Shown here piece by piece: positions 1 to 64,000 of a DNA stretch of 64,000 nt; position 1 is the first letter of the stretch, and each line of letters starts with the position of its first letter. The notes below the pieces were generated by a model. The model saw only the letters and a program-made list of their open reading frames with translations. It was not told where the DNA came from and did no database searches. Position numbers and translations under genes: made by a program. Origin of the DNA: Roseococcus sp. SYP-B2431 (GTDB lineage: Bacteria; Pseudomonadota; Alphaproteobacteria; Acetobacterales; Acetobacteraceae); NCBI RefSeq assembly GCF_004336745.1, contig NZ_SJXD01000026.1:310001-374000 (forward strand), in the 5' to 3' direction.

Positions 1-136
1 TCACCGGCACGCCTGTTTCCGGATCCGCTTCGCGGAGGGGTTCTGTGAATTCGCCATGCTGCAGCCGCCACTTTGACGGCTTCGCCAGATCATCCTGCTT
101 GGGCTTCGCCACCTTGGTCTTCCGCTTACCGGCCAT
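1..136 (-). CDS. Hypothetical protein, N-terminal part (runs off left edge)
   Basis: Reading from the ATG at 136, 45 codons continue to the window edge with no stop. The visible protein is short, lysine-rich and hydrophilic, opening MAGKRKTKVAKPKQDD. A GGGGAGA Shine-Dalgarno-like element lies six to seven bases before the ATG. It overlaps the end of the upstream gene by about 10 bases, as its neighbours do, which supports it being a real member of the early operon. No family was recognised. Confidence 0.55.
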   Translation of the reverse strand, partial: MAGKRKTKVAKPKQDDLAKPSKWRLQHGEFTEPLREADPETGVPV

Positions 137-356
137 TGTAGTTCTCCCCGTTGCGACGACCCCAGCGCCGATTGGCCTCGTTGGTAATCGCCTGGCGCAG
201 CCAGTCGTCAGTGATGTCGGCGACCGGCAGGGCGGCGACGCCGTGCCTATGCCAGGCGGCGGCGCGCATGGCGTTCACCTCGCTGTCGTTGGTCGGGCTG
301 CGCGTCCCGCGGTCGAGGCAGGATCGGGGCGGTAGAGGTGCGCCGTGCATGCTCAT
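126..356 (-). CDS. Small hypothetical phage-type protein (76 aa)
   Basis: This 76-residue reading frame starts at an ATG that overlaps the stop of the upstream resolvase gene in an ATGA arrangement, indicating translational coupling. The product is arginine-rich (WRRN/RRWGRR near the C-terminus) and has no signal peptide or membrane segment. No domain was recognised. It is supported mainly by the operon packing, since genes on both sides also overlap by a few bases. Confidence 0.55.
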   Translation of the reverse strand: MSMHGAPLPPRSCLDRGTRSPTNDSEVNAMRAAAWHRHGVAALPVADITDDWLRQAITNEANRRWGRRNGENYNGR

Positions 357-901
357 GCGCGGCCTCCCTGGGGGTCGGTCGCCCAGAGCAGAAGGGCGAT
401 GGCATCCGCCTCGTTATCGTCGGCCGGCGCGAAGCCGCGAGCCTGGATGGCGGCGACCATCTTTGCCTTGTCGGCATTGCCCTTGCCGGTCGCGTAGCGC
501 TTGATCGTGCCGACCGGAACGCCCTCGTAGGGGACGTCGTGCTCCTCGCACCAAGCGGTTAGCATGCCGAGGAAGCCGCCGTAGATGTGCGCCGCATCGG
601 TGCCGGCATGCGCGCGGACCTCCTCGAACACGATCCGCGCGACACCGCCGGACAGGGCGGCGACCTCGACCAGCCATCCACGGAAGCGCAGGAAGCGCAT
701 CCCGCCGCCTTCGAAGCGGGTTGGCCTGAACGTCATGGTGCCGGAGGTGATGCCGCCATCGCGTGACCGCAGCGCCCATCCGGTGGTGGTGCCGAGGTCC
801 AGGGCGAGCACGGTGTGGTGCGCCAGGCTGATCGCGGGCGGGAGGGCGATGGGCGGGCCGCTTGCATGGGCGGCGGACATGGTGAGAGTCGTGGGTGCCA
901 T
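353..901 (-). CDS. RuvC-like Holliday-junction resolvase / crossover endonuclease
   Basis: The 182-residue product has the RNase H-fold signature of RuvC-type nucleases. A first strand with LALDLGTTTGWA carries the first catalytic Asp, IVFEEVRAHAGTDAAHIYGG carries the Glu on the following strand, and a C-terminal DDNEADAIALLLWA carries the last acidic pair. The segment GTIKRYATGKGNADKAKM is the usual substrate-side lysine-rich region. Phage versions resolve branched DNA during replication and recombination. The start at 901 (MAPTTLT) was chosen over longer upstream frames because a GGAGA element precedes it and homology-like sequence begins shortly after. It is the second-last visible gene of the early operon, separated from the primase-helicase by the repeat-containing gap 902-1320. 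Confidence 0.8.
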   Translation of the reverse strand: MAPTTLTMSAAHASGPPIALPPAISLAHHTVLALDLGTTTGWALRSRDGGITSGTMTFRPTRFEGGGMRFLRFRGWLVEVAALSGGVARIVFEEVRAHAGTDAAHIYGGFLGMLTAWCEEHDVPYEGVPVGTIKRYATGKGNADKAKMVAAIQARGFAPADDNEADAIALLLWATDPQGGRA

Positions 902-1109
902 GGTGGTCTCCGGAATGGGATCGTCCTGGTGAGGGCGGCGACGGTGCGGTTCTTGGCGGAGCTCGCCGTCGCTGCCCGGCTTGGGGTGGATGACCCTTGG
1001 AGGGGGTGGCCCACGCGCCCAACCCGGTCGCCCGAGGTGTGGTGTGCGCGCGCCGTTGAGGCGCGCACGCACACCCCCCGTAGGGGGGAGGCGAAAAACC
1101 GAATCTGCC

Positions 1110-1290
1110 AAACTGCTCCAAGTTACTGGTTTCACGTCAGAAAAAGCAGTTTCGGAGCAGTTTCGGACAGATTCGTTACGCGAAACTGCTTTCGGCCAGA
1201 AGCCGCTGATCTGATTGACGAAAAGCAGTTTCGCAGTTTCGGCAGGGAAGCAGATTGGGACCGAAACTGCGCAGTTTCGGGAGCAGTTTA
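1110..1290. repeat. Iteron-like cluster of GCAGTTTCG repeats (candidate origin or regulator site)
   Basis: The 419-base gap 902-1320 holds no gene. Within it the motif GCAGTTTCG(G) or its complement recurs at 1146-1155, 1157-1166, 1181-1190 (inverted), 1225-1233, 1233-1242, 1261-1270 (inverted) and 1271-1280. Degenerate copies lie near 1111 and 1283. Some copies are only 11 bases apart or share a base, and 1261-1280 forms a palindrome of two head-to-head units. The cluster lies directly downstream of the primase-helicase gene and upstream of the resolvase. Origin function is inference; a repressor-binding array is the main alternative. Confidence 0.6.
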
Positions 1291-1320
1291 GGTCAGTGCG
1301 GAGTCGCATCGAGGGGGGCA

Positions 1321-3672
1321 TCAGGCGGGCTCCTCGGGGTCGTGCAGCACCCACACCTCGGGGTTCTCGACCTCGAGCAGCGCCTCGCTGCGGGGGCATT
1401 GAAAGTGGCTCGGGAGCACCCGCACGGTGGCCGGGATGATCTCGCCGGTCTCCGGATCAATGGTCTCCTCGCCGGTGCCGAGGAGCATGTCCTGGACAAC
1501 GAGATAGCCGTTCTTCGACTTGGTGTAGGGCTGCCCGAGGTCGCGCGCTTCGCGCCGGTACTTGATGTAGCCCTTCATGGCCAGGACACCGATCCGCTCA
1601 CGGATGTTGTCCTTGCCGCCGAGCCCGCGCTTGTTCTCGAACTTCGACGCAAAGGCGTTGGTGGTGCAGAGCCGGCCTTCCTCCGCCTCCTCGGCGATCA
1701 GGCGCAGGATTACGTCGTGGCGGCGCGTGCGCTCGGCATCGAGCTTGCGGCCGATGTCCTTTCGGACGATCCGCTCACCCTTCCGATCGAGCTCGACCCA
1801 GGCGCCACCACGTTTATCGATCAGCATCGGCTCGAGGCCGGGCCCGTTGCGGAGCTCGACATGCAGCTCGCGTTCGGTCTGTTCCTCGTCGGGGCGAAAC
1901 AGGATGGCGCCCGAGGTGTAGTAGCCGCGCAGTGCGCTGGCGCCGGAGAGCGACAGGAAGGGATCGTCCTTCACCTGCTGCTTGCTGAGCTTCTTGGTGT
2001 GGTGGGCCAGGATGATGCCGGCCTCGGGGGCGACCATGTCGCGGAGCGCTTCGACCCGGCTCTGCAGGAAGAACATCATCGCGGCGTTGTCGTTCTCGCC
2101 TTCGCCGGCGGGCCCGCCATCGAAGAGGTTGCGGATGGGATCGATGCAGATGATGTCCGGCGGCGCGTCAGGAAATGCGGCGCGGATGGCAGCCGCAACG
2201 AGGGGCACACCCTGGTCATCGAGCAACATGCGCAGCTTGGGGGTGACGACGAGGGTGTTGCGGGCGCGGGCGACGATCGCGGGATCGAGCCGCAGCTGCT
2301 GCAGGCGCTCGCGCAGGTAGTGATACTGGATCTCCGCCTGGAGATAGAATACGCGCAACGGGCGCGGCGCGGTGAAGCGCAGGAACGGGGCGCCGGCCGC
2401 GGCGTGCACCAGCAGGCTGATCAGGAAGTCTGATTTGCCGACCTTCGGCGCGCCGCCGAGCACCAGCATCCCGCCCGGGGTCAGCAGGCGCGGCCCAATC
2501 AGGTCGTCGGGCATCGGCGAGGTGTCGTCCAGCAGCGCGCCGAGCGTGTGCGCCGCGATGGCGCCGGGCAGCGCTGCCGCTGCCCGCAGCAGCGGCGGCC
2601 CGTTGCGGTCGACGTGCAAGGCCCAGATCGCATCGGCCTCGACCTTGAGGCGGTCCAGCGGCCATTCGGGGCGAAGGCAAGCAGCGTTGTACTGGCAGAT
2701 CGCCTCCCAGCCCTCATCGCCGGTCATGCGGCCCTCGTGGACCATGCGGACAAAGTGACCGATGGCGGCGCTGGCGCCCTGGAAGCGGGTCCACGCGTCC
2801 TGGCTGCCCTCACGCACCGGCGTGGTGAGGACGGCATCGAGCCCTGGCCGATTGACGCCAGGGGCGGCCGTGGGCGCCGTGAAGCCTGGCATGGCGGGCA
2901 TGGCCGCGACGGCCGCGGCAAAGTCGGGGAGCTCCACCTCGACCCGGGGCCGGTGCTCGCGAATGGTGACCCGACGCTGCACGCCATGCTTCTGGTGGAC
3001 GGTGCCGGGCACGCGGATGGGCTGGTGCGCGGAGCGGAAATGCGTGTCGCCACCGACCTTGTCGGCGATCTCCCCGCGCAGCGCGCAGACCCGCGCCAGG
3101 TCTTCGCCCTCCGCCGGCTCGGTCAGCCGCCACCAGGCGTGCAGCTTGGCGGTGCCCTCGGCGGTGCGGCCACCGCTCTCGACCAGCAGGGTCGGCGCGC
3201 CGAGGTGGTGGACGAGGTGCGCCAACTTGGCGGCGATGTCGCCGGCGTCGAGGTCGACCACCACCGTCTGCATCTGGTGCACATGCTCGGCGCGGGCCTG
3301 CCCCTGCTCGGCGACGGTGCCGGGGATGACATAGACGGCGCTGCCTTCGCGCGCGGCCCAGGTAGCGTAGGCGCTGAGGGATGCGGCGGCGTGCCGATCG
3401 GCAGGGACCCAGATATTGTGCGGCTTGGTGTCGAGGCCCTGGCCCTGGTCGACGAAGCCGCGGACGGGGATCAGCCCGTCGCAATAGCCGAACACCACGT
3501 CGAGGAAGGCGGCGATCTGCTCGATATCCGGCGCGACGTGTCCGCCAACGCGCGGCATCGACTGCCCAGCACCGGGAAGTTGATCCATCTCGACATGCCC
3601 AATGGCGGGAATATCGGTCTCGCTCTCATCCACCAGCGGCGCTGCATCGTTGAAGTCGCCCCATGCCGTCAT
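1321..3672 (-). CDS. Phage/plasmid primase-helicase: prim-pol-like N-terminus plus RecA-fold ATPase
   Basis: The 783-residue product appears to combine two activities. Residues about 30-260 resemble archaeo-eukaryotic primase/RepB-like domains, with an acidic VVDLDAGD motif, a SGGR...HAWWRL segment and a conserved RVPGTVHQK. A RecA/AAA_25-type ATPase follows with Walker A GGAPKVGKS near residue 406, Walker B DIICIDPIRNLF near 509 and an AHHTKK sensor-like motif. The C-terminus is winged-helix-like. Such RepA-type proteins prime and unwind DNA at phage or plasmid origins. The start at 3672 (MTAWGDF) was chosen because it overlaps the preceding stop as ATGA; the longer upstream frame is arginine-rich shadow sequence. 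Confidence 0.8.
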   Translation of the reverse strand: MTAWGDFNDAAPLVDESETDIPAIGHVEMDQLPGAGQSMPRVGGHVAPDIEQIAAFLDVVFGYCDGLIPVRGFVDQGQGLDTKPHNIWVPADRHAAASLSAYATWAAREGSAVYVIPGTVAEQGQARAEHVHQMQTVVVDLDAGDIAAKLAHLVHHLGAPTLLVESGGRTAEGTAKLHAWWRLTEPAEGEDLARVCALRGEIADKVGGDTHFRSAHQPIRVPGTVHQKHGVQRRVTIREHRPRVEVELPDFAAAVAAMPAMPGFTAPTAAPGVNRPGLDAVLTTPVREGSQDAWTRFQGASAAIGHFVRMVHEGRMTGDEGWEAICQYNAACLRPEWPLDRLKVEADAIWALHVDRNGPPLLRAAAALPGAIAAHTLGALLDDTSPMPDDLIGPRLLTPGGMLVLGGAPKVGKSDFLISLLVHAAAGAPFLRFTAPRPLRVFYLQAEIQYHYLRERLQQLRLDPAIVARARNTLVVTPKLRMLLDDQGVPLVAAAIRAAFPDAPPDIICIDPIRNLFDGGPAGEGENDNAAMMFFLQSRVEALRDMVAPEAGIILAHHTKKLSKQQVKDDPFLSLSGASALRGYYTSGAILFRPDEEQTERELHVELRNGPGLEPMLIDKRGGAWVELDRKGERIVRKDIGRKLDAERTRRHDVILRLIAEEAEEGRLCTTNAFASKFENKRGLGGKDNIRERIGVLAMKGYIKYRREARDLGQPYTKSKNGYLVVQDMLLGTGEETIDPETGEIIPATVRVLPSHFQCPRSEALLEVENPEVWVLHDPEEPA

Positions 3673-4436
3673 GCAGGCTGCGCCCAGCAGCGCTTGGCCC
3701 AGGGGCAGAAGCGACACTCGAAATGATCGGCCTGGGCTGCGACCCGCGGGAGCAATTCGCCAGCATCGGTCGCGGCCAGGATCCGGACTGCGCGATCGGA
3801 CATGCGTTGCGCCAGCTCGGCGTTGAACGGCACCAGCTCGTGGTGCAGCTCCGCCGTGTCCTTGTTGATGGCGGTGAAGAGCGCCGGATTTTCCGCCACG
3901 CCCGGCACGGCGGCGTCCATGTAGGCCTGGTAGACCGCGATCTGCGCCGCGTAGATCGGCTTGGCCACAGCGACGCCCTTGCTGGACGTCTCGCGCCAGG
4001 CCTTGGCGTTCATGGTCTTGCATTCCCACAGCGCGGGGAACGCCATGCCGGGGATGGTCGGGCCGCCGGCGAAGACGCCATCGATATGGCCGCGGATGCG
4101 ACCGCCCGCTACCGAGAAGCCAAACTGCTCGCCATGCTCGCCACCCCCACGGCGGGTGTAGAGATCGAAGCCGGCGGCGCGCAGCCAAGCGACGGCCACG
4201 TCCTCCAGCGCGTGGCCGATCCCGAAGATGCGCAGCAGCCGTCCGTCGAAGTCGGCGCCCTCATCCTTCGGGGCCTGCACGAACTCGAACTGCAGCGCCC
4301 GCTCGCAGGCATGGCCGAGGCGAGAGCCGCCCAGGTAGCTGCGCGGCGGCGTCGCCTGATTGGCCGTAATCAGTGCCGCGTCGATGGCGGCATTCACATG
4401 CGCGGAGGTCTCGCTGCGGCTGTTGAAGTCGAGCAT
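3669..4436 (-). CDS. PD-(D/E)XK exonuclease, Cas4/AddB-like with C-terminal cysteine cluster
   Basis: The 255-residue product has the layout of phage PD-(D/E)XK exonucleases. A conserved RxGHACERALQFEF helix lies near residues 44-58. RGHIDGVFAG supplies the catalytic Asp (near 116) and ALWECKTM the ExK pair (near 138-140). Then AAQIAVYQAYMD matches the QxxxY motif, and the end carries ECRFCPWAKRCW, three cysteines typical of the Fe-S cluster in Cas4 and RecB-family nucleases. It probably resects DNA ends for the recombination module alongside the Sak4-type ATPase. Start and stop overlap the neighbouring genes by a few bases. Confidence 0.82.
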   Translation of the reverse strand: MLDFNSRSETSAHVNAAIDAALITANQATPPRSYLGGSRLGHACERALQFEFVQAPKDEGADFDGRLLRIFGIGHALEDVAVAWLRAAGFDLYTRRGGGEHGEQFGFSVAGGRIRGHIDGVFAGGPTIPGMAFPALWECKTMNAKAWRETSSKGVAVAKPIYAAQIAVYQAYMDAAVPGVAENPALFTAINKDTAELHHELVPFNAELAQRMSDRAVRILAATDAGELLPRVAAQADHFECRFCPWAKRCWAQPA

Positions 4437-4807
4437 CAGAAGGGCACCTCCGCCGTAGCGTCCTGCCGGGCGATCGCCTGCATGGCCTCCTGGAAGCCGC
4501 CGACAGCGACCTCGATCAGCGTCAGCACCTGCGCCTCGCTCAGATCCTTGAAGCGGGTGCCCCAGCCGATCTCGGCCATCGTCTCCGCGACGCGGCGCAT
4601 GGCCGCACGCATCGCGGTCCTCTCCTGCTCGGTGAGGTCAACCATGGCGGACGACCTCCCCGCCAAGCGCGACCAGAAGCCCTGGCAGGCGATGCAGCAG
4701 AAGGAGACCGAGGGTCGCGGCTTCCTCCGCGGCGCCGGGTCGAACCAGCCAAAGCCACGCGCCGGGCGGGAGCAGACGGCGCAGGGCGGTTCCGGGGAGC
4801 GGGCCAC
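4436..4807 (-). CDS. DUF6511-like protein with N-terminal zinc-binding cysteines
   Basis: This 123-residue protein opens with CAVC, followed about 29 residues later by SFCCIACQGFW, a four-cysteine zinc-binding pattern. A helical domain then contains DLTEQERTAMRAAMRRVAETMAEIGW. I recognise this as the DUF6511-type protein found in alphaproteobacterial prophages, whose biochemical role is unknown. Its stop overlaps the next gene's start in a TGATG arrangement, and the helicase gene ends three bases upstream of its start region, so it is part of the early operon. A role as a small replication accessory is inference only. Confidence 0.65.
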   Translation of the reverse strand: MARSPEPPCAVCSRPARGFGWFDPAPRRKPRPSVSFCCIACQGFWSRLAGRSSAMVDLTEQERTAMRAAMRRVAETMAEIGWGTRFKDLSEAQVLTLIEVAVGGFQEAMQAIARQDATAEVPF

Positions 4808-4810
4808 TGA

Positions 4811-6487
4811 TCATGCCGCCTGCCCCAGCGCCGCGGGCTGGGCGCTGCGCACGAGATGCTGGATGGCCTGGCGGTTGAACTTGAAGGTCAGCAGCGCCGA
4901 CGCCTGGTACCGGGTCATGCCGAGATCGGCCCGGACTGCCGGCGGCAGGTGGACCAGTTGGCGCTCGGTCGGCGGCTCACGCAGCCAGCGCCGGCTCTTG
5001 TGGGCGCTCTCGTCCGTCTCGTAGGCGTTCAGCCAATCGTCCGCCGCGGCCAGCGCCACCAGCCGCTCCCCGATGGACAGCAGGCGCGGCCGCTCCTCCT
5101 TGGCGCCGCCGACCGCGTGCCAGGCCCCGTTCAGGAAGAAGATGCCCGCCCAGCCGTTGAAGCCATTGGCCAGCAGGGCAGCGTCGTCGCCGAACAGGTC
5201 ACACCACTGGAAGGCGGAGCGACGGAGGAGATCGATCTCCGTCATGATGAAATCGGTGAGTGGCGCCGTCTCGCGCCCGCGGGGCTCGAAGGCGTGGCCG
5301 CAGATTGGGCACTCCATCACCGCGATCGGCACCTCGGCCTCGCAGGAGGGGCAGGTCTTGGTGGGCGGCTCACCTTCACCGGGCTGGCTGTCGAGATCGA
5401 CGTCCTGCTCCAGGCAGCCGTGGATCTGCGAGGATGTGCCGAAGTCGAGCACGATGCAGTCGCGCTTGACGATGCCGGGATGCTCCGTGGGATCGACGGT
5501 GCGCAGCCCGCGGCCGACCATCTGGATCATCGTGCATTTGAAGGAGCTTGGCCGCAGAAGCACGACGCAGGAGGTGGGCGGGTGGTCCCAGCCCTCCGTC
5601 AGCACCGCGACATTCACGACGATGCGTGCCTCGCCCCTGGCATAGGCGGCCAAGACGGAGCGCCGCTCGCCGTCCGGCATGTCGCCGGTCACCACGACGG
5701 TGGGGACGCCGGCCGCGTTGAAGGCGGCCGCGACGTGCTCGGCGTGGGCGATGGTGGAGCAGAAGGCCACTGTCTGGCGGCCGCCGGCCTTCTCCTGCCA
5801 GTGCTTCACCACCGCGTCGGTGACCGGCACCGTGTCCATGACGCGGGCGACCTCGCCCATGTCGAAATCGTCGCCGCTGCGCCGCACTGCCCGGAGCTCA
5901 TCCTGGACGCCGACATCAATGATGAAGGTGCGCGGCGGCACCAGGTGGCCGGAGGCGATCAGCTCGCCGAGCCGGATCTGGTCGGCGACGTTGGAGAAGA
6001 CCTGCCGCAGCCCGACCTTGTCGCCGCGGTTTGGCGTGGCAGTGACGCCATAGATCCGGCAGTCCGGGTTGCGGTTGAGGGCGCGATCGATGATCCGGCG
6101 ATAGCTGTCGGCGACGGCGTGATGTGCCTCGTCGATCACCAGCAGGTCCAGCACCGGCATGGCTTCAAGATTGGCGGCGCGCGTCAGCGTCGGCACCATG
6201 GCGAAGGTGACCTGGCCGCCCCAGGACTTCTCGCCGGCATCCACCACCGAGGTGGAGACGCCCGGGTTCACGCGGCGGAACTTCGCCAGGTTCTGCGCCG
6301 TGAGCTCATCCCGATGCGCGAGGACGGCAGCCTTGGCGGCGCTGCTGCCGATATGCTCGCCCACCGCCGCCGACAGCATGATCGTCTTGCCGGCGCCGGT
6401 CGGTGCGACGCCGAGGGTGTTGCCGTGCTGACCGAGCGCACGGAGGCTGCGCTCGACGAAGAGCTTCTGGCGGGGGCGGAGCATCAT
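4811..6487 (-). CDS. SF2 DEAH-box helicase with C-terminal zinc finger
   Basis: The 558-residue product is a superfamily 2 helicase of the type found in phage replication modules. Walker A APTGAGKT lies at residues 28-35, motif II VIDEAHHAVADSYRRI near 118, motif III-like GVTATPNRGD, and motifs V-VI include EGWDHPPTSCVVLLRPSSF and QMVGRGLRT. After the helicase core a CPSC-x10-CPICGHAF motif forms a probable zinc ribbon, followed by a variable C-terminal region. It should unwind or remodel DNA during replication or recombination. A GGGAGGG ribosome site precedes the two consecutive ATG codons at 6484-6487, either of which could serve. Confidence 0.85.
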   Translation of the reverse strand: MMLRPRQKLFVERSLRALGQHGNTLGVAPTGAGKTIMLSAAVGEHIGSSAAKAAVLAHRDELTAQNLAKFRRVNPGVSTSVVDAGEKSWGGQVTFAMVPTLTRAANLEAMPVLDLLVIDEAHHAVADSYRRIIDRALNRNPDCRIYGVTATPNRGDKVGLRQVFSNVADQIRLGELIASGHLVPPRTFIIDVGVQDELRAVRRSGDDFDMGEVARVMDTVPVTDAVVKHWQEKAGGRQTVAFCSTIAHAEHVAAAFNAAGVPTVVVTGDMPDGERRSVLAAYARGEARIVVNVAVLTEGWDHPPTSCVVLLRPSSFKCTMIQMVGRGLRTVDPTEHPGIVKRDCIVLDFGTSSQIHGCLEQDVDLDSQPGEGEPPTKTCPSCEAEVPIAVMECPICGHAFEPRGRETAPLTDFIMTEIDLLRRSAFQWCDLFGDDAALLANGFNGWAGIFFLNGAWHAVGGAKEERPRLLSIGERLVALAAADDWLNAYETDESAHKSRRWLREPPTERQLVHLPPAVRADLGMTRYQASALLTFKFNRQAIQHLVRSAQPAALGQAA

Positions 6488-6504
6488 GCTGGTGCGGCCC
6501 TCCC

Positions 6505-7149
6505 TCAGCGCGCCCAGGCGGGGCGATTGTCGGCTCCAGCCGCCGGCGGGGTGCGCGGCACGGCGGCAGGGAAGGCGCCCTGCGTCGGGGCCGCGGGCGG
6601 CGGAGCATAGGTCTGCGCCTGCGGCGCGTAGGCGGGCCCGGGCGCGCCCGCGTGCGGCCCCATCGCCGTGGCATAGGCCCGGTGGTCCGGCGTGACCGCC
6701 ATGCGGATTTCGTTCTTCGGCTCGCCGTTGGCGTCGGTGCCGGTGTCGATCTTGGCGAGGAACTCCAGCCCCTCGAGGTCCGCGAAGCCGCCAATGCGGC
6801 GCGCGGCCTGGGCCTGCGGCGAGGCGTCCTTGTCGGAGATCCCGCGGGCGGAGTTCAGCATGCCGCGCACAAAGCTGCGGCCCATATTCCCCCAGTCCGG
6901 GCCTTTCGGGCTGTAGAGGCCGACCAACGTGAAGATCTTCCGCTTCGCGTAGGGGCCCTCCAGCACGGTGAACTCGCCGTTCAGATAGACGGCGCCGGTG
7001 CTGCCGCGGGTGGCGTAGCCGCCCGTCCAGCCCTGGCTCGGATCGTCAAAGCCGCCGGGGCGGATCGTCAGGCGCACCTTCGCGATGGTGCCCTTGGGAA
7101 TCAGGTTCGGGTTCTGCGAGGCGTCGTTGTAGTCATTCCAGGAAGCCAT
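6505..7149 (-). CDS. Probable phage single-strand DNA-binding-type protein
   Basis: The 214-residue product has an N-terminal region with beta-strand character: IAKVRLTIRPGG, a YLNGEFTVLEGPYAKRKIFTLVGL strand pair, then an aromatic-rich segment. It ends in a long Ala/Pro/Gln/Gly-rich tail with an acidic-poor tip. That layout, an OB-like domain followed by a disordered linker, is common in phage SSB substitutes. It lies between the Sak4-type ATPase and the helicase, which fits an ssDNA-binding role. No catalytic motif is present. I have no confident family name, so the SSB role is inferred from architecture and context. Confidence 0.55.
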   Translation of the reverse strand: MASWNDYNDASQNPNLIPKGTIAKVRLTIRPGGFDDPSQGWTGGYATRGSTGAVYLNGEFTVLEGPYAKRKIFTLVGLYSPKGPDWGNMGRSFVRGMLNSARGISDKDASPQAQAARRIGGFADLEGLEFLAKIDTGTDANGEPKNEIRMAVTPDHRAYATAMGPHAGAPGPAYAPQAQTYAPPPAAPTQGAFPAAVPRTPPAAGADNRPAWAR

Positions 7150-7165
7150 GCGGGATCTCCTCGGA

Positions 7166-8068
7166 TCAGGTGTTCGGGGTGTCGAAGGGGGCGGCCAGCG
7201 CGAGCGGCGGCGGTGGCAGTGCGAGACGTTCGGCGGCGGGGCGCGCAGGGCCGCGGATCTTCTCGAAGAGCCGGCCGAGATGCGGCTCCTCGACCAGGTC
7301 GAGCCGGCCGCTGCGGTCCTTCGCGGGATAGCCCCAGGGATTCAGCGTCTGGCAGATCAGCGAGCGGCGGAGCGCGCCGGCCTCGTCCTTGATCGCCGCC
7401 AGCGTGAGCACCTCATCGACGATGCCGGGCAGCTCGAGCCCGGTCTTGCTGCCGTCGATCTGCGGCACGAAGACCTTGCGGTTGAAGTCATCGAGCTTCT
7501 CGTCGAGAATCCCGACGAAGATGATGTTCTTGCCGCGCGTGTGCTGCAGGTGCGTCAGCCAGGCGATCATCTCGCGGCCATGCAGACCGTAGGCGCCGCG
7601 GATGTCGGGCTTGCCAGTTTTCTCGGCGAAGGCCTCGGGCTGGCCGCGGCACCACTGGAAGCAGAGCCGGCCCGCGACGGTGATGCTGTCGATGAACACC
7701 GTCTCGTAGCGGGTGAGCAGCGCGGGATCGCCGAACTGCTCGCAGACGGCGGCGTAGTGCGCAGGGGAATAGGGCTGGTCGTCGCGCAGCGCCGGGTTGG
7801 GCCCGCCGATGAAAGCGGCGAAGTCGCGGCACTCCTGCCACGTGCGCGGGCGGATCGTGTCGCCGCCCCACCCCTCGACCGCGAGGTCGCCCGCCTCCAG
7901 GTCCATGAAGAGCGTGGTGCTGGCCAGCAGGGTCCAGAGCAGGCTGGTCTTGCCCTGGCCGCTGCCCCCGAAGATGCAGGCCTTGACGCCGCGTGGCTCG
8001 GCCTGCCGTTCGTCGGCGGTGATGATCCGGAAGCCGCGCCCCGGCGCCTGCGCGAAGGGGGCGCTCAT
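7166..8068 (-). CDS. Sak4-like RecA-fold ATPase (AAA_24), phage recombination
   Basis: The 300-residue protein carries an N-terminal P-loop GGSGQGKTSLLW near residues 35-46. FMDLEAGDLAVEGW follows, typical of AAA_24/Sak4 proteins that assist ssDNA annealing in phages, then a Walker B-like TVFIDSITVAGRL near 130. The second half contains HGREMIAWLTHLQHTRGKNIIFVGILDEK, a RecA-like core strand. With the exonuclease and SSB-like genes downstream it forms a plausible phage single-strand annealing recombination system. It starts at an ATG overlapping the preceding stop by four bases. Confidence 0.78.
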   Translation of the reverse strand: MSAPFAQAPGRGFRIITADERQAEPRGVKACIFGGSGQGKTSLLWTLLASTTLFMDLEAGDLAVEGWGGDTIRPRTWQECRDFAAFIGGPNPALRDDQPYSPAHYAAVCEQFGDPALLTRYETVFIDSITVAGRLCFQWCRGQPEAFAEKTGKPDIRGAYGLHGREMIAWLTHLQHTRGKNIIFVGILDEKLDDFNRKVFVPQIDGSKTGLELPGIVDEVLTLAAIKDEAGALRRSLICQTLNPWGYPAKDRSGRLDLVEEPHLGRLFEKIRGPARPAAERLALPPPPLALAAPFDTPNT

Positions 8069-8361
8069 TCCGCGCTGTCCACGATGCGGGCGGCGGCGGC
8101 CGTCGCATTGACCGTGCCGACGGCGCCGGCGCGGCGCGCCAGGTCGTGAATCTGCCGCAGCGCGTCGGCCTTGCGATGCAGCGCGACCGACTGGCGAAAC
8201 AGCGCCTCGGCGGCGAAGGCCACGTCGTCCACCGTCGCCTGCGCGATCGGCTTGGTGATGACCGGGCTGCCGCCCGGACCGGTCGGCACCTCGATGCTGT
8301 CGGGCAGCATCTTCAGCCAGAGCTTCTCGCGCAGATGGTCGAGCGGGGTCCGCGGCGTCAT
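8065..8361 (-). CDS. Hypothetical phage protein (98 aa)
   Basis: The product is a mostly helical 98-residue protein beginning MTPRTPLDHLREKLW, with two predicted helices rich in Ala and Arg at the C-terminus. The start at 8361 was chosen because a GGAGAA element sits five bases upstream. An alternative ATG at 8430 overlaps the previous stop and would add 23 low-complexity residues. Its stop overlaps the start of the Sak4-like gene, so the two are translationally coupled. No family was recognised. Confidence 0.55.
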   Translation of the reverse strand: MTPRTPLDHLREKLWLKMLPDSIEVPTGPGGSPVITKPIAQATVDDVAFAAEALFRQSVALHRKADALRQIHDLARRAGAVGTVNATAAAARIVDSAE

Positions 8362-8429
8362 GCCGTTCTCCTGGTTGGGTGCGGTGGAGTGGGTGCCGGG
8401 CGCGACGCCCGCGTCAGCGGTGAGCGCCA

Positions 8430-8786
8430 TCACGCGGCGACGCTCATCGGCTTGGCCGCCGCCAGGACCGAGGCCAGCGTGCCGGCGCGGCTGCGGGCGC
8501 GTGGCCGGGCGATGGCGAGGTAGATGAAGTCGCTTTCGCCCATGCGGCGCTGGACGAGGTGCACCAACCCGTCCTGGGCCAGCTGCAGGGCGCGTTCGGC
8601 GACGCGCAGAAGAGCGCGACGCTCGGCGTCCGGCACGGTCGAGGTGAGCGGCGAGCCGTCGACCGCCAGGAAGCCGCGGTGATAGACGATGCGGTCACCA
8701 GGCATGGCGGAGCCGAACCAGGCACAGAACATCGTCTCGGTGAGCGGCGGCTCCGCAGAGCGGAAGCCAGTGATCGTGCTGTCCAT
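8430..8786 (-). CDS. Hypothetical phage protein (118 aa)
   Basis: This 118-residue protein has a central region FCAWFGSAMPGDRIVYHRGFLAVD that I have seen in conserved prophage proteins of unknown function. A helical segment RALLRVAERALQLAQDGLVHLVQRR follows, then a basic tail. The segment around LVHLVQRRMGESDFIYLAIAR may be a small winged-helix. It lies between the sigma-like regulator and the 98-aa gene, within the early operon. Function unknown. Confidence 0.5.
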   Translation of the reverse strand: MDSTITGFRSAEPPLTETMFCAWFGSAMPGDRIVYHRGFLAVDGSPLTSTVPDAERRALLRVAERALQLAQDGLVHLVQRRMGESDFIYLAIARPRARSRAGTLASVLAAAKPMSVAA

Positions 8787-8819
8787 GTTGAGTATTACCC
8801 AGCCTCCCGCAAATCCGTC

Positions 8820-9392
8820 TCACGCCGTCGCCGGGATACCGGCGACGAGCAGGCGGAGCCGCAGCTCGCGCAGATGGCGGTAGAGGGTGGCGCGCGACGT
8901 CGGGCTGGCCTTGGCCAGCTCGTGCGGGGAGCGCTCGGTCAGTTCGGCGCAGAGGGGGAGGGTCTCGGCCGGCAGGGTGCCCAGCGCGCGGTCGAGGTCG
9001 ATGCGGCGCTCCGCCGCCGCAAAGGCGTCGGTCGGCTGGCCAAGCCAGGCGCCGTAGCCATCCGCCTCGGCGACGCTGTCGCCGATGGTCAGGCCCTCGC
9101 CGCCGGGCTGAGGGTCATCCAGCGAGATTGGCGCCATGGTGGCGCGACCGCGCAGGATGCGCTCGGTGAGGCGGATGGCGCGGTGGTCGAAGCAGGCGGC
9201 GGCGAACGGGCCAAGCTCGCCGCGGGCCGGGTCGAAGCCCTTCAATCGGGCGAAGAGGTCCGTCAGCAGGTCCTGACGGAGATCTTCCTGCTCATGGCGG
9301 GGAATGCGGCAGGTGCGGATGATGCGCAGGGCGACGCGGTCGGCGCTGCGCTGCAGGGCATGCGTTTCGGCGCGGGTGGGGGTGAAGGGCAT
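8820..9392 (-). CDS. Sigma-70-like RNA polymerase sigma factor of the phage element
   Basis: The 190-residue protein resembles a compact ECF-type sigma factor. An N-terminal helical region contains IPRHEQEDLRQDLLTDLFARLKGFDPARG, matching region 2 (DxxQd..qd), and a central acidic linker follows. The C-terminal region 4-like helix-turn-helix is LPLCAELTERSPHELAKASPTSRATLYRHLRELR. It is the promoter-proximal gene of the early operon and may direct transcription of it or of late genes. Three phased CTATCGG repeats lie just upstream. A non-sigma HTH regulator is possible because region 2 is weakly conserved. Confidence 0.65.
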   Translation of the reverse strand: MPFTPTRAETHALQRSADRVALRIIRTCRIPRHEQEDLRQDLLTDLFARLKGFDPARGELGPFAAACFDHRAIRLTERILRGRATMAPISLDDPQPGGEGLTIGDSVAEADGYGAWLGQPTDAFAAAERRIDLDRALGTLPAETLPLCAELTERSPHELAKASPTSRATLYRHLRELRLRLLVAGIPATA

Positions 9393-9464
9393 TGGCTGGT
9401 CCTGTCCATCGGGTGGCGATGGGGACAGCCTCGTGGACGGCGCGCGTCCTGGCCTTTCGACAGC

Positions 9465-9492
9465 CTATCGGTTCCTATCGGTAGTCTATCGG
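9465..9492. promoter_or_regulatory. Three phased CTATCGG repeats upstream of the sigma-like gene
   Basis: CTATCGG occurs at 9465-9471, 9475-9481 and 9486-9492, spaced 10 and 11 bases, that is on one face of the helix. The array sits 73 to 100 bases upstream of the sigma-like gene's ATG, in the 125-base gap before the wHTH gene's stop. This is the placement expected of an operator or activator site for the early operon. The binding protein is unknown. Confidence 0.5.
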
Positions 9493-9517
9493 CCAGGCTG
9501 GCGCGGGCAGCGAACGC

Positions 9518-10474
9518 TCAGTCGACGAATACCCGGCGCTTCTCGATCATCAGCGCGTAGCCGCCCTGCCGGTCATTCCGAACCGTCTGCCCTTCGCTGT
9601 CCGCGGAGGTACCCGCGGCGGTACGAAGGGCCGCGCGAATGCGGCTGATCGACACCGCGACCTGCTCCTGCTGTGGCTGCCGGTCTTGATCCTTGCTCTT
9701 GGCGAGTTCCTCAAGGAGCGCGTCAGCCGGCACGATCCCGCAGTCGGTGCTGGCCTCGCGGCCCAAGGCGACGAGCACGCGGAAATGCCGCGGTTCCAAG
9801 TCAAGCGGTTGGCGATGGAAGAGTGCCGCGCCCGCGTGCTCGTCGATTTCGAGAGCATCAGGCGGACGCTCCTGTGGGATTCCCGCTTCGGTCAGGCGCA
9901 AGGCGACGGGCACAGCGGCCTCCTCGTCCAGCAGCCCGATCGCGGCGACGACGGGAATGCCTTCCAACTCCAGCCGTCGGCCGACATCGAGTGCGAGATC
10001 GCGCGCCACAGGCGTCACGATGACCGGCCGTGTCCCGCTGCTCCGCCCCTTCAACGCCAGGGCTATGTCGAGGGCATTGGCGTTGGTAAAAAGCCGAACA
10101 AGGTAGAAGGCCCTGCGATGGACGTCGCCAGGCGGCTGACCGAGGTGGAGGACGCGGTCGGAGAGCCGTTCGAGCGGCGGGCCTGCCAAGCCTGCAGCGC
10201 GGCGCGCTTGAGCACCGACTGCGCTAAAGTCTATGTCGAGCCAGCGATGCCCACCCGCGGTGATGCCTTCGACGATGAGTTCGCCATTGTCGCCGAAGCC
10301 GGTACGGCAAAGGTCGAGGTCGTCTTCCGGCCGCCGATAGTGCAGCATCCCCGCCTGCCGAAAGTCCGCGAAAGCTTCTCCATACGACGCGAGTTCGGCT
10401 TCCGGCAGGGCGCGAATCGGATGACGGTCAAGCTGCCGAAGCAACAGCCGGGAGAGATGGAGGTGACTGGACAA
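9518..10474 (-). CDS. Protein with C-terminal winged-helix-like domain, unknown function
   Basis: The 318-residue protein has no recognised N-terminal domain. Its middle holds a Rossmann-like stretch (RPVIVTPVARDLALDVGRRL, then GIPVVAAIGLLDEEAAVP). The last 90 residues look like an OmpR-type winged helix: LEPRHFRVLVALGREAS, SISRIRAALRTA, then VRNDRQGGYALMIEKRRVFV as the C-terminal wing hairpin. The start is uncertain. TTG at 10474 is favoured because it lies within the end of the upstream gene, giving coupling; an internal ATG near 10359 is the alternative. It forms a pair with the 410-aa gene and is probably the element's accessory cargo. Confidence 0.5.
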   Translation of the reverse strand: MSSHLHLSRLLLRQLDRHPIRALPEAELASYGEAFADFRQAGMLHYRRPEDDLDLCRTGFGDNGELIVEGITAGGHRWLDIDFSAVGAQARRAAGLAGPPLERLSDRVLHLGQPPGDVHRRAFYLVRLFTNANALDIALALKGRSSGTRPVIVTPVARDLALDVGRRLELEGIPVVAAIGLLDEEAAVPVALRLTEAGIPQERPPDALEIDEHAGAALFHRQPLDLEPRHFRVLVALGREASTDCGIVPADALLEELAKSKDQDRQPQQEQVAVSISRIRAALRTAAGTSADSEGQTVRNDRQGGYALMIEKRRVFVD

Positions 10475-11660
10475 AGCCGTTCTCGCGCAGATGCTGGAAG
10501 ATACGTGCCTCAAACATGTGGTCGCGGAAGTTGGCCACATTATTCGGGCGAATGGTCACGAGGACATCGCGCTTCCGGCCATCGACCTCGAAGCGGAGCA
10601 ACAGCTTGATTGTCTCGATCCGCAGCACGCCAAGATCGATGTCTGGCACCATCTCATAGAGCCGCGCCAGCGCATTCTCCGTGTCGCGCATGCTGAGCGA
10701 CCACGGCGAGCCGCCGCGCCCGGTATGTCCCTCCTCTGCCTCGTCGACATCGACCTGCTTTACAAAGACCTCCTTCAGGTCCTCGTCCCAACCATTCTTG
10801 AATTTCCACGGCGCACCGCCAGACCGAATGGGCGCAAGCGTGTAAAGCCGATCGTTGCCTGGTCCGGCGAAGAAGTCAGGATCGGCAAGAAGGTGGGTGG
10901 CGAACAGCCGCACCAGCTCGCGGCGTTCGACAAGGCTTCGCGCATTGACCTTGATGTGCCCTGTCCTTGGATCAAAGCTGATGGCGTCCAGCGTCATCTC
11001 GCGGATGGTTCTGACCTTCTGCTCGCCTTCCTCCTCGACGGTGGTGGTCACGGCGTTCATGCCGTGCTCGATCAGGACGTTGATGAGGCCCGCTTCCGGG
11101 TACCAATGGATATCGCAGATCCGTCCAAGGTACCGTTTTGCGAAGAATACCGAGCATGCCGCCTTGAAGGCGCCCTGGGCCGCGGCATTCTCGTTCAGCA
11201 CAACGACGCCGCGGCGGGCCCCCACGAGACGCAGTGGAGAGGCGGCGAAGAAAGCCTGGCGGTGCACCGCGCGCTCAAAGATGCCGGGGTGGCGAAGGTA
11301 GGCCCGAAGCGCGAGATGCCGCGGTGTCAGATGCTTGCCGTCGCCCGGCGCAGCGAGTTCGCTCTCCGGGACGAGCGCAACCCCTTTCTCGTCCGCAATC
11401 TCCTGCAGGGCACGCGCGCCATTCGGAGTGGACAGGGTCAGGATGCAGTGCAAAGCATCCAGGAGCGCATCCGGAAAATCTTCTCCGCCATCCTTGAACA
11501 GGATGAAGAGCGCATCTCTCCGCTCAGCCTCGTCGGCTGGTAGAGTATTCCAGTCGAACTTCAGTTCGGCGGCATACGGCGCCAGAAGCTCCTGGAGCAG
11601 ATCGAGATCTACTGTGCGCATGAACGCGCGATTTACAAAGTTCCTGACATTCTTCGCCAA
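10428..11660 (-). CDS. Unrecognised 410-aa protein, first gene of a two-gene cargo unit
   Basis: The product is soluble, mixed alpha/beta and without signal peptide or membrane segments. Notable stretches include LDALHCILTLSTPNGARALQ near residue 70, SVFFAKRYLGRICDIHWYPEAGLINVLIEHG near 195-225, and TIKLLLRFEVDGRKRDVLVTI near the C-terminus. No catalytic signature was found. It is preceded by a 323-base divergent region facing the DUF2924 gene and overlaps the next gene by about 47 bases. Its position between the phage early operon and the integrase cassette is a usual site for cargo such as superinfection exclusion or defence genes, but that role is inference. Confidence 0.6.
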   Translation of the reverse strand: MAKNVRNFVNRAFMRTVDLDLLQELLAPYAAELKFDWNTLPADEAERRDALFILFKDGGEDFPDALLDALHCILTLSTPNGARALQEIADEKGVALVPESELAAPGDGKHLTPRHLALRAYLRHPGIFERAVHRQAFFAASPLRLVGARRGVVVLNENAAAQGAFKAACSVFFAKRYLGRICDIHWYPEAGLINVLIEHGMNAVTTTVEEEGEQKVRTIREMTLDAISFDPRTGHIKVNARSLVERRELVRLFATHLLADPDFFAGPGNDRLYTLAPIRSGGAPWKFKNGWDEDLKEVFVKQVDVDEAEEGHTGRGGSPWSLSMRDTENALARLYEMVPDIDLGVLRIETIKLLLRFEVDGRKRDVLVTIRPNNVANFRDHMFEARIFQHLRENGFVQSPPSLPAVASAA

Positions 11661-11983
11661 CCTGGACTCCGCGCAATGTGTTCGCCATGCGTTCTATCAA
11701 CCCAGGCGTGCGCCTGTCGAATCGATTCTGCACCCGGTGAGACGGATTCCCGCCTGCCTGGGTAAATGGTGGAGGTGGCAAGTGAACCCCTCCGCCCTGC
11801 GGCCAATCCCCACCTCCCACCGCACCTCCGCGAGGTCTGCAGCATCCTCGCCGCCGGTCTGCTGCGGCTGCGCAGCCGCGCTGCCGCGGAAGCTGCGCGG
11901 GAGGCTGCTGACCGGGGAGAACGTGGCCTACACTTCCCGGCGCCCCAGCGCCTGCATGCGAACCGGACCAACCGGAGACCCGC
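11661..11983. other. Divergent intergenic region (no gene seen)
   Basis: The 323 bases separate the minus-strand 410-aa gene from the plus-strand DUF2924 gene. They should contain promoters for both, but I could not pick convincing -35/-10 pairs. The overlapping long frames here are shadow translations with arginine/proline-rich sequence. No RNA gene or strong repeat is visible. Confidence 0.5.
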
Positions 11984-12490
11984 ATGACACGCGCCACCAA
12001 AGCCAAAGCCGGCACCCCCCCGGCGCCGACCATCCCCGCCATCCCACCGGCCGACGTACTCGGTCGGCTGGCGGCCCTGAAGACCACCGGCACGCCGGAC
12101 CTGAAGCAGCAATGGCGGGAGCTCTTCGCCGCCGAGCCGCCGCCCTACAACCGGCGTTTCCTGGAAAGCCGCCTGGCCTACCGCATCCAGGAACTGGCCT
12201 ATGGCGGCTTGAAGCCCGAGACGATCCAGCGCCTCGAGGCCCTGGGAGAACAGCTCGACGGGGGCAATCCCGTCCTTCGGCGCATCCGCGGCGACGACAA
12301 GCCGATCACCGGCACGCGGCTGATCCGCGAGTACCAGGGCGTCGAGCACAGCGTCACCGTGCTGCACGACGGGTACGAGTATCAGGGTCGTCCGTACCAG
12401 TCGCTCTCCTCCATCGCGCGGGCCATCACCGGCACGCGCTGGAATGGCTGGCTGTTCTTTGGCCTGAAGAACCGGAGGGGCACGGCATGA
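11984..12490 (+). CDS. DUF2924 family protein, recombinase partner
   Basis: The 168-residue product has the DUF2924 layout. An N-terminal helical part contains LKQQWRELFAAEPPPYNRRFLESRLAYRIQEL. The C-terminal beta-rich part has TRLIREYQGVEHSVTVLHDGYEYQGRPYQSLSSIARAITGTRWNGWLFFGL, a conserved fold resembling a DNA-modification-reader module. DUF2924 genes are very often the immediate upstream neighbour of a large serine recombinase in alphaproteobacterial prophages, as here, with an ATGA overlap into the recombinase. Its role may be as an accessory or directionality factor, but this is not established. Confidence 0.85.
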   Translation: MTRATKAKAGTPPAPTIPAIPPADVLGRLAALKTTGTPDLKQQWRELFAAEPPPYNRRFLESRLAYRIQELAYGGLKPETIQRLEALGEQLDGGNPVLRRIRGDDKPITGTRLIREYQGVEHSVTVLHDGYEYQGRPYQSLSSIARAITGTRWNGWLFFGLKNRRGTA

Positions 12491-13839
12491 AGCGCAAAGC
12501 CGCCGCCGACGCCGCCATGCCGGCCACCGTCAGGAAGATCCGGGCCGCGGTGTACACGCGGAAGTCGAGCGAGGAAGGGCTCGACATGGAGTTCAATTCG
12601 CTCGACGCGCAGCGCGAGGCCTGCGAGGCCTACATCACCAGCCAGCGGTCGGAGGGCTGGGTGCTGGTCCGCGACCGCTACGACGATGGCGGCGTCTCCG
12701 GCGGGACACTGGAGCGGCCGGCGCTGCGCCGTCTGCTGGCGGACATCGAGCGCGGACTGATCGATGTGGTGGTGGTCTACAAGATCGACCGGCTGTCGCG
12801 CGCGCTGATGGATTTCGCCAAGCTGGTCGAGGTGTTCGACGCGAACAGCGTGACCTTCGTCTCCGTGACGCAGTCCTTCAACACGACGACCAGCATGGGG
12901 CGGCTGACGCTGAACATCTTACTCAGCTTCGCCCAGTTCGAACGTGAGGTCATTGGCGAGCGCATCCGCGACAAGGTGGCGGCGTCACGGGCGCGCGGGA
13001 TCTGGATGGGCGGCTTCGTGCCGCTCGGCTACGACGCGCGAGATCGCAAGCTGCTGGTGAACGAGGTGGAAGCGGCCCTGGTGCGGCGCATTTTCGATGG
13101 CTTCGTCCAGACGGAATCCGGCACGAAGCTGGTACAGGCCCTTCGCGCCGAGGGCGCTACGACGAAACGCGGCCGCGCTTTCACCAAGAGCGACATCTAT
13201 CGGGTGCTGAGCAATCGCACCTATCTCGGCGAGGCCATGCACAAGGGGAAGTCGCACCCGGGCGAGCATGCTGCCATCGTGCCGCAGGCGATGTGGGATG
13301 CGGCGCACGCCCTGCTGGCGATCAGCCCGAAGACTCGCGCCAATCGCACCCGCTGCCAAACGCCTTCGCTGCTGCGCGGGCTGATTTTCGGCAGCGATGG
13401 GCGCGCGATGTCGCCCACCCACGCGCGGGGGCGCCGCGGCCAGCAGTACCGCTACTATGTCAGCCAGTCAGTGCTGAAGGGCAGCGCCGCAGACGGCCCG
13501 GCCATCGCGCGCATCTCCGCCGCAGAGATTGAGGGCGCGGTCATTGCCCAGGTCCGTGGGCTGCTGCGTCAGCCGGAGGTGGTGCTTGGCGCCTGGCGCG
13601 CCGCACGGGCCTCGGCGTCGGATATGACCGAGGACGAGGCGCGGCTGGCACTGGAGCGGCTCGACCCACTGTGGGAGGAGCTCTTCCCCGCCGAGCAGGC
13701 GCGGATCATCCGCCTCCTGGTCGACCGGGTAGACATCGGCGTGGGCGGCGCTGACGTGCGGCTGAAGCTCGAAGGGCTGGCCAGCCTGGCGCGGGACCTG
13801 GCGGCGCCGCCGGCCGAAGCGGCGAGGGCGGCAGCGTGA
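12487..13839 (+). CDS. Large serine recombinase (phage integrase family)
   Basis: The 450-residue product begins with the resolvase catalytic domain. AVYTRKSSEE supplies the nucleophilic serine at about residue 27, and DRYDDGGVSGGTLERPALRRLL, VVVYKIDRLSRALMDFAKL and the QFEREVIGERIRDK motif follow. The recombinase domain comes next (GFVPLGYDARDRKLLVNEVEAALVRRIF), then GRAFTKSDIYRVLSNRTYLGE and a zinc-ribbon-like region without the usual cysteines (LLRGLIFGSDGRAM). It likely integrates the left element. The ATG at 12487 overlaps the DUF2924 stop; a longer upstream frame is shadow sequence. Length is at the short end for phage serine integrases. Confidence 0.9.
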   Translation: MKRKAAADAAMPATVRKIRAAVYTRKSSEEGLDMEFNSLDAQREACEAYITSQRSEGWVLVRDRYDDGGVSGGTLERPALRRLLADIERGLIDVVVVYKIDRLSRALMDFAKLVEVFDANSVTFVSVTQSFNTTTSMGRLTLNILLSFAQFEREVIGERIRDKVAASRARGIWMGGFVPLGYDARDRKLLVNEVEAALVRRIFDGFVQTESGTKLVQALRAEGATTKRGRAFTKSDIYRVLSNRTYLGEAMHKGKSHPGEHAAIVPQAMWDAAHALLAISPKTRANRTRCQTPSLLRGLIFGSDGRAMSPTHARGRRGQQYRYYVSQSVLKGSAADGPAIARISAAEIEGAVIAQVRGLLRQPEVVLGAWRAARASASDMTEDEARLALERLDPLWEELFPAEQARIIRLLVDRVDIGVGGADVRLKLEGLASLARDLAAPPAEAARAAA

Positions 13840-14207
13840 CGGGCGCCGGACAGATGCTGACCGTGCGGGTGCCGCTGGCGGTTCGAAAGCAGCGGGGTGG
13901 CCGCAAGCTGATGATCGCGCCTGCCAGCAGCACGAACCGGGGCCCCTTGGCGGCGGACACCACGCTGGTGAAGGCGCTGGCCCGGGCGTTCCGGTGGCGG
14001 CGGATGATGGAGGTGGGTCGCTACGGCACGATCAACGAGCTGGCGGCGGCGGAGAATATCAACTCGTCCTATGTCTCGCGCCTGCTGCGCCTGACGCTGC
14101 TGGCGCCGGACATCGTCGAGTCCATCCTGGACGGGCGGCAGCCGGATGGGATGACGCTGCCTGGGCTGATGGAGCCATTCCCGGTGGAGTGGGCGAGCCA
14201 ACGATGA
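13836..14207 (+). CDS. Recombinase-linked small HTH protein
   Basis: This 123-residue protein starts at a GTG overlapping the recombinase stop (GTGA). A basic N-terminal part contains VRKQRGGRKLMIAP. A helix-turn-helix-like region follows, YGTINELAAAENINSSYVSRLLRLTLLAPDIVESILDGRQP, in the style of ParB and phage HTH proteins. Small proteins of this type commonly follow the serine recombinase in alphaproteobacterial prophages and may regulate or assist excision. That function is inference from context. Confidence 0.65.
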   Translation: MTGAGQMLTVRVPLAVRKQRGGRKLMIAPASSTNRGPLAADTTLVKALARAFRWRRMMEVGRYGTINELAAAENINSSYVSRLLRLTLLAPDIVESILDGRQPDGMTLPGLMEPFPVEWASQR

Positions 14208-14342
14208 AACATCGAAGGAAAACAACAGCCTAGAGAAGCCGCCACGGGGTCGATATCGTTGCCGAAGGGAGGAAACGCATCACGAACAAGCGCCCCATGC
14301 AGGCAAGCCGAAGAAAATATCGCGAACCACAAAAAGGAAGGA

Positions 14343-14387
14343 TTGATTTTTCGATCCTGCCGTCCTAGATAATCTCTATCAGGACGG
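14343..14387 (+). promoter_or_regulatory. Promoter with dyad operator ahead of the restriction island
   Basis: A -35-like TTGATT (14343-14348) and an extended -10-like TAGATAAT (14366-14373) are separated by 17 bases in an unusually AT-rich stretch. The arms CCGTCCT (14360-14366) and AGGACGG (14381-14387) form a dyad that encloses the -10, with inner GATA/TATC symmetry. The next ATG is at 14397, so the RNA leader is short. The dyad is a good candidate operator. Confidence 0.5.
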
Positions 14388-14396
14388 GGGCTGGGC

Positions 14397-14672
14397 ATGG
14401 CTAGGACACGACACATCGGGCGGCGAATGTCCCAGCGCGGGATCAAGCAGGCGCTCGTCGACCTCACCCTTCAATTTGGAGAGGATACGCAGGACAAATG
14501 CGTCCTCGGGCGGCGGGGACTCATGCAGCTCATCGATGAGCTCCGCGATCTGCAGCGCACTGCCATGCAGGCGCTCGATAAGGGGGGCGTCATCGTGGTG
14601 CAGGCGGACGGCGCCCTGATCACCGCATACGACGTCGACTCCTTTGACCGCGGCCGCATCCATGCACGCTGA
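14397..14672 (+). CDS. DUF4258-like small protein
   Basis: The 91-residue product matches the general DUF4258 pattern. An N-terminal TRHIGRRMSQRGIKQALVDL helix comes first, and a C-terminal hairpin GGVIVVQADGALITAYDVD follows. This fold is related to small RNase/toxin-like proteins, but family function is uncertain. It is the first gene behind the dyad-containing promoter and overlaps the next gene by 11 bases, so it is co-transcribed with the restriction genes. A toxin or control role is inference. Confidence 0.5.
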   Translation: MARTRHIGRRMSQRGIKQALVDLTLQFGEDTQDKCVLGRRGLMQLIDELRDLQRTAMQALDKGGVIVVQADGALITAYDVDSFDRGRIHAR

Positions 14673-16632
14673 TCACCAGCTCACCTCGCCGTCGGCGCAG
14701 ATGGAGCTGATCCGGACCTTCCAGCACGAGCTGCAGCGCGCCGCAGCCGAGAGTGGTCAGGATCCCGCGTCACTTGTTCTGACCGTGGCGCAGATGCGCG
14801 TCGCGGCGCGCCTGCTGCCTGTGTCTGGCCCGAATGGCATGGGCTTCCTCGACATGGAGAGGGAGCTGACGGCCCCCGACTGGCAAGCGATGCTGGACCG
14901 TCTGCCTGCCGCATGGCCCCAGGCCTGGCGAGCGCCGGGGGCGACATTTGCACCGGTATCCCAACCTCTTCCGCCAGGTCATCTCGAGCGACTTAGGCGC
15001 CTGGCGCTCGCCACCTATGTCAAGAAGGGGGAGGCGGCAGATGCGGTGTCGCCGATGCGCGGCTGGATTCGGCGCGCCCTCCTGGCCGCCAGTGGCGACC
15101 GGGCCCTGTCCGCCACCATTGCCAGCTTTGAGCTTTGCCAGCTCATCGCAACGGCGATCGACCCCACCGAAGCGCAGCACATCTATTGCGCCTATGGGAT
15201 GACGGCCATCGTCGCTACGCACCTCGCCGAGACCCGAGGCGTCCAGGTCACCCTGGATGTTGAGGAGGCCTGGCTCGCAGGCATCTGCGCATGCATCGCT
15301 GTCACCGATGATCTGCCGCTGATCGTCCGGGAACGCGACCCACTATCCGAGCCAGCAAACGTAGATCAGGACCTGTTCGCGGAACAGGAAAGCTACGATG
15401 CGGCGGTCGTCTTTCCCCCCTTTGGCATACGAAGCCGCGGCGAGGATTACCGAAGCCTCGGCACCAACCTCCCGCAGCCCGGCGTGGCGGAGGGACAGTA
15501 TGTGGCGCTTGCCCTGGCACGCGGCCGCCGCGCGGCTGTGTGCCTTCTCCCCACTGGTTTCCTCTTTCGCACGACCAAAGCGGATCAGGCGTTCAAGGAG
15601 CAGGCCATTCGGCTCTATGGCCTGGACGCAGTCATTAGCCTGCCGAGGGATGCGTTCCCCTCGTCGTCGTTGGTCCAGGTCGCAATGCTTGTTTTCCGCC
15701 CGAAGGCCAAAGCCCATCCGTGGATGCGCCAGCAGCAGCGCGTCCTCATGGTCGACGGCCGACCAGAGCGGGACCGGGATAAGTCGCGGCAATCCACGAT
15801 CGGTCGCTTTTCCACGGTCGGCGACCTCGCCGACATTCTGCAGCGCCACGCTGAGACCGATATCTCGGTGCTGGCTTCTGCCGACGAGATCGCCGGGCAC
15901 GACTTCAATCTCTCCGTCGAGCGCTACGTGCTCGATTCAGAGGCCCGCCGGATGCGGGACCTTCTCGCAAATGCCGAAGCTGTGCCGCTCGAAGACGTGG
16001 CGGAGATCAGCCGTCCGCAGGCACTGCTGGTAGGCCGCGATCGCGCCGGCCGCGAAGGCCGCGAAGCAGATGTCGCGGACAGAAGCGACGGCGTTCTGCT
16101 CGAGGTGGGGGTCGGCGACATCGACGACGCCGGCGTGGTACGCACGCCGACGACGTCGGTGCCAGCCAGCGACGAGCTTCTCCAACGTACCAGGCGCGCG
16201 CGGCTTGAGCCCGGCGATGTGCTGATCGTCATCAAGGGTAGCGTCGGCAAGGTCGGCTTCGTGCGCGACATCCCCGATGGTCCCGCCTGGCTCGCCAGCC
16301 AGAGCTTCGCCATCCTGCGGCTTCGCCGGCGCGGTCCGATCACCGACCCGGCCATCCTGTTCCGCTTCCTCTCGTCCTCCATGGGCCAGGTCACGGTGCA
16401 GAGCCTCAAGGTCGGCTCGGTGATCTCCGGACTGCAGATGGCAGACCTTCGACGCCTTCCGGTCCTGGTGCCATCTGCCGAAGCGCAGGGCGCCATCGCC
16501 GCACAGATGAATGCGATCTTCGACATGCAGGAGAAGATCCAGCAGATGCGCCGCGACCTGACCGAACGGCAGCAAGCGATCTGGCCGGAGATGGACCGCG
16601 ATCCCTCCGCCACCCCCCACCAGTCGCGCTGA
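14662..16632 (+). CDS. Fused N6-methylase-like / type I specificity protein with lost catalytic motifs
   Basis: The 656-residue protein has the outline of an HsdM methylase domain (about residues 60-410) followed by one HsdS-type target recognition domain and a coiled helix (about 430-645: LEPGDVLIVIKGSVGKVGF, SLKVGSVISGLQMADLRRLPV). Conserved methylase scaffold remains, such as VISLPRDAFPSSSLVQVAMLVFRP. The SAM motif expected as DPACGSGG reads roughly IYCAYGMTA, and the catalytic NPPF is replaced by VVFPPFG. It is therefore probably not an active methyltransferase. The start at 14662 overlaps the previous stop; 14644 (TTG) is possible. A DNA-recognition subunit or decoy role is inference. 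Confidence 0.7.
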   Translation: MHADHQLTSPSAQMELIRTFQHELQRAAAESGQDPASLVLTVAQMRVAARLLPVSGPNGMGFLDMERELTAPDWQAMLDRLPAAWPQAWRAPGATFAPVSQPLPPGHLERLRRLALATYVKKGEAADAVSPMRGWIRRALLAASGDRALSATIASFELCQLIATAIDPTEAQHIYCAYGMTAIVATHLAETRGVQVTLDVEEAWLAGICACIAVTDDLPLIVRERDPLSEPANVDQDLFAEQESYDAAVVFPPFGIRSRGEDYRSLGTNLPQPGVAEGQYVALALARGRRAAVCLLPTGFLFRTTKADQAFKEQAIRLYGLDAVISLPRDAFPSSSLVQVAMLVFRPKAKAHPWMRQQQRVLMVDGRPERDRDKSRQSTIGRFSTVGDLADILQRHAETDISVLASADEIAGHDFNLSVERYVLDSEARRMRDLLANAEAVPLEDVAEISRPQALLVGRDRAGREGREADVADRSDGVLLEVGVGDIDDAGVVRTPTTSVPASDELLQRTRRARLEPGDVLIVIKGSVGKVGFVRDIPDGPAWLASQSFAILRLRRRGPITDPAILFRFLSSSMGQVTVQSLKVGSVISGLQMADLRRLPVLVPSAEAQGAIAAQMNAIFDMQEKIQQMRRDLTERQQAIWPEMDRDPSATPHQSR

Positions 16633-16649
16633 AGAAAGAAAATTTAACA

Positions 16650-18751
16650 ATGATTGCTGACCACTTCGACGGCATCGAGAAGTTCGAGTCCGGCCTCTGG
16701 AAGATCGCTGACAACCTGCGGGCGAACTCCAACCTCGCTTCGAACGAGTACTTCATGCCCATCATGGGCTTGATCTTCCTGCGCCATGCCACGAACCGCT
16801 TCTATGAAGCGAAGGCTGCGATCGAGGCCGACAAAGCAGCGGGCAAGATGCCCGATCGCCCGCTGGTCGAGGCCGACTTCACCCGCCGCCGCGCCTTGAA
16901 TCTGCCGGAGGCCGCGTGCTTCGACGTGATCCTCAAGGCGCCGAAGGACGGCAATCTCGGCGCCGCGCTGACCTCAGCCATGGAGGCGATCGAGGCCGCC
17001 TTTCCGCCGCTCGCAGGTCAACTGCCGAAGGACTACGGCCGATTCGAGGGCAGCGTCCTCGAAGAGATGATGCGCATGTTCGACGCCGAAGGCCTGCGCA
17101 AGGCGTCGGGCGACGTGTTCGGCCGCATCTACGAATACTTCCTGGCCGAGTTCTCGAAGCAAGGCGCGCACGACGGCGGCGAGTTCTTCACCCCGCCCTC
17201 CATCGTGCAGACCATCGTCAACGTCATTGAACCTGACCACGGTATCGTCTTCGATCCGGCCTGCGGCTCGGGCGGTATGTTCGTGCAGTCGAGCCACTTC
17301 ATCGAGGATGCCGGCCAGGACACGATGAAGAAGGTCACCTTCTTTGGCCACGAGAAGATGAGACCACCGCGAAGCTCGCACAGATCAACCTCGCTGTGCA
17401 CGGCCTGCAGGGCACCATCAGGGCTGGCAACGAAGCCATCACCTACTACAAGGATCCGCACGAGCTAGCCGGCAAGTGCGACTTCGTCATGGCCAACCCG
17501 CCCTTCAACGTGGATGAGGTGGATGCGGAGAAGGTGAAGGGCGATAAGCGCCTGCCCTTTGGCCTGCCTGGCGTGAACAAGAACAAGAAGGTCTCGAACG
17601 CCAACTACCTCTGGCTGTCCTACTTCTACAGCTACCTGAACGAGACCGGCCGCGCCGGCGTCGTCATGTCGTCGCAAGCGTCGAGCGCAGGGCGCGATGA
17701 GGCAACCGTGCGGCAGAAGCTGGTCGAGACCGGCGCTGTGGATGTGATGATCGATATCCGCAGCAACTTCTTCTACACGCGCACCGTCCCCTGCCAGCTC
17801 TGGTTCTTCGACCGCATGAAGGAGAAAGACCCGGCCCGGCGAGAGCATGTGCTGATGCTCGACGCACGAACTGTCTTCCGCAAGGTCTCGCGCTCGGTCT
17901 GCGACTTCAGTCCGGAGCAGCAAAAAAACATCGCCGCCATCGTCTGGCTGTATCGCGGGCAGCAGAACCGCTTTCTCAAGCTGGTAGAGGGATACCTCGC
18001 GCAGGCGGTGGAGCGGGGCGCGGCGGCGACCAAGGCGCTTGAGGGGTTCGAGCAGACGCTTGGCAAACTCGCGCAAATAGTCGCCCCCTTTGCCAAGGCG
18101 AAGCGCAAGGACGATCCGCTTGCAGGGCCGTGGGACGAACTCACCAGTGCCCAGGCCATGGTTGCCGCGGACATCGACGCCTTCGCCACCGAGGCGGCGG
18201 CGCAGGCCAAGGCCTGGCCGGATTCGGGGCGCGACAATGCCGGGCTGAACACCGCCCGCACCGACCTACACGCCTTGGCCGAACGCTGCCGCGACCTCAC
18301 GAAGCAGCTCGACCTGGCGGCCAAGCTGGCGGGCCGGGTGATCGATATTGCGGTGAAGGAACTTGCGGCCCGGGAGGATGCCCTGTGGCCGAATGCCGAC
18401 GTCAATCGCGCGCGAAAGGCATTGGACGAGGGGCGCGCTGCGGCAGTCGAGGCGCTGCGGCTGACGCGCTACTTTGTGAAACAGGCGGATTGGTTGCAGG
18501 AGCGCTTCCCCGATGCAGTGCTGCGCGATGTTGAAGGGCTGGTGAAGTGCGTCGATCGCACTGAGATTTCTGCCAAGGACTGGAGCCTGACCCCAGGCCG
18601 CTACGTCGGCATCGCGCCGGAAGAGCGTGACGAAGATTTTGACTTCGAGGAAGCTTTGCGCGCCATCCGCATTGACCTGACAGGGCTGAATGAGGAAGCC
18701 ACTGAGCTGGTCGCGCGGATAGTGAAGAATCTTGAGGAGCTGGCGGCGTGA
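16650..18751 (+). pseudogene. hsdM: hsdM, type I modification subunit, split by a one-base frameshift
   Basis: Two overlapping frames make one HsdM of about 700 residues. The first (16650-17468) carries the N-terminal helical domain, GRIYEYFLAEFSKQG, the target GGEFFTPPSIV and the SAM motif DPACGSGGM at residues 202-210. The second carries VHGLQGT, the catalytic VMANPPFNVDEV and a long C-terminal helical region that contacts HsdS. Reading breaks after codon 236 (base 17357): restoring one A in GAGAAG(A)ATGAGACC yields the family sequence GHEKNETTAKLAQINLAVHGL. The 3' end overlaps hsdS by four bases. The break may be genuine inactivation, a phase change or an assembly error. Confidence 0.85.
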
Positions 18752-19875
18752 CTTGGCGAGATTGCACTTTGGGGGAGGTTGTTCGCTTTCAGCGTGGTCA
18801 TGACCTCCCTGACCAGAATCGGAAGCCCGGAGATGTTCCAGTGATTGGTTCAGCGGGCCAAAATGGGTGGCATAACGAAGCCCTCGCGAAGGGACCGGGC
18901 GTTTCCATCGGTCGCAGCGGCGCATCAATCGGAAAAGTTACATACACCCCTGTTGACTACTGGCCTCATAATGCCTGCTTGTACGTAACCGATTTTCTTG
19001 GAAACAATCCCCGATTTATTTATTATTTTCTTAGAACAAAAGACTTTTCATCGCTGAATTCCGGCGCCGCACAGCCATCACTCAACCGCAATTTCGTTCA
19101 CGCGCTGACTGTCAAGGTGCCCGGTCCGAGCGAGCAGGCCGAGATTGCCGAAAGGCTCGCCGCCTACGACGATCTTGTGGAGAACAACCGTCGGCGAATT
19201 GCGCTGCTGGAGGAGGCGGCGCGGATGCTCTACCGCGAGTGGTTCATCGATTTCCGCTTTCCCGGCCACGAACACGTCAAGATTGTGGATGATATCCCTG
19301 AGGGGTGGGCGCGGCTACCGCTCGGTAATGTCGCCGTGACCAACGCTGAGAGCTACGCCGCGAAAGGGCTTCCTAACGAGATCGCCTACATCGACATCGG
19401 ATCCGTCACCCAGGGCAGAATTGCTCAAAAGGCGTATGTCCCGTCGGCAGAGGCCCCCGGACGGGCACGGCGAAAGGCGTCAGACGGTGACGTCATCTGG
19501 TCCAATGTACGCCCCAACCTTCGTGCCTATGCCCTTGTTCTCGACCCTGAGGAGACCGACGTTTTCTCCACTGGATTTACGGTTCTTTCGCCGCGCGCGG
19601 TACCATTCTCATGGCTTTACTTGTTCGTAACGACAGACAACTTCGTGGCGCATTTGGTTAACCATGCTACTGGCGCTGGTTACCCGGCTGTCCGGCCAGA
19701 CGACTTTGAGCGGGCGATCGCCGTGGTTCCGCCGCCTCGGCTACTTGCCCTCTTTCATGAAGCGACTGAGGCCAATTTCCGTTTGATCTCGAAACTGAAT
19801 GTGCAGTGTGAGAAGCTTGCCCAGGCACGAGACCTCCTGCTCCCCCGGCTCATGAACGGTGAGATCGCAGTATGA
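18748..19875 (+). CDS. hsdS: Type I restriction-modification specificity subunit HsdS
   Basis: The 375-residue protein has two target recognition domains separated by conserved helices. The first half contains TLGEVVRFQRGHDLP, SIGRSGASIGKVTY and PGPSEQAEIAERLAAYDDLVENNRRRIALLEEAARMLYREWF. The second half begins IPEGWARLPLGNVAV and ends with the second helix and LLLPRLMNGEIAV. It reads DNA sequence for the HsdM/HsdR complex. The ATG at 18748 overlaps the hsdM stop as ATGA. TRD1 (about 18,950-19,060) is locally AT-richer than its surroundings, a usual sign of domain exchange. Confidence 0.9.
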   Translation: MTWRDCTLGEVVRFQRGHDLPDQNRKPGDVPVIGSAGQNGWHNEALAKGPGVSIGRSGASIGKVTYTPVDYWPHNACLYVTDFLGNNPRFIYYFLRTKDFSSLNSGAAQPSLNRNFVHALTVKVPGPSEQAEIAERLAAYDDLVENNRRRIALLEEAARMLYREWFIDFRFPGHEHVKIVDDIPEGWARLPLGNVAVTNAESYAAKGLPNEIAYIDIGSVTQGRIAQKAYVPSAEAPGRARRKASDGDVIWSNVRPNLRAYALVLDPEETDVFSTGFTVLSPRAVPFSWLYLFVTTDNFVAHLVNHATGAGYPAVRPDDFERAIAVVPPPRLLALFHEATEANFRLISKLNVQCEKLAQARDLLLPRLMNGEIAV

Positions 19876-19906
19876 CATATGACATTCGCCGCAGAGGCCC
19901 GATGAT

Positions 19907-22900
19907 ATGGCGATGACGCCGATCAACGGCGAAGACCGTCTGGTGCAGGAGACCTTCGGGAAGCACCTGGAGACCGTCCTCGGCTGGGACAGCGTTTATG
20001 CCTGGAACGAGGAGACCTTCGGGCCAACCGGCACGCTGGGCCGCAACAGCACGCAGGAGGCGGTCCTAACGCGTGATTTGCGGGCGGCGCTGGAGCGTCT
20101 GAACCCCGACCTCCCGCCCGCCGCGATCGATGATGCCATGCGGGCGCTGACCGTCCACGACTTCAGCCGTTCGATGGTTCAGCACAACCAGGACTTCACG
20201 CGGCTGATCCGCAATGGCGTGCCCGTCCGCTACCGTGATGCCGCGGGCCATACGCGGGATGGGCGCGTCCGTGTCATCGACTTCGACAATGCGCCCGGCA
20301 GCAACCGCTTCCTGGCGGTGCGTGAGTTGAAGCTACAGGGCCTGCGCACGCCGAACTACAACCGCCGCGCCGATCTTGTCTGCTTCATCAATGGCCTGCC
20401 CGTCGTCTTCATCGAGCTGAAGGCGGTTTACAAAAACATCCGCGCCGGCTTCGACGGCAATCTGCGCGACTACATGGATGAGAACGTGGTCGCCCATGCC
20501 TTCCATCACAACGCCTTCCTGATCGTCAGCAATGGCGACCGCGCTCGCTATGGATCGATCACCAGCGGCTGGGACCACTTCGCCGAATGGAAGCGGGGCG
20601 AGGAGGACGAGAAGGGCAGTGTTGAGGCCGAGGTCCTGCTGAACGGCATGCTGGCGCATGACCGGCTGCTGGACCTGATCGAGAATTTCATCCTCTTCGA
20701 CGAGAGCAAGGCCGGTGCGACCCGCAAGGTGGTGGCGCGCAATCACCAGGTGCTCGGCGTCAACCTCGCCGTTGCCTCCGTTCGTCACCAGGAGGCGCTG
20801 AAGCGCGAATTCCCCCCCGAGAGGCGCCTGCGGCATCGCGTCATCGAACTACCTCTGGAACGCCGGGCCGTCGCCGATCGGCAGCGCCTGGCGGAGGCTG
20901 AGCAGGCCGGCACTCCCGCATTGCCCTCCTTCATCCCCGAGGGCCCGGTGCAGATCATCGAACGCGCGCACCCTGACCTCGGCCGGCTCGGCGTGTTCTG
21001 GCACACGCAGGGCAGCGGAAAGTCGTATTCGATGGCCTTCTTTGCGGAGAAGGTGCGCCGGAAGGTGCCCGGCAACTTCACCTTCCTGCTCATGACCGAC
21101 CGCAACGACCTCGACAGCCAGATCTACAAGACCTTCGTCGGCTGCGATGTGGCGAACAGCAAGACACCCCGCGCAGCATCGGGCACCGACCTGGAACGGC
21201 TGCTGAAGGAGAACCACCGCTACATCTTCAGCCTGATTCACAAGTTTAATCAGGATGTGAAGCCGGGCGAGCCGTACAGCGAACGCGACGACATCATCGT
21301 CATCTCGGATGAGGCCCACCGAACGCAGGCTGGCAGGCTCGCTCGCAACATGCGCCTCGCCTTGCCCAACGCAGCCTTCATCGGCTTCACCGGCACGCCC
21401 CTGTTCAGGCAGGATGAGATCACCCGCCGCATCTTCGGGGATTACGTCTCTCGCTACGACTTCAAGCGGTCGGAGGAAGACGGCGCTACCGTCAAGCTCA
21501 TCTACGAGAACCGGGGTGAGAAGCTGGGTGTCGCCCATCTCGACCTGAACGACCGCATCGCGGCCAAGATCGAGGAGGCCGAGCTCGATCCCGACCAGGG
21601 CGCCCTGCTCGATAAGCTTCTCGGGAAGGACTACGAGGTCATCACCGCCTGTGCACGGCTGGACAAGATCGCGGACGATTTTGTCGAGCACTGCGCCGCG
21701 CGTTGGGAAGCCGGCAAGGCACTGTTCGTCTGCATCGACAAGATCACCTGCGGCCGTATGCACCAACGGATCATGCCGCGATGGAAGGCCAAGGCAGCAG
21801 CGGTTCGCGCGGCGAGTGCAGCAAAGGCGGCAGAGGCCGCAGCAGCCGCCGATGAAGCGGCTCGGACTGCCCTGCGCGCCCAGGCCACTGCGCTGCAGAA
21901 GCAGGCCGACTGGCTCGACGAGACGGTCGTCGAGATCATCATCAGCGAGGCGCAGAACGAGGTTGGTGACTTCGCGAAGTGGGGCTTCGACATCATCCCG
22001 CATCGTGCCCTGATGAAGAAGGGCTTCGAGACGGCCGGTGGCGAGCGCGTCGATGTCGAGACCGCGTTCAAGACGCCGCAGCACCCCTTCCGCGTCGCCA
22101 TCGTGTGCGCAATGTGGCTGACCGGTTTCGACGTGGAATGCCTCTCGACGCTCTACATCGATAAGCCGATGAAAGCCCATACGCTCATGCAGGCGATCGC
22201 GCGCGCGAACCGCGTGTATCCTGGCAAGGATTGCGGGCTGATCGTCGACTACAACGGCATGCTGGCCAGCCTGCGCGCGGCGTTGGCGCAGTACGCCCTG
22301 GGTGACGACGGCACAGGCGGAGAGGAGATCGTCACCCCGATTGAAGAACGCGTTCAGGCCCTGTTGGAAGCCATCGAGGCCACCGAGGCTCATCTCAGGG
22401 GGCTTGCCTTCGACCCTGCGACGCTGATCGGCGCGAAGGGGTTCGCTCGTATCAAGGGCTTCGCTGACGCGGTGAATGCCGTCTACTCCAGCGACGAAGC
22501 CAAGCAGCGGTTCGAGATCCTCGCCCGCCAGGTCTTCATCCGGTTCAAGGCCCTGGTCACCGAGCCGACCGTGTATGCTTTCGCCGAGCGCCACGACAAC
22601 ATCGAGGCGATCTACAAGAAGCTGACCGAGCGGCGCGATACGGCAGACGTAACCGAGCTGCTGAAGGAGTTGCACCGGATCGTCAACGAAGCGATCCGCA
22701 CGCAGGCGGTGGGGGATGACCAGGCCGAGGGCCTGACCTTCGATCTGAGCCAGATTGACCTCGAGCGGCTTCGAGACGAGTTCGCCAAGAAGGTCCGGCG
22801 CAAGGCAACGGCGATCCAGGATATCCGAGACATCGTCGAGCAGAAGCTGGCGGAGCTGCTTGCGCGCAATCCCATGCGCATGGACTACCAGCGCAAATAC

Positions 22901-23332
22901 GAGGAGATCGTCGCCGACTACAACCGCGAGAAGGATCGCACGGCGATCGAGGAGATCTTTCGCCGGCTCGTGGAGTTGGTGAACAGCCTCGACGAGGAGC
23001 AGATGCGCGGTACGCGAGAGGGCCTTCGGGAGGATGAACTCGCGCTATTCGATCTTCTTCAGAAGGACGGTCTCGATAAGGCCGCGCGGGAGCGGGTGAA
23101 GCAAGCAAGCCGGGAGCTGCTCGTAGCCATCAAGGCGCGGCTCGGCGAGCTCGACCGGTTCTGGGAGAAGGAGCAGACGAAGGCCGAAGTTGAAGTGTTC
23201 ATCCTCGACGACGTGTTTGCCAAGCTCCCGACTCCGCCCTTCACCGCGGAGGAAAAGAGATTGGTTGCGAGCAACGTGTACGCCCACGTCTGGCAGCAGG
23301 CGATGAGCGGGCACTATGCGAGGGCGGCATAG
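19907..23332 (+). CDS. hsdR: Type I restriction endonuclease subunit HsdR
   Basis: The 1,141-residue protein is a complete HsdR. The N-terminal nuclease domain has ADLVCFINGLPVVFIELKAV (ExK near residues 175-177). The SF2 translocase follows, with Walker A HTQGSGKS near 368, motif II VISDEAHRTQ near 467, motif III GFTGTPLF, and motif VI-region MQAIARANRVYPG. A C-terminal helical region follows. An alanine-rich coiled segment of about 50 residues (near 630-680) interrupts the second RecA domain, as in some subfamilies. It cleaves DNA distant from unmodified sites after ATP-driven translocation. A 31-base gap separates it from hsdS; ATG 19907 was taken, 19913 being another in-frame choice. Confidence 0.93.
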   Translation: MAMTPINGEDRLVQETFGKHLETVLGWDSVYAWNEETFGPTGTLGRNSTQEAVLTRDLRAALERLNPDLPPAAIDDAMRALTVHDFSRSMVQHNQDFTRLIRNGVPVRYRDAAGHTRDGRVRVIDFDNAPGSNRFLAVRELKLQGLRTPNYNRRADLVCFINGLPVVFIELKAVYKNIRAGFDGNLRDYMDENVVAHAFHHNAFLIVSNGDRARYGSITSGWDHFAEWKRGEEDEKGSVEAEVLLNGMLAHDRLLDLIENFILFDESKAGATRKVVARNHQVLGVNLAVASVRHQEALKREFPPERRLRHRVIELPLERRAVADRQRLAEAEQAGTPALPSFIPEGPVQIIERAHPDLGRLGVFWHTQGSGKSYSMAFFAEKVRRKVPGNFTFLLMTDRNDLDSQIYKTFVGCDVANSKTPRAASGTDLERLLKENHRYIFSLIHKFNQDVKPGEPYSERDDIIVISDEAHRTQAGRLARNMRLALPNAAFIGFTGTPLFRQDEITRRIFGDYVSRYDFKRSEEDGATVKLIYENRGEKLGVAHLDLNDRIAAKIEEAELDPDQGALLDKLLGKDYEVITACARLDKIADDFVEHCAARWEAGKALFVCIDKITCGRMHQRIMPRWKAKAAAVRAASAAKAAEAAAAADEAARTALRAQATALQKQADWLDETVVEIIISEAQNEVGDFAKWGFDIIPHRALMKKGFETAGGERVDVETAFKTPQHPFRVAIVCAMWLTGFDVECLSTLYIDKPMKAHTLMQAIARANRVYPGKDCGLIVDYNGMLASLRAALAQYALGDDGTGGEEIVTPIEERVQALLEAIEATEAHLRGLAFDPATLIGAKGFARIKGFADAVNAVYSSDEAKQRFEILARQVFIRFKALVTEPTVYAFAERHDNIEAIYKKLTERRDTADVTELLKELHRIVNEAIRTQAVGDDQAEGLTFDLSQIDLERLRDEFAKKVRRKATAIQDIRDIVEQKLAELLARNPMRMDYQRKYEEIVADYNREKDRTAIEEIFRRLVELVNSLDEEQMRGTREGLREDELALFDLLQKDGLDKAARERVKQASRELLVAIKARLGELDRFWEKEQTKAEVEVFILDDVFAKLPTPPFTAEEKRLVASNVYAHVWQQAMSGHYARAA

Positions 23333-23381
23333 CGATGTTGTCCGACGACCCGCACTCGGCGCTGATGGAGGCGACCTGACG

Positions 23382-24980
23382 ATGTCAGCGACGCCGGCCC
23401 AGTTTGTTGCCATTCCTGAGTGGACGGAGCTTCGGCAGAAGAGTGGACTCGATCCGCTCGGCATGCAGGCCGCATCCGTCAATCTCTATCAGCGGCTCGT
23501 CCCCGGCATCAGCAATGTTACCCTCCGGATCAGGTATTACGGACTCTATGCTTGGCTCTGCCGAACTTATGCCGAGCGGATCCGCGACACGAATCCAGAG
23601 AGCTGGAAGCGAACGGTTCGGCGGGCGGAGGCGCTGCTAGCCCTCGTCGCGGCGAATGCCTCTGACGGAGAGGGCAGCGGTGGTGTGGCGGGTGTGCTCT
23701 GGGCCGGCCGCCGTCTCGGCGAGCACGGCGCGGGCCTAATCGACTTCAGGGCAGACACCGATCCAGGGGGCGCCGGCACGCCTTATCTCAAGCAGGCGTG
23801 GGGCGCCTACGGCGCAGCCTACGCCAGCCAGCTCTACGAGGCAGGCGTCTTTGGAGAAGCCGATCAGCACGAGATTCCAGTACCGACGCCGGGCCTCGGC
23901 GACGCTCTGGCGGACGGTTTCGCCGAGGCGATTGGTCCCTTGGCCAGCGTCTTTTTTGGGCTCGCCCAGGAGGGGCGTGTCACCACGCCGGATCTCACGT
24001 CGCTGACGCCAGTTCTCCCGTCGGGCATCGGGCACAACGGCGCGGAAAGGGATGCATACCAGCGGCTCCTCTTCGCCGCATTCGAGGATCCAACGCCGAA
24101 TGACATCGCGCGCCGGCACTCTCTACAGCTTGCGCTCCACCTCACCGGGGTGATTGACGGAGAAGCGAGCGCGGATGTCCTGCGCTGGGCGTGTTTCGCC
24201 GGGGCTGCGCCAAGCGGACAGCCCATCCATCTTGGCGACAAACTGGAGGCGCATCGGCAGCGCTGGTGGGCCTACCAGGCTGGCGACCTCGGCCGCATCG
24301 CCTGCGAGGCTCTGCTTAAGTGGGTTCTCGATACGGTCGAGACGCATACGACGGGAGTCCAGCCTTCTCGCGCGATCGCTGAGGCCGTGGATTCGCTCGA
24401 CGCGGTTGGGGCGGGATGGCCAGGCACCTGGCGACAGCTGGTCGCGGCGCTGCCGACGGCCGCCAACCCACTGTCGCACCTGGAGCGGACGTCGGAGCGC
24501 GCCCTCTCGGAGGTCGTCTTGGATGCAGGGAGGGGCGAGGAGCGAGCGGAGCTCGCCAGCGGGCGGGCCGCGATCGAGTTGCTGGCCGTGCTGCACCGGC
24601 GCTGCTCGCCGAGCCGCGCTCTCCTGGCATCGGAGCTTGGCGGTGAGGGGATCGATTCCTCGGCCTTCCGGTCTCTCGCGTCGGAGCTCGCATTCCTGGA
24701 TGCGCACCAGGATGAGCCCCTTGGGCAGACACTGATCCGGCTCTTACGGGACCGGGTCCTCGATCGACACCTATGGGTCGCCATGCAGAAATTGCGGCAT
24801 CAAGGCGACTATACCTTCCTGGTCGAGGCCGACGACGGGAAGATCCGCGTGCGAGCGAAGGACGGGCCGGTGCTGACGAATCCTAGGCTCGGCAACGCCC
24901 TGACGTTCCTTCGAGACATCCACCTCCTTGGTCCTTCCGGGCTGAGCAATCTCGGGCGCGAGCTCGCCGAAACGACATGA
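23382..24980 (+). CDS. Unrecognised 532-aa protein linked to HKD-motif nuclease
   Basis: The product starts MSATPAQFVAIPEWTEL. A conserved-looking N-terminal segment follows, GLDPLGMQAASVNLYQRLVPGISNVTLRIRYYGLYAWLC, and a largely helical remainder contains RHSLQLALHLTGV and DRVLDRHLWVAMQKLRHQGDYTF. No membrane span, P-loop or nuclease motif is visible. It begins 49 bases after hsdR and overlaps the HKD gene by four bases (ATGA), so the pair is translationally coupled. I do not recognise a family. A role as a sensor or partner of the HKD protein is inference. Confidence 0.65.
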   Translation: MSATPAQFVAIPEWTELRQKSGLDPLGMQAASVNLYQRLVPGISNVTLRIRYYGLYAWLCRTYAERIRDTNPESWKRTVRRAEALLALVAANASDGEGSGGVAGVLWAGRRLGEHGAGLIDFRADTDPGGAGTPYLKQAWGAYGAAYASQLYEAGVFGEADQHEIPVPTPGLGDALADGFAEAIGPLASVFFGLAQEGRVTTPDLTSLTPVLPSGIGHNGAERDAYQRLLFAAFEDPTPNDIARRHSLQLALHLTGVIDGEASADVLRWACFAGAAPSGQPIHLGDKLEAHRQRWWAYQAGDLGRIACEALLKWVLDTVETHTTGVQPSRAIAEAVDSLDAVGAGWPGTWRQLVAALPTAANPLSHLERTSERALSEVVLDAGRGEERAELASGRAAIELLAVLHRRCSPSRALLASELGGEGIDSSAFRSLASELAFLDAHQDEPLGQTLIRLLRDRVLDRHLWVAMQKLRHQGDYTFLVEADDGKIRVRAKDGPVLTNPRLGNALTFLRDIHLLGPSGLSNLGRELAETT

Positions 24981-27409
24981 GGCTATACGAGCGCCTTGGC
25001 GACACCGGATACCACACGACGATCATCAGCAGCTTCGGCGTTGACTTCCAGGCGTTCGAGACGATCGCACTGAGCCGGCTACGCGGCGCCGGCTGCCGAA
25101 ACGTCCTGCTGATCGCCGATTCGGCAATGGTCGGGCTGGCGCTCGACAGTGGTGCGCCTCCACCCCGTTCGGCCGGCACGCACTACTTGGTGGTGAAGGC
25201 GGTGGCGAACGGCGGCGTTTTCCACCCCAAGATCTTCCTCCAACTGGGCCGGAAGGGCGGTCGGATGATCGTTGCCTCGGCGAACGCGACGGGGGCGGGG
25301 CTAGCCGGCAACTTGGAGCTCGCGAGTCTGGTCGAGTGCGGATTGGACGACAGCGGAGAGCAACGCCTCGTCGCGTCGGGTTGGGCGTTTCTGAGCCGCT
25401 TCCTCGACGAGCGGCAGCAGGCGGTGGCTGATAAGTTGGAATGGGCTCGGGCCCGGACACCCTGGCTTCTGCGAGCACGTCCGGCGGAAGGGCTCGAGAC
25501 GCTCGCGGACGGCACACAGGCTGCGTTCATCGCTTCCGGCGCGGCCGAGGGGGTCGGTGCGCGTTTCCTCAGAATGGTAGGCGGTAGGTCCGCAGACCGA
25601 CTGATCGTGATTTCGCCTTATTGGGATGAGGGGCTTGCGGCGCTCAGGCAGCTCCAAAATCGCCTCGACGCGACGGAAACGGCAGCGCTGATCGACACCG
25701 CCCAGGGTCTCTTTCCGACAGCCGCGCTGCGGAACGGGCGCGCGGTCCGGCTGGGCGAGCTCGCGCACTTTGATGAACGACGTTTCCCGAAGCGCAACTC
25801 CCGGTTCGTCCACGCGAAACTGATCGTTGCGACCACCGGCGACACCGATCACGTGCTGGTCGGGAGCGCGAACTGCACTCTGGCCGCTCTGGGGCGCGGA
25901 GACGCCCCCGGCATTAACGAGGAAGCATGCCTCTATCGGCAGGTCCCCGCCGGCCGGGTCTTGAACGAGCTGGGCCTCGGCCTGATCGCAGATGGCGAGA
26001 ACACTGTAGATCCTGCCGACGTCCCCGCCTTCGACCCGGGGGAGACCCTACCGCTTGACGATGCGCGAGCAAGCGATCCAGGGACCTTCGAGGCCGTCTT
26101 CGATCGGCTGCGCTGGTGGCCGTCTTCGCCCAAGCTTGGGGTCGACGTCGCGCACGGATCGGCCCGGATCGAGCTTGTGGGCGATGACGGCGCTGTTTTC
26201 GACGTGCCGTTCGAAGCTGCAGCAGGGGCGGACACGGCGACGCTCGCATTCTCCATCCCCACCGGTGTGGCGCGTCCGAGAGTCGCCCGCATCCGCTTCC
26301 AGGATGGCCGGCGTTCCGGGGCGGCGGTGGTCTCCTGCGTGGGTGAACTGCGGTCAGAGACGCGCGAGCCAATGGGCTCCCGAGGCGAAAGGGCAGCAGC
26401 GGCGCTCGATGACGCGCAGGAAGAGGGCCTCTGGCTGCTCGAGATCCTGGACGATCTCGATGCGGCTGACCGCGGTGCCCAGTCGCCGCCGGACTCCATG
26501 GCGCCGCGAAGGCTTAGGGTCTTGGATCAAGGGACGGGGCAGGCGCAGATGCTGGACTACGCCGCCTTCCTGGCCGGACGACGGCGGCGGGTCGAGCCGG
26601 GCGAGCGGGAGCGGAATAGCCTTGCGGGCAGCGCCTCCTCCCTGGTGCGCGCGTTTCTGAACCGTGCGCTCGGGGTGGCGCTGGCCGGCGCCGAGGCTGA
26701 AAGTGGCCTGGACGATGATAGGGAGATCCTGCGGGCGCTCGACACCGGTGACGAGGTTGCCGACGGCGCCTCCGCAATTGAGGCTGGGCTCGAGGCCGGG
26801 CAGGCGGTGGGGCCGCGCGCAAAGACCCCGCATCCGGCTCTGCGCCGACTGGCCGACGCACGGGCCTTCGGCGATGCCGTGACCGCCTTCGGCAAGCGCA
26901 TGGCTGATGCGAAGGAGATCGGCTCAAAGGACATCCTCCGGCTTCGTGCCCTCCTGACGGCGATCGCGATTGCTGGCTTCGGTGAGGCGACGCGGAAACC
27001 GACTACGGTTCAAGTGCTACCCACGTCGGCAAATGGCTCCGCGGAGACGTGGCCGCGGCTCATCGGGCGCACACTGAATACCTTCTTCGGCGGACGTGAC
27101 CCTGCGGTGCGGCGGCTGGAGCTCGAGGCGTTCCACGACCGGTTGCCGACCGACCTATTGGAAACCTGGGCGACGTGCGTATGGGCCGGCGAGATGGCCT
27201 TGGCGGCGTCGCGTCGTGCGCCGCCACTGGCATCACTTGCGCCCATTCTGCAGCGCCTCGTCGAGCAGATGAACCTGTGGGTCGCGCTGACTCCCGATGA
27301 GCGTTCTTCGAGTGAATTCGTTGCTGTCCTCGAGGCCCTGGACGACCGGTTCCAAGCGCGTCTGGGTTTCAGCCAGTCAAACTTGGCTCCCATTGCAGTC
27401 GCAACCTGA
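24977..27409 (+). CDS. Two-HKD phospholipase D-like protein, putative nuclease effector
   Basis: The 810-residue protein has two PLD-type motifs in one chain. FHPKIFL (H83, K85) is followed by ASAN at 100-103, and VHAKLIV (H279, K281) by VGSAN ending at 299. The spacing and SxN ending match nuclease-type HKD domains (BfiI- and Nuc-like) rather than lipid enzymes, and the Asp of the full HxKxxxxD is not conserved. A beta-rich middle and a helical C-terminal half without recognised domains follow. PLD-fold proteins occur in DISARM and other defence systems. Here it is the last gene of the island and is coupled to the unknown 532-aa gene. Confidence 0.75.
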   Translation: MRLYERLGDTGYHTTIISSFGVDFQAFETIALSRLRGAGCRNVLLIADSAMVGLALDSGAPPPRSAGTHYLVVKAVANGGVFHPKIFLQLGRKGGRMIVASANATGAGLAGNLELASLVECGLDDSGEQRLVASGWAFLSRFLDERQQAVADKLEWARARTPWLLRARPAEGLETLADGTQAAFIASGAAEGVGARFLRMVGGRSADRLIVISPYWDEGLAALRQLQNRLDATETAALIDTAQGLFPTAALRNGRAVRLGELAHFDERRFPKRNSRFVHAKLIVATTGDTDHVLVGSANCTLAALGRGDAPGINEEACLYRQVPAGRVLNELGLGLIADGENTVDPADVPAFDPGETLPLDDARASDPGTFEAVFDRLRWWPSSPKLGVDVAHGSARIELVGDDGAVFDVPFEAAAGADTATLAFSIPTGVARPRVARIRFQDGRRSGAAVVSCVGELRSETREPMGSRGERAAAALDDAQEEGLWLLEILDDLDAADRGAQSPPDSMAPRRLRVLDQGTGQAQMLDYAAFLAGRRRRVEPGERERNSLAGSASSLVRAFLNRALGVALAGAEAESGLDDDREILRALDTGDEVADGASAIEAGLEAGQAVGPRAKTPHPALRRLADARAFGDAVTAFGKRMADAKEIGSKDILRLRALLTAIAIAGFGEATRKPTTVQVLPTSANGSAETWPRLIGRTLNTFFGGRDPAVRRLELEAFHDRLPTDLLETWATCVWAGEMALAASRRAPPLASLAPILQRLVEQMNLWVALTPDERSSSEFVAVLEALDDRFQARLGFSQSNLAPIAVAT

Positions 27410-27686
27410 TCCGTACCGAAGTGTTCGCTCTCGAAGTACGGAATTCGGGCAAGTGGGGTTCGAACCGGCGCAAGTACCGACCGCGCTGAAACCGGCCTTT
27501 GGCCTAGGCTTTTGAGTTCCGTACGAAAACGGCCAAGTCAGGAGGTCCGGAGAGAATTGGCCTCCGGAGAGCGAAATTCGGGCATCCCCAGGCCGGGCCA
27601 GTCAACAGGTCTGCCCCGAAAATCCCAGGAAACCTGCCACTCAGTGCGGCGCTCGGTCAGGCGGAGAGCACGGCTCGTATGGGAAC

Positions 27687-27776
27687 TGGCGGACAGGGTG
27701 GGATTCGAACCCACGGTAGGCTTGCACCTACTCCGGTTTTCGAGACCGGCGCGATCGACCACTCCGCCACCTGTCC
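27687..27776 (-). tRNA. tRNA-Ser(CGA)
   Basis: Read on the minus strand, the 90-nt gene begins GGACAGG at 27776 and ends CCTGTCC-G-CCA at 27687, with the acceptor stem pairing fully and CCA encoded. The anticodon stem CCGGT/ACCGG encloses the loop CTCGAAA, giving anticodon CGA (Ser, UCG). A long variable arm (GTAGGTGCAAGCCTAC) and a T-arm with GGTTCGAATCC confirm a class II serine tRNA. Its 3' end faces the restriction island. Confidence 0.95.
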
Positions 27777-27835
27777 TGGCCGGCGCGCCGTATAGGCCGA
27801 GGTCGCTTCTTGTGCAACGGGGGCGGCAAGACGAC

Positions 27836-27865
27836 TTGACTCAAACCCGCCCTCCCCCCTAAACG
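27836..27865 (+). promoter_or_regulatory. Possible promoter for rplU-rpmA
   Basis: TTGACT (27836-27841) and a weak -10-like TAAACG (27860-27865) are 18 bases apart, about 130 bases upstream of rplU and divergent from tRNA-Ser. The -35 is good and the -10 poor, so this is tentative. Confidence 0.3.
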
Positions 27866-27994
27866 GCCCCTCCCGGGCGGCGCATGCGTGTCGCCCGAGG
27901 TCGTTCTTGGGGGGCCCTCCTCCCCGCAGGCGGCCGAAATCTTTCAAGTTTCACGGGCAGTTCGCTCTCGCGGGCCGCCTCAAGGACGCGTGTG

Positions 27995-28309
27995 ATGACC
28001 TTCGCAGTGATCCGTACCGGCGGAAAACAGTACCGGGTGACGCCGAATGCGGTGCTCGTCGTCGAGAAGCTCGAGGCCGACCCCGGCTCGACCGTCACCT
28101 TCCATGAGGTGCTGGCCCTGGGCGGCGAGGCCGGGCTGCAGCTCGGCGCGCCGACCGTGCCGGGCGCGTCCGTCACCGCGACGGTGATCGACCAGAACCG
28201 CGGCGACAAGGTGCTGATCCTCAAGAAGCGCCGCCGCAAGAACAGCCGCCGCAAGCGTGGCCACAAGCAGATGCAGACCGTTCTGCGCATCGCCACCATC
28301 GCGGCGTAA
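27995..28309 (+). CDS. rplU: 50S ribosomal protein L21
   Basis: The 104-residue protein begins [15 protein letters not shown], the L21 signature, and carries the conserved C-terminal [21 protein letters not shown] motif that binds 23S rRNA. Length matches the family (about 103). An AAGGA element precedes the ATG at 27995; the longer in-frame upstream sequence is non-conserved. It is followed after 13 bases by rpmA, the standard order. Confidence 0.97.
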
Positions 28310-28322
28310 GGAGCACTCTCAG

Positions 28323-28592
28323 ATGGCACATAAAAAGGCAGGCGGCTCCTCGCGCAACGGGCGTGACTCCCCCGGCCAGCGGCTTGGCGTGAAGAAGTTC
28401 GGCGGCGAGCACGTGCTGGCCGGCAACATCCTCGTCAAGCAGCGCGGCACGAAGATGAAGCCGGGCCGCAATGTCGGCCTGGGCCGCGACCACACGATCT
28501 TCTCGCTGGTCGAGGGGCACGTGAAGTTCGAGCGGAAGGCCGAGGACCGCGTCCACGTCTCCGTCGAGCCCATCAAGATGGCCGCCGAGTAA
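28323..28592 (+). CDS. rpmA: 50S ribosomal protein L27
   Basis: The 89-residue product begins [20 protein letters not shown], the L27 N-terminus that reaches the peptidyl-transferase centre. [21 protein letters not shown] follows. A good GGAG element lies upstream of the ATG. The order rplU-rpmA-obgE is the widely conserved ribosome-assembly cluster, although a strong hairpin separates rpmA from obgE here. Confidence 0.97.
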
Positions 28593-28621
28593 GACTGCGC
28601 TTCCTCAGCAAGTGCGGCAGC

Positions 28622-28645
28622 GGGGGCCCCAAAGGCCCCCGTTTT
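28622..28645 (+). terminator. Rho-independent terminator after rpmA
   Basis: GGGGGCC (28622-28628) pairs with GGCCCCC (28634-28640) around a five-base loop, followed by GTTTT. A second GGGCCCCCGTTTT just downstream could extend or duplicate it. It would attenuate read-through into obgE, giving ribosomal protein genes higher expression. Confidence 0.7.
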
Positions 28646-28669
28646 GCTTGGGCCCCCGTTTTCGTTTGA

Positions 28670-29671
<1,002 letters not shown>

Positions 29672-29752
29672 CTCCGAAGGGCCCGTTCCCCCTTCTGCGC
29701 CAGGTCCTTCCCGGCTTGCGGGCCAGAGGTCGACCGGCCAGATTTGGTCGCG

Positions 29753-30406
29753 ATGCAACCGATCTGCCTGACCTTCGACAACGGGCCGGAGCCGGAGACG
29801 ACGCCCGGCGTGCTCGACGTGCTGGCGCGCCGCGGATTGGCCGCGACCTTCTTCGTCATCGGCGGGAAGTTGCGCGCGCCGGGGGCCTTCGCCCTCGCCG
29901 AGCGCGCCCGGGCCGAGGGACATCGCATCGGCAACCATACCCTGACCCACGGCGCCCCGCTCGGCGGCCGCGGCGCGGCGGACTCCGTGCACGAGATCGC
30001 CGGCGCCGATGCCCTGATGGGCGCGCTGCACGGGCCGGAGCGGCTGTTCCGCCCGAACGGCGGCGGCGGCAGACTCGGGCCGCATCTGCTGAACGCGGCG
30101 GCGCTGCGGCATCTGGAGGCGCATCGGCATACGGTCGTGCTGTGGAATGCCGTGCCCGGCGACTTCCGCGACCCGGAGGGCTGGCCGGCGACAGCCTGGG
30201 CGATGATCGACGAAGCCGAGCAGCCGGTGCTGCTGGTGCTGCACGACAAGCCGAACGGCGCCATGCGGCATCTCGACCGCTTCCTCGGCCGCCTGCTGGA
30301 TGCAGGCGCCGTCTTCACCCAGGAGCCACCCGATTGCTGCGTGCCGTTGCGCCGCGGCGTCGGTCGGGGCGATATCGCCCGCTACGTGACAAGGGAAACG
30401 ACATGA
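29753..30406 (+). CDS. Polysaccharide deacetylase-like protein (NodB fold) with variant motif
   Basis: The 217-residue protein has the NodB layout. Motif 1 reads TFDNGPEP (canonical TFDDGP, so one metal-site Asp is Asn). Motif 2 is HRIGNHTLTH (HxxxH), motif 3 RPNGGG, and a late VLLVLHDKPNG supplies the H-D pair. There is no signal peptide, so it is probably cytoplasmic. The start ATG 29753 (MQPICLTF) is preferred to a TTG at 29744. It overlaps the downstream Bug gene (ATGA). Substrate unknown; the Asn substitution may reduce or change metal binding. Confidence 0.75.
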   Translation: MQPICLTFDNGPEPETTPGVLDVLARRGLAATFFVIGGKLRAPGAFALAERARAEGHRIGNHTLTHGAPLGGRGAADSVHEIAGADALMGALHGPERLFRPNGGGGRLGPHLLNAAALRHLEAHRHTVVLWNAVPGDFRDPEGWPATAWAMIDEAEQPVLLVLHDKPNGAMRHLDRFLGRLLDAGAVFTQEPPDCCVPLRRGVGRGDIARYVTRETT

Positions 30407-31371
30407 ACCACCTCACCCGTCGCAGCCTGCTGAGCGGCATGGCGCTCCTGCCGGCGGCCGCCGCGGCGCAGCCCGCCGGCTGGCCGGACCGTCCCGTGCG
30501 GCTCATCGTGCCCTTCCCGGCCGGCACCACGACGGACACGCTCGGCCGGCTGCTGGGCAACTTCCTCTCGGCGCAGCTCGGCCAGCCGGTGGTCGTGGAC
30601 AACCGTTCCGGCGCTGGCGGCAGCGTCGGCGCAGCCTCGGTGGCCCGGGCCGCGCCGGATGGGCTGAACATCCTGCTCGGCACGATCGGCACCCATGCCG
30701 TGAATCCGAACCTGGTCCGCGAGATCGGCTACGATCCCGTGCGCGACTTTGCGCCGATCTCCACCTATGTGCAGACGCCGGTCGTGCTCGGCGTGCGACC
30801 GGGGCTGGGCGTCTCCAGCGTGGCGGAGCTGGTGGCGCTCGGGAAGCGGCGCAACCTGACCTTCGCCTCGGCCGGCATCGGCACCACGGGCCACCTCTCC
30901 CAGGCCATGTTCAACCTGCGCGGCGGCGTCGACAGCACCCATGTCCCCTATCGCGACGGCGGGCGGGCGGTGACCGACCTGATCTCCGGCCAGGTGGACG
31001 CGATGTTCTACCACCCGCTCGGCTTCCTGCCGCATATCCAGGCCGGCACGCTCCGCCCGCTAGCGGTGACCGGGCGCGCGCGCAGCCTCGTCCTGCCGGA
31101 GGTGCCGGTGATGGCCGAGGCGGGGCTCGCCGACTTCGTCGTGGAGGGCTGGTGGGCGATCTACGCCCCGGCCGGCACGCCAGGGGCGATCGTCACGCGG
31201 CTGAACGCGCTGGTGAACGCGGCGCTGGCCGATCGCGAGACCGCCGAGGCGCTGCGCCGCCAGGGCGTGCAGGCGATGGGCGGGACGGCGGATGCGCTGG
31301 CGGAGCTGACGCGGAACGAGGTGACGACCTGGCGCGAGGTGATCCGCGCGGCGGGAATCACGGCGGACTGA
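30403..31371 (+). CDS. Bug/TctC-family periplasmic solute-binding protein
   Basis: The 322-residue protein has a Tat-like signal peptide (MNHLTRRSLLSGMALLPAAAAAQPA). The Bug fold follows, with WPDRPVRLIVPFPAGTTTDTLGR, VVVDNRSGAGGSVGA, FAPISTY and HVPYRDGGRAVTDLISGQVDAMF. Such proteins bind carboxylates or similar small acids in the periplasm, with or without a tripartite tricarboxylate transporter; no TctA/B genes are adjacent. ATG 30403 overlaps the deacetylase stop, so the two genes are coupled. Confidence 0.93.
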   Translation: MNHLTRRSLLSGMALLPAAAAAQPAGWPDRPVRLIVPFPAGTTTDTLGRLLGNFLSAQLGQPVVVDNRSGAGGSVGAASVARAAPDGLNILLGTIGTHAVNPNLVREIGYDPVRDFAPISTYVQTPVVLGVRPGLGVSSVAELVALGKRRNLTFASAGIGTTGHLSQAMFNLRGGVDSTHVPYRDGGRAVTDLISGQVDAMFYHPLGFLPHIQAGTLRPLAVTGRARSLVLPEVPVMAEAGLADFVVEGWWAIYAPAGTPGAIVTRLNALVNAALADRETAEALRRQGVQAMGGTADALAELTRNEVTTWREVIRAAGITAD

Positions 31372-31379
31372 GGGTCAGG

Positions 31380-31406
31380 CCGGGAGGCCGACCCTGGCCT
31401 CCCCGG
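31380..31406 (+). terminator. Hairpin after the Bug gene
   Basis: CCGGGAGGCC (31380-31389) and GGCCTCCCCGG (31396-31406) form a stable stem with a six-base loop nine bases after the stop codon. No T tract follows, so it may be a Rho-independent-like or 3'-end-stabilising structure. Confidence 0.45.
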
Positions 31407-31547
31407 GCTGGCCTCGCGGTTCGGCGCGGCGACGCTTCCCGGGTCGGCCGACGGAAAGTGCCGCATGCGGCCAAGGAATGGCCCGGCTGAGCGGAGCGAT
31501 GCCGAACCCGCGCGATGGGTTGGTGGGCGGCATCGCGCCAAGCAAAA

Positions 31548-31592
31548 TGGCGCGCCCTGGTGGATTCGAACCACCGGCCTGAAGCTTAGAAG
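31548..31592. repeat. attL: 45-bp copy of the tRNA-Arg 3' part
   Basis: The sequence is identical to 50202-50246 over 45 bases, from the anticodon loop to the CCA end of tRNA-Arg on the complementary strand, and then diverges. It lacks the 5' half of the tRNA and so is not a functional gene. This is the displaced end created by integration. Confidence 0.93.
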
Positions 31593-31722
31593 TCGTCTGG
31601 GCCAAGCCGACGTTGCGGACCCGGAAGCGACGTAATCCGCCAAATAGCTTGCGTTCCGGCGAGTGGCCCGAATATTTTTCCGACGCGGCCCGCCATAAGG
31701 TGCCATGCGGACCCACTCGCCG

Positions 31723-31744
31723 GGTCCGCTAGGGGTCCGCAAAA
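31723..31744. repeat. Paired GGTCCGC repeats near attL (candidate integrase arm sites)
   Basis: GGTCCGCTAGGGGTCCGCAAAA contains two GGTCCGC units 12 bases apart, about 130 bases inside attL and 29 bases before the integrase ATG. The same arrangement recurs inside attR at 50127-50163. Matching repeats at both ends are typical of arm-type integrase sites; overlap with the int promoter would allow autoregulation. Confidence 0.55.
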
Positions 31745-31772
31745 TCGCTGAGTCGGAAAAGCTTCAGGCCAC

Positions 31773-33143
31773 ATGCCCAGGTTCACAGACCGCTTCATCT
31801 CGTCGTTCGCGCCGATCCCGCCCGCGAAGGATCGGCTTGCCTTCGATACCGAATGCCGCGGCCTTGGCATCAGGGCGTCGTCGAGCGGCAACAAGACGTT
31901 CCTGGTTCAATGGACCGATGCCGCGACGGGCAGGAAGGTCCGCGAACCTCTCGGGGCGTGGGGTGCGCTGACGATCGAAAAGGCACGCGAGGCGGCGAGG
32001 ATCAGGCTCGGCCGCCTGGCCGCGGGCTTCGACCCGAAAGCCGAGCGCGATGCGAAGCGGGCCGAAGATGCACGTCAGCGCGCCGACGCAGAGACGGCCA
32101 GGAAGGAAGCGGCCTTCACGCTCGAAGTGCTCATTTCTGAATGGGAGCGGCTGCACCTCGCCGCCCGCCGGGCCAGCTACGCCACTCGCGCGCCGCGGAC
32201 CCTGCGCCTCGCCTTTGCGGAACATCTGGATAAGCCAGCCTCCCACCTGGCTCACGGGGATGCTCTCGCGGCGATCGATGATCGCGTTGCGGACGGGCAG
32301 CCGAACGCGGCGCGACTGATTCTGACCGCCGGCCGAGCCTGCTATGGCTGGGCCGTGAAGCGGCGTCGGCTCGCCCTCAACCCCTTCGCCGGGTTACCTC
32401 CCATCGAGGGCGCCTACGTCCAGCGAGAGCGGTTCCTGGACGATGCTGAGGTAGGTGAGGTCTGGCGGGCTGCCGGCACCCTCCCCTCGCCCCACGGACC
32501 TTTGGTGAGGTTCCTGCTGCTCACTCTGGCGCGCCGCGATGAAGCGGGTAGCATGGTTTGGGGAGAGCTCACGCCGGATCTCTCGAAATGGGCGCAGCCG
32601 GCAGCGCGAACCAAGAACGGCCGCGCGCATCTGGTCCAACTCTCTCCGCCCGCGCGGGCTATCCTACGTGACCAAATGGGCGCGAAGCCGAAGGGTGATC
32701 TTCCTCCCCTTCCCCCGGCCGATCGCTTGGTCTTCGGCATCAACGGCTCGGACGCCGTTCCACCCCAGCCGATCACGTCGCAGTCGTGGATGAAGCGCAA
32801 CATGGAGAAGGCCATCGGGGCCGAACGGGCAAAGCGGGCCGAGGTGACCGGGGAGGCGCCGGAGCCGATGCCGGCGTGGGTTTTCCATGATTTCCGGCGC
32901 ACGGGCGTCACGTGGCTCGCTGGCGCCGGCTTCCCGCCGCACGTCGCAGACCGGCTGCTGAACCACGTGCAGGGAACGATCCGCGGCGTTGCGGCTATCT
33001 ACCAGCGCAACGAGTTCCTGGCCGAACGGAAGGCTGCTCTCGACGCCTGGGCCGAGCACGTCATGGCGTGCGCTGAGCGTCGGGGGACGCCGGTGAAGGT
33101 CGCGAGCCTCGACCGCGAGAGGAAGCGGCGGCGAGTACCGTGA
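31773..33143 (+). CDS. P4-type tyrosine integrase
   Basis: The 456-residue protein begins with the DUF4102-like arm-binding domain (DRLAFDTECRGLGIRASSSG, LGAWGALTIEKAREAA). A central SAM-like domain follows, then the catalytic domain. All catalytic residues are recognisable: Arg in LTLARRDEAGSM, Lys in TKNGRAHLVQLS, HDFRRTGVTWLAGAG (HxxR), LLNHVQG (His) and AIYQR (Tyr). This class integrates islands and satellites into tRNA 3' ends, matching the tRNA-Arg repeats. The reading frame is intact. Confidence 0.95.
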   Translation: MPRFTDRFISSFAPIPPAKDRLAFDTECRGLGIRASSSGNKTFLVQWTDAATGRKVREPLGAWGALTIEKAREAARIRLGRLAAGFDPKAERDAKRAEDARQRADAETARKEAAFTLEVLISEWERLHLAARRASYATRAPRTLRLAFAEHLDKPASHLAHGDALAAIDDRVADGQPNAARLILTAGRACYGWAVKRRRLALNPFAGLPPIEGAYVQRERFLDDAEVGEVWRAAGTLPSPHGPLVRFLLLTLARRDEAGSMVWGELTPDLSKWAQPAARTKNGRAHLVQLSPPARAILRDQMGAKPKGDLPPLPPADRLVFGINGSDAVPPQPITSQSWMKRNMEKAIGAERAKRAEVTGEAPEPMPAWVFHDFRRTGVTWLAGAGFPPHVADRLLNHVQGTIRGVAAIYQRNEFLAERKAALDAWAEHVMACAERRGTPVKVASLDRERKRRRVP

Positions 33144-33444
33144 GACGCGCCGCGTCGTGGCGGGGATCGGAGCCTCTAGGCTGCGAGCCGCTGGGCGGGG
33201 ATGGCGTGCATCCCTCGGCGGCGGGGTATCGGAGGTGGTGGCGGGATGTGCGACCGGGGTGATCCGGCGCATTCCTCTTAGATAGAGAGCTCGGCGGGGG
33301 GGGCCTCGCATTATCACGAAGCATGCCAGGGCAACCCAAAGGACGCTTGAGGTTTCTTCGAAGATGCCATCATAGTGGTGGCACGAGGCCCGGGAGGGCC
33401 CGGGCGGCGCCTGAGGGAGCCCCCCGGGACGGGCCAGGGAGCCG
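33144..33444. other. Intergenic region after the integrase (no gene seen)
   Basis: The 301 bases show no supported gene. A GC-rich dyad, GGCCCGGGAGGGCCCGG near 33388-33404, is the only clear structure and could end integrase transcription, though no T tract follows. Composition is a mixture of G-runs and short AT-rich stretches. Confidence 0.45.
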
Positions 33445-33678
33445 ATGATGCGAGTCTATCAGAAGAGGATGATCGCGTCGTTCGACGAGAACGGCGCGCT
33501 GGTTCGTCGCCGCCGCCGCGATACTTGGCTGGGGGCGTTCGCGGACGCTTTTGCCCCTTCCCGCGGTCCAGCGCCAGTTATGCCCCCGGGGGCGGCGAGT
33601 GCTCTCGGCTGGATCCGCACGGGGAACGCCATGAAAAGGTCGATGGCCAAGCGCGTAACCAAAAAGTATGACTGGTAG
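33445..33678 (+). CDS. Small basic hypothetical protein (77 aa)
   Basis: The 77-residue protein is strongly basic at both ends (RRRRRDTW near residue 22, MKRSMAKRVTKKYDW at the end), with a Pro/Ala-rich middle. A GGGAGCC element precedes two ATG codons (33445, 33448). It overlaps the next gene by 11 bases, supporting expression. No family recognised; such small basic proteins are common in islands. Confidence 0.45.
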   Translation: MMRVYQKRMIASFDENGALVRRRRRDTWLGAFADAFAPSRGPAPVMPPGAASALGWIRTGNAMKRSMAKRVTKKYDW

Positions 33679-34120
33679 GGAAGCAACGCCAGCGCGACCG
33701 ACTAGGGCGCCGGACCTGAATCTCCCGCCGATTGAGCCAGATCTGCTCAGGCCGAATGAAGCGGCCCCGCCGACCAAGGAGTCGGTGAGGGAAATGCGCG
33801 CCTACGCCTTCGCCGGGCCCATGCCTGATCCCCTGACGATGAGGGGGTATGACGCTGTCGTTCCCGGCTCAGCGAAAACGATTATCGACAACTTCACCGC
33901 CGATGCTCAGCACGTCCGAGACATGGAGCGCCGGTCTCTAGAGCAGGATGCTTGGGAGGGTAAGGCCTCCCGCCTGACCGCTATAGTTGTGCCTGTTTCA
34001 GGGGTCGCCTTGGCGGTTTTTGCTGGCTGGCTCCTGAATTCGCCAGGAGCCTTCGTTGGCGGTTCGGTTGCAGCTCTGGGTGGCCCCTTAATGGCCGCAA
34101 TTCTGAAACGATCTGAATAG
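33668..34120 (+). CDS. DUF2335-like membrane protein
   Basis: The 150-residue protein has a soluble N-terminal region. The DUF2335-like motif YDAVVPGSAKTIIDNFTADAQHVRDMERRSLEQDAWEGKASRL follows. Two close hydrophobic segments near the C-terminus (IVVPVSGVALAVFAGWLL and FVGGSVAALGGPLMAAIL) form a membrane hairpin. DUF2335 proteins are small inner-membrane proteins of unknown function, frequent in mobile elements. A terminator follows 16 bases after the stop. Confidence 0.75.
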   Translation: MTGREATPARPTRAPDLNLPPIEPDLLRPNEAAPPTKESVREMRAYAFAGPMPDPLTMRGYDAVVPGSAKTIIDNFTADAQHVRDMERRSLEQDAWEGKASRLTAIVVPVSGVALAVFAGWLLNSPGAFVGGSVAALGGPLMAAILKRSE

Positions 34121-34135
34121 CCACCCGCCACGACG

Positions 34136-34167
34136 CCCGGCCGGGGAGCCCCGCGCCGGGTTTTTTT
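34136..34167 (+). terminator. Rho-independent terminator after the DUF2335 gene
   Basis: CCCGGC (34136-34141) pairs with GCCGGG (34155-34160), with an inner GGGG/CCCC stem, followed by seven T residues. It is one of the clearest terminators in the window. Confidence 0.85.
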
Positions 34168-34224
34168 ACAAAAAAAACTTACCAATGTTTGAAGTATATG
34201 CGCTCAACGGCTGTAGGGCAGCGC

Positions 34225-34461
34225 ATGACCCGATTTTACTTCCACGTGTACGATGACGAAATCACCATGGACAGCGAGGGGGAGTCGTTCTCATCCGCTT
34301 CTCTCGCTCGGTCCCACGCGATCGAAGCGATCCGGTGCATGGCGGCCGCGAACGTCTCCGCCGGCCATCTGACGGGAAGTCATCGGATCGAGATTTCGGA
34401 AGCCGGTGTCGAAGGGGTCCAGACCGTCCGATTCGATGAGGCCATCACGATCAGGCCCTAG
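34225..34461 (+). CDS. DUF6894 family small protein
   Basis: The 78-residue product begins MTRFYFHVYDDEITMDSEGE and contains ASLARSHAIEAIRCMAA, the usual DUF6894 pattern in which a beta hairpin precedes a helix. A C-terminal strand is near VRFDEAITI. The function of the family is unknown; these proteins are abundant in Rhizobiales and Acetobacteraceae. The start at 34225 was chosen by family alignment over an upstream in-frame ATG at 34189. A second member lies convergent to it 46 bases downstream. Confidence 0.7.
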   Translation: MTRFYFHVYDDEITMDSEGESFSSASLARSHAIEAIRCMAAANVSAGHLTGSHRIEISEAGVEGVQTVRFDEAITIRP

Positions 34462-34507
34462 GTGCCTCCCGTCGCGGCGAGGCCGCCCTGCTACGCTGCT
34501 GTTCAGG

Positions 34508-34822
34508 CTACTCGGCCACTGCCTGCGCGGCGAGCCGGGCTGCCCGAGCGGCATCGCGGCGCGCTTGCCGCTCTTCAAGCGCCTGACGCATTTCCTCCGT
34601 GAAGGCCGGGACGATGGTGGCATGGTGATAAACGTGAGCGCCGTCCTCGTCGCGGACGGTGCACTCGATCCGCAGGTACTCGCTCGGGTCGCGCTCCCGG
34701 ACACGGCAATACATCTCGTCGATGGCAAGCTTCCGGGCGGCGGCTCGGTCGTCGAGTTCGCGGCCGTGCCGGTCCTCCGTGGTGGCGCCGTTGATCGACC
34801 AGTCGAAGAAGTAGCGCGGCAT
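34508..34822 (-). CDS. DUF6894 family protein with helical C-terminal extension
   Basis: The 104-residue protein starts MPRYFFDWSINGATTEDRHGRELDDRAAARKLAIDEMYC, the DUF6894 pattern, followed by a beta strand pair. A charged helix of about 35 residues (TEEMRQALEERQARRDAARAARLAAQ) is not found in the shorter neighbour. It is oriented against the 34225 gene. The start at 34822 was chosen because upstream in-frame sequence lacks family similarity. Confidence 0.7.
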   Translation of the reverse strand: MPRYFFDWSINGATTEDRHGRELDDRAAARKLAIDEMYCRVRERDPSEYLRIECTVRDEDGAHVYHHATIVPAFTEEMRQALEERQARRDAARAARLAAQAVAE

Positions 34823-35065
34823 CAGGGAGGCCTCTGCACCGGATGAGTCCAACGACTCGGCGCCGATCGTAGTTGCGGCCGTGATTCGCAGCGTGTCAGA
34901 ATCGGCGTGCTGCGGCGGCGCTGAAGGAAGCGCTATTTTGCCTGGGGACGCCTGGGCGAATGGACCATGGCGCGGGATTGCCCGCGGAGCGATGGAGCCG
35001 GTTTCGAGTCCGGCCCGCAGTAGCGCGTGGCCCGGCACGGACCCACCGGCCGGGCCACGCCTTCA

Positions 35066-35353
35066 TCAGGTTTGGAAACCGGCCGCGCCAGCCACTTCTA
35101 GGCCACGCGCGGTGATCCGCCATCCCGCCTTGCCAGGAAACCGATGGGAGATGCCCATCTCCACCAGTTCTTGCCGCATCAGTTCATGCATAATCCCGTG
35201 CCCGATGCCCCGCGGGAGCTCGCCGAGTACCAGGTAGCTCATTCGGTCGCCGGCCATCGTGGCGAGGGCGGCCAAGTGACGACGATCCAGCCGCACGAGT
35301 TCGAATGTCATCCCCCGCAAAGACCAGAACAGGCCGAGACGTTTCAATCTCAT
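35066..35353 (-). CDS. Hypothetical protein (95 aa), possible small winged-helix
   Basis: The predicted protein is mixed alpha/beta, with HGIMHELMRQELVEMGISHRFPGKAGWRITARGLEVAG resembling a winged-helix recognition helix and wing. An ATG at 35311 (MTFELVRLDRR) is an alternative start. It stands alone in the cargo region, and no family was recognised. Coding is supported by composition and the coherent C-terminal segment only. Confidence 0.45.
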   Translation of the reverse strand: MRLKRLGLFWSLRGMTFELVRLDRRHLAALATMAGDRMSYLVLGELPRGIGHGIMHELMRQELVEMGISHRFPGKAGWRITARGLEVAGAAGFQT

Positions 35354-35475
35354 AGGTTACGTCGGGAGAGATCGCAGCCTCGTCGGTGCTTCCCAGTACG
35401 CGAGCCGGAGCCGTAGACCTTGCTTTCCCGCCGATGTTCCAAATATGTTCCATTCCGCAGAACGGAGTGCATCCA

Positions 35476-35808
35476 ATGCCAGGGCAGGCAAAATCCCGCG
35501 TCCGCCCGCTCGACGCCGCGGTGCAGCGCATCGTCACCCTCGCCGGCCGGGGCGCTTTGCCGAGCCGCATGGCCCGCGAGGTCGAGATCATCATCGGCGA
35601 TTGGGAGCGCGAGCTGGGCGGGGAGGTCGAGCCGGTTCAAGAGCGCGTGCAGGCGCTGCACGAGGCGTTGGTCGCCGGCGTGTCGGACGCGGAAGAGCAG
35701 GTCTCGGATGTGGACCGCAGCGATCAGGCCGCCGCGCGTCAGGCCGAGGTGACGCTGGTGGCGCTGACGAGCTGCCGGGATGCGGCGGCGCGGTGGCTGG
35801 GGGCTTAG
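35476..35808 (+). CDS. Hypothetical helical protein (110 aa)
   Basis: The product is almost entirely helical, with heptad-like spacing in REVEIIIGDWERELGGEVEPVQERVQALHEALVAG, and is probably a small coiled coil. The start ATG at 35476 was chosen where the protein-like sequence begins. No family was recognised. It belongs to the island cargo and has no coupled neighbours. Confidence 0.5.
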   Translation: MPGQAKSRVRPLDAAVQRIVTLAGRGALPSRMAREVEIIIGDWERELGGEVEPVQERVQALHEALVAGVSDAEEQVSDVDRSDQAAARQAEVTLVALTSCRDAAARWLGA

Positions 35809-36067
35809 ACATGCGCCCCTTTGGTCTTGGGCTTATTCCTGCTGGGCTGGGCGGCGCAGGATAGAGCGGGAGCGAACAACCCGCTCGGCGCCCAAGGCCG
35901 GCGCTCGGACCTCGTCCGCGCCTCGGGCGAAGTCACACCAACGGTGTCGGAGGCCGGCACCCCCGTCAGCGTGCCGCCGAATACAAGGTCGCTAAGGTTG
36001 GAGAAAGAGCCGCCAGTACGCTTAATCCCATAGGGCCCCGCCCCCTCCGGCCGTCGGGATCTTGTTG

Positions 36068-36301
36068 CTACCGGAACATCAGAGCCATGACGCCGACGCC
36101 GGCAAGCAGAACCAAGCACCCCAACAGAGCTACCCAGCCGTCGCCTTTGGGCTCGCCTTCCTCCTCCATGCTGTTCTTCAGCACCCTGTCGGGCTCGACC
36201 GGCCCTTCGCCCTCACGGTGGGGGAGAAGCTGGACGTCCATGCACCACTCTGTCGGCCGCTTGGTGAGGGTCTGGGTATACCGATCGTGTTCCAAAGGCA
36301 T
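36068..36301 (-). CDS. Small hypothetical membrane protein (77 aa)
   Basis: The 77-residue frame encodes a hydrophilic N-terminal part and one C-terminal membrane segment (GWVALLGCLVLLAGVGVMALMF). This layout, a tail anchor, is common in small island proteins. No family recognised. The upstream 259 bases (35809-36067) hold nothing identifiable. Existence as a gene is moderately likely. Confidence 0.4.
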   Translation of the reverse strand: MPLEHDRYTQTLTKRPTEWCMDVQLLPHREGEGPVEPDRVLKNSMEEEGEPKGDGWVALLGCLVLLAGVGVMALMFR

Positions 36302-36415
36302 TCGTTCCGGATGGGTGGATGAGTAGCCGGAGCGGAACGCCCCTCAGGTCCCAAGTTTTCCCGCGCATTCCTGCCGTGCGTTCTGGGACGGCCCCTCGCG
36401 CCATCTTGGCTGCCT

Positions 36416-36958
36416 CTATCGCCCGGTTCGCACCCGACCCTGCTCAACGCGATCGACCGTCTCGCCCTCGACGCAGCCCACACCCGCCGCCCGCGCCGGG
36501 TCCGCAACCCACGTAACTCGATAGGTCCCGCGGAAATTCCTCCACCCCGCGGTCCGCGAGCTGTCCAGAACCAACCCGCGGCCGTCCTCGACGTAGGTCT
36601 CGCAAGCCGTGATCCACTCCGCACGCCTGCGCCCGAGGATGCGAGTCATGCAGCCGGCGCTGCCGCAGTAGGGCATGAGGTTGGCGTAGAGCACGAGCTC
36701 GTTGCGTCCGTCGCCGTCGAGGTCGACGCGCAGCACCGCCACGTCGCGGGCCGGCTTAAAGCCGTGCCGCCGTGCATCACGTGCGAGATCCGGGTGGCGG
36801 CGCAATAGACCAGCCCAGGCGTGCAGCGCCTCGCGATCGGCGGGCCGGAACGTGTACAGCTGCTCTCGTGCTGCGGCCGGCGGCGTGAGGGCGAATGCTA
36901 CGGCAACGCCCGCCAGAAAAAGTCGCCACGGGCCAACGATGCTGCTCACTGGCTTCAT
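36416..36958 (-). CDS. Secreted hypothetical protein with Ca-binding-like DxDxDG motif
   Basis: The 180-residue protein starts MKPVSSIVGPWRLFLAGVAVAFALTPPAAAREQ, a typical Sec signal peptide. Mature sequence includes VLRVDLDGDGRNELVLYANLMPYCGSAGC, a DxDxDG loop like those in FG-GAP or EF-hand-type proteins, and several cysteines that could form disulfides. ATG 36958 overlaps the upstream lipoprotein stop as ATGA, so the two are coupled exported proteins. Function unknown. Confidence 0.65.
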   Translation of the reverse strand: MKPVSSIVGPWRLFLAGVAVAFALTPPAAAREQLYTFRPADREALHAWAGLLRRHPDLARDARRHGFKPARDVAVLRVDLDGDGRNELVLYANLMPYCGSAGCMTRILGRRRAEWITACETYVEDGRGLVLDSSRTAGWRNFRGTYRVTWVADPARAAGVGCVEGETVDRVEQGRVRTGR

Positions 36959-37101
36959 CGCGCCGGACGAGCCGTCCCGGCATCTTCGATCGCTGAGCAT
37001 TCCACCAGGTTATTGGGCGTCACCACGCAGCGGTGCTGTGGCTCGGGGGGAGGTGTCGGGGAGCCTCCGCACGCCGCGAGAGAGGCGGTGGAGAAGAACA
37101 T
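36955..37101 (-). CDS. Small proline-rich lipoprotein (48 aa)
   Basis: The 48-residue product starts MFFSTASLAACGGSPTPPPEP, a short signal peptide with lipobox LAAC and a proline-rich stretch. Two further cysteines follow. It overlaps the secreted-protein gene by four bases, supporting it as a real gene. It resembles Rz1-type spanin lipoproteins in size and proline content, but no Rz-like partner is nearby. Confidence 0.5.
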   Translation of the reverse strand: MFFSTASLAACGGSPTPPPEPQHRCVVTPNNLVECSAIEDAGTARPAR

Positions 37102-37156
37102 AATGCTCAGCCACCTCGTGACCGACCATAGCCGCGGGGCCTCGATAGGCAGGCGG

Positions 37157-37423
37157 TCAGCCACGGTCCTTCCTCAGCCTGACGCCAGGCCCGTCGCCGT
37201 TGCCGGGGACGAAGACGACTCCCGCAGATTCTAAGGCTGCGCGCAGAGCGGAAACCGTACGCCGCTGCGGCGCCCCTTGCCCCAGTTCCATTCGCGCGAT
37301 TGTCCGCTTGGGTATCTCGCTGGCCTGCGCCAGTTGCTCCTGGGACCAATTCACAAGCGCCCGAGCAGCTCGGAGCTGCGCCGCCGTTATGGCATCAACG
37401 ATGACATTTTCGATTGCACTCAT
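37157..37423 (-). CDS. XRE-type HTH transcriptional regulator
   Basis: The 88-residue protein has a single Cro/C1 helix-turn-helix: ITAAQLRAARALVNWSQEQLAQASEIPKRTIARMELG, then TVSALRAALESAGVVFV. It is preceded by an N-terminal extension of about 12 residues. It is the likely regulator of the divergent plus-strand genes from 37536 and of the lipoprotein/secreted pair. No toxin partner was seen. Confidence 0.85.
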   Translation of the reverse strand: MSAIENVIVDAITAAQLRAARALVNWSQEQLAQASEIPKRTIARMELGQGAPQRRTVSALRAALESAGVVFVPGNGDGPGVRLRKDRG

Positions 37424-37535
37424 GCGAACACCATGTCATCAATAGTGCCATCTCGCAAGCGAGATGACGAACGGACGGGATGTTGCGAGCACCCCGCCCG
37501 CCCTGACCATAACCCCACTGTGGAGCAACAGGATC

Positions 37536-37949
37536 ATGGCTACCCGAGATAATAGCACCCGCCGCGCTGCTGCCGAGGGCGCTGCTTTCGCGACGCCCTC
37601 CGCCGGAATGCGCCGCCGCCGGCGCGAGGCGATCGAAGCCCTGATTGACCGGGCCATTGCCGCGCTGGACGTGCTCGACGGCGACTGCGACCTGGAGGAG
37701 GAGCAGGACTGCTGCGAAGCGGCGGACGACGACCTCTCCCGCTTTCCCTGCCGGCAGAGGCAGAACGACCACGGCGCAGGCACGCTGGAGGATGCCGAGC
37801 CGGACGAAGATGACCTCGGCGCCAACGAAGACGAGTTCCCCTCCCGCTCGCTCGCCGCGACCAACTGGCACTGCCGCAACGGGAAAGACTACATCTACGG
37901 CCACGATCGCCTCCTCAGCTCCTATTCCGGTCGGGGGACGGCGGCATGA
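37536..37949 (+). CDS. Acidic hypothetical protein (137 aa)
   Basis: The product has a basic N-terminal part and an acidic, cysteine-containing middle (DGDCDLEEEQDCCEAADDD, then EDAEPDEDDLGANEDE). It ends near NWHCRNGKDYIYGHDRL. It overlaps the next gene by four bases (ATGA), the first of a run of coupled genes to 38927. The ATG at 37536 was chosen as the first after the divergent XRE gene's promoter region. No family recognised. Confidence 0.5.
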   Translation: MATRDNSTRRAAAEGAAFATPSAGMRRRRREAIEALIDRAIAALDVLDGDCDLEEEQDCCEAADDDLSRFPCRQRQNDHGAGTLEDAEPDEDDLGANEDEFPSRSLAATNWHCRNGKDYIYGHDRLLSSYSGRGTAA

Positions 37950-38296
37950 GCGCGACCCGCCGCGGCATCCTGGCCGCCGCCGCCGCCGCCGCCTCGCCGC
38001 TCGCCGGCTCGGCCATCGCTGCGGAGCCGCATCCCGACGCCGAGCTGATCGCCAAATGCGACCGCTATCTCGCGATCCGGAACGAGTACAATTCCGGCCC
38101 CGAGCCCACGAGCCAGGAGGAGGACGATCGTCAGTATTTCGCCTTGCGTGCGGCGGAGGAGGCGTTCCTGAATACGGCGCCCCGGACACTCCATGGCCTT
38201 CGGGTCAAGGCCTCGGCAGCCCAGAGTGCCGGACTCGACGAGCATGCTTGGCAGGTCGTTGAGGACTTGCTGCGGATGTCGGGAGGGCCGGTCTGA
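37946..38296 (+). CDS. Exported hypothetical protein with Tat-like signal, paralogue 1
   Basis: The 116-residue protein starts MSATRRGILAAAAAAASPLAGSAIAAEPHPDAEL, a twin-arginine-containing signal followed by helical mature sequence. Its signal/mature boundary and the motif PHPDAELIAKC are shared with the next gene, so the two are paralogues. Overlaps on both sides show operon coupling. Function unknown. Confidence 0.6.
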   Translation: MSATRRGILAAAAAAASPLAGSAIAAEPHPDAELIAKCDRYLAIRNEYNSGPEPTSQEEDDRQYFALRAAEEAFLNTAPRTLHGLRVKASAAQSAGLDEHAWQVVEDLLRMSGGPV

Positions 38297-38718
38297 TGGC
38301 GGTCCGTCGCAACATCCTGTTCGGCGCCGCCGCCGTCATGCTGCTGGAGCGAGCGGCGGCGGCCCCTGTCGCGCCGCATCCGGATGCCGAGCTGATTGCG
38401 CTCTGCGCCGAGCACCGCGAGCTGGAGCGCCGCAAAATCGCGGAGTGGGACTCCCGCCCGCGGAATATCACCTTCGAGGCGGAGGCGGCGCTGGATGCCG
38501 CCACCACTGACCCGATGATCGGCCGGCAGGGCGAGATTGCCGAGCGCCTGGCAGAGCTGAAAGCCACAACGGCAGAAGGCCTGCTGGCGTGGATCACGAT
38601 GGTCGCGACCTTCGACGCAGACCTGTCGGAGTTCGACCCGGACGACGATTTCAGCGGCCGAATGCTCGCCTGCATCTGCCGCGACGCCATTGCCCTGCTT
38701 GCGGGGAGCGCGGCATGA
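38296..38718 (+). CDS. Exported hypothetical protein, paralogue 2
   Basis: The 140-residue product starts MAVRRNILFGAAAVMLLERAAAAPVAPHPDAELIALC, again twin-arginine plus PHPDAELI, then a helical mature region. It begins in a TGATG overlap with paralogue 1. Such exported helical proteins recur in Acetobacteraceae mobile elements without known role. Confidence 0.6.
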   Translation: MAVRRNILFGAAAVMLLERAAAAPVAPHPDAELIALCAEHRELERRKIAEWDSRPRNITFEAEAALDAATTDPMIGRQGEIAERLAELKATTAEGLLAWITMVATFDADLSEFDPDDDFSGRMLACICRDAIALLAGSAA

Positions 38719-38927
38719 GAGTCGCGACCCCGAAGCGGACCTCCATGAAGGAGATGAACGCGCTGGAGACGATCGTCTTCCGCGTGCTGTTCGCGGTGGA
38801 ATGCGAGCGGGCGTGCGCGCGTCAGGCGGTGGACGTGCCGTTCGTGCGCGCCATGGCGACGCTGGAGAAGCATGGCGGATTTCTCCGCGAGCCTCCGCCC
38901 GCTTCTGCTGGCGGCACGGCCTCGTGA
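38715..38927 (+). CDS. Small hypothetical protein (70 aa)
   Basis: Starting MRVATPKRTSMKEMNALETIVF, this 70-residue helical protein overlaps the preceding stop by four bases. A middle helix FRVLFAVECERACARQ contains two cysteines. No domain recognised. Supported by coupling to the two exported paralogues. Confidence 0.45.
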   Translation: MRVATPKRTSMKEMNALETIVFRVLFAVECERACARQAVDVPFVRAMATLEKHGGFLREPPPASAGGTAS

Positions 38928-39038
38928 GCCGGTATTCTGCAATCGACGGGGCTAGGTTTGGCCGCCGAACGCCTGGCTCTCCGCGCCGGGCTGCCCCGTC
39001 GACTTCCACCTGCGGATGGCGCTGCGGAGGCGTGTGTT

Positions 39039-40007
39039 ATGGTCGATTCGTCGCCGCTGGTTGTGCCCCTCGAGCCGGATCAGCCGTACGCCCACACTCG
39101 CCTTATGGCTGCGATGTGCTGGCCAGAAGACATAGCACGAAGGAATGCAGCTCTCGCGTCGTTCGGTGCGGATGCGTTGGACTACCTAGAGGACGAGGGC
39201 GTGAACCTTGTTCGCAAGGAGGTCGACCAAGCGATGCCAGAGCTCGCCAAGGCTCACGGCAGGACGGTCGACGAGATTATGTCGTTGCCAGAATTCGCCG
39301 ACGACCGTGCCTGGGTGGAGCGGCTCCTTATGGAGGGCGCTACTCAGGACATAAACGATGGCATGTTCGAAGCAGCTGGCGGCCGGCGGACGTTGAAGGC
39401 GGCGCCAGGCCTCGAGGCTATCAACCGAGAACTTCAGCAGATCTGCGAGAAGGAGGGGATGATAGCGGGCGGGGCGCTGCTGAAAATCGCGGCTATGGCC
39501 AAGCATCATTCATCCGTCCCAGCGTCGATGGCTCGTGCGTGGGCCGTTATGGCGGTGGACGATGCGGCGGGGCGGTACACCGCCCCGCCCGATCGACCGG
39601 CCCTGGTTCGCCTATGGCGTCGTCGGGGCGGCGTTGCACCGCATTTCGCGGCGCACATCGCTTTTGTGAAGATGATGGCCACGCCTGCTCCCGGTCTTCC
39701 GGCTTTGACTCCGGAGCAAATCGCTCGCGAGCTACGAAAGCCGAAATCGGTCGCTTGGGTTCTGGGGTGGGCCGAATGGCTCCGCCAGTGGGCAACTGCC
39801 TTCAGACCCCCGCGATCGAGCAGCCTTCTTCTGGATGCTCAGCGCAGTTTGCGAATCGTGAGCAGCGTAACGCCGGAGGAACCGCCCATAGACCGGCTGG
39901 ACCGGATGCAGTTGAAGGCCGCCGAGAGCTTCCAGCAAGAGTACCCAGATTTCTTCAAGCCTCGGGAGATTGCGGGCGAATTCGGCCGGGCGAAGAGACA
40001 GCGCTGA
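39039..40007 (+). CDS. Hypothetical protein (322 aa)
   Basis: The product is soluble and mostly helical (PELAKAHGRTVDEIMSLPEF, QQICEKEGMIAGGALLKIAAMAKHH), with no signal or membrane span. The codon use is less GC3-biased than in the replication genes, suggesting a different origin. ATG 39039 was chosen; the frame extends upstream with unlikely sequence. It is followed after 111 bases by the AlpA-like gene. Function unknown. Confidence 0.55.
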   Translation: MVDSSPLVVPLEPDQPYAHTRLMAAMCWPEDIARRNAALASFGADALDYLEDEGVNLVRKEVDQAMPELAKAHGRTVDEIMSLPEFADDRAWVERLLMEGATQDINDGMFEAAGGRRTLKAAPGLEAINRELQQICEKEGMIAGGALLKIAAMAKHHSSVPASMARAWAVMAVDDAAGRYTAPPDRPALVRLWRRRGGVAPHFAAHIAFVKMMATPAPGLPALTPEQIARELRKPKSVAWVLGWAEWLRQWATAFRPPRSSSLLLDAQRSLRIVSSVTPEEPPIDRLDRMQLKAAESFQQEYPDFFKPREIAGEFGRAKRQR

Positions 40008-40118
40008 CGACCAGTGAAGCGGTGCTTTCACCAGTGAAGGCGCTGGCTCACTGGTTATCCGACTTCCCATTGTCCCTTCAGGCGGCGCGTGTCGCGCCGC
40101 TCTACGAAAGGGCAGTCC

Positions 40119-40346
40119 ATGCAGCGCCATTCTTCCCCGCACCTGACCTCCGAGATGCTGGCCGAGCGTCAGCACGTTTCTCTGCGCACCCTCGAGCGTT
40201 GGCGCGGCGACGGATCGGGCCCCCGCTTTCTGCGTGTCGGTCCGCGCAAGGTCATCTATCCGATCGCCGAGGTGGAACGGTGGGAAGCGGAGCGCATGTA
40301 CGCCAGCCGCGCCGCCGAACTCTCCGGCCGGTCGAGGGCGGCCTGA
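40119..40346 (+). CDS. AlpA/excisionase-type HTH regulator
   Basis: The 75-residue protein contains LTSEMLAERQHVSLRTLERWRGDGSGPRFLRVGPRKVIYPIAEVERWE, a MerR-like HTH typical of AlpA and excisionases. In P4-like islands AlpA controls integrase and excision. It precedes the replication genes. The ATG at 40119 lies close to the conserved region; an upstream in-frame codon at 40089 is less likely. Confidence 0.85.
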   Translation: MQRHSSPHLTSEMLAERQHVSLRTLERWRGDGSGPRFLRVGPRKVIYPIAEVERWEAERMYASRAAELSGRSRAA

Positions 40347-40512
40347 TGCGCGCGCCCCTCGCCAGCGTCTCGCCCTTCAGCCGCCAGAAGTAGAAACCCG
40401 GCACGCGCTGGAGCGGTGCGGGGCTGAAGCCTGAGACGGACTACTACGACACCCGTCACATAGCAGCAGCGACCGCATATTTCCAGTGCCGTGCATGTCC
40501 GAGGAGAAGGAC

Positions 40513-40722
40513 ATGACGAAGAGCAAGATTTCGAAGCGTCGGGCGATCTCGGCCCCTCGCTTCATCGCCGAGGAGCCGCCGCGGCTCTGCATGATCCCGG
40601 GCCTTTGCGATCGCGCCGGCGAGCCGCTGATCGTGCGCGCCACGGGTTCCCGGCGCCGGCCGCTGCTCATGGCGTTCGCGAGCATCGCGGCGGCCGTGGC
40701 GAGCGGCAGCGAGGCCCCGTGA
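40513..40722 (+). CDS. Small hypothetical protein upstream of the primase
   Basis: The 69-residue basic protein starts MTKSKISKRRAISAPRFIAEEPPRLCMIPGLCDRAGEPLIVRATG. It overlaps the primase by four bases (GTGA), indicating coupling. The pattern is frequently seen as a small gene immediately before satellite primases. Function unknown. Confidence 0.55.
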   Translation: MTKSKISKRRAISAPRFIAEEPPRLCMIPGLCDRAGEPLIVRATGSRRRPLLMAFASIAAAVASGSEAP

Positions 40723-41879
40723 CCCAGCCCGCCCATCACCACCTGGTCCAGCTCGCGCGGAGGAATCCGGCGCCGCTGTCCGCTTGGGAAGAAGCCTTCC
40801 TCCGCGACATGGAGCGCCTGGCCGACCCCACGGATCGTCAGATGGAGGTGCTGCACAGCATCGCTGAGCGGGTGAGCTATCCCGACCTCGCCAAGACGCT
40901 GGCCTGCCGCATGGGCGACCTGGCGCGCGCCCTGCTCGGTGAGCCGACGCTGGAAGGGCGGGAGGAGTGGCGATTCCGGGCTAAGGGCAGCCTCTCCGTC
41001 GAGGTGGCCGGATCCAAGCGCGGGAGCTGGTACGACCACGAGGCCGGCGTGGGCGGCGATGCCCTTGGCCTCGTCGGGCACGTCCGGCGCGAACGACCCG
41101 AGCGTGCCGCCAGGTGGGCGCAGGACTGGCTCGGCGGCGCTCCGGCGGTGCATGATGTGCCCCACGACGGCCAGGAAGCCGCCCAGCGCCCCGCCAAGGC
41201 GCCGGTGACCATAAGCGCGGCCCGCCGAGCCTGGGGGGAAGGGCAGGACGCTGCTGGTTCGCTGGCGGAAGCCTACCTCAACGCCCGAGGCCTCGCTCGC
41301 GAGCCCGGCCTGCCCCTGCGGTTCCATCCCCGCTGCCAGCGCGGGGACGGCAAGAGGGGCCCGCCCGAGTTCCTGCCCGCCATGCTGGCGCTTATGACCG
41401 ATCCGGAGACGGGCGCTCCCTGCGGCGTGCATCGGACGTTCCTCCTGCCCGACGGCAGCGGAAAAGCCCCGCCCGGCCCCTTCGGCGAGCCCGCGAAGAT
41501 GATGCTTGGTGCGGCCGGCGTGATCCGCCTTTCGCCGGATGAGGAGGTCACGACGCGGCTCGGCCTGGCCGAAGGGATCGAAACGGCGCTGAGCGTCATG
41601 CAGGGCTTCGGCTGGCGGCCGGTTTGGGCGGCGGCCAGTGCCGGCGCGATCGCCCGCTTCCCCGTGCTGGCCGGCATCGAGGCGCTGACCATCTTCGCTG
41701 ACCGGGACACGTCGCGCTTCCGCGGCCAGGACGGCCACGCGGGCCCGGACATGCCGGATGGGCCGGGCATGCACGCAGCCCGCGCTTGCGGTCAGCGGTG
41801 GCGGGAGGCGGGCCGGGAGGGCTGCATCGTCAGTCCGACGGCCGGTGACTGGAACGACGCACACCGGAGGGCCGCTTGA
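40719..41879 (+). CDS. TOPRIM-domain primase (DUF7146-type)
   Basis: The 386-residue protein has an N-terminal zinc-free primase-like part (SLSVEVAGSKRGSWYDHEAGVGGDALGLVGHV). DUF7146-like sequence AEAYLNARGLAREPGLPLRFHP follows, then a TOPRIM domain with LGLAEGIETALSVMQ (conserved Glu) and ALTIFADRD (DxD). It initiates element replication with the adjacent helicase. GTG 40719 overlaps the preceding stop. The next gene starts in a TGATG overlap. Confidence 0.85.
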   Translation: MTQPAHHHLVQLARRNPAPLSAWEEAFLRDMERLADPTDRQMEVLHSIAERVSYPDLAKTLACRMGDLARALLGEPTLEGREEWRFRAKGSLSVEVAGSKRGSWYDHEAGVGGDALGLVGHVRRERPERAARWAQDWLGGAPAVHDVPHDGQEAAQRPAKAPVTISAARRAWGEGQDAAGSLAEAYLNARGLAREPGLPLRFHPRCQRGDGKRGPPEFLPAMLALMTDPETGAPCGVHRTFLLPDGSGKAPPGPFGEPAKMMLGAAGVIRLSPDEEVTTRLGLAEGIETALSVMQGFGWRPVWAAASAGAIARFPVLAGIEALTIFADRDTSRFRGQDGHAGPDMPDGPGMHAARACGQRWREAGREGCIVSPTAGDWNDAHRRAA

Positions 41880-43267
41880 TGGACGGCCTCGATCCCGAAG
41901 CTCGTTTTGCGGCGGCCGGCGCACGGCGCGAGCCCTTCGCAGTGAATAGCCCGCCACCAGAGGCTCCGCAGTTCTCCGACGACGCCCTCGCGCTCGCCTT
42001 CAGCGATCGACACAATGGGCAACTCCTCTACGTCCCTCAATGGGCATCGTGGTTGCGCTGGGACGGCTGCCGCTGGGCTAGGGACGAAACCCTTGCCGTC
42101 TTCGACCTAGCGCGCGCGCTGTGCCGCGAGCAGGCTCAAATCGCGGAAGACCAGAAGGAGGACGGCGCCAGTCGCATCGCGTCGGCTAGTACGGTCGCCG
42201 CGGTCGAGCGCATGGCCCGTTCCGATCCACGCCATGCACGGCCTGCTGCGGCATTCGATGCCGACGAATGGCTGCTGAACACGCCCGGCGGTATCGTGGA
42301 CCTGACCACCGGCGCCACGCGACCGGCGAGGAAGTCGGAGCTCGTCACCAAGGTCGCGTCGGTCGCCCCTCAGGGAGAGTGCCTCCGCTTCCTGAAGTTC
42401 CTCTCGGAGATCGTCCAGGAGGACGAGGACCTCATCGCCTATCTGCAGCGATGGGCCGGGTACCTGCTGACCGGCTCCACCCGCGAGCATGCCTTCCTGG
42501 TGATCGTCGGGCCGGGCGGAAACGGCAAGACGCTGCTGGTGAACATCCTCGCCTATCTCCTCGGGGATTATGCCGCGACGGCTCCGATGGAGACGTTCAT
42601 GGCGAGCGCGGGCGACCGGCACCCAACCGACCTGGCCGGCCTGCGCGGCGCGCGGCTCGTCATTGCCCAGGAGACCGAGGCCGGGCGCGCCCTGGCCGAG
42701 GCCAAGATCAAGACACTGACAGGCGGAGATCCGGTGAGCGCGCGCTTCATGCGCGGCGATTTCTTCACCTATCGGCCGAACTTCAAACTGGTGATGGTCG
42801 GCAACCACCGCCCCGTCATCCGCAATCCCGATGACGCCCTTCGTCGCAGGCTTCATCTCCTTCCGCTCACCTTCAAGCCGGCGCAGCCGGACGCGAAGCT
42901 GTTCGACATCCTGAAGGCCGAGGGGCCGGGAATTCTGCGGTGGGCCATTGAGGGCTGCCTCGCTTGGCAACAGGCGGGCCTTGGGATGCCGATGGCCGTC
43001 AAGGCCGCGACGGACGGCTACTTCGAAGACCAGGATCTCCTGGCCCAGTGGCTGTCCGAACGATGTGAGGTGAAGAACGGCAACGAAACCTCTTCCTCGG
43101 CGCTGTTCCGCGACTGGTCGACCTGGTGCGACCAGCGCGGAGAGGCGGCCGGCACCGGCAAACGCTTCTCTTCCGCGCTCGAGCGGCACTTTGCGAAGAA
43201 GCGCTCCAACGCCGGGATGATCTTTGCCGGCGTGCGACTTCTCCCCTCTTCGACGGGGGCGTTCTGA
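41879..43267 (+). CDS. Phage/plasmid P4/D5-family primase-helicase (SF3)
   Basis: The 462-residue protein begins with a D5_N-like region (YVPQWASWLRWDGCRWARDE, WLLNTPGGIVDLTTG). The SF3 helicase core follows, with Walker A GPGGNGKTLLVN near residue 217, Walker B-like LVIAQETE and motif C KLVMVGNHRP. A winged-helix C-terminus completes it. It unwinds DNA at the element's origin. The candidate palindromic origin lies 28 bases after its stop. Confidence 0.9.
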   Translation: MDGLDPEARFAAAGARREPFAVNSPPPEAPQFSDDALALAFSDRHNGQLLYVPQWASWLRWDGCRWARDETLAVFDLARALCREQAQIAEDQKEDGASRIASASTVAAVERMARSDPRHARPAAAFDADEWLLNTPGGIVDLTTGATRPARKSELVTKVASVAPQGECLRFLKFLSEIVQEDEDLIAYLQRWAGYLLTGSTREHAFLVIVGPGGNGKTLLVNILAYLLGDYAATAPMETFMASAGDRHPTDLAGLRGARLVIAQETEAGRALAEAKIKTLTGGDPVSARFMRGDFFTYRPNFKLVMVGNHRPVIRNPDDALRRRLHLLPLTFKPAQPDAKLFDILKAEGPGILRWAIEGCLAWQQAGLGMPMAVKAATDGYFEDQDLLAQWLSERCEVKNGNETSSSALFRDWSTWCDQRGEAAGTGKRFSSALERHFAKKRSNAGMIFAGVRLLPSSTGAF

Positions 43268-43295
43268 TGCCCGCCACCTCCCTTCGTCAGAGCCA

Positions 43296-43387
43296 GTGTA
43301 GGGTTGTGCAGGGTTTTCTATTTCACCCGTTCACGTGTGTGTGTGCGCGTGAACGGCTGAAAAGAGAAACCCTGCACAACCCTACAC
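43296..43387. repeat. 92-nt near-perfect palindrome downstream of the helicase
   Basis: The outer arms (43296-43316 and 43367-43387) are perfect 21-base complements beginning GTGTAGGGTTGTGCAGGG. The inner parts continue with a few mismatches to a centre at about 43341, including paired CCGTTCACG/CGTGAACGG. A GTGTGTGTGTGC run occupies the centre. It lies within the 266-base gap 43268-43533 that contains no other feature. Candidate replication origin or packaging site; no T tract, so not a simple terminator. Confidence 0.85.
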
Positions 43388-43533
43388 GGAGCCGCGGCCC
43401 GGGTTGTCCGACCGCCGCTTCCGAGTGGTCCAGGGCCGCGTTCGGGCCCTCCGAAACTCCTTCCCATCACCGCCCCGCGCGCCCCGTCGCCGCGCTGGGG
43501 AAGCACGTCACCGCGACGCAGGAGCACCCGCAC

Positions 43534-44160
43534 ATGAACTTCGAAGACGCCCTCGCGCGGAAGGAAGGGCAGCCCCGATCGGGCCATCTCTTCCAGCAGC
43601 TGATCGGGCTGCCTGACAGAGCCCGCGCGAAACTCGCCGCCATGCGCAGTCGCCGGAAGGCGACGGCAGCCCGCGCCAAGCTGAAAGGCGCCGCGACAGC
43701 TCGCCGGATCGAGCCGACGCTGCGCGGGCCGAAAGCCGCGGACACCCCGCCGCCCACCTACACGGCCGAGAGCTTCGCCCGCCTGGCGCCGCTGGCCGGA
43801 GCGCAATGGTCCGCGCTGTGGGAGGACAAGGCCGCAGCCGGTCCGAACCCCGCCATCCGCGACGAGCGCGCGCGCATGCTGGCGATCCTCGGATCGCCAG
43901 AGGCCGCGAAGCATCCGCCGCTGGCCGCTCACCTGGCCTTCGCCACCGACCTCAATCCCGCGATCGCCATCAACCTGCTCAGCACCGCAGCGCCGCTCGC
44001 GATGCCCGAGCCCCGCATCAGCCTGTCGGAACGCATGGCCGGCGAGACGCAGATCCGCCTCGGCAGCGAACCGCCGCAGCCCGCAGCGGGAACACCGGAA
44101 GCTCTCGCCGCCCGCGTCCTCAACTCCACGAACCGCGCGCGACCGCACGCGGCAGCCTGA
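43534..44160 (+). CDS. Scaffold-like phage protein, unknown
   Basis: The 208-residue protein starts MNFEDALARKEGQPRSGH, preceded by a GGAG element. Its middle, AIRDERARMLAILGSPEAAKHPPLAAHLAFATDLNPAIAINLLSTAA, resembles the C-terminal scaffold-like tail of phage head-maturation proteases, but there is no protease domain. The rest is Ala/Arg-rich and probably flexible. A scaffold or capsid-size role would fit a satellite, but this is inference from one motif. Confidence 0.5.
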   Translation: MNFEDALARKEGQPRSGHLFQQLIGLPDRARAKLAAMRSRRKATAARAKLKGAATARRIEPTLRGPKAADTPPPTYTAESFARLAPLAGAQWSALWEDKAAAGPNPAIRDERARMLAILGSPEAAKHPPLAAHLAFATDLNPAIAINLLSTAAPLAMPEPRISLSERMAGETQIRLGSEPPQPAAGTPEALAARVLNSTNRARPHAAA

Positions 44161-44171
44161 AAGGAACTGAC

Positions 44172-44345
44172 ATGCAATCCGACCCCATCCACTCCCGCGA
44201 GCCCGCCGACCCGATCGACGGCGCCATGACGGAGGCTCAGCGCCAACGCTGGGCCCACCTCGAATCCCCGGTCGCGAAGGTCGGGCTGCAGGAGTGGCAG
44301 CGCTCCCGCGCCGCCGCCCTGTCGCACCCCCACCAGACCCATTGA
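44172..44345 (+). CDS. Small hypothetical protein (57 aa)
   Basis: This short gene lies between two others, with AAGGA upstream of ATG 44172. The product is polar (MQSDPIHSREPADPIDGAMTEAQ...), probably unstructured at its N-terminus, with a helical second half. It fits the gap exactly, ending 11 bases before the next gene. Confidence 0.5.
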   Translation: MQSDPIHSREPADPIDGAMTEAQRQRWAHLESPVAKVGLQEWQRSRAAALSHPHQTH

Positions 44346-44356
44346 GGAGCACCAAC

Positions 44357-44989
44357 ATGCAGTACGCCGACGTCATGCAGCTTCGCCCCGAGGCGCAGGA
44401 TAGTGCCTCGCTCGCGGGCGCCATCCTCCGTGCCGAGAGGGCGCGGGTGGAGAGCCTAAACCGCGTGAAGGACCTGGCCGGCCAGCGCTCGGCCGCGCTC
44501 CTCACCTCGGACGATGCCGAGCTCCAGGCCATGGAGCAGCAGGCCGCAGATGCCCAGCGCGCAGCCGATCGCATCGCAGCCCTCATCGAGGCCATGCGCG
44601 CCGAGATGGAGGTGGCCAGCGAGCGCGAGAAGAAGGAGCAGGCGCTCCATCTGCTGGAGGGATCCAACCGTGTCGCCACGGCCTTCCTGACCTGGTGGCG
44701 GGAGGAGTACCCGAAGCACGCCGAGGCGATCCGTGCCGGGCTCCTGTTGGAGCAGCAGGCGCATTCCGCACGGGCCGTTGCGCAGGCTGCGTTGGAGAGC
44801 ACGGGTCTCAACCGCAAGTCGCTGATCTACACCTCGGCGGAGATCACGGGCTCCGGGTCGCTCTGGTCCCTGCACATGGGCGCGGCATTTCAGCTGCCCT
44901 CGCTCGACGGAACCGTGTGGCCTCGCGCGAGCAAGCACTTCGAGCCTTACTGGTTCGTCACCGATCTTCGTCGGATGGACATCCGATGA
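44357..44989 (+). CDS. Coiled-coil hypothetical protein (210 aa)
   Basis: The 210-residue protein has a long coiled coil (AERARVESLNRVKDLAGQRSAALL through EVASEREKKEQALHLLEG). A C-terminal beta-rich part follows, with SLIYTSAEITGSGSLWSLHMGAAF and a WPRASKHFEPYWFVTDLR ending. GAGGAG precedes the ATG. It overlaps the following gene by four bases. The architecture, a stalk plus globular end, would fit a virion or tail accessory protein, but no family was recognised. Confidence 0.55.
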   Translation: MQYADVMQLRPEAQDSASLAGAILRAERARVESLNRVKDLAGQRSAALLTSDDAELQAMEQQAADAQRAADRIAALIEAMRAEMEVASEREKKEQALHLLEGSNRVATAFLTWWREEYPKHAEAIRAGLLLEQQAHSARAVAQAALESTGLNRKSLIYTSAEITGSGSLWSLHMGAAFQLPSLDGTVWPRASKHFEPYWFVTDLRRMDIR

Positions 44990-45183
44990 AGAGCCCCGCG
45001 CCGACGCAGCGCTCTGACCAGGGCACGCAGCCCGCCGTCCCCACCATGCCCGACGCCACCCCGGAGCCCAGCGCGGAGGCGCACCGCGTCCCGCGACGCC
45101 TTGGCCACCGCCTCCGCGCGCCTCGCCCCGACGAGGTGACCGCGGCCAACCCCGAGACCCCCGAAACGAAGGAGACCCCCTGA
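44986..45183 (+). CDS. Small hypothetical proline-rich protein (65 aa)
   Basis: Starts in an ATGA overlap with the preceding stop and ends two bases before the tail-fibre gene. The product is Pro/Thr/Ala-rich and probably disordered (TPEPSAEAHRVPRRLG). Supported by tight packing only. Confidence 0.45.
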   Translation: MKSPAPTQRSDQGTQPAVPTMPDATPEPSAEAHRVPRRLGHRLRAPRPDEVTAANPETPETKETP

Positions 45184-45185
45184 CC

Positions 45186-45734
45186 ATGCAACGCATCGCC
45201 AACGGGACGCAGGTCGCGTCCATGCCCACCCCGGCCGCCCCGGTCGGCACGCCCGGCTACGGAACCAGTGGCGATCCCGGCGCCGGCCTGCTGGGCTCCA
45301 TCTTCGGCGCGGACGATTTCAACCGCCACCAGGAAGAGCTGATGTCCTGGCTCGCCGCGGCCGGGATCACGCCGGACGGCAACAACAACGCGCAGGTGCT
45401 CGAAGCGGCGCACAAGATCTTCGGCGGCGGCGGCACGATGGGCGGCAACGGGTGGCAGTACCTGCCCGACGGGATGCTGCTCCAGTGGGGATCCGGCGCC
45501 ACCGTTACGGGCGGCGTGGCCGTCACGTTCCCCATCAGCTTCGGAGCCTCGCCGCCTATCGTCCTGCTCAGCGAGAGCGGCGCCGGCAGCTGGGTCCCGG
45601 CCAGCAACTGGACGATCTACGGCCGAAATTCTGTCGCTGCCGGGAGCATGTTCGTGAACAGCGTCACCTGGAACGGCACGGGGTTCGTGAACGGCAACGG
45701 CAACTTCAACTGGCTCGCCCTGGGAGTAGCATAA
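45186..45734 (+). CDS. Tail-fibre protein with gp53-like C-terminal domain
   Basis: The 182-residue protein has an N-terminal Pro/Gly linker (TPAAPVGTPGYGTSGDPG) and a short helical part (FNRHQEELMSWLAAAGITPDGN). The C-terminal domain carries the gp53-like signature WQYLPDGMLLQWGSGATVTGGVAVTFPISFGA, then aromatic/Asn-rich strands ending FNWLALGVA. Such domains form the receptor-binding tip of tail fibres. It is much shorter than a full phage fibre and has no trunk region, so it may attach to helper tails or be a fibre tip module. The next gene is its likely partner. Confidence 0.8.
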   Translation: MQRIANGTQVASMPTPAAPVGTPGYGTSGDPGAGLLGSIFGADDFNRHQEELMSWLAAAGITPDGNNNAQVLEAAHKIFGGGGTMGGNGWQYLPDGMLLQWGSGATVTGGVAVTFPISFGASPPIVLLSESGAGSWVPASNWTIYGRNSVAAGSMFVNSVTWNGTGFVNGNGNFNWLALGVA

Positions 45735-45736
45735 TC

Positions 45737-46153
45737 ATGTTCTACAGTCCCTCCCTTCGCGCCTTCTTCATCTCCTCGCCCGGCTCCGATGCCGTCGAGA
45801 TCACGGGCGCGGACCACGCAGCGCTTCTCGCTGGGCAGACCGCCGGCAAGGAAATCGTCCCCGGCGAAGACGGCCATCCCGTCTTGCAGGACCCGCAGGC
45901 TCCCACGGCCGCGCCGCCGCCCCTCACGGCTCGGCAGCTCCGGCTTGGACTCCTCGGCCGCGGCATCACGCCGGCAATGGTCAATGAGGCGATCACCGAG
46001 CTTCCCGACGACCAGCAGGCCGTCGCGGAAATCGAGTGGGAGTACGCGACCCAGTACCTCCGCTCGCATCCGCTCATCGACCAGATCGGAGCGGCCTTCA
46101 GCCTGACGCCCGAGCAGATCGATGGGGCCTGGGCCGAGGCAGCGGCGCTCTGA
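45737..46153 (+). CDS. Probable tail-fibre assembly/partner protein
   Basis: This 138-residue protein begins MFYSPSLRAFFISSPGSDAVEITGADHAALLAGQTAGKEIV, a pattern like tail-fibre assembly chaperones. A helical C-terminal half follows (RQLRLGLLGRGITPAMVNEAITELPDDQQAVAEIEWEY), seen in DUF4376-like phage proteins. It lies two bases after the fibre gene. It probably aids fibre folding or attachment. Confidence 0.7.
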   Translation: MFYSPSLRAFFISSPGSDAVEITGADHAALLAGQTAGKEIVPGEDGHPVLQDPQAPTAAPPPLTARQLRLGLLGRGITPAMVNEAITELPDDQQAVAEIEWEYATQYLRSHPLIDQIGAAFSLTPEQIDGAWAEAAAL

Positions 46154-46228
46154 CCGATGCAGAGGGGTGGGGGCGAGGTATGCGTCACACGATGGGCTGG
46201 GCTATCAAGCTACGCTATGAGCGCATGA

Positions 46229-46276
46229 CCCCCCCCATTCGGGTCCTTCCCGGGCCCTTTGCAGGGCGGGGGTTTT
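46229..46276 (+). terminator. Terminator-like stem after the fibre cassette
   Basis: A C-run (46229-46236) pairs with GGGGG (46268-46272), enclosing inner GCCC/GGGC, and is followed by TTTT. It ends the cassette that starts near 43534. Confidence 0.5.
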
Positions 46277-46332
46277 GCCGAGCGCGGACCGTCCCTAGCC
46301 AAAGTCTTTTGAAACAGGGTGACAGGTGACAC

Positions 46333-47103
46333 GTGGTGACAACGAGCATGGCCGAATTCGCGCGATTGCAGTCGGTCTCCCGCAAGACGGCCTACGAGTG
46401 GAAAGCCAAGGGATACCTGGTCTTCCTGGGCGGCGCCGTGGACGTGGAGCGGTCCAATAGCCGCCTGGCCGCGGCGGGCCTGTCGCGCCTGAAGCCTGTC
46501 ACCCTGCGGCGGCAAGCGTCACGTCAGGTGCGGCAGGGTGACGCTGGCGCCGTCACCTCAGGGGAGGCGCTGCTCCGGCACGCTCATCAGTTCCCGAAAA
46601 TGCTCACGGTGTCGGTCTTCGCCGCCGGCGTCTGGGACCTCGTGCTTGAGCTGCTGGCCCACCTTCCGATGGAAACGGTACGCCCCATCGTCGAGCGGGT
46701 GGTTGCTATGAATCGCAGGGCCGCGGTTGAGATTGCCCTGATCGATGGTGAGGGGCCGCCCGAGGGCTTTGCGAGCTGGGCCGATCACCCGTGGCTGACC
46801 CGGCCGGCCCTGACCGAGGCCGAGTGGCAGGAGCTGGAGGAGGAGCACTGGGCGCGCGGCGCTGGAGGGGGGGCAGTGATCGCCTACCCCCTGATCCGGC
46901 ACATCACCGGCGAGAACCCCACCCGGCGCGTCGTGTGGACTGTCACCGCGCCGGGGCCTAGGCGCACGGAGACCTTCGCGCCAGAGGTCGACGGTGGCGT
47001 CGCGGCGGGATGGCGGGCAGCCGCAGCGCGCCTCAGGACCGAGGCCGAGGCGAAGCACTGGGTCGCGATTTTCGATGAGGAGGAGTGCCCGCCCCGGCTT
47101 TGA
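46333..47103 (+). CDS. Terminase small subunit-like DNA-binding protein
   Basis: The 256-residue protein opens with an HTH of the Nu1/terminase-small type (MAEFARLQSVSRKTAYEWKAKGYLVFLGGAVDVERSNSRLAAAGL). A linker, a helical middle (VSVFAAGVWDLVLELLAHLPMETVRPIVERVVAM) and a variable C-terminal part follow. Start choice is open: GTG 46333, GTG 46336 or ATG 46348. Three GGTGAC repeats lie just upstream (46319-46340). A packaging-redirecting role would suit a satellite; no large terminase was found. Confidence 0.65.
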   Translation: MVTTSMAEFARLQSVSRKTAYEWKAKGYLVFLGGAVDVERSNSRLAAAGLSRLKPVTLRRQASRQVRQGDAGAVTSGEALLRHAHQFPKMLTVSVFAAGVWDLVLELLAHLPMETVRPIVERVVAMNRRAAVEIALIDGEGPPEGFASWADHPWLTRPALTEAEWQELEEEHWARGAGGGAVIAYPLIRHITGENPTRRVVWTVTAPGPRRTETFAPEVDGGVAAGWRAAAARLRTEAEAKHWVAIFDEEECPPRL

Positions 47104-47281
47104 TGTAGCAGCCCAGATGGTGGAATGGCTGCGGCCGCCACCAGCATCAGGAAACGGTCCCCACAATACGCCGCTCCCCGCATCATGAGATGCATGCGTA
47201 GTAAAGGAACAATTTGATGGAAAGAATTCCGACAACGATCTAGCGTCCCGTTTGCAAAAATAGTGGTTGGAGGAACGGCCA

Positions 47282-48412
47282 GTGGATGAATTTCGTGAAA
47301 AGTTGCGGACCTTCGCTCAGCGCATGGTCGCGCTGGCGCCTCGCTGCACGAATGAGGAAAGCACCAAACTCTTCCTGATCCTCCCGTTCCTGAACTTCCT
47401 CGGTTACGACGACAGGAATCCCGACGAGGTTTGCCCTGAGCACGGGTGCGACTTCAGCGAGAAATATAAGAACCGCGTGGACTTTGCGATCCTCCGTGGT
47501 GAGGCGCCTGTCATTGCACTGGAGTGCAAGACCCTCGGGATGGCTCTTCGAGACGAGCGCGGCCAGCTGCGGTCATACTTCAATGCCGCGCCCACGGTGA
47601 AAATGGGCATCATAGCGGACGGCCTCGTCTACGAGTTTTATGCAGACTCCGACGAGCCCAATATGATGGATCAGAGCGCGTTCCTTTCCCTCGATCTCCG
47701 AGAGATTGCGAAGGGAAAGATCGAGGACTCCGTTGAGGAGGGTCTGCGCGGCCTGCAGAAAAGCACCTTCGATCCCGAGAACATTGGAGCGGAAGCGAAG
47801 CGCAAGCTCATCTTCCAAAACATCGTCCTCCAGCTCGGTGCGCTCGCGCAGGATCCGAGCGAGCCGTTCGTCAGGATGCTTCTTCAGAAGGCTGGGGTTA
47901 GCCACGTTCGAGCCAAGTCTCTCGATGAGTATCGCGACCTGACGAAGTCCGCATTCCGGGAATTCGTTAATCAGCGCATTCTGCGGAGGCTCGATCTGCC
48001 CACCAAGGATGACGCGGAGAAGGCAGCGGGCCCTTCGCAGGAGGTCCCTGTGGCCGTGGCCGCGGTGGCGCCGACGGATGCGGTCGAGACGACCGCCGCC
48101 GAACTTCAAGTCATGCAATATGTGAGGAAGCGGCTGGCTTTTCTCGTGAAGGAAGAGCGCCTCTACGACGAAATTTCGAACATCGAATTCAAGGACTACA
48201 AGGGGAAGATGGTCGCGTTCTATCGCCGCGAGCGCGCAGGCCGACTGTTTGATTTTCGTGAAGGCAAAGACGCTTCCATGCACTTCGACTTCGGTGCGGC
48301 GGGCGGAGAGCTCGCCGTCAGCAAGCTCTCCGAGATCGATACGCCGCTTCTGGCCGTCTACCGGCAACGCGTGGAGGAGCTGGCGCCTGCGGAAAAGCGT
48401 GCGGTGGCATAG
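47282..48412 (+). CDS. Stand-alone HsdR N-terminal-type nuclease
   Basis: The 376-residue protein has the HSDR_N_2 PD-(D/E)XK domain (SEKYKNRVDFAILRGEAPVIALECKTLG: Asp then ExK). A helical middle and a separate C-terminal beta domain follow (RLAFLVKEERLYDEISNIEFKDYKGKMVAFYRR). No helicase is present, unlike true HsdR. GTG 47282 was chosen because GGAGG lies eight bases upstream; the frame opens at a TTG at 47267. It is probably defence cargo near the island's right end. Confidence 0.8.
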   Translation: MDEFREKLRTFAQRMVALAPRCTNEESTKLFLILPFLNFLGYDDRNPDEVCPEHGCDFSEKYKNRVDFAILRGEAPVIALECKTLGMALRDERGQLRSYFNAAPTVKMGIIADGLVYEFYADSDEPNMMDQSAFLSLDLREIAKGKIEDSVEEGLRGLQKSTFDPENIGAEAKRKLIFQNIVLQLGALAQDPSEPFVRMLLQKAGVSHVRAKSLDEYRDLTKSAFREFVNQRILRRLDLPTKDDAEKAAGPSQEVPVAVAAVAPTDAVETTAAELQVMQYVRKRLAFLVKEERLYDEISNIEFKDYKGKMVAFYRRERAGRLFDFREGKDASMHFDFGAAGGELAVSKLSEIDTPLLAVYRQRVEELAPAEKRAVA

Positions 48413-48447
48413 CGCCGGCGTGATGTCAGGCTACTGAGGGCGCGCCG

Positions 48448-48981
48448 ATGAGTCAGACCTTATCCCCAGCCGAGGCGGTGAAGGCCGCGACTGAGGCTCG
48501 CAAGCCCTGGGACGAGACAGCCCGGAAGGGCGAGGAGATCGCCTCGAACTTCGTCCGGGACGGCCTCAAGATGGTGGTGCTGCTGAACTCGGGCGCAGCC
48601 TTGGCAATGCCCGCGGTGACGGCCTTCATCGGCTTTGATGCGGCCGCCAAGGCAGCCCTAGTCTATCCCATGGGCATCTTCATCGTTGGCGTGATCGCTG
48701 GCCTGCTGGCGTCGGTGACGGCCTACTTGGCTATGTGCTTCCACATCGAAGCATCGCGAGCAGACGCCGTTCTGACGGAGCATCAAGCGCTCCAGTTCTT
48801 CAGAGGGACCTTCGATACGACAGCATCGAAGGATGGGACCGCCACCCGCGCTGCGACCAGAGATCGATGGTGGAAGGGGTACAGCCGCCTGCGCGGGCTG
48901 GGGCTGATCCTGTTCGGAGCGGCCCTTCTTGCTTTTGTCGGTGGCGCCCTCTGGGTGTTTCTGCTCGCGATGCGGAAGTGA
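48448..48981 (+). CDS. Three-segment membrane protein, unknown
   Basis: The 177-residue protein has hydrophobic segments near residues 42-62, 72-96 and 152-175, separated by a polar loop with ASRADAVLTEHQALQFFRGTF. The first 35 residues are helical and charged. It follows the nuclease by 35 bases and is probably co-transcribed; nuclease plus membrane protein pairs are seen in defence loci. No family recognised. Confidence 0.6.
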   Translation: MSQTLSPAEAVKAATEARKPWDETARKGEEIASNFVRDGLKMVVLLNSGAALAMPAVTAFIGFDAAAKAALVYPMGIFIVGVIAGLLASVTAYLAMCFHIEASRADAVLTEHQALQFFRGTFDTTASKDGTATRAATRDRWWKGYSRLRGLGLILFGAALLAFVGGALWVFLLAMRK

Positions 48982-49048
48982 CCGGCGGAGATCGACCGTG
49001 GCGATCGTGCTCCGCGCGCAGCGATCGAATCGACCGAACGGGAGAGCG

Positions 49049-49795
49049 TCAGTCCACACGTCCGTCGTTCACGATGCGCCGAAGCTTGAAGCGCTCGTCG
49101 GGCGTGACCAACACGGAGGTCGTGAACAGCGTCGGATGGATCTCTTGGGACCATCGTCGCGGGTGGAAGACGTGCTCCAGCGCCGCCAAGGCCGGGTTCA
49201 GGCGTCGCCCCGACCAGCTAAGATGCTCCTTGAGCTGGAAGACGTTGGTGAGCGCGGGATCTCCGTCGAGCCAGATGCGGGCGATCTCGACGGCATCGCT
49301 TCGGGTGTCGAAATCCATCGCCACTCGATCAAAAGCGAGGAATAACGCGCCAGTGGGGCGGTATTGCAGGATCGCGGCGCCCATCGCGGTCGTGGTGCGG
49401 ACATACCCGTGATGCGCGAGCTCGGCGACGGCGTCCTCCAAGGCGGTCTTGGTGTCACCGGGAAACGCTTCCTGAAGCGACTCGAATGACACGGCGCGCA
49501 TCATTCCGGTGTCATTCATGCTGAGCGTGTGGAAAGCCACTTGCAGAGCCAGAGGGTCGAGCACGATCTGCCCGTTTATGCGAGCCCCCAATCGCTCCAG
49601 TCGCTCGGAATGGTCGTTGGTCGCCTCGGCGATCTCCCGCTGGAAGCGCTCGAGATCTTGCTCGAATTGGCTGGGGTGCGTGTAGCCATAGAGATGGGCC
49701 AGGGCCGCTGTGATTGGGGTGAATTGGGCGGCAGCCTCGATCAAGCGCCTCGTGACAGCCCGACCTTCGTCGCGCTCAGGATAGGAAATCGTCAT
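49049..49795 (-). CDS. Hypothetical protein (248 aa)
   Basis: Opposite orientation to the nuclease unit. The 248-residue soluble protein includes RLIEAAAQFTPITAALAHLYGYTHPSQFEQDLERF, a middle DTKTALEDAVAELAHHGYVRTTTAMGAAIL that looks like a winged-helix, and a C-terminal FTTSVLVTPDERFKLRRIVNDGRVD. No recognised family. It converges with the membrane-protein gene across a 67-base gap. Confidence 0.55.
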   Translation of the reverse strand: MTISYPERDEGRAVTRRLIEAAAQFTPITAALAHLYGYTHPSQFEQDLERFQREIAEATNDHSERLERLGARINGQIVLDPLALQVAFHTLSMNDTGMMRAVSFESLQEAFPGDTKTALEDAVAELAHHGYVRTTTAMGAAILQYRPTGALFLAFDRVAMDFDTRSDAVEIARIWLDGDPALTNVFQLKEHLSWSGRRLNPALAALEHVFHPRRWSQEIHPTLFTTSVLVTPDERFKLRRIVNDGRVD

Positions 49796-49946
49796 CGGGC
49801 TCCCCTTCTACTTGATGGCCGCCAACCTGCCGCGCAAACCAAATCAGACGGGCTACGAATACTGGCCGAGCAGCGCCGCCAGGTCTGCCCGAAATCGCCC
49901 GCCAGTCCTTGTGACCTCAGCCGCATCGTGGCCCGCCGGAGGCCGG

Positions 49947-50113
49947 TCAGGCGCGCGCTCGCGGCATTTGCACCACGTGTCCCGCCGGCCCCGCCTCGCC
50001 CATCTGCCGCTGCACCTCACTGGCCACCTTGTCGGCCGCGGCGAGCAGCACGGCGTCGGCCGAGTGGATGTAGCGCCGGGTGATGCCGCCGCCCTAGTGG
50101 CCGGCCGCGTGGC
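49947..50113 (-). pseudogene. Remnant of a second tyrosine integrase (C-terminal tip)
   Basis: On the minus strand the translation HAAGH*GGGITRRYIHSADA continues to a stop at 49947. This matches the last conserved box of phage-type integrases (His, then the TRRY nucleophile region, followed by ADKVA and a short tail). A TAG at 50094-50096 interrupts it and no upstream catalytic domain exists. It sits inside the island, 89 bases from the tRNA-Arg attachment copy. Confidence 0.75.
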
Positions 50114-50126
50114 ACTGATTCCATGA

Positions 50127-50163
50127 GGTCCGCTGGGGGTCCGCAAACCTGAGGTCCGCAAAA
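50127..50163. repeat. Three GGTCCGC repeats near attR (candidate integrase arm sites)
   Basis: GGTCCGC occurs at 50127, 50138 and 50153, the last two followed by AAA/AAAA, in the same arrangement as the pair inside attL. This supports use by the same integrase. Confidence 0.55.
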
Positions 50164-50201
50164 CATTCGGGCCAAATCATCGCATAAGATATTGAAAAAT
50201 C

Positions 50202-50246
50202 TGGCGCGCCCTGGTGGATTCGAACCACCGGCCTGAAGCTTAGAAG
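50202..50246. repeat. attR: 45-bp repeat within tRNA-Arg
   Basis: Identical to 31548-31592 over 45 bases. It covers the tRNA from the anticodon loop to CCA, so crossover in this segment regenerates a full tRNA on the right side. Confidence 0.93.
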
Positions 50247-50278
50247 GCTCCTGCTCTATCCAACTGAGCTAAGGGCGC
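50202..50278 (-). tRNA. tRNA-Arg(TCT), island attachment site
   Basis: Read on the minus strand the 77-nt gene runs from GCGCCCT (50278) to AGGGCGC-G-CCA (50202), with full acceptor pairing. D-arm TAGCTCAGTTGGATAGAGCA, anticodon loop CTTCTAA (anticodon TCT, Arg AGA) and T-arm GGTTCGAATCC are all present. It is intact; its 3' 45 bases are shared with the island's left end. Confidence 0.96.
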
Positions 50279-50287
50279 GGATTCGGG

Positions 50288-50611
50288 TCAGTGGGTCCAG
50301 TTCTCGCCCCGATTGGTGCGGAAATTGTCGGCATAGACCTTGGGCCTGATGGGCTTGGCGCGCGGCGGCTCCTCCACCTCGAAGGAAATCCCCTTAGCCT
50401 CGGCATAGGCCACGGCCGCCTCGCGCGTCGGGAAGCGCAGACGGACCTGGTTGCGCGTATCGCCCGAACCGGGCCAGCCGGTCAGCGGATCGAGGCGCAG
50501 GCGCTCGGCCGGGGCGTATTCCAGGACCCATTCCTGCGTGTTCGCCCGGCCCGCCTGCATGGCCGAGCGCGGCGGACGGTGGATGCGGGCCAGGGGCTTC
50601 AAACCGCTCAT
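50288..50611 (-). CDS. ETC complex I subunit conserved region protein (NDUFS4-like)
   Basis: The 107-residue protein shows the NDUFS4/ETC_C1 pattern: ARIHRPPRSAMQAGRANTQEWVLEYAP, WPGSGDTRNQVRLRFPTREAAVAYAEAKGI, and KVYADNFRTNR near the end. It is an accessory subunit of NADH:quinone oxidoreductase found in alphaproteobacteria and mitochondria. Encoded away from the nuo operon, as usual, and next to tRNA-Arg. The ATG 50611 start fits the family N-terminus. Confidence 0.92.
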   Translation of the reverse strand: MSGLKPLARIHRPPRSAMQAGRANTQEWVLEYAPAERLRLDPLTGWPGSGDTRNQVRLRFPTREAAVAYAEAKGISFEVEEPPRAKPIRPKVYADNFRTNRGENWTH

Positions 50612-50654
50612 GCAGGAATTCTCCAGTTTCGACTTGGCATGTTGCGTCAGGCGG

Positions 50655-51395
50655 CTAGCGGCCGGCAACCATGGTCCGGACGCCGACGGCCTCGAGCACG
50701 GCGCCGGCCAGCGCCTCGGCCAGGCAGGCATAGCCCCGGTCGTTGTGATGCAGGCCGTCCGGCGAGAGAACCTCGGCGGAGGGCAGGCCACCCTCCGCCC
50801 ATGCCGACATCAGCCAGCCGCGCGGGAAGAGCGCCACCCGCCTTTCGCGGGCCAGGCGGCTCAGGATCTCCGGAAACCGCGCGCTGCCCGCCGCCTGCAG
50901 GATCCGGGGCGCGCGCTGGTTGTCCATCAGCACCACGGCGACGCCGGCCGCGTCCAGGCGGCCGAGCCCGGCCTGCACCTGCGCCGCGAAGACCGCGGGA
51001 TCCGAGTCCTTCAGCGCCTCGTTGGCGCCGGCCTGCCAGACCACGAGGCCCGGCCGATGGGCCAGGACGTCGCGATCCAGCCGGGCCAGCATCTCGGCCG
51101 TCGTCTCGCCGGAGCGCCCCGCATTGATGACGCTGACCTCGCGCCCGGGCAGCGCCCGGCGCAGCAGGGTCTCGAGCAGCGCCGGATAGGCCGCCTCCGG
51201 CCGCGAGGCGCCGGCGCCTTCCGTGGAGGAAGACCCCAGCGCCACGATGGTCACCGGACGGCCGGCCGCGATCTCCGCCCGCAGCCCGTGCAGGGGCGGC
51301 AGAGTAAGGGAGACACGGGGGCAGCCGCCCATGGAGGCGGAGCCGGACGTCGCGGATGCGAGCAACATCAAAAGGCCCAGCCAGACACGCATCAT
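50655..51395 (-). CDS. SGNH/GDSL-type hydrolase, exported
   Basis: The 246-residue protein has a signal peptide (MMRVWLGLLMLLASATSGSAS). The SGNH blocks follow: block I VALGSSSTEGAG (nucleophile Ser), NAGRSGETTAEML (Gly block), block III QAGANEAL (Asn), and block V LSPDGLHHNDRGY (DxxH). It should act as a periplasmic esterase or deacylase. It is divergent from the OpgC-like gene with only 16 bases between the starts; MRVW at 51392 is an equally good start. Confidence 0.87.
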   Translation of the reverse strand: MMRVWLGLLMLLASATSGSASMGGCPRVSLTLPPLHGLRAEIAAGRPVTIVALGSSSTEGAGASRPEAAYPALLETLLRRALPGREVSVINAGRSGETTAEMLARLDRDVLAHRPGLVVWQAGANEALKDSDPAVFAAQVQAGLGRLDAAGVAVVLMDNQRAPRILQAAGSARFPEILSRLARERRVALFPRGWLMSAWAEGGLPSAEVLSPDGLHHNDRGYACLAEALAGAVLEAVGVRTMVAGR

Positions 51396-51411
51396 GTTAG
51401 CTTAACCCGTA

Positions 51412-52572
51412 ATGACGACGGACGCCACGCGCAGCAAAGCCCGCCACCGCGATCCAAGGGCCGACATCTGCCGAGGCTTCGCGCTGTGGATGATCGTGGT
51501 CAACCACACGCCGGGGAACTGGCTGGGCGCGGTCACGCTCAAGAACTTCGCCCTTTGCGATGCGACCGAGGCCTTCGTATTGCTGGCCGGCTACGCGGGC
51601 GCCTTCGCCTATGCCGGCCGCGCGGACCGCCTGGGATGGCCGGACGCGGCGGCGAGCCTCGTGCAGCGCATCGGCAAGCTCTATGTCGCCCACATCTTCC
51701 TGCTGGTGGTCTTCACGGCGCAGGTCGGCTACTCCGCCGCGACGCTGGACCGGAGCGCCTATCTCGACGAACTCGCGCTCGACCCCTTCGCCGAGCAGCC
51801 GTACCGCACCCTCCTCGAGGCGCTGCTTCTCCGCTTTCAGCCGGCCTTTCTCGATATCCTGCCCCTCTACATCGTGCTCCTGGCCTTGCTGCTGCCGGCG
51901 CTCGCGCTGCGGAGCCGGCCCTGGCTGCTGCTCAGCCTGTCGGCCGCGCTCTGGATCGGCGCGCGGCTGACGGATTTCAACCTGCCGCGCTGGCAGGGCG
52001 GCGGCTGGTTCTTCAACCCGCTCGCCTGGCAGTTGCTGTTCTTCCTCGGCTTCCTGATGGGCCAGGCCGTGCGTGGCGCTCCGGCGCCGCCCATGCCGAA
52101 GCGAAGCGGCTGGCTCGACGCGGCCGCCATCCTGGTGCTGGGCCTGGGGCTCCTGGCCCTGATCGCCCTCGAGTGGCTCCCGTCGCTGGGCGAGAGGCTG
52201 CCCGAGGCGATCCCGGCCTTCCTCGCGACGGTGGACAAGACGGCGCTCCATCCATGGCGCCTCGCCTCCGTCCTGGCCATCACCTACCTCGTGGCCCGAT
52301 ACGTCCCGCGCGACGCTCCGGCCCTCCAGGGGCTATGGACCCGGCCGCTGCTGGCCATGGGCCGGAACAGCCTCCCGGTCTTCTGCTTCGGGATCCTGCT
52401 CTCCTTCCTGGCGCGGCTGATGCTGGAGGCGGACGACGCCTGGCCCATGCAGATCGCGGCGAACATCCTCTGCCTCGGAATCCTGGTGCTCGTGGCCTTC
52501 CTCGCGGATTGGCAGAGGAACGGGGCGCACCCGCCCCGATCGGCCTTGCCCCCGAACCCGGCCGCTGGCTAA
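51412..52572 (+). CDS. OpgC-family membrane acyltransferase
   Basis: The 386-residue integral membrane protein begins RDPRADICRGFALWMIVVNHTPGN, the OpgC/acyltransferase-3-related opening motif with a conserved His. EAFVLLAGYAGAFAYA and about ten hydrophobic segments follow. OpgC adds succinyl groups to periplasmic glucans. The flanking SGNH-type genes suggest a carbohydrate O-acyl modification unit. Its stop is followed 10 bases later by the second SGNH-like gene. Confidence 0.88.
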   Translation: MTTDATRSKARHRDPRADICRGFALWMIVVNHTPGNWLGAVTLKNFALCDATEAFVLLAGYAGAFAYAGRADRLGWPDAAASLVQRIGKLYVAHIFLLVVFTAQVGYSAATLDRSAYLDELALDPFAEQPYRTLLEALLLRFQPAFLDILPLYIVLLALLLPALALRSRPWLLLSLSAALWIGARLTDFNLPRWQGGGWFFNPLAWQLLFFLGFLMGQAVRGAPAPPMPKRSGWLDAAAILVLGLGLLALIALEWLPSLGERLPEAIPAFLATVDKTALHPWRLASVLAITYLVARYVPRDAPALQGLWTRPLLAMGRNSLPVFCFGILLSFLARLMLEADDAWPMQIAANILCLGILVLVAFLADWQRNGAHPPRSALPPNPAAG

Positions 52573-52582
52573 CGTGGCCAGG

Positions 52583-53311
52583 ATGTCACGCATCGCCTGG
52601 ATCCTGGCCGCGCTGCTTCTGGCGTTTCCGGCCGGAGCAGCCCCCGCTTGCGACATCCCGACCGAATACCTGACCGTGCCGCGTCCGCTCTTCGCCACCG
52701 CGCGCGCCCTGCGGTCGGAGACCTTGCGCATTCTGGTGCTCGGCTCCGGCTCGGTCACCGGATCGGGCGCGTCGGCCCCGGAAGGAGCCTGGCCCACGCG
52801 GCTGCAGAACCTCCTCGCCCTTCAGTATCCGGAGCGGGCCGTGGAGGTCGCCGTCCGGGGCGGGCGGGGGATCAACGTCAACGACCATCTGGCCCTGTTG
52901 CGCGATCCACCCGCCGGCCAAGAGCCGGCGCTGGTGCTCTGGCAGGCGGGGACCGTCGAGGCGGTGCGCGGCATGGATCCCGACGAGATGACCGACGCCA
53001 TGCTGGCGGGCCTCGAGCGGATCCGCGGCTGGGGCGCCGACACGATCCTCATCGACCAGCAATTCTCCCGCTTCCTGCGCGCCAACACCAATATCGAGCC
53101 CTATCGCGAGAAGCTGCGGCTGATCGCCGCCGCGGCCGGGGCGCCGGTGTTCCGGCGCTACGACCTCATGCAGCATTGGGTGGAGACAGGCGCGATCGAC
53201 CTGGAGCGCACGCCGCGCCCCGAGATGGCGGCCACGATAGACAGGCTCAACGACTGCCTGGCCCGCGCCATGGCCGCGCTGATCATCCAGGGCGTCTCGG
53301 AAGCGCGTTGA
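52583..53311 (+). CDS. SGNH-like protein lacking catalytic residues
   Basis: The 242-residue exported protein (MSRIAWILAALLLAFPAGAAP) aligns with the upstream SGNH hydrolase: VLGSGSVTGSGAS for VALGSSSTEGAG, WQAGTVEAV for WQAGANEAL, and no DxxH near the end. The serine, the block III Asn and the block V Asp/His are all replaced, so it is probably not a hydrolase. It retains the fold-defining segments and follows the OpgC gene. GTG 52574 is an alternative start. Its stop codon lies in the first unit of the 23-bp repeats. Confidence 0.75.
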   Translation: MSRIAWILAALLLAFPAGAAPACDIPTEYLTVPRPLFATARALRSETLRILVLGSGSVTGSGASAPEGAWPTRLQNLLALQYPERAVEVAVRGGRGINVNDHLALLRDPPAGQEPALVLWQAGTVEAVRGMDPDEMTDAMLAGLERIRGWGADTILIDQQFSRFLRANTNIEPYREKLRLIAAAAGAPVFRRYDLMQHWVETGAIDLERTPRPEMAATIDRLNDCLARAMAALIIQGVSEAR

Positions 53312-53444
53312 TCCAGAGGATCACGGAACGTTGATCCGGAGGATCACGGAACATCGATCCGGAGGATCATGGAACATTGATCCGGAGGATCATGGAACAT
53401 TGATCCGGAGGATCACGGAACATTGATCCGAGGGATCACGGAAG
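53308..53444. repeat. Six tandem 23-bp repeats between convergent genes
   Basis: The unit TTGATCCGGAGGATCACGGA(ACA) recurs six times (53308, 53331, 53354, 53377, 53400, 53423), the last one base short, with one or two substitutions each. Every unit contains the inverted repeat GATCC-GGA-GGATC. The first unit supplies the TGA of the SGNH-like gene, and the last supplies the TGA of the minus-strand dehydrogenase. It fills the whole gap between the two convergent genes. Confidence 0.95.
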
Positions 53445-54512
53445 GGCCTCGAGCACGGCCCGGGTCGCTTCCGCCGTGCCTGCCGCGCCGCCGACATCCG
53501 CCGTGCGCAACCCGCCCGCGAAGGCGGCGTCCACCGCCCGCCGGATCTCCTCGGCGGCTTCCGCGAGGCGCGAGCCCCCACCCCGCATCGCCAGCCAGTC
53601 GAGCATCATGGCCGCGGACAGGATCGTCGCGGTGGGATTGGCCCTGCCCTGCCCGGCGATGTCGGGCGCGGTCCCGTGGCTCGGCTGGAACACGGCATGC
53701 GCCGCGCCCAGGTCGGCCGAGGGCGCGAAGCCCATGCCGCCGATCAGCCCCGCCGCGAGGTCGGAGAGGATGTCGCCGAACATGTTCTCCGTGGGGAGAA
53801 GGTCGAAATCCCAGGGCCGGCGGATCAGGTCGAGCGCCATGGCGTCCACATAGGCCGCGTCGTGCGTCACCGCCGGATATTCCGCCGCGACCTCCCTGAA
53901 TATCTGGCGGAGCCAGGCGAAGGCGCGGAAGACGTTGGCCTTGTCCACCAGCGTCACGCGCCCCGGCCGGCCCAGCCGCGCGGCGCGCTGGCCGGCCAGA
54001 TCGAAGGCCATGCGGGCAAGGCGCAGGGAGGTGCCGCGCGTCATCCGCAGCGTCTCCTCGGCCATCTCCGGCGTGACGCGGCCCTTGTCCTTCGAGAAGA
54101 ACAGCCCCTCCGTGCTCTCCCGCAGGATCACGAAGTCGATCTGCGCCGCGCGCGGATCGACGAGCGGCAGGGGCACGCCAGGAATGGCGCGGATCGGCCG
54201 CACCCCGCCGAAGAGGTCCAGCCGCTGGCGGAGGGTGATCTGCGGCGCCAGCTCGGTGCCGTCGGCGTGCCGAATGCCGGGCCACCCCATGGCGCCGAGC
54301 AGGATCGCATCCGCCTTGCGCGCGCGCTCGAACACCTCGTCCGAGAGATCGGTGCCCGTGTCCCGATAGGCGAAGGCGCCGGCTCGGAGCTGTGTGAAGC
54401 CGAGGCCCAGCGCATGCCGCGCATCCACCTTCTGCAGGACGGCGACCGCGGCCTCCATCACCTCGGGGCCGATGCCGTCACCGCCCAGGACGGCGATGTC
54501 GAGTGAGTTCAT
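53436..54512 (-). CDS. Isocitrate/isopropylmalate-family dehydrogenase
   Basis: The 358-residue protein begins MNSLDIAVLGGDGIGPEVMEAAV, the family NAD site. ILRESTEGLFF, then VTLVDKANVF (catalytic Lys), YVDAMALDLIRRPWDFDLLPTENMFGDILSDLAAGLIGG (metal Asp) and PSHGTAPDIAGQGRANPTATILSAAMML follow. It decarboxylates a 2-hydroxyacid such as 3-isopropylmalate or tartrate. The RESTEGLFF loop is not the usual LeuB RELTGG, so LeuB identity is not assured. The stop lies in the 23-bp repeat array. Confidence 0.85.
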   Translation of the reverse strand: MNSLDIAVLGGDGIGPEVMEAAVAVLQKVDARHALGLGFTQLRAGAFAYRDTGTDLSDEVFERARKADAILLGAMGWPGIRHADGTELAPQITLRQRLDLFGGVRPIRAIPGVPLPLVDPRAAQIDFVILRESTEGLFFSKDKGRVTPEMAEETLRMTRGTSLRLARMAFDLAGQRAARLGRPGRVTLVDKANVFRAFAWLRQIFREVAAEYPAVTHDAAYVDAMALDLIRRPWDFDLLPTENMFGDILSDLAAGLIGGMGFAPSADLGAAHAVFQPSHGTAPDIAGQGRANPTATILSAAMMLDWLAMRGGGSRLAEAAEEIRRAVDAAFAGGLRTADVGGAAGTAEATRAVLEALP

Positions 54513-54591
54513 GGCCTTGCGCTTCCCGTTCCCATGGCGCCAAGCTAGCCGGACAGAACGAAGCGGCAAGAGCCGCCGGACGGAGGACTCC

Positions 54592-55563
54592 ATGACGATC
54601 ACTCGCCGCGCCCTGCTGGCCGCCCCTGCCCTGCTGCCGCTCGCGGCGAAGGCGCAATCCGGATGGCCGGAACGCCCGGTCCGGATCATCGTCCCCTTCC
54701 CGCCGGGCCAGGCCGCCGACATCTTCACGCGCCTCGTGGCCGACCAGCTCTCCCAGCGCTGGCCCCAGCGCGTCGTCGTGGAAAACCGGGGCGGGGGCGC
54801 CGGCGCTCCCGCACTCGAGGCCGGCGCCCGTGCGGCACCCGACGGCTATACGCTGATCGCCGGAACCTCCGGCACGCTGGGCGTGAACCCCTCGGTGCTG
54901 CAGCGGCTGCCCTATGATGCCGAGCGCGACTTCGCGCCCATCAGCAACGTCGTCATGGTGCCGTTGCTGATGATCGCCCATCCGAGCTTCCCGGCGCAGA
55001 CGATCCAGGAACTCGCGGCCATGGTCCGCGCCAGGCCGGGCGAGATCAACATCGCCTCGGCCGGCCCGGCGACCAGCCAGCACCTCGCCATCGAGTTGCT
55101 GCAGCTGCGGACCGGGCTGCGCTTCAACATCGTCCATTACCGGGGCTCGGGGCCGGGCATCTCGGATCTGGTGGCCGGGAACGTGCCGCTCATGATGGAC
55201 AGCGTGGCGAGCGCCCTGCCGCAGATCCAGGGCGGCCGCGCCCGGGCGCTGGCGGTGGCCCAGCCGCGCCGCGTCCCGCAGCTGCCGGACCTGCCGACGC
55301 TCGGCGAGACGCTCTTCCCCGGCTACGAGGCCGCGGGCTGGACGGGGCTCGTGGCCCCTGCCGCGACCCCGCCGGAAATCGTCCAGCGGATCTCGGCCGA
55401 TGTGCGCGCCATCCTCGGCGAGCGCGCCATGCAGGACCGGATCCTCGCCATGGGCGCCATCGCGGATCCGGGCACGCCGGAGGAATTCTCGGCTTTCGTG
55501 CGCAGCGAGATCGCGAAGTGGCGCGAGGTCGCCCAGGCGGCCAATGTCCGCCTGGACGGTTGA
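54592..55563 (+). CDS. Bug/TctC-family periplasmic solute-binding protein
   Basis: The 323-residue protein has a Tat-like signal peptide (MTITRRALLAAPALLPLAAKAQSG). The Bug motifs follow: WPERPVRIIVPFPPGQAADIFTR, VVVENRGGGAGAPALE, DFAPISN, IVHYRGSGPGISDLVAGNVPLMMD. Transcribed divergently from the dehydrogenase, with 79 bases between starts, which suggests a joint uptake and metabolism unit for an organic acid. It is distinct from the 30403 gene. Confidence 0.93.
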   Translation: MTITRRALLAAPALLPLAAKAQSGWPERPVRIIVPFPPGQAADIFTRLVADQLSQRWPQRVVVENRGGGAGAPALEAGARAAPDGYTLIAGTSGTLGVNPSVLQRLPYDAERDFAPISNVVMVPLLMIAHPSFPAQTIQELAAMVRARPGEINIASAGPATSQHLAIELLQLRTGLRFNIVHYRGSGPGISDLVAGNVPLMMDSVASALPQIQGGRARALAVAQPRRVPQLPDLPTLGETLFPGYEAAGWTGLVAPAATPPEIVQRISADVRAILGERAMQDRILAMGAIADPGTPEEFSAFVRSEIAKWREVAQAANVRLDG

Positions 55564-55606
55564 GTTCAGCGGGATCGCGTGATTCGGACCTTCATCACGC
55601 TTGGGC

Positions 55607-56002
55607 CTACTTCCGCTGGATCAGCTCGATCTTGTAGCCGTCCGGATCCTCGATGAAGGCGATGAGCGTGGTGCCGAACTTCACCGGCCCGGGCTCGCGC
55701 GAGATCTTCACGCCCGCGGCGCGCATCTTCTCGCAGCTGCCGTAGATGTCCGGCACGCCGATGGCGAGGTGGCCGAAGGCGCCGCCCATCTCGTATGTCT
55801 CGACGCCGTAATTGTAGGTCAGCTCCAGCACGGTCTCCCGGCTCTCGTCGCCGTAGCCGAGGAAGACCAGCGTGTACTTGCCGTCCGGCACGTCGTTCCG
55901 GCGCAGCTCCTTCATGCCGAGATGGGTGGTGTAGAAGGCGATGCTGCGGTCGAGGTCGCCGACGCGCAGCATGGTGTGCAGGTAGCGGAAGCTCTCGCTC
56001 AT
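55607..56002 (-). CDS. gloA: Lactoylglutathione lyase (glyoxalase I)
   Basis: The 131-residue protein is a single glyoxalase domain. [31 protein letters not shown] supplies the first metal His, [26 protein letters not shown] the Glu and second His, and [14 protein letters not shown] the last Glu. It isomerises the methylglyoxal-glutathione adduct to lactoylglutathione in the cytoplasm. Length matches the family. Confidence 0.95.
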
Positions 56003-56044
56003 TCTTGGTCTCCTTGCGATGTGGCGGCGTTCGAGGTGGCGGCG

Positions 56045-56875
56045 TCAGGCGGTGAAGCGTTCCGGATCGACGGCCAGGACGAAGAGCCCGGCCGCCTCGG
56101 CCGCCTCCAGCGTGGCCGTCCGATCGGCGAGTATGGTGCGGCCCGCCTCGATGGCAATGCCGCGCAGCCCCGCCGACCTCGCCCCGGCCACGGTGACCGG
56201 ACCGACCACGGGCGCGTCGATCCGCATCTCCTGGCCGGTCTTGGACAGCTTCACCAGCACCCCGCCGGGGCCGTCGCGCCGCAGGTCGCCGGCACGGGCG
56301 ATCAGGGCATCCGTGCCCTCCACCGCCTCGATGCCGAGCACCAGCCCCTGCTGCACCACCACCGCCTGCCCGACATCCACCGGCGCCAGGCAGCGCAGGG
56401 CCTGGATGCCGCGGGCGATGTCCGCGCGGGCCATCCCATCCGGCTCGGCCCCGACCAGCAGGCCGGCTTCCGCCGCCGTGCTGCCCTCGATGAGGGATTG
56501 CGGCGAGACGATCTCGAACCCCTCCTCGCCGAGCACCTGCGCCATCGCCTTGAACAGCGCATCGTCGCCCGAGAGGATCGCGACGCCGACGCGCGCCATG
56601 GTCCTGGCCATCCAGACGTCGGGCAAGAGCGACAGCATCGACGGCCGCTTCACCTTGCCGGCCAGGACGATGTGGGTGGCGCCCTCGTCCTTCAGCCGCT
56701 GGACGATCGCCCCGCCGGCTCCGAGGCGCTCCACGGCGTGCGGGAAGGGGGCGAAATCCGCGGGATCACAGAAGCCCTTCAGGCAGACGACGAAGATCTC
56801 ATGGCCCGACCGGACGGCGGCCTCGGCGACGCGCGCCGGAAAGGGTCCTCCGCCGGCCAGAAGGCCGAGCCTCAC
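56045..56875 (-). CDS. lpxI: UDP-2,3-diacylglucosamine diphosphatase LpxI
   Basis: The 276-residue protein begins MRLGLLAGGGPFPARVAEAA and continues with IVLAGKVKRPSM, ILSGDDALFKAMAQVLGEEGFEIVSP and DVGQAVVVQQGLVLGIEAVEGTDALI, all LpxI signatures. It removes UMP from UDP-diacylglucosamine in lipid A synthesis, the alphaproteobacterial replacement for LpxH. It overlaps the lpxA stop by four bases. Confidence 0.95.
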   Translation of the reverse strand: MRLGLLAGGGPFPARVAEAAVRSGHEIFVVCLKGFCDPADFAPFPHAVERLGAGGAIVQRLKDEGATHIVLAGKVKRPSMLSLLPDVWMARTMARVGVAILSGDDALFKAMAQVLGEEGFEIVSPQSLIEGSTAAEAGLLVGAEPDGMARADIARGIQALRCLAPVDVGQAVVVQQGLVLGIEAVEGTDALIARAGDLRRDGPGGVLVKLSKTGQEMRIDAPVVGPVTVAGARSAGLRGIAIEAGRTILADRTATLEAAEAAGLFVLAVDPERFTA

Positions 56876-57726
56876 GCCTCCTCGTCCTCAGCCCCCAATT
56901 CGGCCGCCATGCGGCCCGGCCGGATCAGCTCCCGCTTGCGGTCGCCCGAGCGCAGGAAGCCCAGCACCTCGCCGACCAGCACGTCGCCGGCGAAGCGCTC
57001 CTCGGCCGCCAGGAGGCGTTCGGCGAAGGTGCCCGGATCGCGGAAGAGCAGCCGGAAGGCGGCGCGCAGCGCATGGAGGTTCTCGCGCGAGAAGCCCCGC
57101 CGCCGCAGGCCGACGACGTTCAGCCCGACGATGCGCGCCGGGAGGCCGAAGACATTGCCGAAGGGCGGCACGTCATTGGTGACCCCGGCGAGCCCGCCCA
57201 CCATCGCGTGACGGCCGATGCGGACGAACTGGTGGATGGCGGCGCCGCCGCCCAGGAAGCACTGCTCGCCGAGCTGGACGTGCCCGCCCAGCATGACGTT
57301 GTTCGCGAGGATCACCCGGTCGCCGACCCGGCAGTCATGCCCCACATGGCTGCAGGCCATGAGCAGGCAGTCCGCCCCGACGCGCGTCACGCCGTCGCCG
57401 CCGACGCTGCCCCGATGCACGGTGACATGCTCGCGCAAATGGCTGCGCGGCCCGACCGTCACGCCGGTCGGCTCGCCGCGATACTTCAGATCCTGGGGCG
57501 GCAGCCCGACGGAGGCATAGGCCGAAAGCCGGCTCTCGGCGCAGATCCGGGTCTGCCCCTCGATCACCACATGCGAGACGAGCTCGACACCCTCCTCCAG
57601 CACGACGGAGGGGCCGACGACGCAGAAGGGCCCGACCCGGCAGCCGGAGCCGATCTGGGCGCCCGGCTCGACGACAGCCGACGGATGGATGAAGGCGGTG
57701 CCGGAGATGCTGTCCACGTGTCTCAC
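56872..57726 (-). CDS. lpxA: UDP-N-acetylglucosamine acyltransferase LpxA
   Basis: The product has left-handed beta-helix hexapeptide repeats: FIHPSAVVEPGAQIGSGCRVG, SHVGHDCRVGDRVILANNVMLGGHVQLG (catalytic His), FLGGGAAIHQFVRIG, then the C-terminal helical domain NVVGLRRRGFSRENLHALRAAFRLLF. It transfers a 3-hydroxyacyl group from ACP to UDP-GlcNAc, the first lipid A step. GTG 57726 overlaps the fabZ stop (GTGA) and is preferred; GTG 57717 is the alternative. Confidence 0.95.
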   Translation of the reverse strand: MRHVDSISGTAFIHPSAVVEPGAQIGSGCRVGPFCVVGPSVVLEEGVELVSHVVIEGQTRICAESRLSAYASVGLPPQDLKYRGEPTGVTVGPRSHLREHVTVHRGSVGGDGVTRVGADCLLMACSHVGHDCRVGDRVILANNVMLGGHVQLGEQCFLGGGAAIHQFVRIGRHAMVGGLAGVTNDVPPFGNVFGLPARIVGLNVVGLRRRGFSRENLHALRAAFRLLFRDPGTFAERLLAAEERFAGDVLVGEVLGFLRSGDRKRELIRPGRMAAELGAEDEEA

Positions 57727-58193
57727 CGGTCCCTGATCATCGCGGCATAGGTCGCCTCGGCGACGACGATGCCGTCGACCTTGGCCTGGGCCGAGAACTT
57801 CCACACATTCATGCGCCGCTGCACCTTGGCCACATGGACGCGAATCTGGTCGCCCGGCACCACCGGCCGGCGGAACTTCGCATTGTCCACGGACATGAAA
57901 TAGACGAGCTTGCCTTGCGCGTGCTCGCCGAGGGTCGCCACCACGAGCACCGCCGCGGTTTGCGCCATGCTCTCGACGATGAGCACGCCGGGCATCACCG
58001 GTTCGCTCGGGAAATGCCCCTGGAAGAAGAACTCGTTGATCGTGACGTTCTTCACGCCCACCGCCGACTCGCCCAGCACCATATCCACCACCCGGTCGAT
58101 CAGGAGGAAGGGATAGCGATGCGGGATCGCGGCCATGATCTGGGCGATACCGTAGGATTCCATCGTCGTATTCGGGGGTGCCGCCTGATCCAT
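57723..58193 (-). CDS. fabZ: 3-hydroxyacyl-[ACP] dehydratase FabZ
   Basis: The 156-residue protein includes IPHRYPFLLIDRVVDM, with the catalytic His in PHRYPFLLID, and INEFFFQGHFPSEPVMPGVLIVESMAQ with the catalytic Glu. It dehydrates 3-hydroxyacyl-ACP in fatty acid synthesis and competes with LpxA for substrate, so its co-location with lpxA/lpxD is the conserved arrangement. The ATG 58193 start gives the family length. Confidence 0.97.
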   Translation of the reverse strand: MDQAAPPNTTMESYGIAQIMAAIPHRYPFLLIDRVVDMVLGESAVGVKNVTINEFFFQGHFPSEPVMPGVLIVESMAQTAAVLVVATLGEHAQGKLVYFMSVDNAKFRRPVVPGDQIRVHVAKVQRRMNVWKFSAQAKVDGIVVAEATYAAMIRDR

Positions 58194-58198
58194 GGCTT

Positions 58199-59242
58199 TC
58201 ACTCCGCTTCTCGTCTTTTCATATGCCGCGACTCGGCGGTCAGGCGTCTCAGGACCCGCAAGGACCGGAAGGCCTCGCGAACAGGTACGGCCGGCGTGCC
58301 GAAGACCTCCGCCTCGGCGGGAAGATCCTGGATTACGCCGGCCTGCGCGCCGATCCGGGCCCGGCTTCCGATCGAGAGATGCCCCGAAAATCCAGCCTGG
58401 CCGCCCGCGCTCACGTAATCGCCCATCACGGTGGATCCGGAAACCCCCACCTGGGCCACCATGATGCATCCCCGCCCCGTCCGGACGTTATGCCCCACCT
58501 GGACCAGGTTATCGAGCCGCGTCCCTTCGCCGAGAACGGTATTTGCCAGGGTTCCCCGGTCCACGCAGCTATTGGCGCCGATCTCGACGCCCCGCCCGAG
58601 CTCGACGAGGCCGAGCTGGGGGGCTGTCTCGAAGCGGCCGTCCGGGGTGACGGCGAAGCCGAATCCCTCCTGCCCCACCCTGGCGCCGGGATGCAGCACG
58701 ACGCCCTCCGCGCAGATCGCGTGGGAGATGGAGGCATGGCTGTGCAGGACGCAGCGCGCGCCCAGGACCACGCCGGGGCCGACCGTCACCAGCGGCCCGA
58801 TGAGGCAGCCGTCGCCGATGCGGGCGCCGGCCCCGATCACCGACATGGGGCCGATCTCGGCGCCCTCGCCGATGACGACGTCCGGGCCCAGGATCGCGCT
58901 CGGATCGATCCGGGCCTGCGGCCGGGGCCGCGGATGGAAGAGGACGGCCACCTTGCCGAACGCCGCGGCGGGCGCGGAGCAGGTAATGGCGACACAGCCT
59001 TCCGGCACCTGGTTGGCGAGCGCCTCGGGCACCAATACAGCACCTGCGCGCGTGGCCCTCAGGGCGGTGACGTAGCGCGGCGCCTCGCAGAAGCTGACCT
59101 CGTCCGGCGTCGCCGCCTCGAGGGAGCCCACGCCGGCAAACAGGCGCTCGGAGTGCCCATGGACCACGCCGCCCGCGGCGGCGGCGATGGTCGTGAGTGG
59201 GAGAGGCCCCGCATACCCGAAAAAGCGGGCGTCAGCCGACAT
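58199..59242 (-). CDS. lpxD: UDP-3-O-acylglucosamine N-acyltransferase LpxD
   Basis: The 347-residue protein has the LpxD N-terminal domain (VHGHSERLFAGVGSLEAATPDEVSFCEAPRY). A beta-helix follows with hexapeptide repeats such as IDPSAILGPDVVIGEGAEIG and the catalytic-region QVGHNVRTGRGCIMVAQVGVSGS. It adds the second acyl chain in lipid A precursor synthesis. The start lies 24 bases downstream of the Skp-like gene's stop. Confidence 0.96.
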   Translation of the reverse strand: MSADARFFGYAGPLPLTTIAAAAGGVVHGHSERLFAGVGSLEAATPDEVSFCEAPRYVTALRATRAGAVLVPEALANQVPEGCVAITCSAPAAAFGKVAVLFHPRPRPQARIDPSAILGPDVVIGEGAEIGPMSVIGAGARIGDGCLIGPLVTVGPGVVLGARCVLHSHASISHAICAEGVVLHPGARVGQEGFGFAVTPDGRFETAPQLGLVELGRGVEIGANSCVDRGTLANTVLGEGTRLDNLVQVGHNVRTGRGCIMVAQVGVSGSTVMGDYVSAGGQAGFSGHLSIGSRARIGAQAGVIQDLPAEAEVFGTPAVPVREAFRSLRVLRRLTAESRHMKRREAE

Positions 59243-59266
59243 GCGAAGCGTCCCGCACTTTCCGGA

Positions 59267-60076
59267 TCAGCGGCGGGCGGGCTGCTGCGCCGGAGGAGCG
59301 GCAGGGGCCGGAGCGGCCGGACGGGCCGGGGCGGCGCCGCCGGGCGCCTGGGCGCCGGCAGGCGGCGTCGGCGGCTGCGAACCGTCGCTCTCGGCCGGGA
59401 TCGTGACCTGCCGCAGGGTGCGGTTGAACTGCTGCGCCACCTCTTCCGTCAGATCGAAGGCCGGCTCGTTCATGATCACCAGGGGCCGCGGCAGGACGAT
59501 GTTGACGTTGCGGCTGCCGGCGACCTGACGCACGACGACGCCGAGCGACTCCTCGATCTGCACGAGCGATTGCTGCGCCGCCTGCTCGATCGCCTGGCTG
59601 CGGTTGCGGAAGATGCGCTGGCTGTCGGTGATCCGATCCTGCAGCTCGCGCTCGCGGTTGCGGATCTGCTCCGGATTCATCTGGGCGCGCTGCGTGGCCA
59701 GCGCCTGCTGCGCGTCGCGCCAGCCGTTCTGCTCGCGCTGCAGGTCGTCGTTCAGCCGGGTCCGGCGCCGCTCGATCTCCTCGCGCACCTGGTTGAAGGC
59801 CGTGGAGAGGCGCTGGATCTCTGGAATGTCCACGATGCCGATCACGGCGGCGGGCGGCGGAGTCCCGGGCGGCAGCGCCGCCGGGCGGGCCGCAGCCGGG
59901 GCCGGACGCGAAGGCGCCTGGGCCGGACGCTGCGGCTGCGCCTGCGCCGGACGCTGGCCGGCAGCCCCCTGGTTCTGGCCTGGGACGAACCACTCCTGGC
60001 CCTGCCGCTGCTGCGCGAAGGCCACGCTCGGGGCCAGCCCCAGCAGAAGGGCCATCGGAAGTCGGAACGATGTCAT
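59267..60076 (-). CDS. OmpH/Skp-family periplasmic chaperone with low-complexity extensions
   Basis: The 269-residue protein has a signal peptide (MTSFRLPMALLLGLAPSVAFAQ). The Skp core follows (IGIVDIPEIQRLSTAFNQVREEIERRRTRLNDDLQREQNGW, with a long coiled coil and a C-terminal NVNIVLPRPLVIMNEPAFDLTEEVAQQFNRTL strand). About 55 Pro/Ala/Gln-rich residues precede the core and about 40 Pro/Ala residues follow it. Skp holds unfolded outer-membrane proteins for BamA, the adjacent upstream gene. The extended tails exceed typical Skp length (about 160). Confidence 0.88.
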   Translation of the reverse strand: MTSFRLPMALLLGLAPSVAFAQQRQGQEWFVPGQNQGAAGQRPAQAQPQRPAQAPSRPAPAAARPAALPPGTPPPAAVIGIVDIPEIQRLSTAFNQVREEIERRRTRLNDDLQREQNGWRDAQQALATQRAQMNPEQIRNRERELQDRITDSQRIFRNRSQAIEQAAQQSLVQIEESLGVVVRQVAGSRNVNIVLPRPLVIMNEPAFDLTEEVAQQFNRTLRQVTIPAESDGSQPPTPPAGAQAPGGAAPARPAAPAPAAPPAQQPARR

Positions 60077-60098
60077 TGGCGTCTACCTGTCCCAGCGC

Positions 60099-62438
60099 TC
60101 AGAAGCGCGTACCAAAGCCAAAACGGAAAACCTGGGTCTCGTCGTAGCGCTGCTTCGCCAGCGCCTGAGCGACGTCGAGATTGATGAGCCCGAAGGGGCT
60201 CCTCCAGGAGATGCCCACGCCTGCGCCGACGCGCGGCGTGGAGGTGTCGCCGATCCCCGCGCCCGAGACCGTGTCCCAGAGCGCGCCGACATCGACGAAG
60301 GCCCGGCCGATCAGGCCGATCTCGGACGGCACCGGCAGCGGGAAGCGCATCTCGGTCGTCTGCGTCCACATCATGCGGCCGCCAAGGGCGTCCCTCGTCG
60401 CGAGATCGCGCGGGCCGGCGCCGGCGAGGGCGAAGCCGCGCAGGTTCTCGCCGCCGAGGAAGAAGCGGTCGACGATGCGATCCTGGTTGCGGCCGCCATA
60501 GGACTGCAGCGCGCCCACGCTGCCGAAGAAGGTCAGCACGTAGTCCGGATTGCCGAAGACCCGCTCGAACGGCAGGTAGAGCGCGCCGTCGAGACGGGCG
60601 CGCACATAGGCCACGTCGCCGCCCAGGCCGGCGAAATCGGTGCCGAGGCGCAGCAGGTAGCCCCGGCGCGGCTCGATCAGGTTGTCGCGGGTGTCATAGG
60701 CCAGCGTCTGGCTGACCTGGCTAAGGACGGTGCTGCCCTGCTGCTCCAGAACGAAGCGCGAGGCGCCGGGCTGGATGTCGTAGATGTCGCGATTGACGAG
60801 GCTGTAGGACCAGGACTGCCGCAGGCGCTCGTTGAACTCGTAGCCGGCGCGCAGCGCGAAGCCGGCGCGGCGCTCGCTGTATTGCGAGACCGTGAGCAGG
60901 TTCCGCTGGATGTAGAAGACGTCGGCGCCGACCGCGAGGTTCCGGTCCAGGAAGGCCGGCTCGGTCAGCGAGATGTCCACCTGGCTGCGCCGCTGCGCGA
61001 TCGTGGTGTTGAGGCGCGCATCGAGGCCAGTGCCCGAGAGATTGCGCTCGCGCAGGCCGAAATCGGCCAGGAAGCCGGCATCGGTCGAATAGCCGCCGCC
61101 CACGCTCACCTCGCCGGTCGCGCGCTCGGCGACCTGCGTGGTCAGGATGGTGCGGTCCGGGGCGGTGCCCGGGGAGTTGGTGATCTGGACGTCGCTGAAA
61201 TAGCCCAGGTTGCGGATGCGCTCGCGCGAGCGGCGGACCTGGGCGGCGTTGAAGGCGTCGCCCTCCGCCAGGCGGAACTCCCGGCGGATCACGCGGTCCT
61301 GCGTGCGGGTATTGCCGTTGATGTCGATGCGCTCGACGAAGACGCGCGGCGCCTCATTCACCGCGAAGGTGATGTTGACCTTGCGGGCCTCCGTGTCGCG
61401 GGTGATGCGCGGCTGGACGTCGACGAAGGGGAAGCCGCGCAGGTTGGCGGCGTCCGCCAGCGCCTGGGCGCTGCGCTCGACGGCGTCGCCGTCGTACCAC
61501 TCGCCCGGCGCGATCTCGAGGAAGCGCCGGATCTCGGCCGTGTTCAGGTTCGGGAAGGCGGAGGTGATCTCGACCGTGCCGAAGGTGTAGCGCTGCCCCT
61601 CGTCGATATTATAGGTCAGGAAGAAGCCGCTGCGGTCCGGCGCCAGCTCGGCGGTCGCGGCGCCGACCTGCACGTCGGGATAGCCGGTGCGGAGGTAATA
61701 GCGGCGCAGCAGCTCGCGGTCGAAGTTGAGGCGATCCGGGTCGAAGGTGTCGGAATTGGAGAGGAAGCGGTAGAAGGCCTGCTCCTTCGTGGACACGACC
61801 TCGCGCAGGCGCGAATCGCTGTAGGCCCGGTTGCCGACGAAGTTGATGCGCGCCACGAGCGCCGCCTCGCCCTCCTGGATCTCGAAGACGACATCGACCC
61901 GGTTCTGGTCCAGCTCGATGATCTTCGGCTCGACGCGCGCGGCGAAGCGGCCACGGCGCGCGTAGAGGTCCAGAATGCGCTGGCGGTCGGCCTGGACGAG
62001 CTGCGAGGTGTACACGGCGCGCGAGCGCAGCTGGACCTCGTTGCGCAGCACGTCGTCGGAGACGCGGCGGTTGCCCTCGAAGGCCACGCGGCTGATCAGC
62101 GGGTTCTCGGCCACATCCACGACGACGCGCGAGCCGTCGCGGGAGACGCGCACATCGCGGAACAGGCCGGTCGCGAAAAGGCTGCGGATCGAGCGGTCCG
62201 CCCGGTCGGCGTCATAGGCGTCGCCCGGCTGAAGCAGCATGTAGCTGCGGACCGTATCGGTCTCGATCCGCTGGTTGCCGCGGACCTCGACCGCCGTGAT
62301 GATTCCGCCCGGCGCCTCGGCGGCGCGGGCGGGCACGGGCCGGCGGCCCTGCGCCTCGGCCTGGCCTGGCGACAGCATCACGAGACCGGCGGTCGTGAGC
62401 AGGATTGCGCGCAGCGTTGTCGTCAAGGAAAGACCCAT
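60099..62438 (-). CDS. bamA: Outer-membrane protein assembly factor BamA
   Basis: The 779-residue protein has a signal peptide (MGLSLTTTLRAILLTTAGLVMLSPGQAEAQ) and five POTRA domains beginning ITAVEVRGNQRIETDTVRSYM. The barrel carries the VRGY-like motif LRGFALAGAGPRD and ends at the terminal FRFGFGTRF, the C-terminal aromatic signature. It inserts beta-barrel proteins in the outer membrane. The start at 62438 was chosen by the signal peptide; longer in-frame upstream sequence is shadow. Confidence 0.97.
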   Translation of the reverse strand: MGLSLTTTLRAILLTTAGLVMLSPGQAEAQGRRPVPARAAEAPGGIITAVEVRGNQRIETDTVRSYMLLQPGDAYDADRADRSIRSLFATGLFRDVRVSRDGSRVVVDVAENPLISRVAFEGNRRVSDDVLRNEVQLRSRAVYTSQLVQADRQRILDLYARRGRFAARVEPKIIELDQNRVDVVFEIQEGEAALVARINFVGNRAYSDSRLREVVSTKEQAFYRFLSNSDTFDPDRLNFDRELLRRYYLRTGYPDVQVGAATAELAPDRSGFFLTYNIDEGQRYTFGTVEITSAFPNLNTAEIRRFLEIAPGEWYDGDAVERSAQALADAANLRGFPFVDVQPRITRDTEARKVNITFAVNEAPRVFVERIDINGNTRTQDRVIRREFRLAEGDAFNAAQVRRSRERIRNLGYFSDVQITNSPGTAPDRTILTTQVAERATGEVSVGGGYSTDAGFLADFGLRERNLSGTGLDARLNTTIAQRRSQVDISLTEPAFLDRNLAVGADVFYIQRNLLTVSQYSERRAGFALRAGYEFNERLRQSWSYSLVNRDIYDIQPGASRFVLEQQGSTVLSQVSQTLAYDTRDNLIEPRRGYLLRLGTDFAGLGGDVAYVRARLDGALYLPFERVFGNPDYVLTFFGSVGALQSYGGRNQDRIVDRFFLGGENLRGFALAGAGPRDLATRDALGGRMMWTQTTEMRFPLPVPSEIGLIGRAFVDVGALWDTVSGAGIGDTSTPRVGAGVGISWRSPFGLINLDVAQALAKQRYDETQVFRFGFGTRF

Positions 62439-62515
62439 ATGTTTGCGTCGAGCCGGAGCCGGCGGGAACATAGCCGCGCCGCCGGCATGCCGCCACCCCG
62501 CCGTTTCCCGCGCCC

Positions 62516-63631
62516 TCATCCGACCAGCCCGGCGACCCAGCGGCCGATCCCGCCATGGGCGATATCGTTCCACGTGGCGAACAGAAACAGGCAGATCAGC
62601 ACCGCGAAGCCGGCGCGGAAGCCGACCTCCAGGGCCTTGGGCGGAAGCGGCCGCCCCCGGATCGCCTCGGCGGCGTAGAACATGAGGTGGCCGCCGTCCA
62701 ACAGGGGGATGGGGAAGAGGTTCAGCAGGGCCAGGCTCACCGAGAGCAGCGCCATGAGGTTGATCAGCGGCACGATGCCGAGCGTCGCGGCCTGGCCCGA
62801 GACCTCGGCGATCCGGATGGGCCCTCCGAGCTCGGTCGCGCTGCGCGATCCGGACAGCATCTCGCCGATGCCCGCGAGGGTCGCCCAGCTGACCTCGGCG
62901 GTCTGCACGGTGCCGGCCCAGAGCGCCGAGAGGGGATCCAGCCGCTCGAAGACCGCCTGGCCGCCCTGGATTCCCAGGATGCCGACCGGCTGCGCCTCGC
63001 TGCCGGGACGAACGGCCGGCACGAGTTGGAGGTTCACCTCGCGCCCTTCGCGCTCCAGACGGACCGCGACCTGCTGGCCCGCCCGCGGCTGGATGTGGCG
63101 CTGAACCTGGTCGAATCGCGTCACGCGCTCGCCGTCGAGGGCCACGATCATGTCGCCCGCCATGACTCCGGCCACCTCGGCTGGGGAGCCCGGCGAAACG
63201 GCAGAGACCGTCGTCAGCCCCCTCGGAACGCCGTTCGTCGCGAAGAGGATGGCGAAGAGCAGCGCCGCCAGCAGGAAATTGGCAGCCGGGCCGGCCGCGA
63301 CCACGATGGCCCGATCCAGCACGCCCTTGTTGTGGAAGGTGAGGCCGGGGCGCTCCGGCACCCGGTCCGCCTCCGGCGTCTCGTCGAGGGGCGCCTGGCC
63401 GTGCAGCTTCACGTAGCCGCCGAGCGGGATCCAGGCGATGCGCCACTGGGTTCCGCGCCGGTCCCGCCAGGAAGCGATCGCCTTGCCGAAGCCGATGCTG
63501 AAGGCGTCGACGTGCACCTTGCGCCAGCGCGCCGCCAGATAGTGCCCGAGCTCGTGAAAGAAGATCAGGACGCCCAGCACGGCCAGGAAGGCCAGCATGG
63601 TCCGCACGGCAGAAGGCAGGAATTCAAGCAT
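62516..63631 (-). CDS. rseP: Intramembrane site-2 metalloprotease RseP
   Basis: The 371-residue protein has the zinc motif VLIFFHELGHYLAARW, a WIPLGGYVKLHGQ segment, one PDZ domain (VSPGSPAEVAGVMAGDMIVALDGE) and the membrane LLNLFPIPLLDGGHLMFYAAEAI with the third zinc ligand. It cleaves anti-sigma factors and signal peptide remnants in the inner membrane. Family members of this size usually have one or two PDZ domains; one is visible here. Confidence 0.96.
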   Translation of the reverse strand: MLEFLPSAVRTMLAFLAVLGVLIFFHELGHYLAARWRKVHVDAFSIGFGKAIASWRDRRGTQWRIAWIPLGGYVKLHGQAPLDETPEADRVPERPGLTFHNKGVLDRAIVVAAGPAANFLLAALLFAILFATNGVPRGLTTVSAVSPGSPAEVAGVMAGDMIVALDGERVTRFDQVQRHIQPRAGQQVAVRLEREGREVNLQLVPAVRPGSEAQPVGILGIQGGQAVFERLDPLSALWAGTVQTAEVSWATLAGIGEMLSGSRSATELGGPIRIAEVSGQAATLGIVPLINLMALLSVSLALLNLFPIPLLDGGHLMFYAAEAIRGRPLPPKALEVGFRAGFAVLICLFLFATWNDIAHGGIGRWVAGLVG

Positions 63632-63642
63632 GATGGACTCCT

Positions 63643-64000
63643 TCAGGCGGCGGCGCGATGGGCGGCGATGCGGGAGGCCTCGCGGCGTGCGGCCTGGTCG
63701 AGCGCCAGGATCGAATCGAGGTCGGAAACCGGCTGGCTTCCCAGGGCCGCGAGCGTCTCCGCCACCACGGCCGCGATGTCGAGGAAGCCGAGGCCGCGCG
63801 CGAGGAAGAGTTCGACGGCCACTTCGTTCGCGGCGTTCAGCACGCAGGGCGCGCCGCCCTCGGCCTCCAGCGCCTCACGGGCGAGGCGCAGCGCGGGAAA
63901 GCGCTGGGTGTCGGGCGCGCCGAAATCGAGCCGGCTCAGCGCCGCGAGGTCGAGTCGCGCCACCTGCACGGCCATGCGGTTCGGCCAGGCGAGGCAGCTC
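63643..64000 (-). CDS. dxr: 1-deoxy-D-xylulose 5-phosphate reductoisomerase, C-terminal part
   Basis: The last 118 codons are in view, running off the right edge. They include LAWPNRM (cf. MAWPNRV in other Dxr proteins), VARLDLAALSRLDFGAPDTQRFPALRLAREALEAEGGAPCVLNAANEVAVELFLARGLGFLDI, typical of the Dxr C-terminal domain, and a helical tail. Dxr makes MEP for isoprenoid synthesis. It lies directly upstream of rseP, as in other alphaproteobacteria. Confidence 0.95.
   Translation of the reverse strand, partial: SCLAWPNRMAVQVARLDLAALSRLDFGAPDTQRFPALRLAREALEAEGGAPCVLNAANEVAVELFLARGLGFLDIAAVVAETLAALGSQPVSDLDSILALDQAARREASRIAAHRAAA

Follow-up and report, generated by a model that had tools for sequence, protein, structure and literature searches.

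The host range of a phage satellite is usually assumed to be that of the helper from which it takes its tail. A genomic island in Roseococcus sp. SYP-B2431, found in the 64,000-nucleotide stretch of DNA that was analysed (hereafter the window, whose numbering is used throughout), carries a tail fibre gene in addition to satellite-type genes, and raises the question of whether a satellite might bring its own receptor-binding protein. On balance, the sequence evidence favours reading the island as an integrated phage satellite. Its helper would be a lambda-headed, contractile-tailed phage, whose capsid the satellite would redirect and to whose particle it would add a receptor-binding fibre of its own. 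From the initial annotation, which had proposed a satellite with its own fibre, the satellite-like identity, the fibre with its chaperone and the scaffold relative were retained, whereas a terminase label and a matching co-resident helper were not.

Identification of the island and of a sibling island

The island is 18.7 kb long (18,699 bp; 31548-50246; GC 67%) and is bounded by exact 45-bp att repeats, as had been annotated. attL (31548-31592) duplicates the 3' portion of tRNA-Arg(TCT), and attR (50202-50246) constitutes the 3' part of that tRNA gene itself (50202-50278, minus strand). A repeat search bore out both copies; the next-longest exact direct repeat in the region 29001-53000 was 18 bp. 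Alignment showed that the right flank was collinear with four same-genus genomes; three of the alignments ended where the tRNA gene has its 3' end (50202), and the fourth ran 19 bases further. For the left flank no collinearity was found in these relatives, nor was a clean empty site found among them; inspection by eye revealed no adjoining integrase in L208, L209, and L211, whose sequence continues past the tRNA, and the contig of L210 ends there.

A sibling island of 17.8 kb (17,847 bp), flanked by an exact 47-bp att repeat at tRNA-Arg(CCT), was found in the Rubritepida MAG RYN_445. It has diverged from the window island and sits at another tRNA-Arg, and it keeps the order integrase, AlpA, small ORF, primase, helicase, scaffold, coil protein, fibre, chaperone, and HTH gene, with the fibre, chaperone, and scaffold frames open. 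Islands with the scaffold-fibre operon described below were present in 2 of 397 family genomes (the window and the sibling), and the operon occurred in one of 90 SF3 loci, which was the sibling itself. It was not found in viral contigs when the scaffold, the HTH protein, or the integrase was used as a query.

Integration and replication genes

Twenty-seven ORFs were taken as genes, and 25 of these (all except 40486-40722 and 36068-36301) were scanned against Pfam, PHROGs, or both. The four core functions of the initial annotation were confirmed, one with a qualification. The tyrosine integrase (31773-33143, +) matched PF13356, PF00589, and phrog_1 and was 62% identical in the sibling (L047:9204). 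The regulator/excisionase (40089-40346, +; 80% identical in the sibling) is best called AlpA-like, matching phrog_66 (E 8.5e-7) and scoring 20.1 bits against Pfam HTH_17, below the cut-off of 27. It is followed by a small conserved ORF (40486-40722, +; 57% identical in the sibling, with a relative in locus L075), and then by the Toprim primase (40719-41879, +; PF13362, PF23639, phrog_510) and the SF3 (D5-type) helicase (41876-43267, +; PF08706, phrog_6088 at 1.8e-127), which are separate, overlapping genes. Behind the helicase gene lies a candidate replication origin (43296-43387), in which paired iterons face each other across a 53-nt centre of 49% GC, compared with 67% for the island; a strong inverted repeat was present at the same place in 67 of 87 SF3 loci. 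Preceding this core are an Xre-type HTH regulator (37157-37423, -; PF01381, E 1.3e-9), which has relatives in L075 and L077 and for which no counterpart was found in the sibling, and early genes at 37464-37949, 37946-38296, 38296-38718, and 39039-40007 (all +), for which Pfam and PHROG scans gave no significant family.

The annotated absence of capsid, portal, and large terminase genes was borne out, in that no recognised one was found: among the 25 scanned ORFs, none matched portal, capsid, large terminase, sheath, or tube families, a lysis gene, or Psu, delta, or Sid. A helper of the predicted type was sought with the phrog_165 sheath and Phage_cap_E capsid profiles. Neither gave a match in the bacterium's own genome (99% complete), and the sibling genome (89% complete) likewise yielded none with these two profiles. 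The capsid of the neighbouring prophage is of the Phage_capsid_4 type. A co-resident helper of matching type was thus not supported by these searches.

A compact operon encodes a scaffold homologue and a short tail fibre

After the candidate origin come six genes in the order scaffold homologue (43534-44160, +), small ORF (44172-44345, +), coil protein (44357-44989, +), small ORF (44986-45183, +, overlapping the preceding gene by 4 bases), tail fibre (45186-45734, +), and chaperone (45737-46153, +), with intergenic gaps of 11, 11, -4, 2, and 2 bases. The two small ORFs, assigned by position, had no PHROG match. The coil protein, in which a coiled coil was recognised by eye, had no significant family (its tape-measure match was weak, E 0.026); it was 32% identical in the sibling, and among the loci searched its gene family was seen only in the two islands and L075.

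The scaffold-like protein of the initial annotation was substantiated by a match of its C-terminal half to phrog_6382 (E 9e-17), to which homology is mainly confined, and by the position of its prophage relatives. phrog_6382 is listed in PHROGs as of unknown function; capsid binding is predicted from position. In 10 of 11 same-family prophage loci the relative stood directly behind the head protease on the same strand, and in nine of those prophage loci a decoration gene was found next after it; in the eleventh locus (L009), the protease lay on the other side. The protein is a candidate capsid-size redirector. The distance from scaffold to fibre was 1029 bp in the window and 1227 bp in the sibling, compared with 12.1-17.7 kb on 20 other contigs.

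The annotated gp53-like tip was confirmed by PF21882 (Gp53-like_C) at residues 93-180 of the short fibre, preceded by an N-terminal docking domain (residues ~1-82; phrog_1833 fibre domain at 2-81), and the likely fibre partner proved to be a tail fibre assembly chaperone (phrog_188, E 1.8e-11; phrog_6034). Between the siblings, the fibre docks were 68% and the chaperone C-termini 69% identical, whereas neither the tips nor the chaperone N-termini matched. Phage G207 (L039) matched both the window tip (30%) and the window chaperone N-terminus (41%), and viral contig L002 matched the sibling at the tip (63% over 57 residues) as well as at the chaperone N-terminus (44%), although it was not listed in tblastn with the 71-residue chaperone N-terminus alone. 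Three further phages (G107, G284, and G049) matched the window tip but not the window chaperone, and G403 (L034) matched the sibling chaperone N-terminus, its tip being unmatched; the paired exchange therefore rests on one phage per island. The window dock was 70% identical to that of phage G247, as close as to the sibling's. Moreover, in five prophages (L056, L057, L059, L060, and L061) fibre genes stood in a baseplate neighbourhood, as judged by eye from translations.

In the published account of Pam3, the N-terminal domain of the gp24 fibre docks to the baseplate (PMC9608196; PDB 7YFW/7YPX); in its chaperone gp25, the N-domain, which binds the tip, is variable and the C-domain conserved (PMC9608196). 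The island resembles this pair in its short fibre with an N-terminal dock and its two-domain chaperone. The sequence match is that of the sibling fibre, which found Pam3 gp24 in a search of solved structures (E 9.8e-7); the window fibre alone matched none of them, Pam3 gp24 included. Pam3 gp24, as described there, is the phage's own fibre, and the tip found in the window belongs to the gp53 C-terminal type.

Proposed life cycle and alternative explanations

These features suggest the following cycle. A lambda-headed, contractile-tailed phage, of a type found as prophages in the same bacterial family, would infect the cell, whereupon the satellite would excise and replicate from the iteron origin. 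The phage-type C-terminus of the scaffold homologue would bind the capsid protein and lead to smaller heads, the part that CpmB plays in SaPI1. The satellite's own chaperone would fold the short fibre, which would dock on the helper baseplate through the common N-terminal domain and would thereby give some or all particles the satellite's receptor-binding tip. Because it carries both a scaffold relative and its own cell-recognition fibre, the island may influence the size of the stolen particle as well as its target cell, and an alteration of host range by the fibre is plausible. Whether the two islands represent a capsid-less satellite class that sets head size with a helper-lineage scaffold and tropism with a fibre, exchanging tip and chaperone domain as a cassette and keeping the dock, we regard as evenly poised.

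Alternatively, the scaffold and fibre subunits might serve defence, chiefly spoiling the particles of a helper or invader in a dominant-negative manner and not retargeting the island's own. Tai proteins, encoded by PICIs, prophages, and P4-like satellites, are described as blocking tail assembly (PMC11364771), both island proteins have their phage-facing part in common with phages and differ elsewhere, and an endonuclease-like gene is nearby. However, a complete receptor tip and a dedicated chaperone would be unneeded in a defence subunit, yet both islands keep them, and we consider this explanation unlikely.

Less probable still is that a replicative island acquired the fibre and scaffold as passengers with no role in its transfer. 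There are two examples only. Among islands whose helicase is related, L086 and L051 each have a different single virion gene, for an internal virion protein, and TerS is present in L075, and virion genes therefore come and go. Against this, the window genes form one tight operon, their order is kept in a diverged island, and the dock is of phage type.

A decayed prophage, from which capsid, terminase, and tail genes were deleted so that scaffold and fibre now border the gap, would agree with the arrangement in prophages, where these two genes flank the missing stretch. It is nevertheless very improbable, because the diverged sibling, at its other tRNA, repeats the gene order with a near-equal gap of 1.2 kb, its fibre, chaperone, and scaffold frames are open, and the dock and chaperone C-terminus are kept, and because that gap holds the coil gene family. 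The initial annotation had named full-length prophage relatives as grounds for such a reading; the closest relative found for the whole gene order is another island. When 188 script-called ORF products from 10 phage and prophage stretches were compared with the islands, scaffold and fibre were the sole matches in the window island, and in the sibling the chaperone was matched in addition; no capsid, packaging, or tail-tube gene or remnant was found in this comparison. An autonomous phage with capsid and packaging proteins too diverged for recognition is scarcely credible: several products (39039-40007, 44357-44989, and 46333-47103) have no family and longer overlapping ORFs exist in other frames, outside the scan, but among the 27 ORFs the longest one that has no family encodes 322 aa, and the scaffold is the sole head or packaging match in Pfam/PHROG among the scanned ORFs.

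Comparison with known satellites

P2, the helper of P4, is contractile-tailed, and SaPI1 is not known to have a fibre of its own. As described in PMC8628076, P4-like satellites resemble the island in integrase, AlpA-type regulator, and SF3 helicase, and a contractile-tailed helper is expected here too; the island, however, has no recognised Psu, Sid, or delta, a phage-type scaffold replaces Sid, and primase and helicase are on separate genes. The CpmB protein of SaPI1, which directs smaller heads, is described as having a C-terminal capsid-binding part in common with the phage scaffold and its own N-terminal part (PMC5644958). The island scaffold is likened to it in sequence layout, not fold; SaPI1 uses another helper, and capsid binding in the island is a prediction.

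For Gram-negative PICIs (EcCICFT073 type), the lack of phage structural genes is given as a criterion (PMC6092414). By that account they have, like the island, an integrase, AlpA, and a primase-replicase, and neither a capsid nor a large terminase is recognised in them; the order of integrase, replication module, and transcriptional regulator is conserved; and in their origin two sets of iterons lie on either side of a less GC-rich centre, a layout present in the candidate origin. The two islands exceed the ~12-15 kb given for PICIs, and the window island, unlike PICIs as described there, carries a fibre, a fibre chaperone, and a phage-type scaffold. Capsid-forming PICIs differ in that the island has no recognised major capsid, portal, or terminase genes of its own.

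The nearest cases in open papers are MiniFlayer (a fibre, with its own capsid) and the Charybdis elements (fibre-like proteins). The Streptomyces satellite MiniFlayer likewise encodes a tail fibre; according to PMC10690885, it has its own capsid and terminases and no lysogeny module or recognised primase, whereas the island lacks a recognised capsid, and the fibres of MiniFlayer adsorb to the helper neck, whereas the island fibre has a predicted baseplate-type dock. Charybdis elements, as the preprint describes them (PMC12324425), are small and have trimeric fibre-like proteins and no terminase, portal, or protease; they are below 7.4 kb, marine, with a likely archaeal host and no known replication gene, in contrast to the 18.7-kb island, which is integrated and encodes both replication proteins and a phage scaffold. 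Their authors discuss tail-part supply with capsid theft as a possibility and leave the nature of the elements open (PMC12324425, preprint).

If the satellite interpretation is correct, satellite host range would be separated from helper host range, and satellite and helper from one cell could go to different hosts. Further members could be sought by looking, beside a primase-helicase-iteron core, for a phage scaffold that is separated from a fibre-chaperone pair by ~1 kb (compared with 12-18 kb).

Accessory and right-end genes

Behind the integrase, family scans identified a DUF2335 membrane protein (33668-34120, +) and two DUF6894 proteins (34189-34461, +; 34508-34822, -), all regarded as accessory. 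At the right end, the gene at 46333-47103 (+) encodes a putative HTH protein with relatives in L075 and L077. Its annotation as terminase-small-like was not supported; it had no Pfam match, its sole PHROG match was phrog_66 (E 0.32), and in the distant relative L075 the real TerS is a separate gene adjoining the relative of this one. It was 54% identical in the sibling by tblastn, and the alignment to the sibling copy runs across a stop. An HSDR_N/endonuclease-like protein (47267-48412, +; PF04313, phrog_4225 at 1.1e-60) is possible cargo; it had no PADLOC match, and no counterpart was found in the sibling. Adjoining attR is a gene (49049-49795, -) without a significant family in Pfam/PHROG scans, and before it lies a membrane protein (48448-48981, +) that is kept in the sibling (58% identical at L047:12511).

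An integrated element at a tRNA-Arg gene

The island at 31548-50246, which lies in a host genome of 4.7 Mb with a completeness of 99%, is very probably a phage satellite. As the initial annotation had proposed, it was found to be bounded by exact 45-bp att repeats (31548-31592 and 50202-50246); no other exact direct repeat within 29001-53000 exceeds 18 bp. The tRNA-Arg target was likewise recovered, the right att copy being the 3' part of tRNA-Arg(TCT). The right flank was collinear with four same-genus genomes; the alignment ended at the tRNA 3' end (50202) in three of them and 19 bases further (50183) in the fourth, G153. Because the left flank was non-collinear in the same-genus genomes, a clean empty site could not be demonstrated, and none was found among them.

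Profile scans, which covered 25 of the 27 ORFs taken as genes, bore out the core genes named at the outset: an integrase (PF13356, PF00589 and phrog_1), an AlpA-like regulator (phrog_66, E 8.5e-7; Pfam match under the cut-off), a TOPRIM primase (PF13362 and phrog_510), and an SF3 helicase (PF08706 and phrog_6088). When the helicase was compared with plasmids (403 records), the best identity among the matches listed was 50%, plus one match in the 60-80% band. A scan for sigma70 promoters and terminators gave no signal exceeding that of shuffled sequence, and PADLOC returned no match for 10 proteins. Near attR, 47267-48412 encodes an HSDR_N-type endonuclease-like protein (phrog_4225, E 1.1e-60; no PADLOC match). 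Type I restriction-modification genes with HsdM, HsdS, and HsdR domains were observed at 16650-23332, between the upstream prophage and the satellite.

A diverged sibling island

A second island of like gene order was located on contig C260 of the Rubritepida MAG RYN_445 (G165, same genus, 89% complete); locus L085 (JAQGHY010000180.1) gave the same matches. This sibling measures 17.8 kb and is flanked at tRNA-Arg(CCT) by an att repeat whose two 47-bp copies are exact. Its genes were found in the same order as in the window, namely integrase (62% identity), AlpA (80%), a small ORF (57%), primase (54%), helicase (matched as two pieces of 57 and 72%), scaffold (55%), coil (32%; window 44357-44989), fibre, chaperone, and HTH protein (54%). 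Unlike the window, the sibling has the membrane protein (58%) near its integrase and a 164-aa gene separating coil from fibre. No relative of the window's Xre and HSDR_N genes was found there.

The HTH gene of the window (46333-47103) had initially been labeled terminase-small-like, a label that Pfam and PHROG scans failed to support. In the sibling, the HTH gene (L048:4314-5096) carries an in-frame TGA near residue 186; the related genes of L075 and L077 stop at about the same residue, and the window gene continues to 256 aa. The window gene is possibly a fusion of two small genes. Neither the HTH protein nor the integrase matched viral contigs. In a distant relative, the L075 island of G305, which adjoins tRNA-Phe and has the coil gene with no fibre found, a true terminase small subunit (L075:13532-14047; phrog_57, E 1e-29) directly follows the HTH gene.

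Facing repeats behind the helicase

An inverted pair of direct repeats, 88% complementary (43296-43335 and 43348-43387), lies 3' of the helicase stop. The center enclosed by the innermost repeats has a GC content of 49%, compared with 67% for the island. To place this in a wider set, inverted repeats were scored within a 250-base stretch around each gene end and at 244 randomly chosen positions of those loci; of 93 items (90 SF3 loci, the window, and two of G154), the 87 that were long enough were used. The median score was 15.5 at SF3 gene ends versus 8.0 at random places, and dinucleotide shuffles gave a median of 7 and a maximum of 12.5. An inverted repeat near the gene end beat the 99th percentile of random places in 67 of the 87 loci, which are not independent because several groups are near-identical and many loci are related. 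The repeat words vary among elements, and the facing symmetry is constant. We regard the facing repeats of the window as a candidate origin. Such facing pairs also stand behind SF3 helicases on phage contigs, and appear to be a widespread origin layout among replicons of this kind.

A putative scaffold homologue in a six-gene operon

Six genes at 43534-46153 are arranged as an operon, with spacings of 11, 11, -4, 2, and 2 bases. The C-terminal half of the first product (43534-44160) matched phrog_6382 (E 9e-17) and, more weakly, head maturation proteases. Within the same bacterial family, its relatives are proteins in their own right, of about 200 aa wherever a frame was read; their central part is acidic and their C-terminus similar. 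Their neighborhood was examined in 11 loci (12 non-own loci minus L017, a chance match whose protein reads, by eye, like GMP synthase). A head protease homologue directly precedes the relative on the same strand in 10 of the 11, and a decoration homologue is next in 9. This is the position of the scaffold in lambda-type heads. In L009 (G059:C179:20650-23955), the head protease homologue lies on the opposite side of the scaffold-like gene from that in the ten other loci.

For the G142 prophage, profile searches matched the relative itself to phrog_6382 (E 1.6e-31) and confirmed its neighbors as terminase large subunit (phrog_15), portal (PF05136), protease (PF01343), decoration (PF02924), capsid (PF03864), sheath (phrog_165), and baseplate (phrog_6) genes. 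PHROGs lists the family as unknown, so 43534-44160 is called a putative scaffold homologue on the grounds of gene position and of its tie to protease profiles. A first hint of a head maturation protease (phrog_53/17040) was discarded: wherever a frame could be read, the relative is a protein of its own next to the protease. The scaffold had no match among phage records, and the scaffold pair had none among viral contigs.

A fibre with a conserved dock and a possibly exchanged tip

The gp53-like fibre tip and its likely partner both held up: the fibre (45186-45734) matched PF21882 at residues 93-180, and the adjacent product (45737-46153) matched tail fibre assembly proteins. Residues 2-81 of the fibre, the dock, correspond to phrog_1833, a domain also present in phage fibres. 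A profile built from the fibres of the two islands and of viral contigs matched the solved structure of gp24, the fibre of myophage Pam3 (E 1.3e-9), as did the sibling fibre alone (E 9.8e-7, residues 55-274). The window fibre alone matched no fibre among solved structures, its hits being antibody chains at E 0.076 or worse; its link to Pam3 runs solely via the dock that it shares with the sibling. In Pam3, N-terminal helices dock on the baseplate and receptor binding falls to the distal domains; of the two chaperone domains, the N-domain, which binds the tip, is variable and the C-domain conserved (PMC9608196).

By eye, the fibre sits in a baseplate neighborhood in five prophages inspected, and in G071 the gene preceding it is a Mu gp48 homologue (PF10076). 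The fibre query had no match among genome contigs; among phage records it matched three Bordetella phages, by the dock only (50.6%). In these phages (PV870137.1, PV564983.1, and PP230461.1), the match spans 79 residues and the dock is unannotated or called hypothetical.

When the two islands were compared, the fibre dock (68%) and the chaperone C-terminus (69%) were found to be conserved, whereas the tip families differ (gp53 type in the window versus phrog_863 type in the sibling). A phage in G207 (L039) matched both the window tip (30%) and the window chaperone N-terminus (41%). Similarly, viral contig L002, which carries sheath and baseplate genes, matched the sibling at the tip (63% over 57 residues) and also at the chaperone N-terminus (44% over 84). 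Tip and chaperone N-terminus thus look cassette-like, each island having one phage in support. Phages in G107, G284, and G049 also matched the window tip but had no chaperone match, and the sibling chaperone N-terminus also matched G403 (L034, 40%), whose tip did not. The dock is not confined to satellites: that of the window is 70% identical to the dock of the phage in G247, and a satellite clade of the two docks was not resolved by the tree (31% of 200 bootstrap trees), in which satellites and phages do not separate. A satellite-specific chaperone C-terminus was rejected, as viral-contig relatives are up to 62% identical.

Proposed use of a helper

We lean towards a scheme in which a helper would induce the satellite through AlpA, and the satellite would replicate at its iterons. 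Its scaffold, with a C-terminus common to the phage scaffold, would alter head size by the CpmB principle, and its own fibre would be mounted on the helper baseplate. CpmB is described as a satellite scaffold with a C-terminus common to that of the phage scaffold and an effect on head size (PMC5644958). The main rival to this scheme is that the same scaffold and fibre parts instead poison helper assembly.

The helper would be expected from outside this genome. A prophage does lie upstream of attL, at a distance of 22 kb (L071 and L072; judged by eye to span about 279-319 kb of contig C26), its early genes occupying 1-9392 of the window. It has a gpA-type terminase, a phrog_21 portal, a tape-measure protein, and a Phage_capsid_4 capsid; as it gave no sheath match, it was taken to be non-contractile. 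Sheath phrog_165 and Phage_cap_E (PF03864) had no match in the own genome, which speaks against a resident helper, nor in the sibling genome, G154, or G305; both matched in the other five genomes queried.

That the island is instead the decayed remnant of a full-length prophage was disfavored by the sibling island and by the lack of structural remnants. As a distance control, scaffold and fibre matches were collected in 397 Acetobacteraceae genomes (39 scaffold places and 58 of 61 fibre places, second matches in G247, G207, and G284 being left out). These gave 24 same-contig pairs, two of which were excluded: in G381 the genes stand on opposite strands with 2.9 Mb between them, and in G284 their order is reversed and the distance is 37 kb. 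The scaffold-fibre gap was 1029 and 1227 bp in the two islands versus 12,104-17,708 bp on the 20 other contigs. In G142 and G071, the two of these in which the intervening genes were read, they are head and tail genes. When a script called ORFs in ten stretches of phage or prophage DNA, the 188 products matched the islands only at fibre and scaffold, plus chaperone in the sibling; some of these ORFs were called on the wrong strand (e.g., the G247 fibre), so that a gene may have been missed.

Comparison with known and neighboring elements

A partial survey of mostly open full-text literature turned up no integrated satellite that lacks a capsid yet brings a fibre, a chaperone, and a scaffold of its own. 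MiniFlayer has a tail fibre but its own capsid (PMC10690885). Charybdis elements encode fibre-like proteins without capsid genes; their authors discuss a possible role in providing tail parts and stealing capsids, without settling what the elements are (PMC12324425). In a paper on Streptococcus satellites, tail fibre is named solely as a search keyword (PMC6813308).

Two further islands, L086 (Neoroseomonas oryzicola) and L051 (G154), have helicases 65-67% identical to that of the window. Upstream of the helicase each carries an internal virion protein gene of phrog_418 (L086:8953-9555, E 6.6e-18; L051:10908-11978, E 3.3e-11). Nine more L086 ORFs and three more L051 ORFs gave no further virion match; these islands may represent another satellite type bringing one virion part. 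Elsewhere in G154 (C1:1259101-1266926), two SF3 helicase matches lie about 6 kb apart, the second partial and interrupted by a TGA, which would fit a tandem of two islands, one of them decayed.
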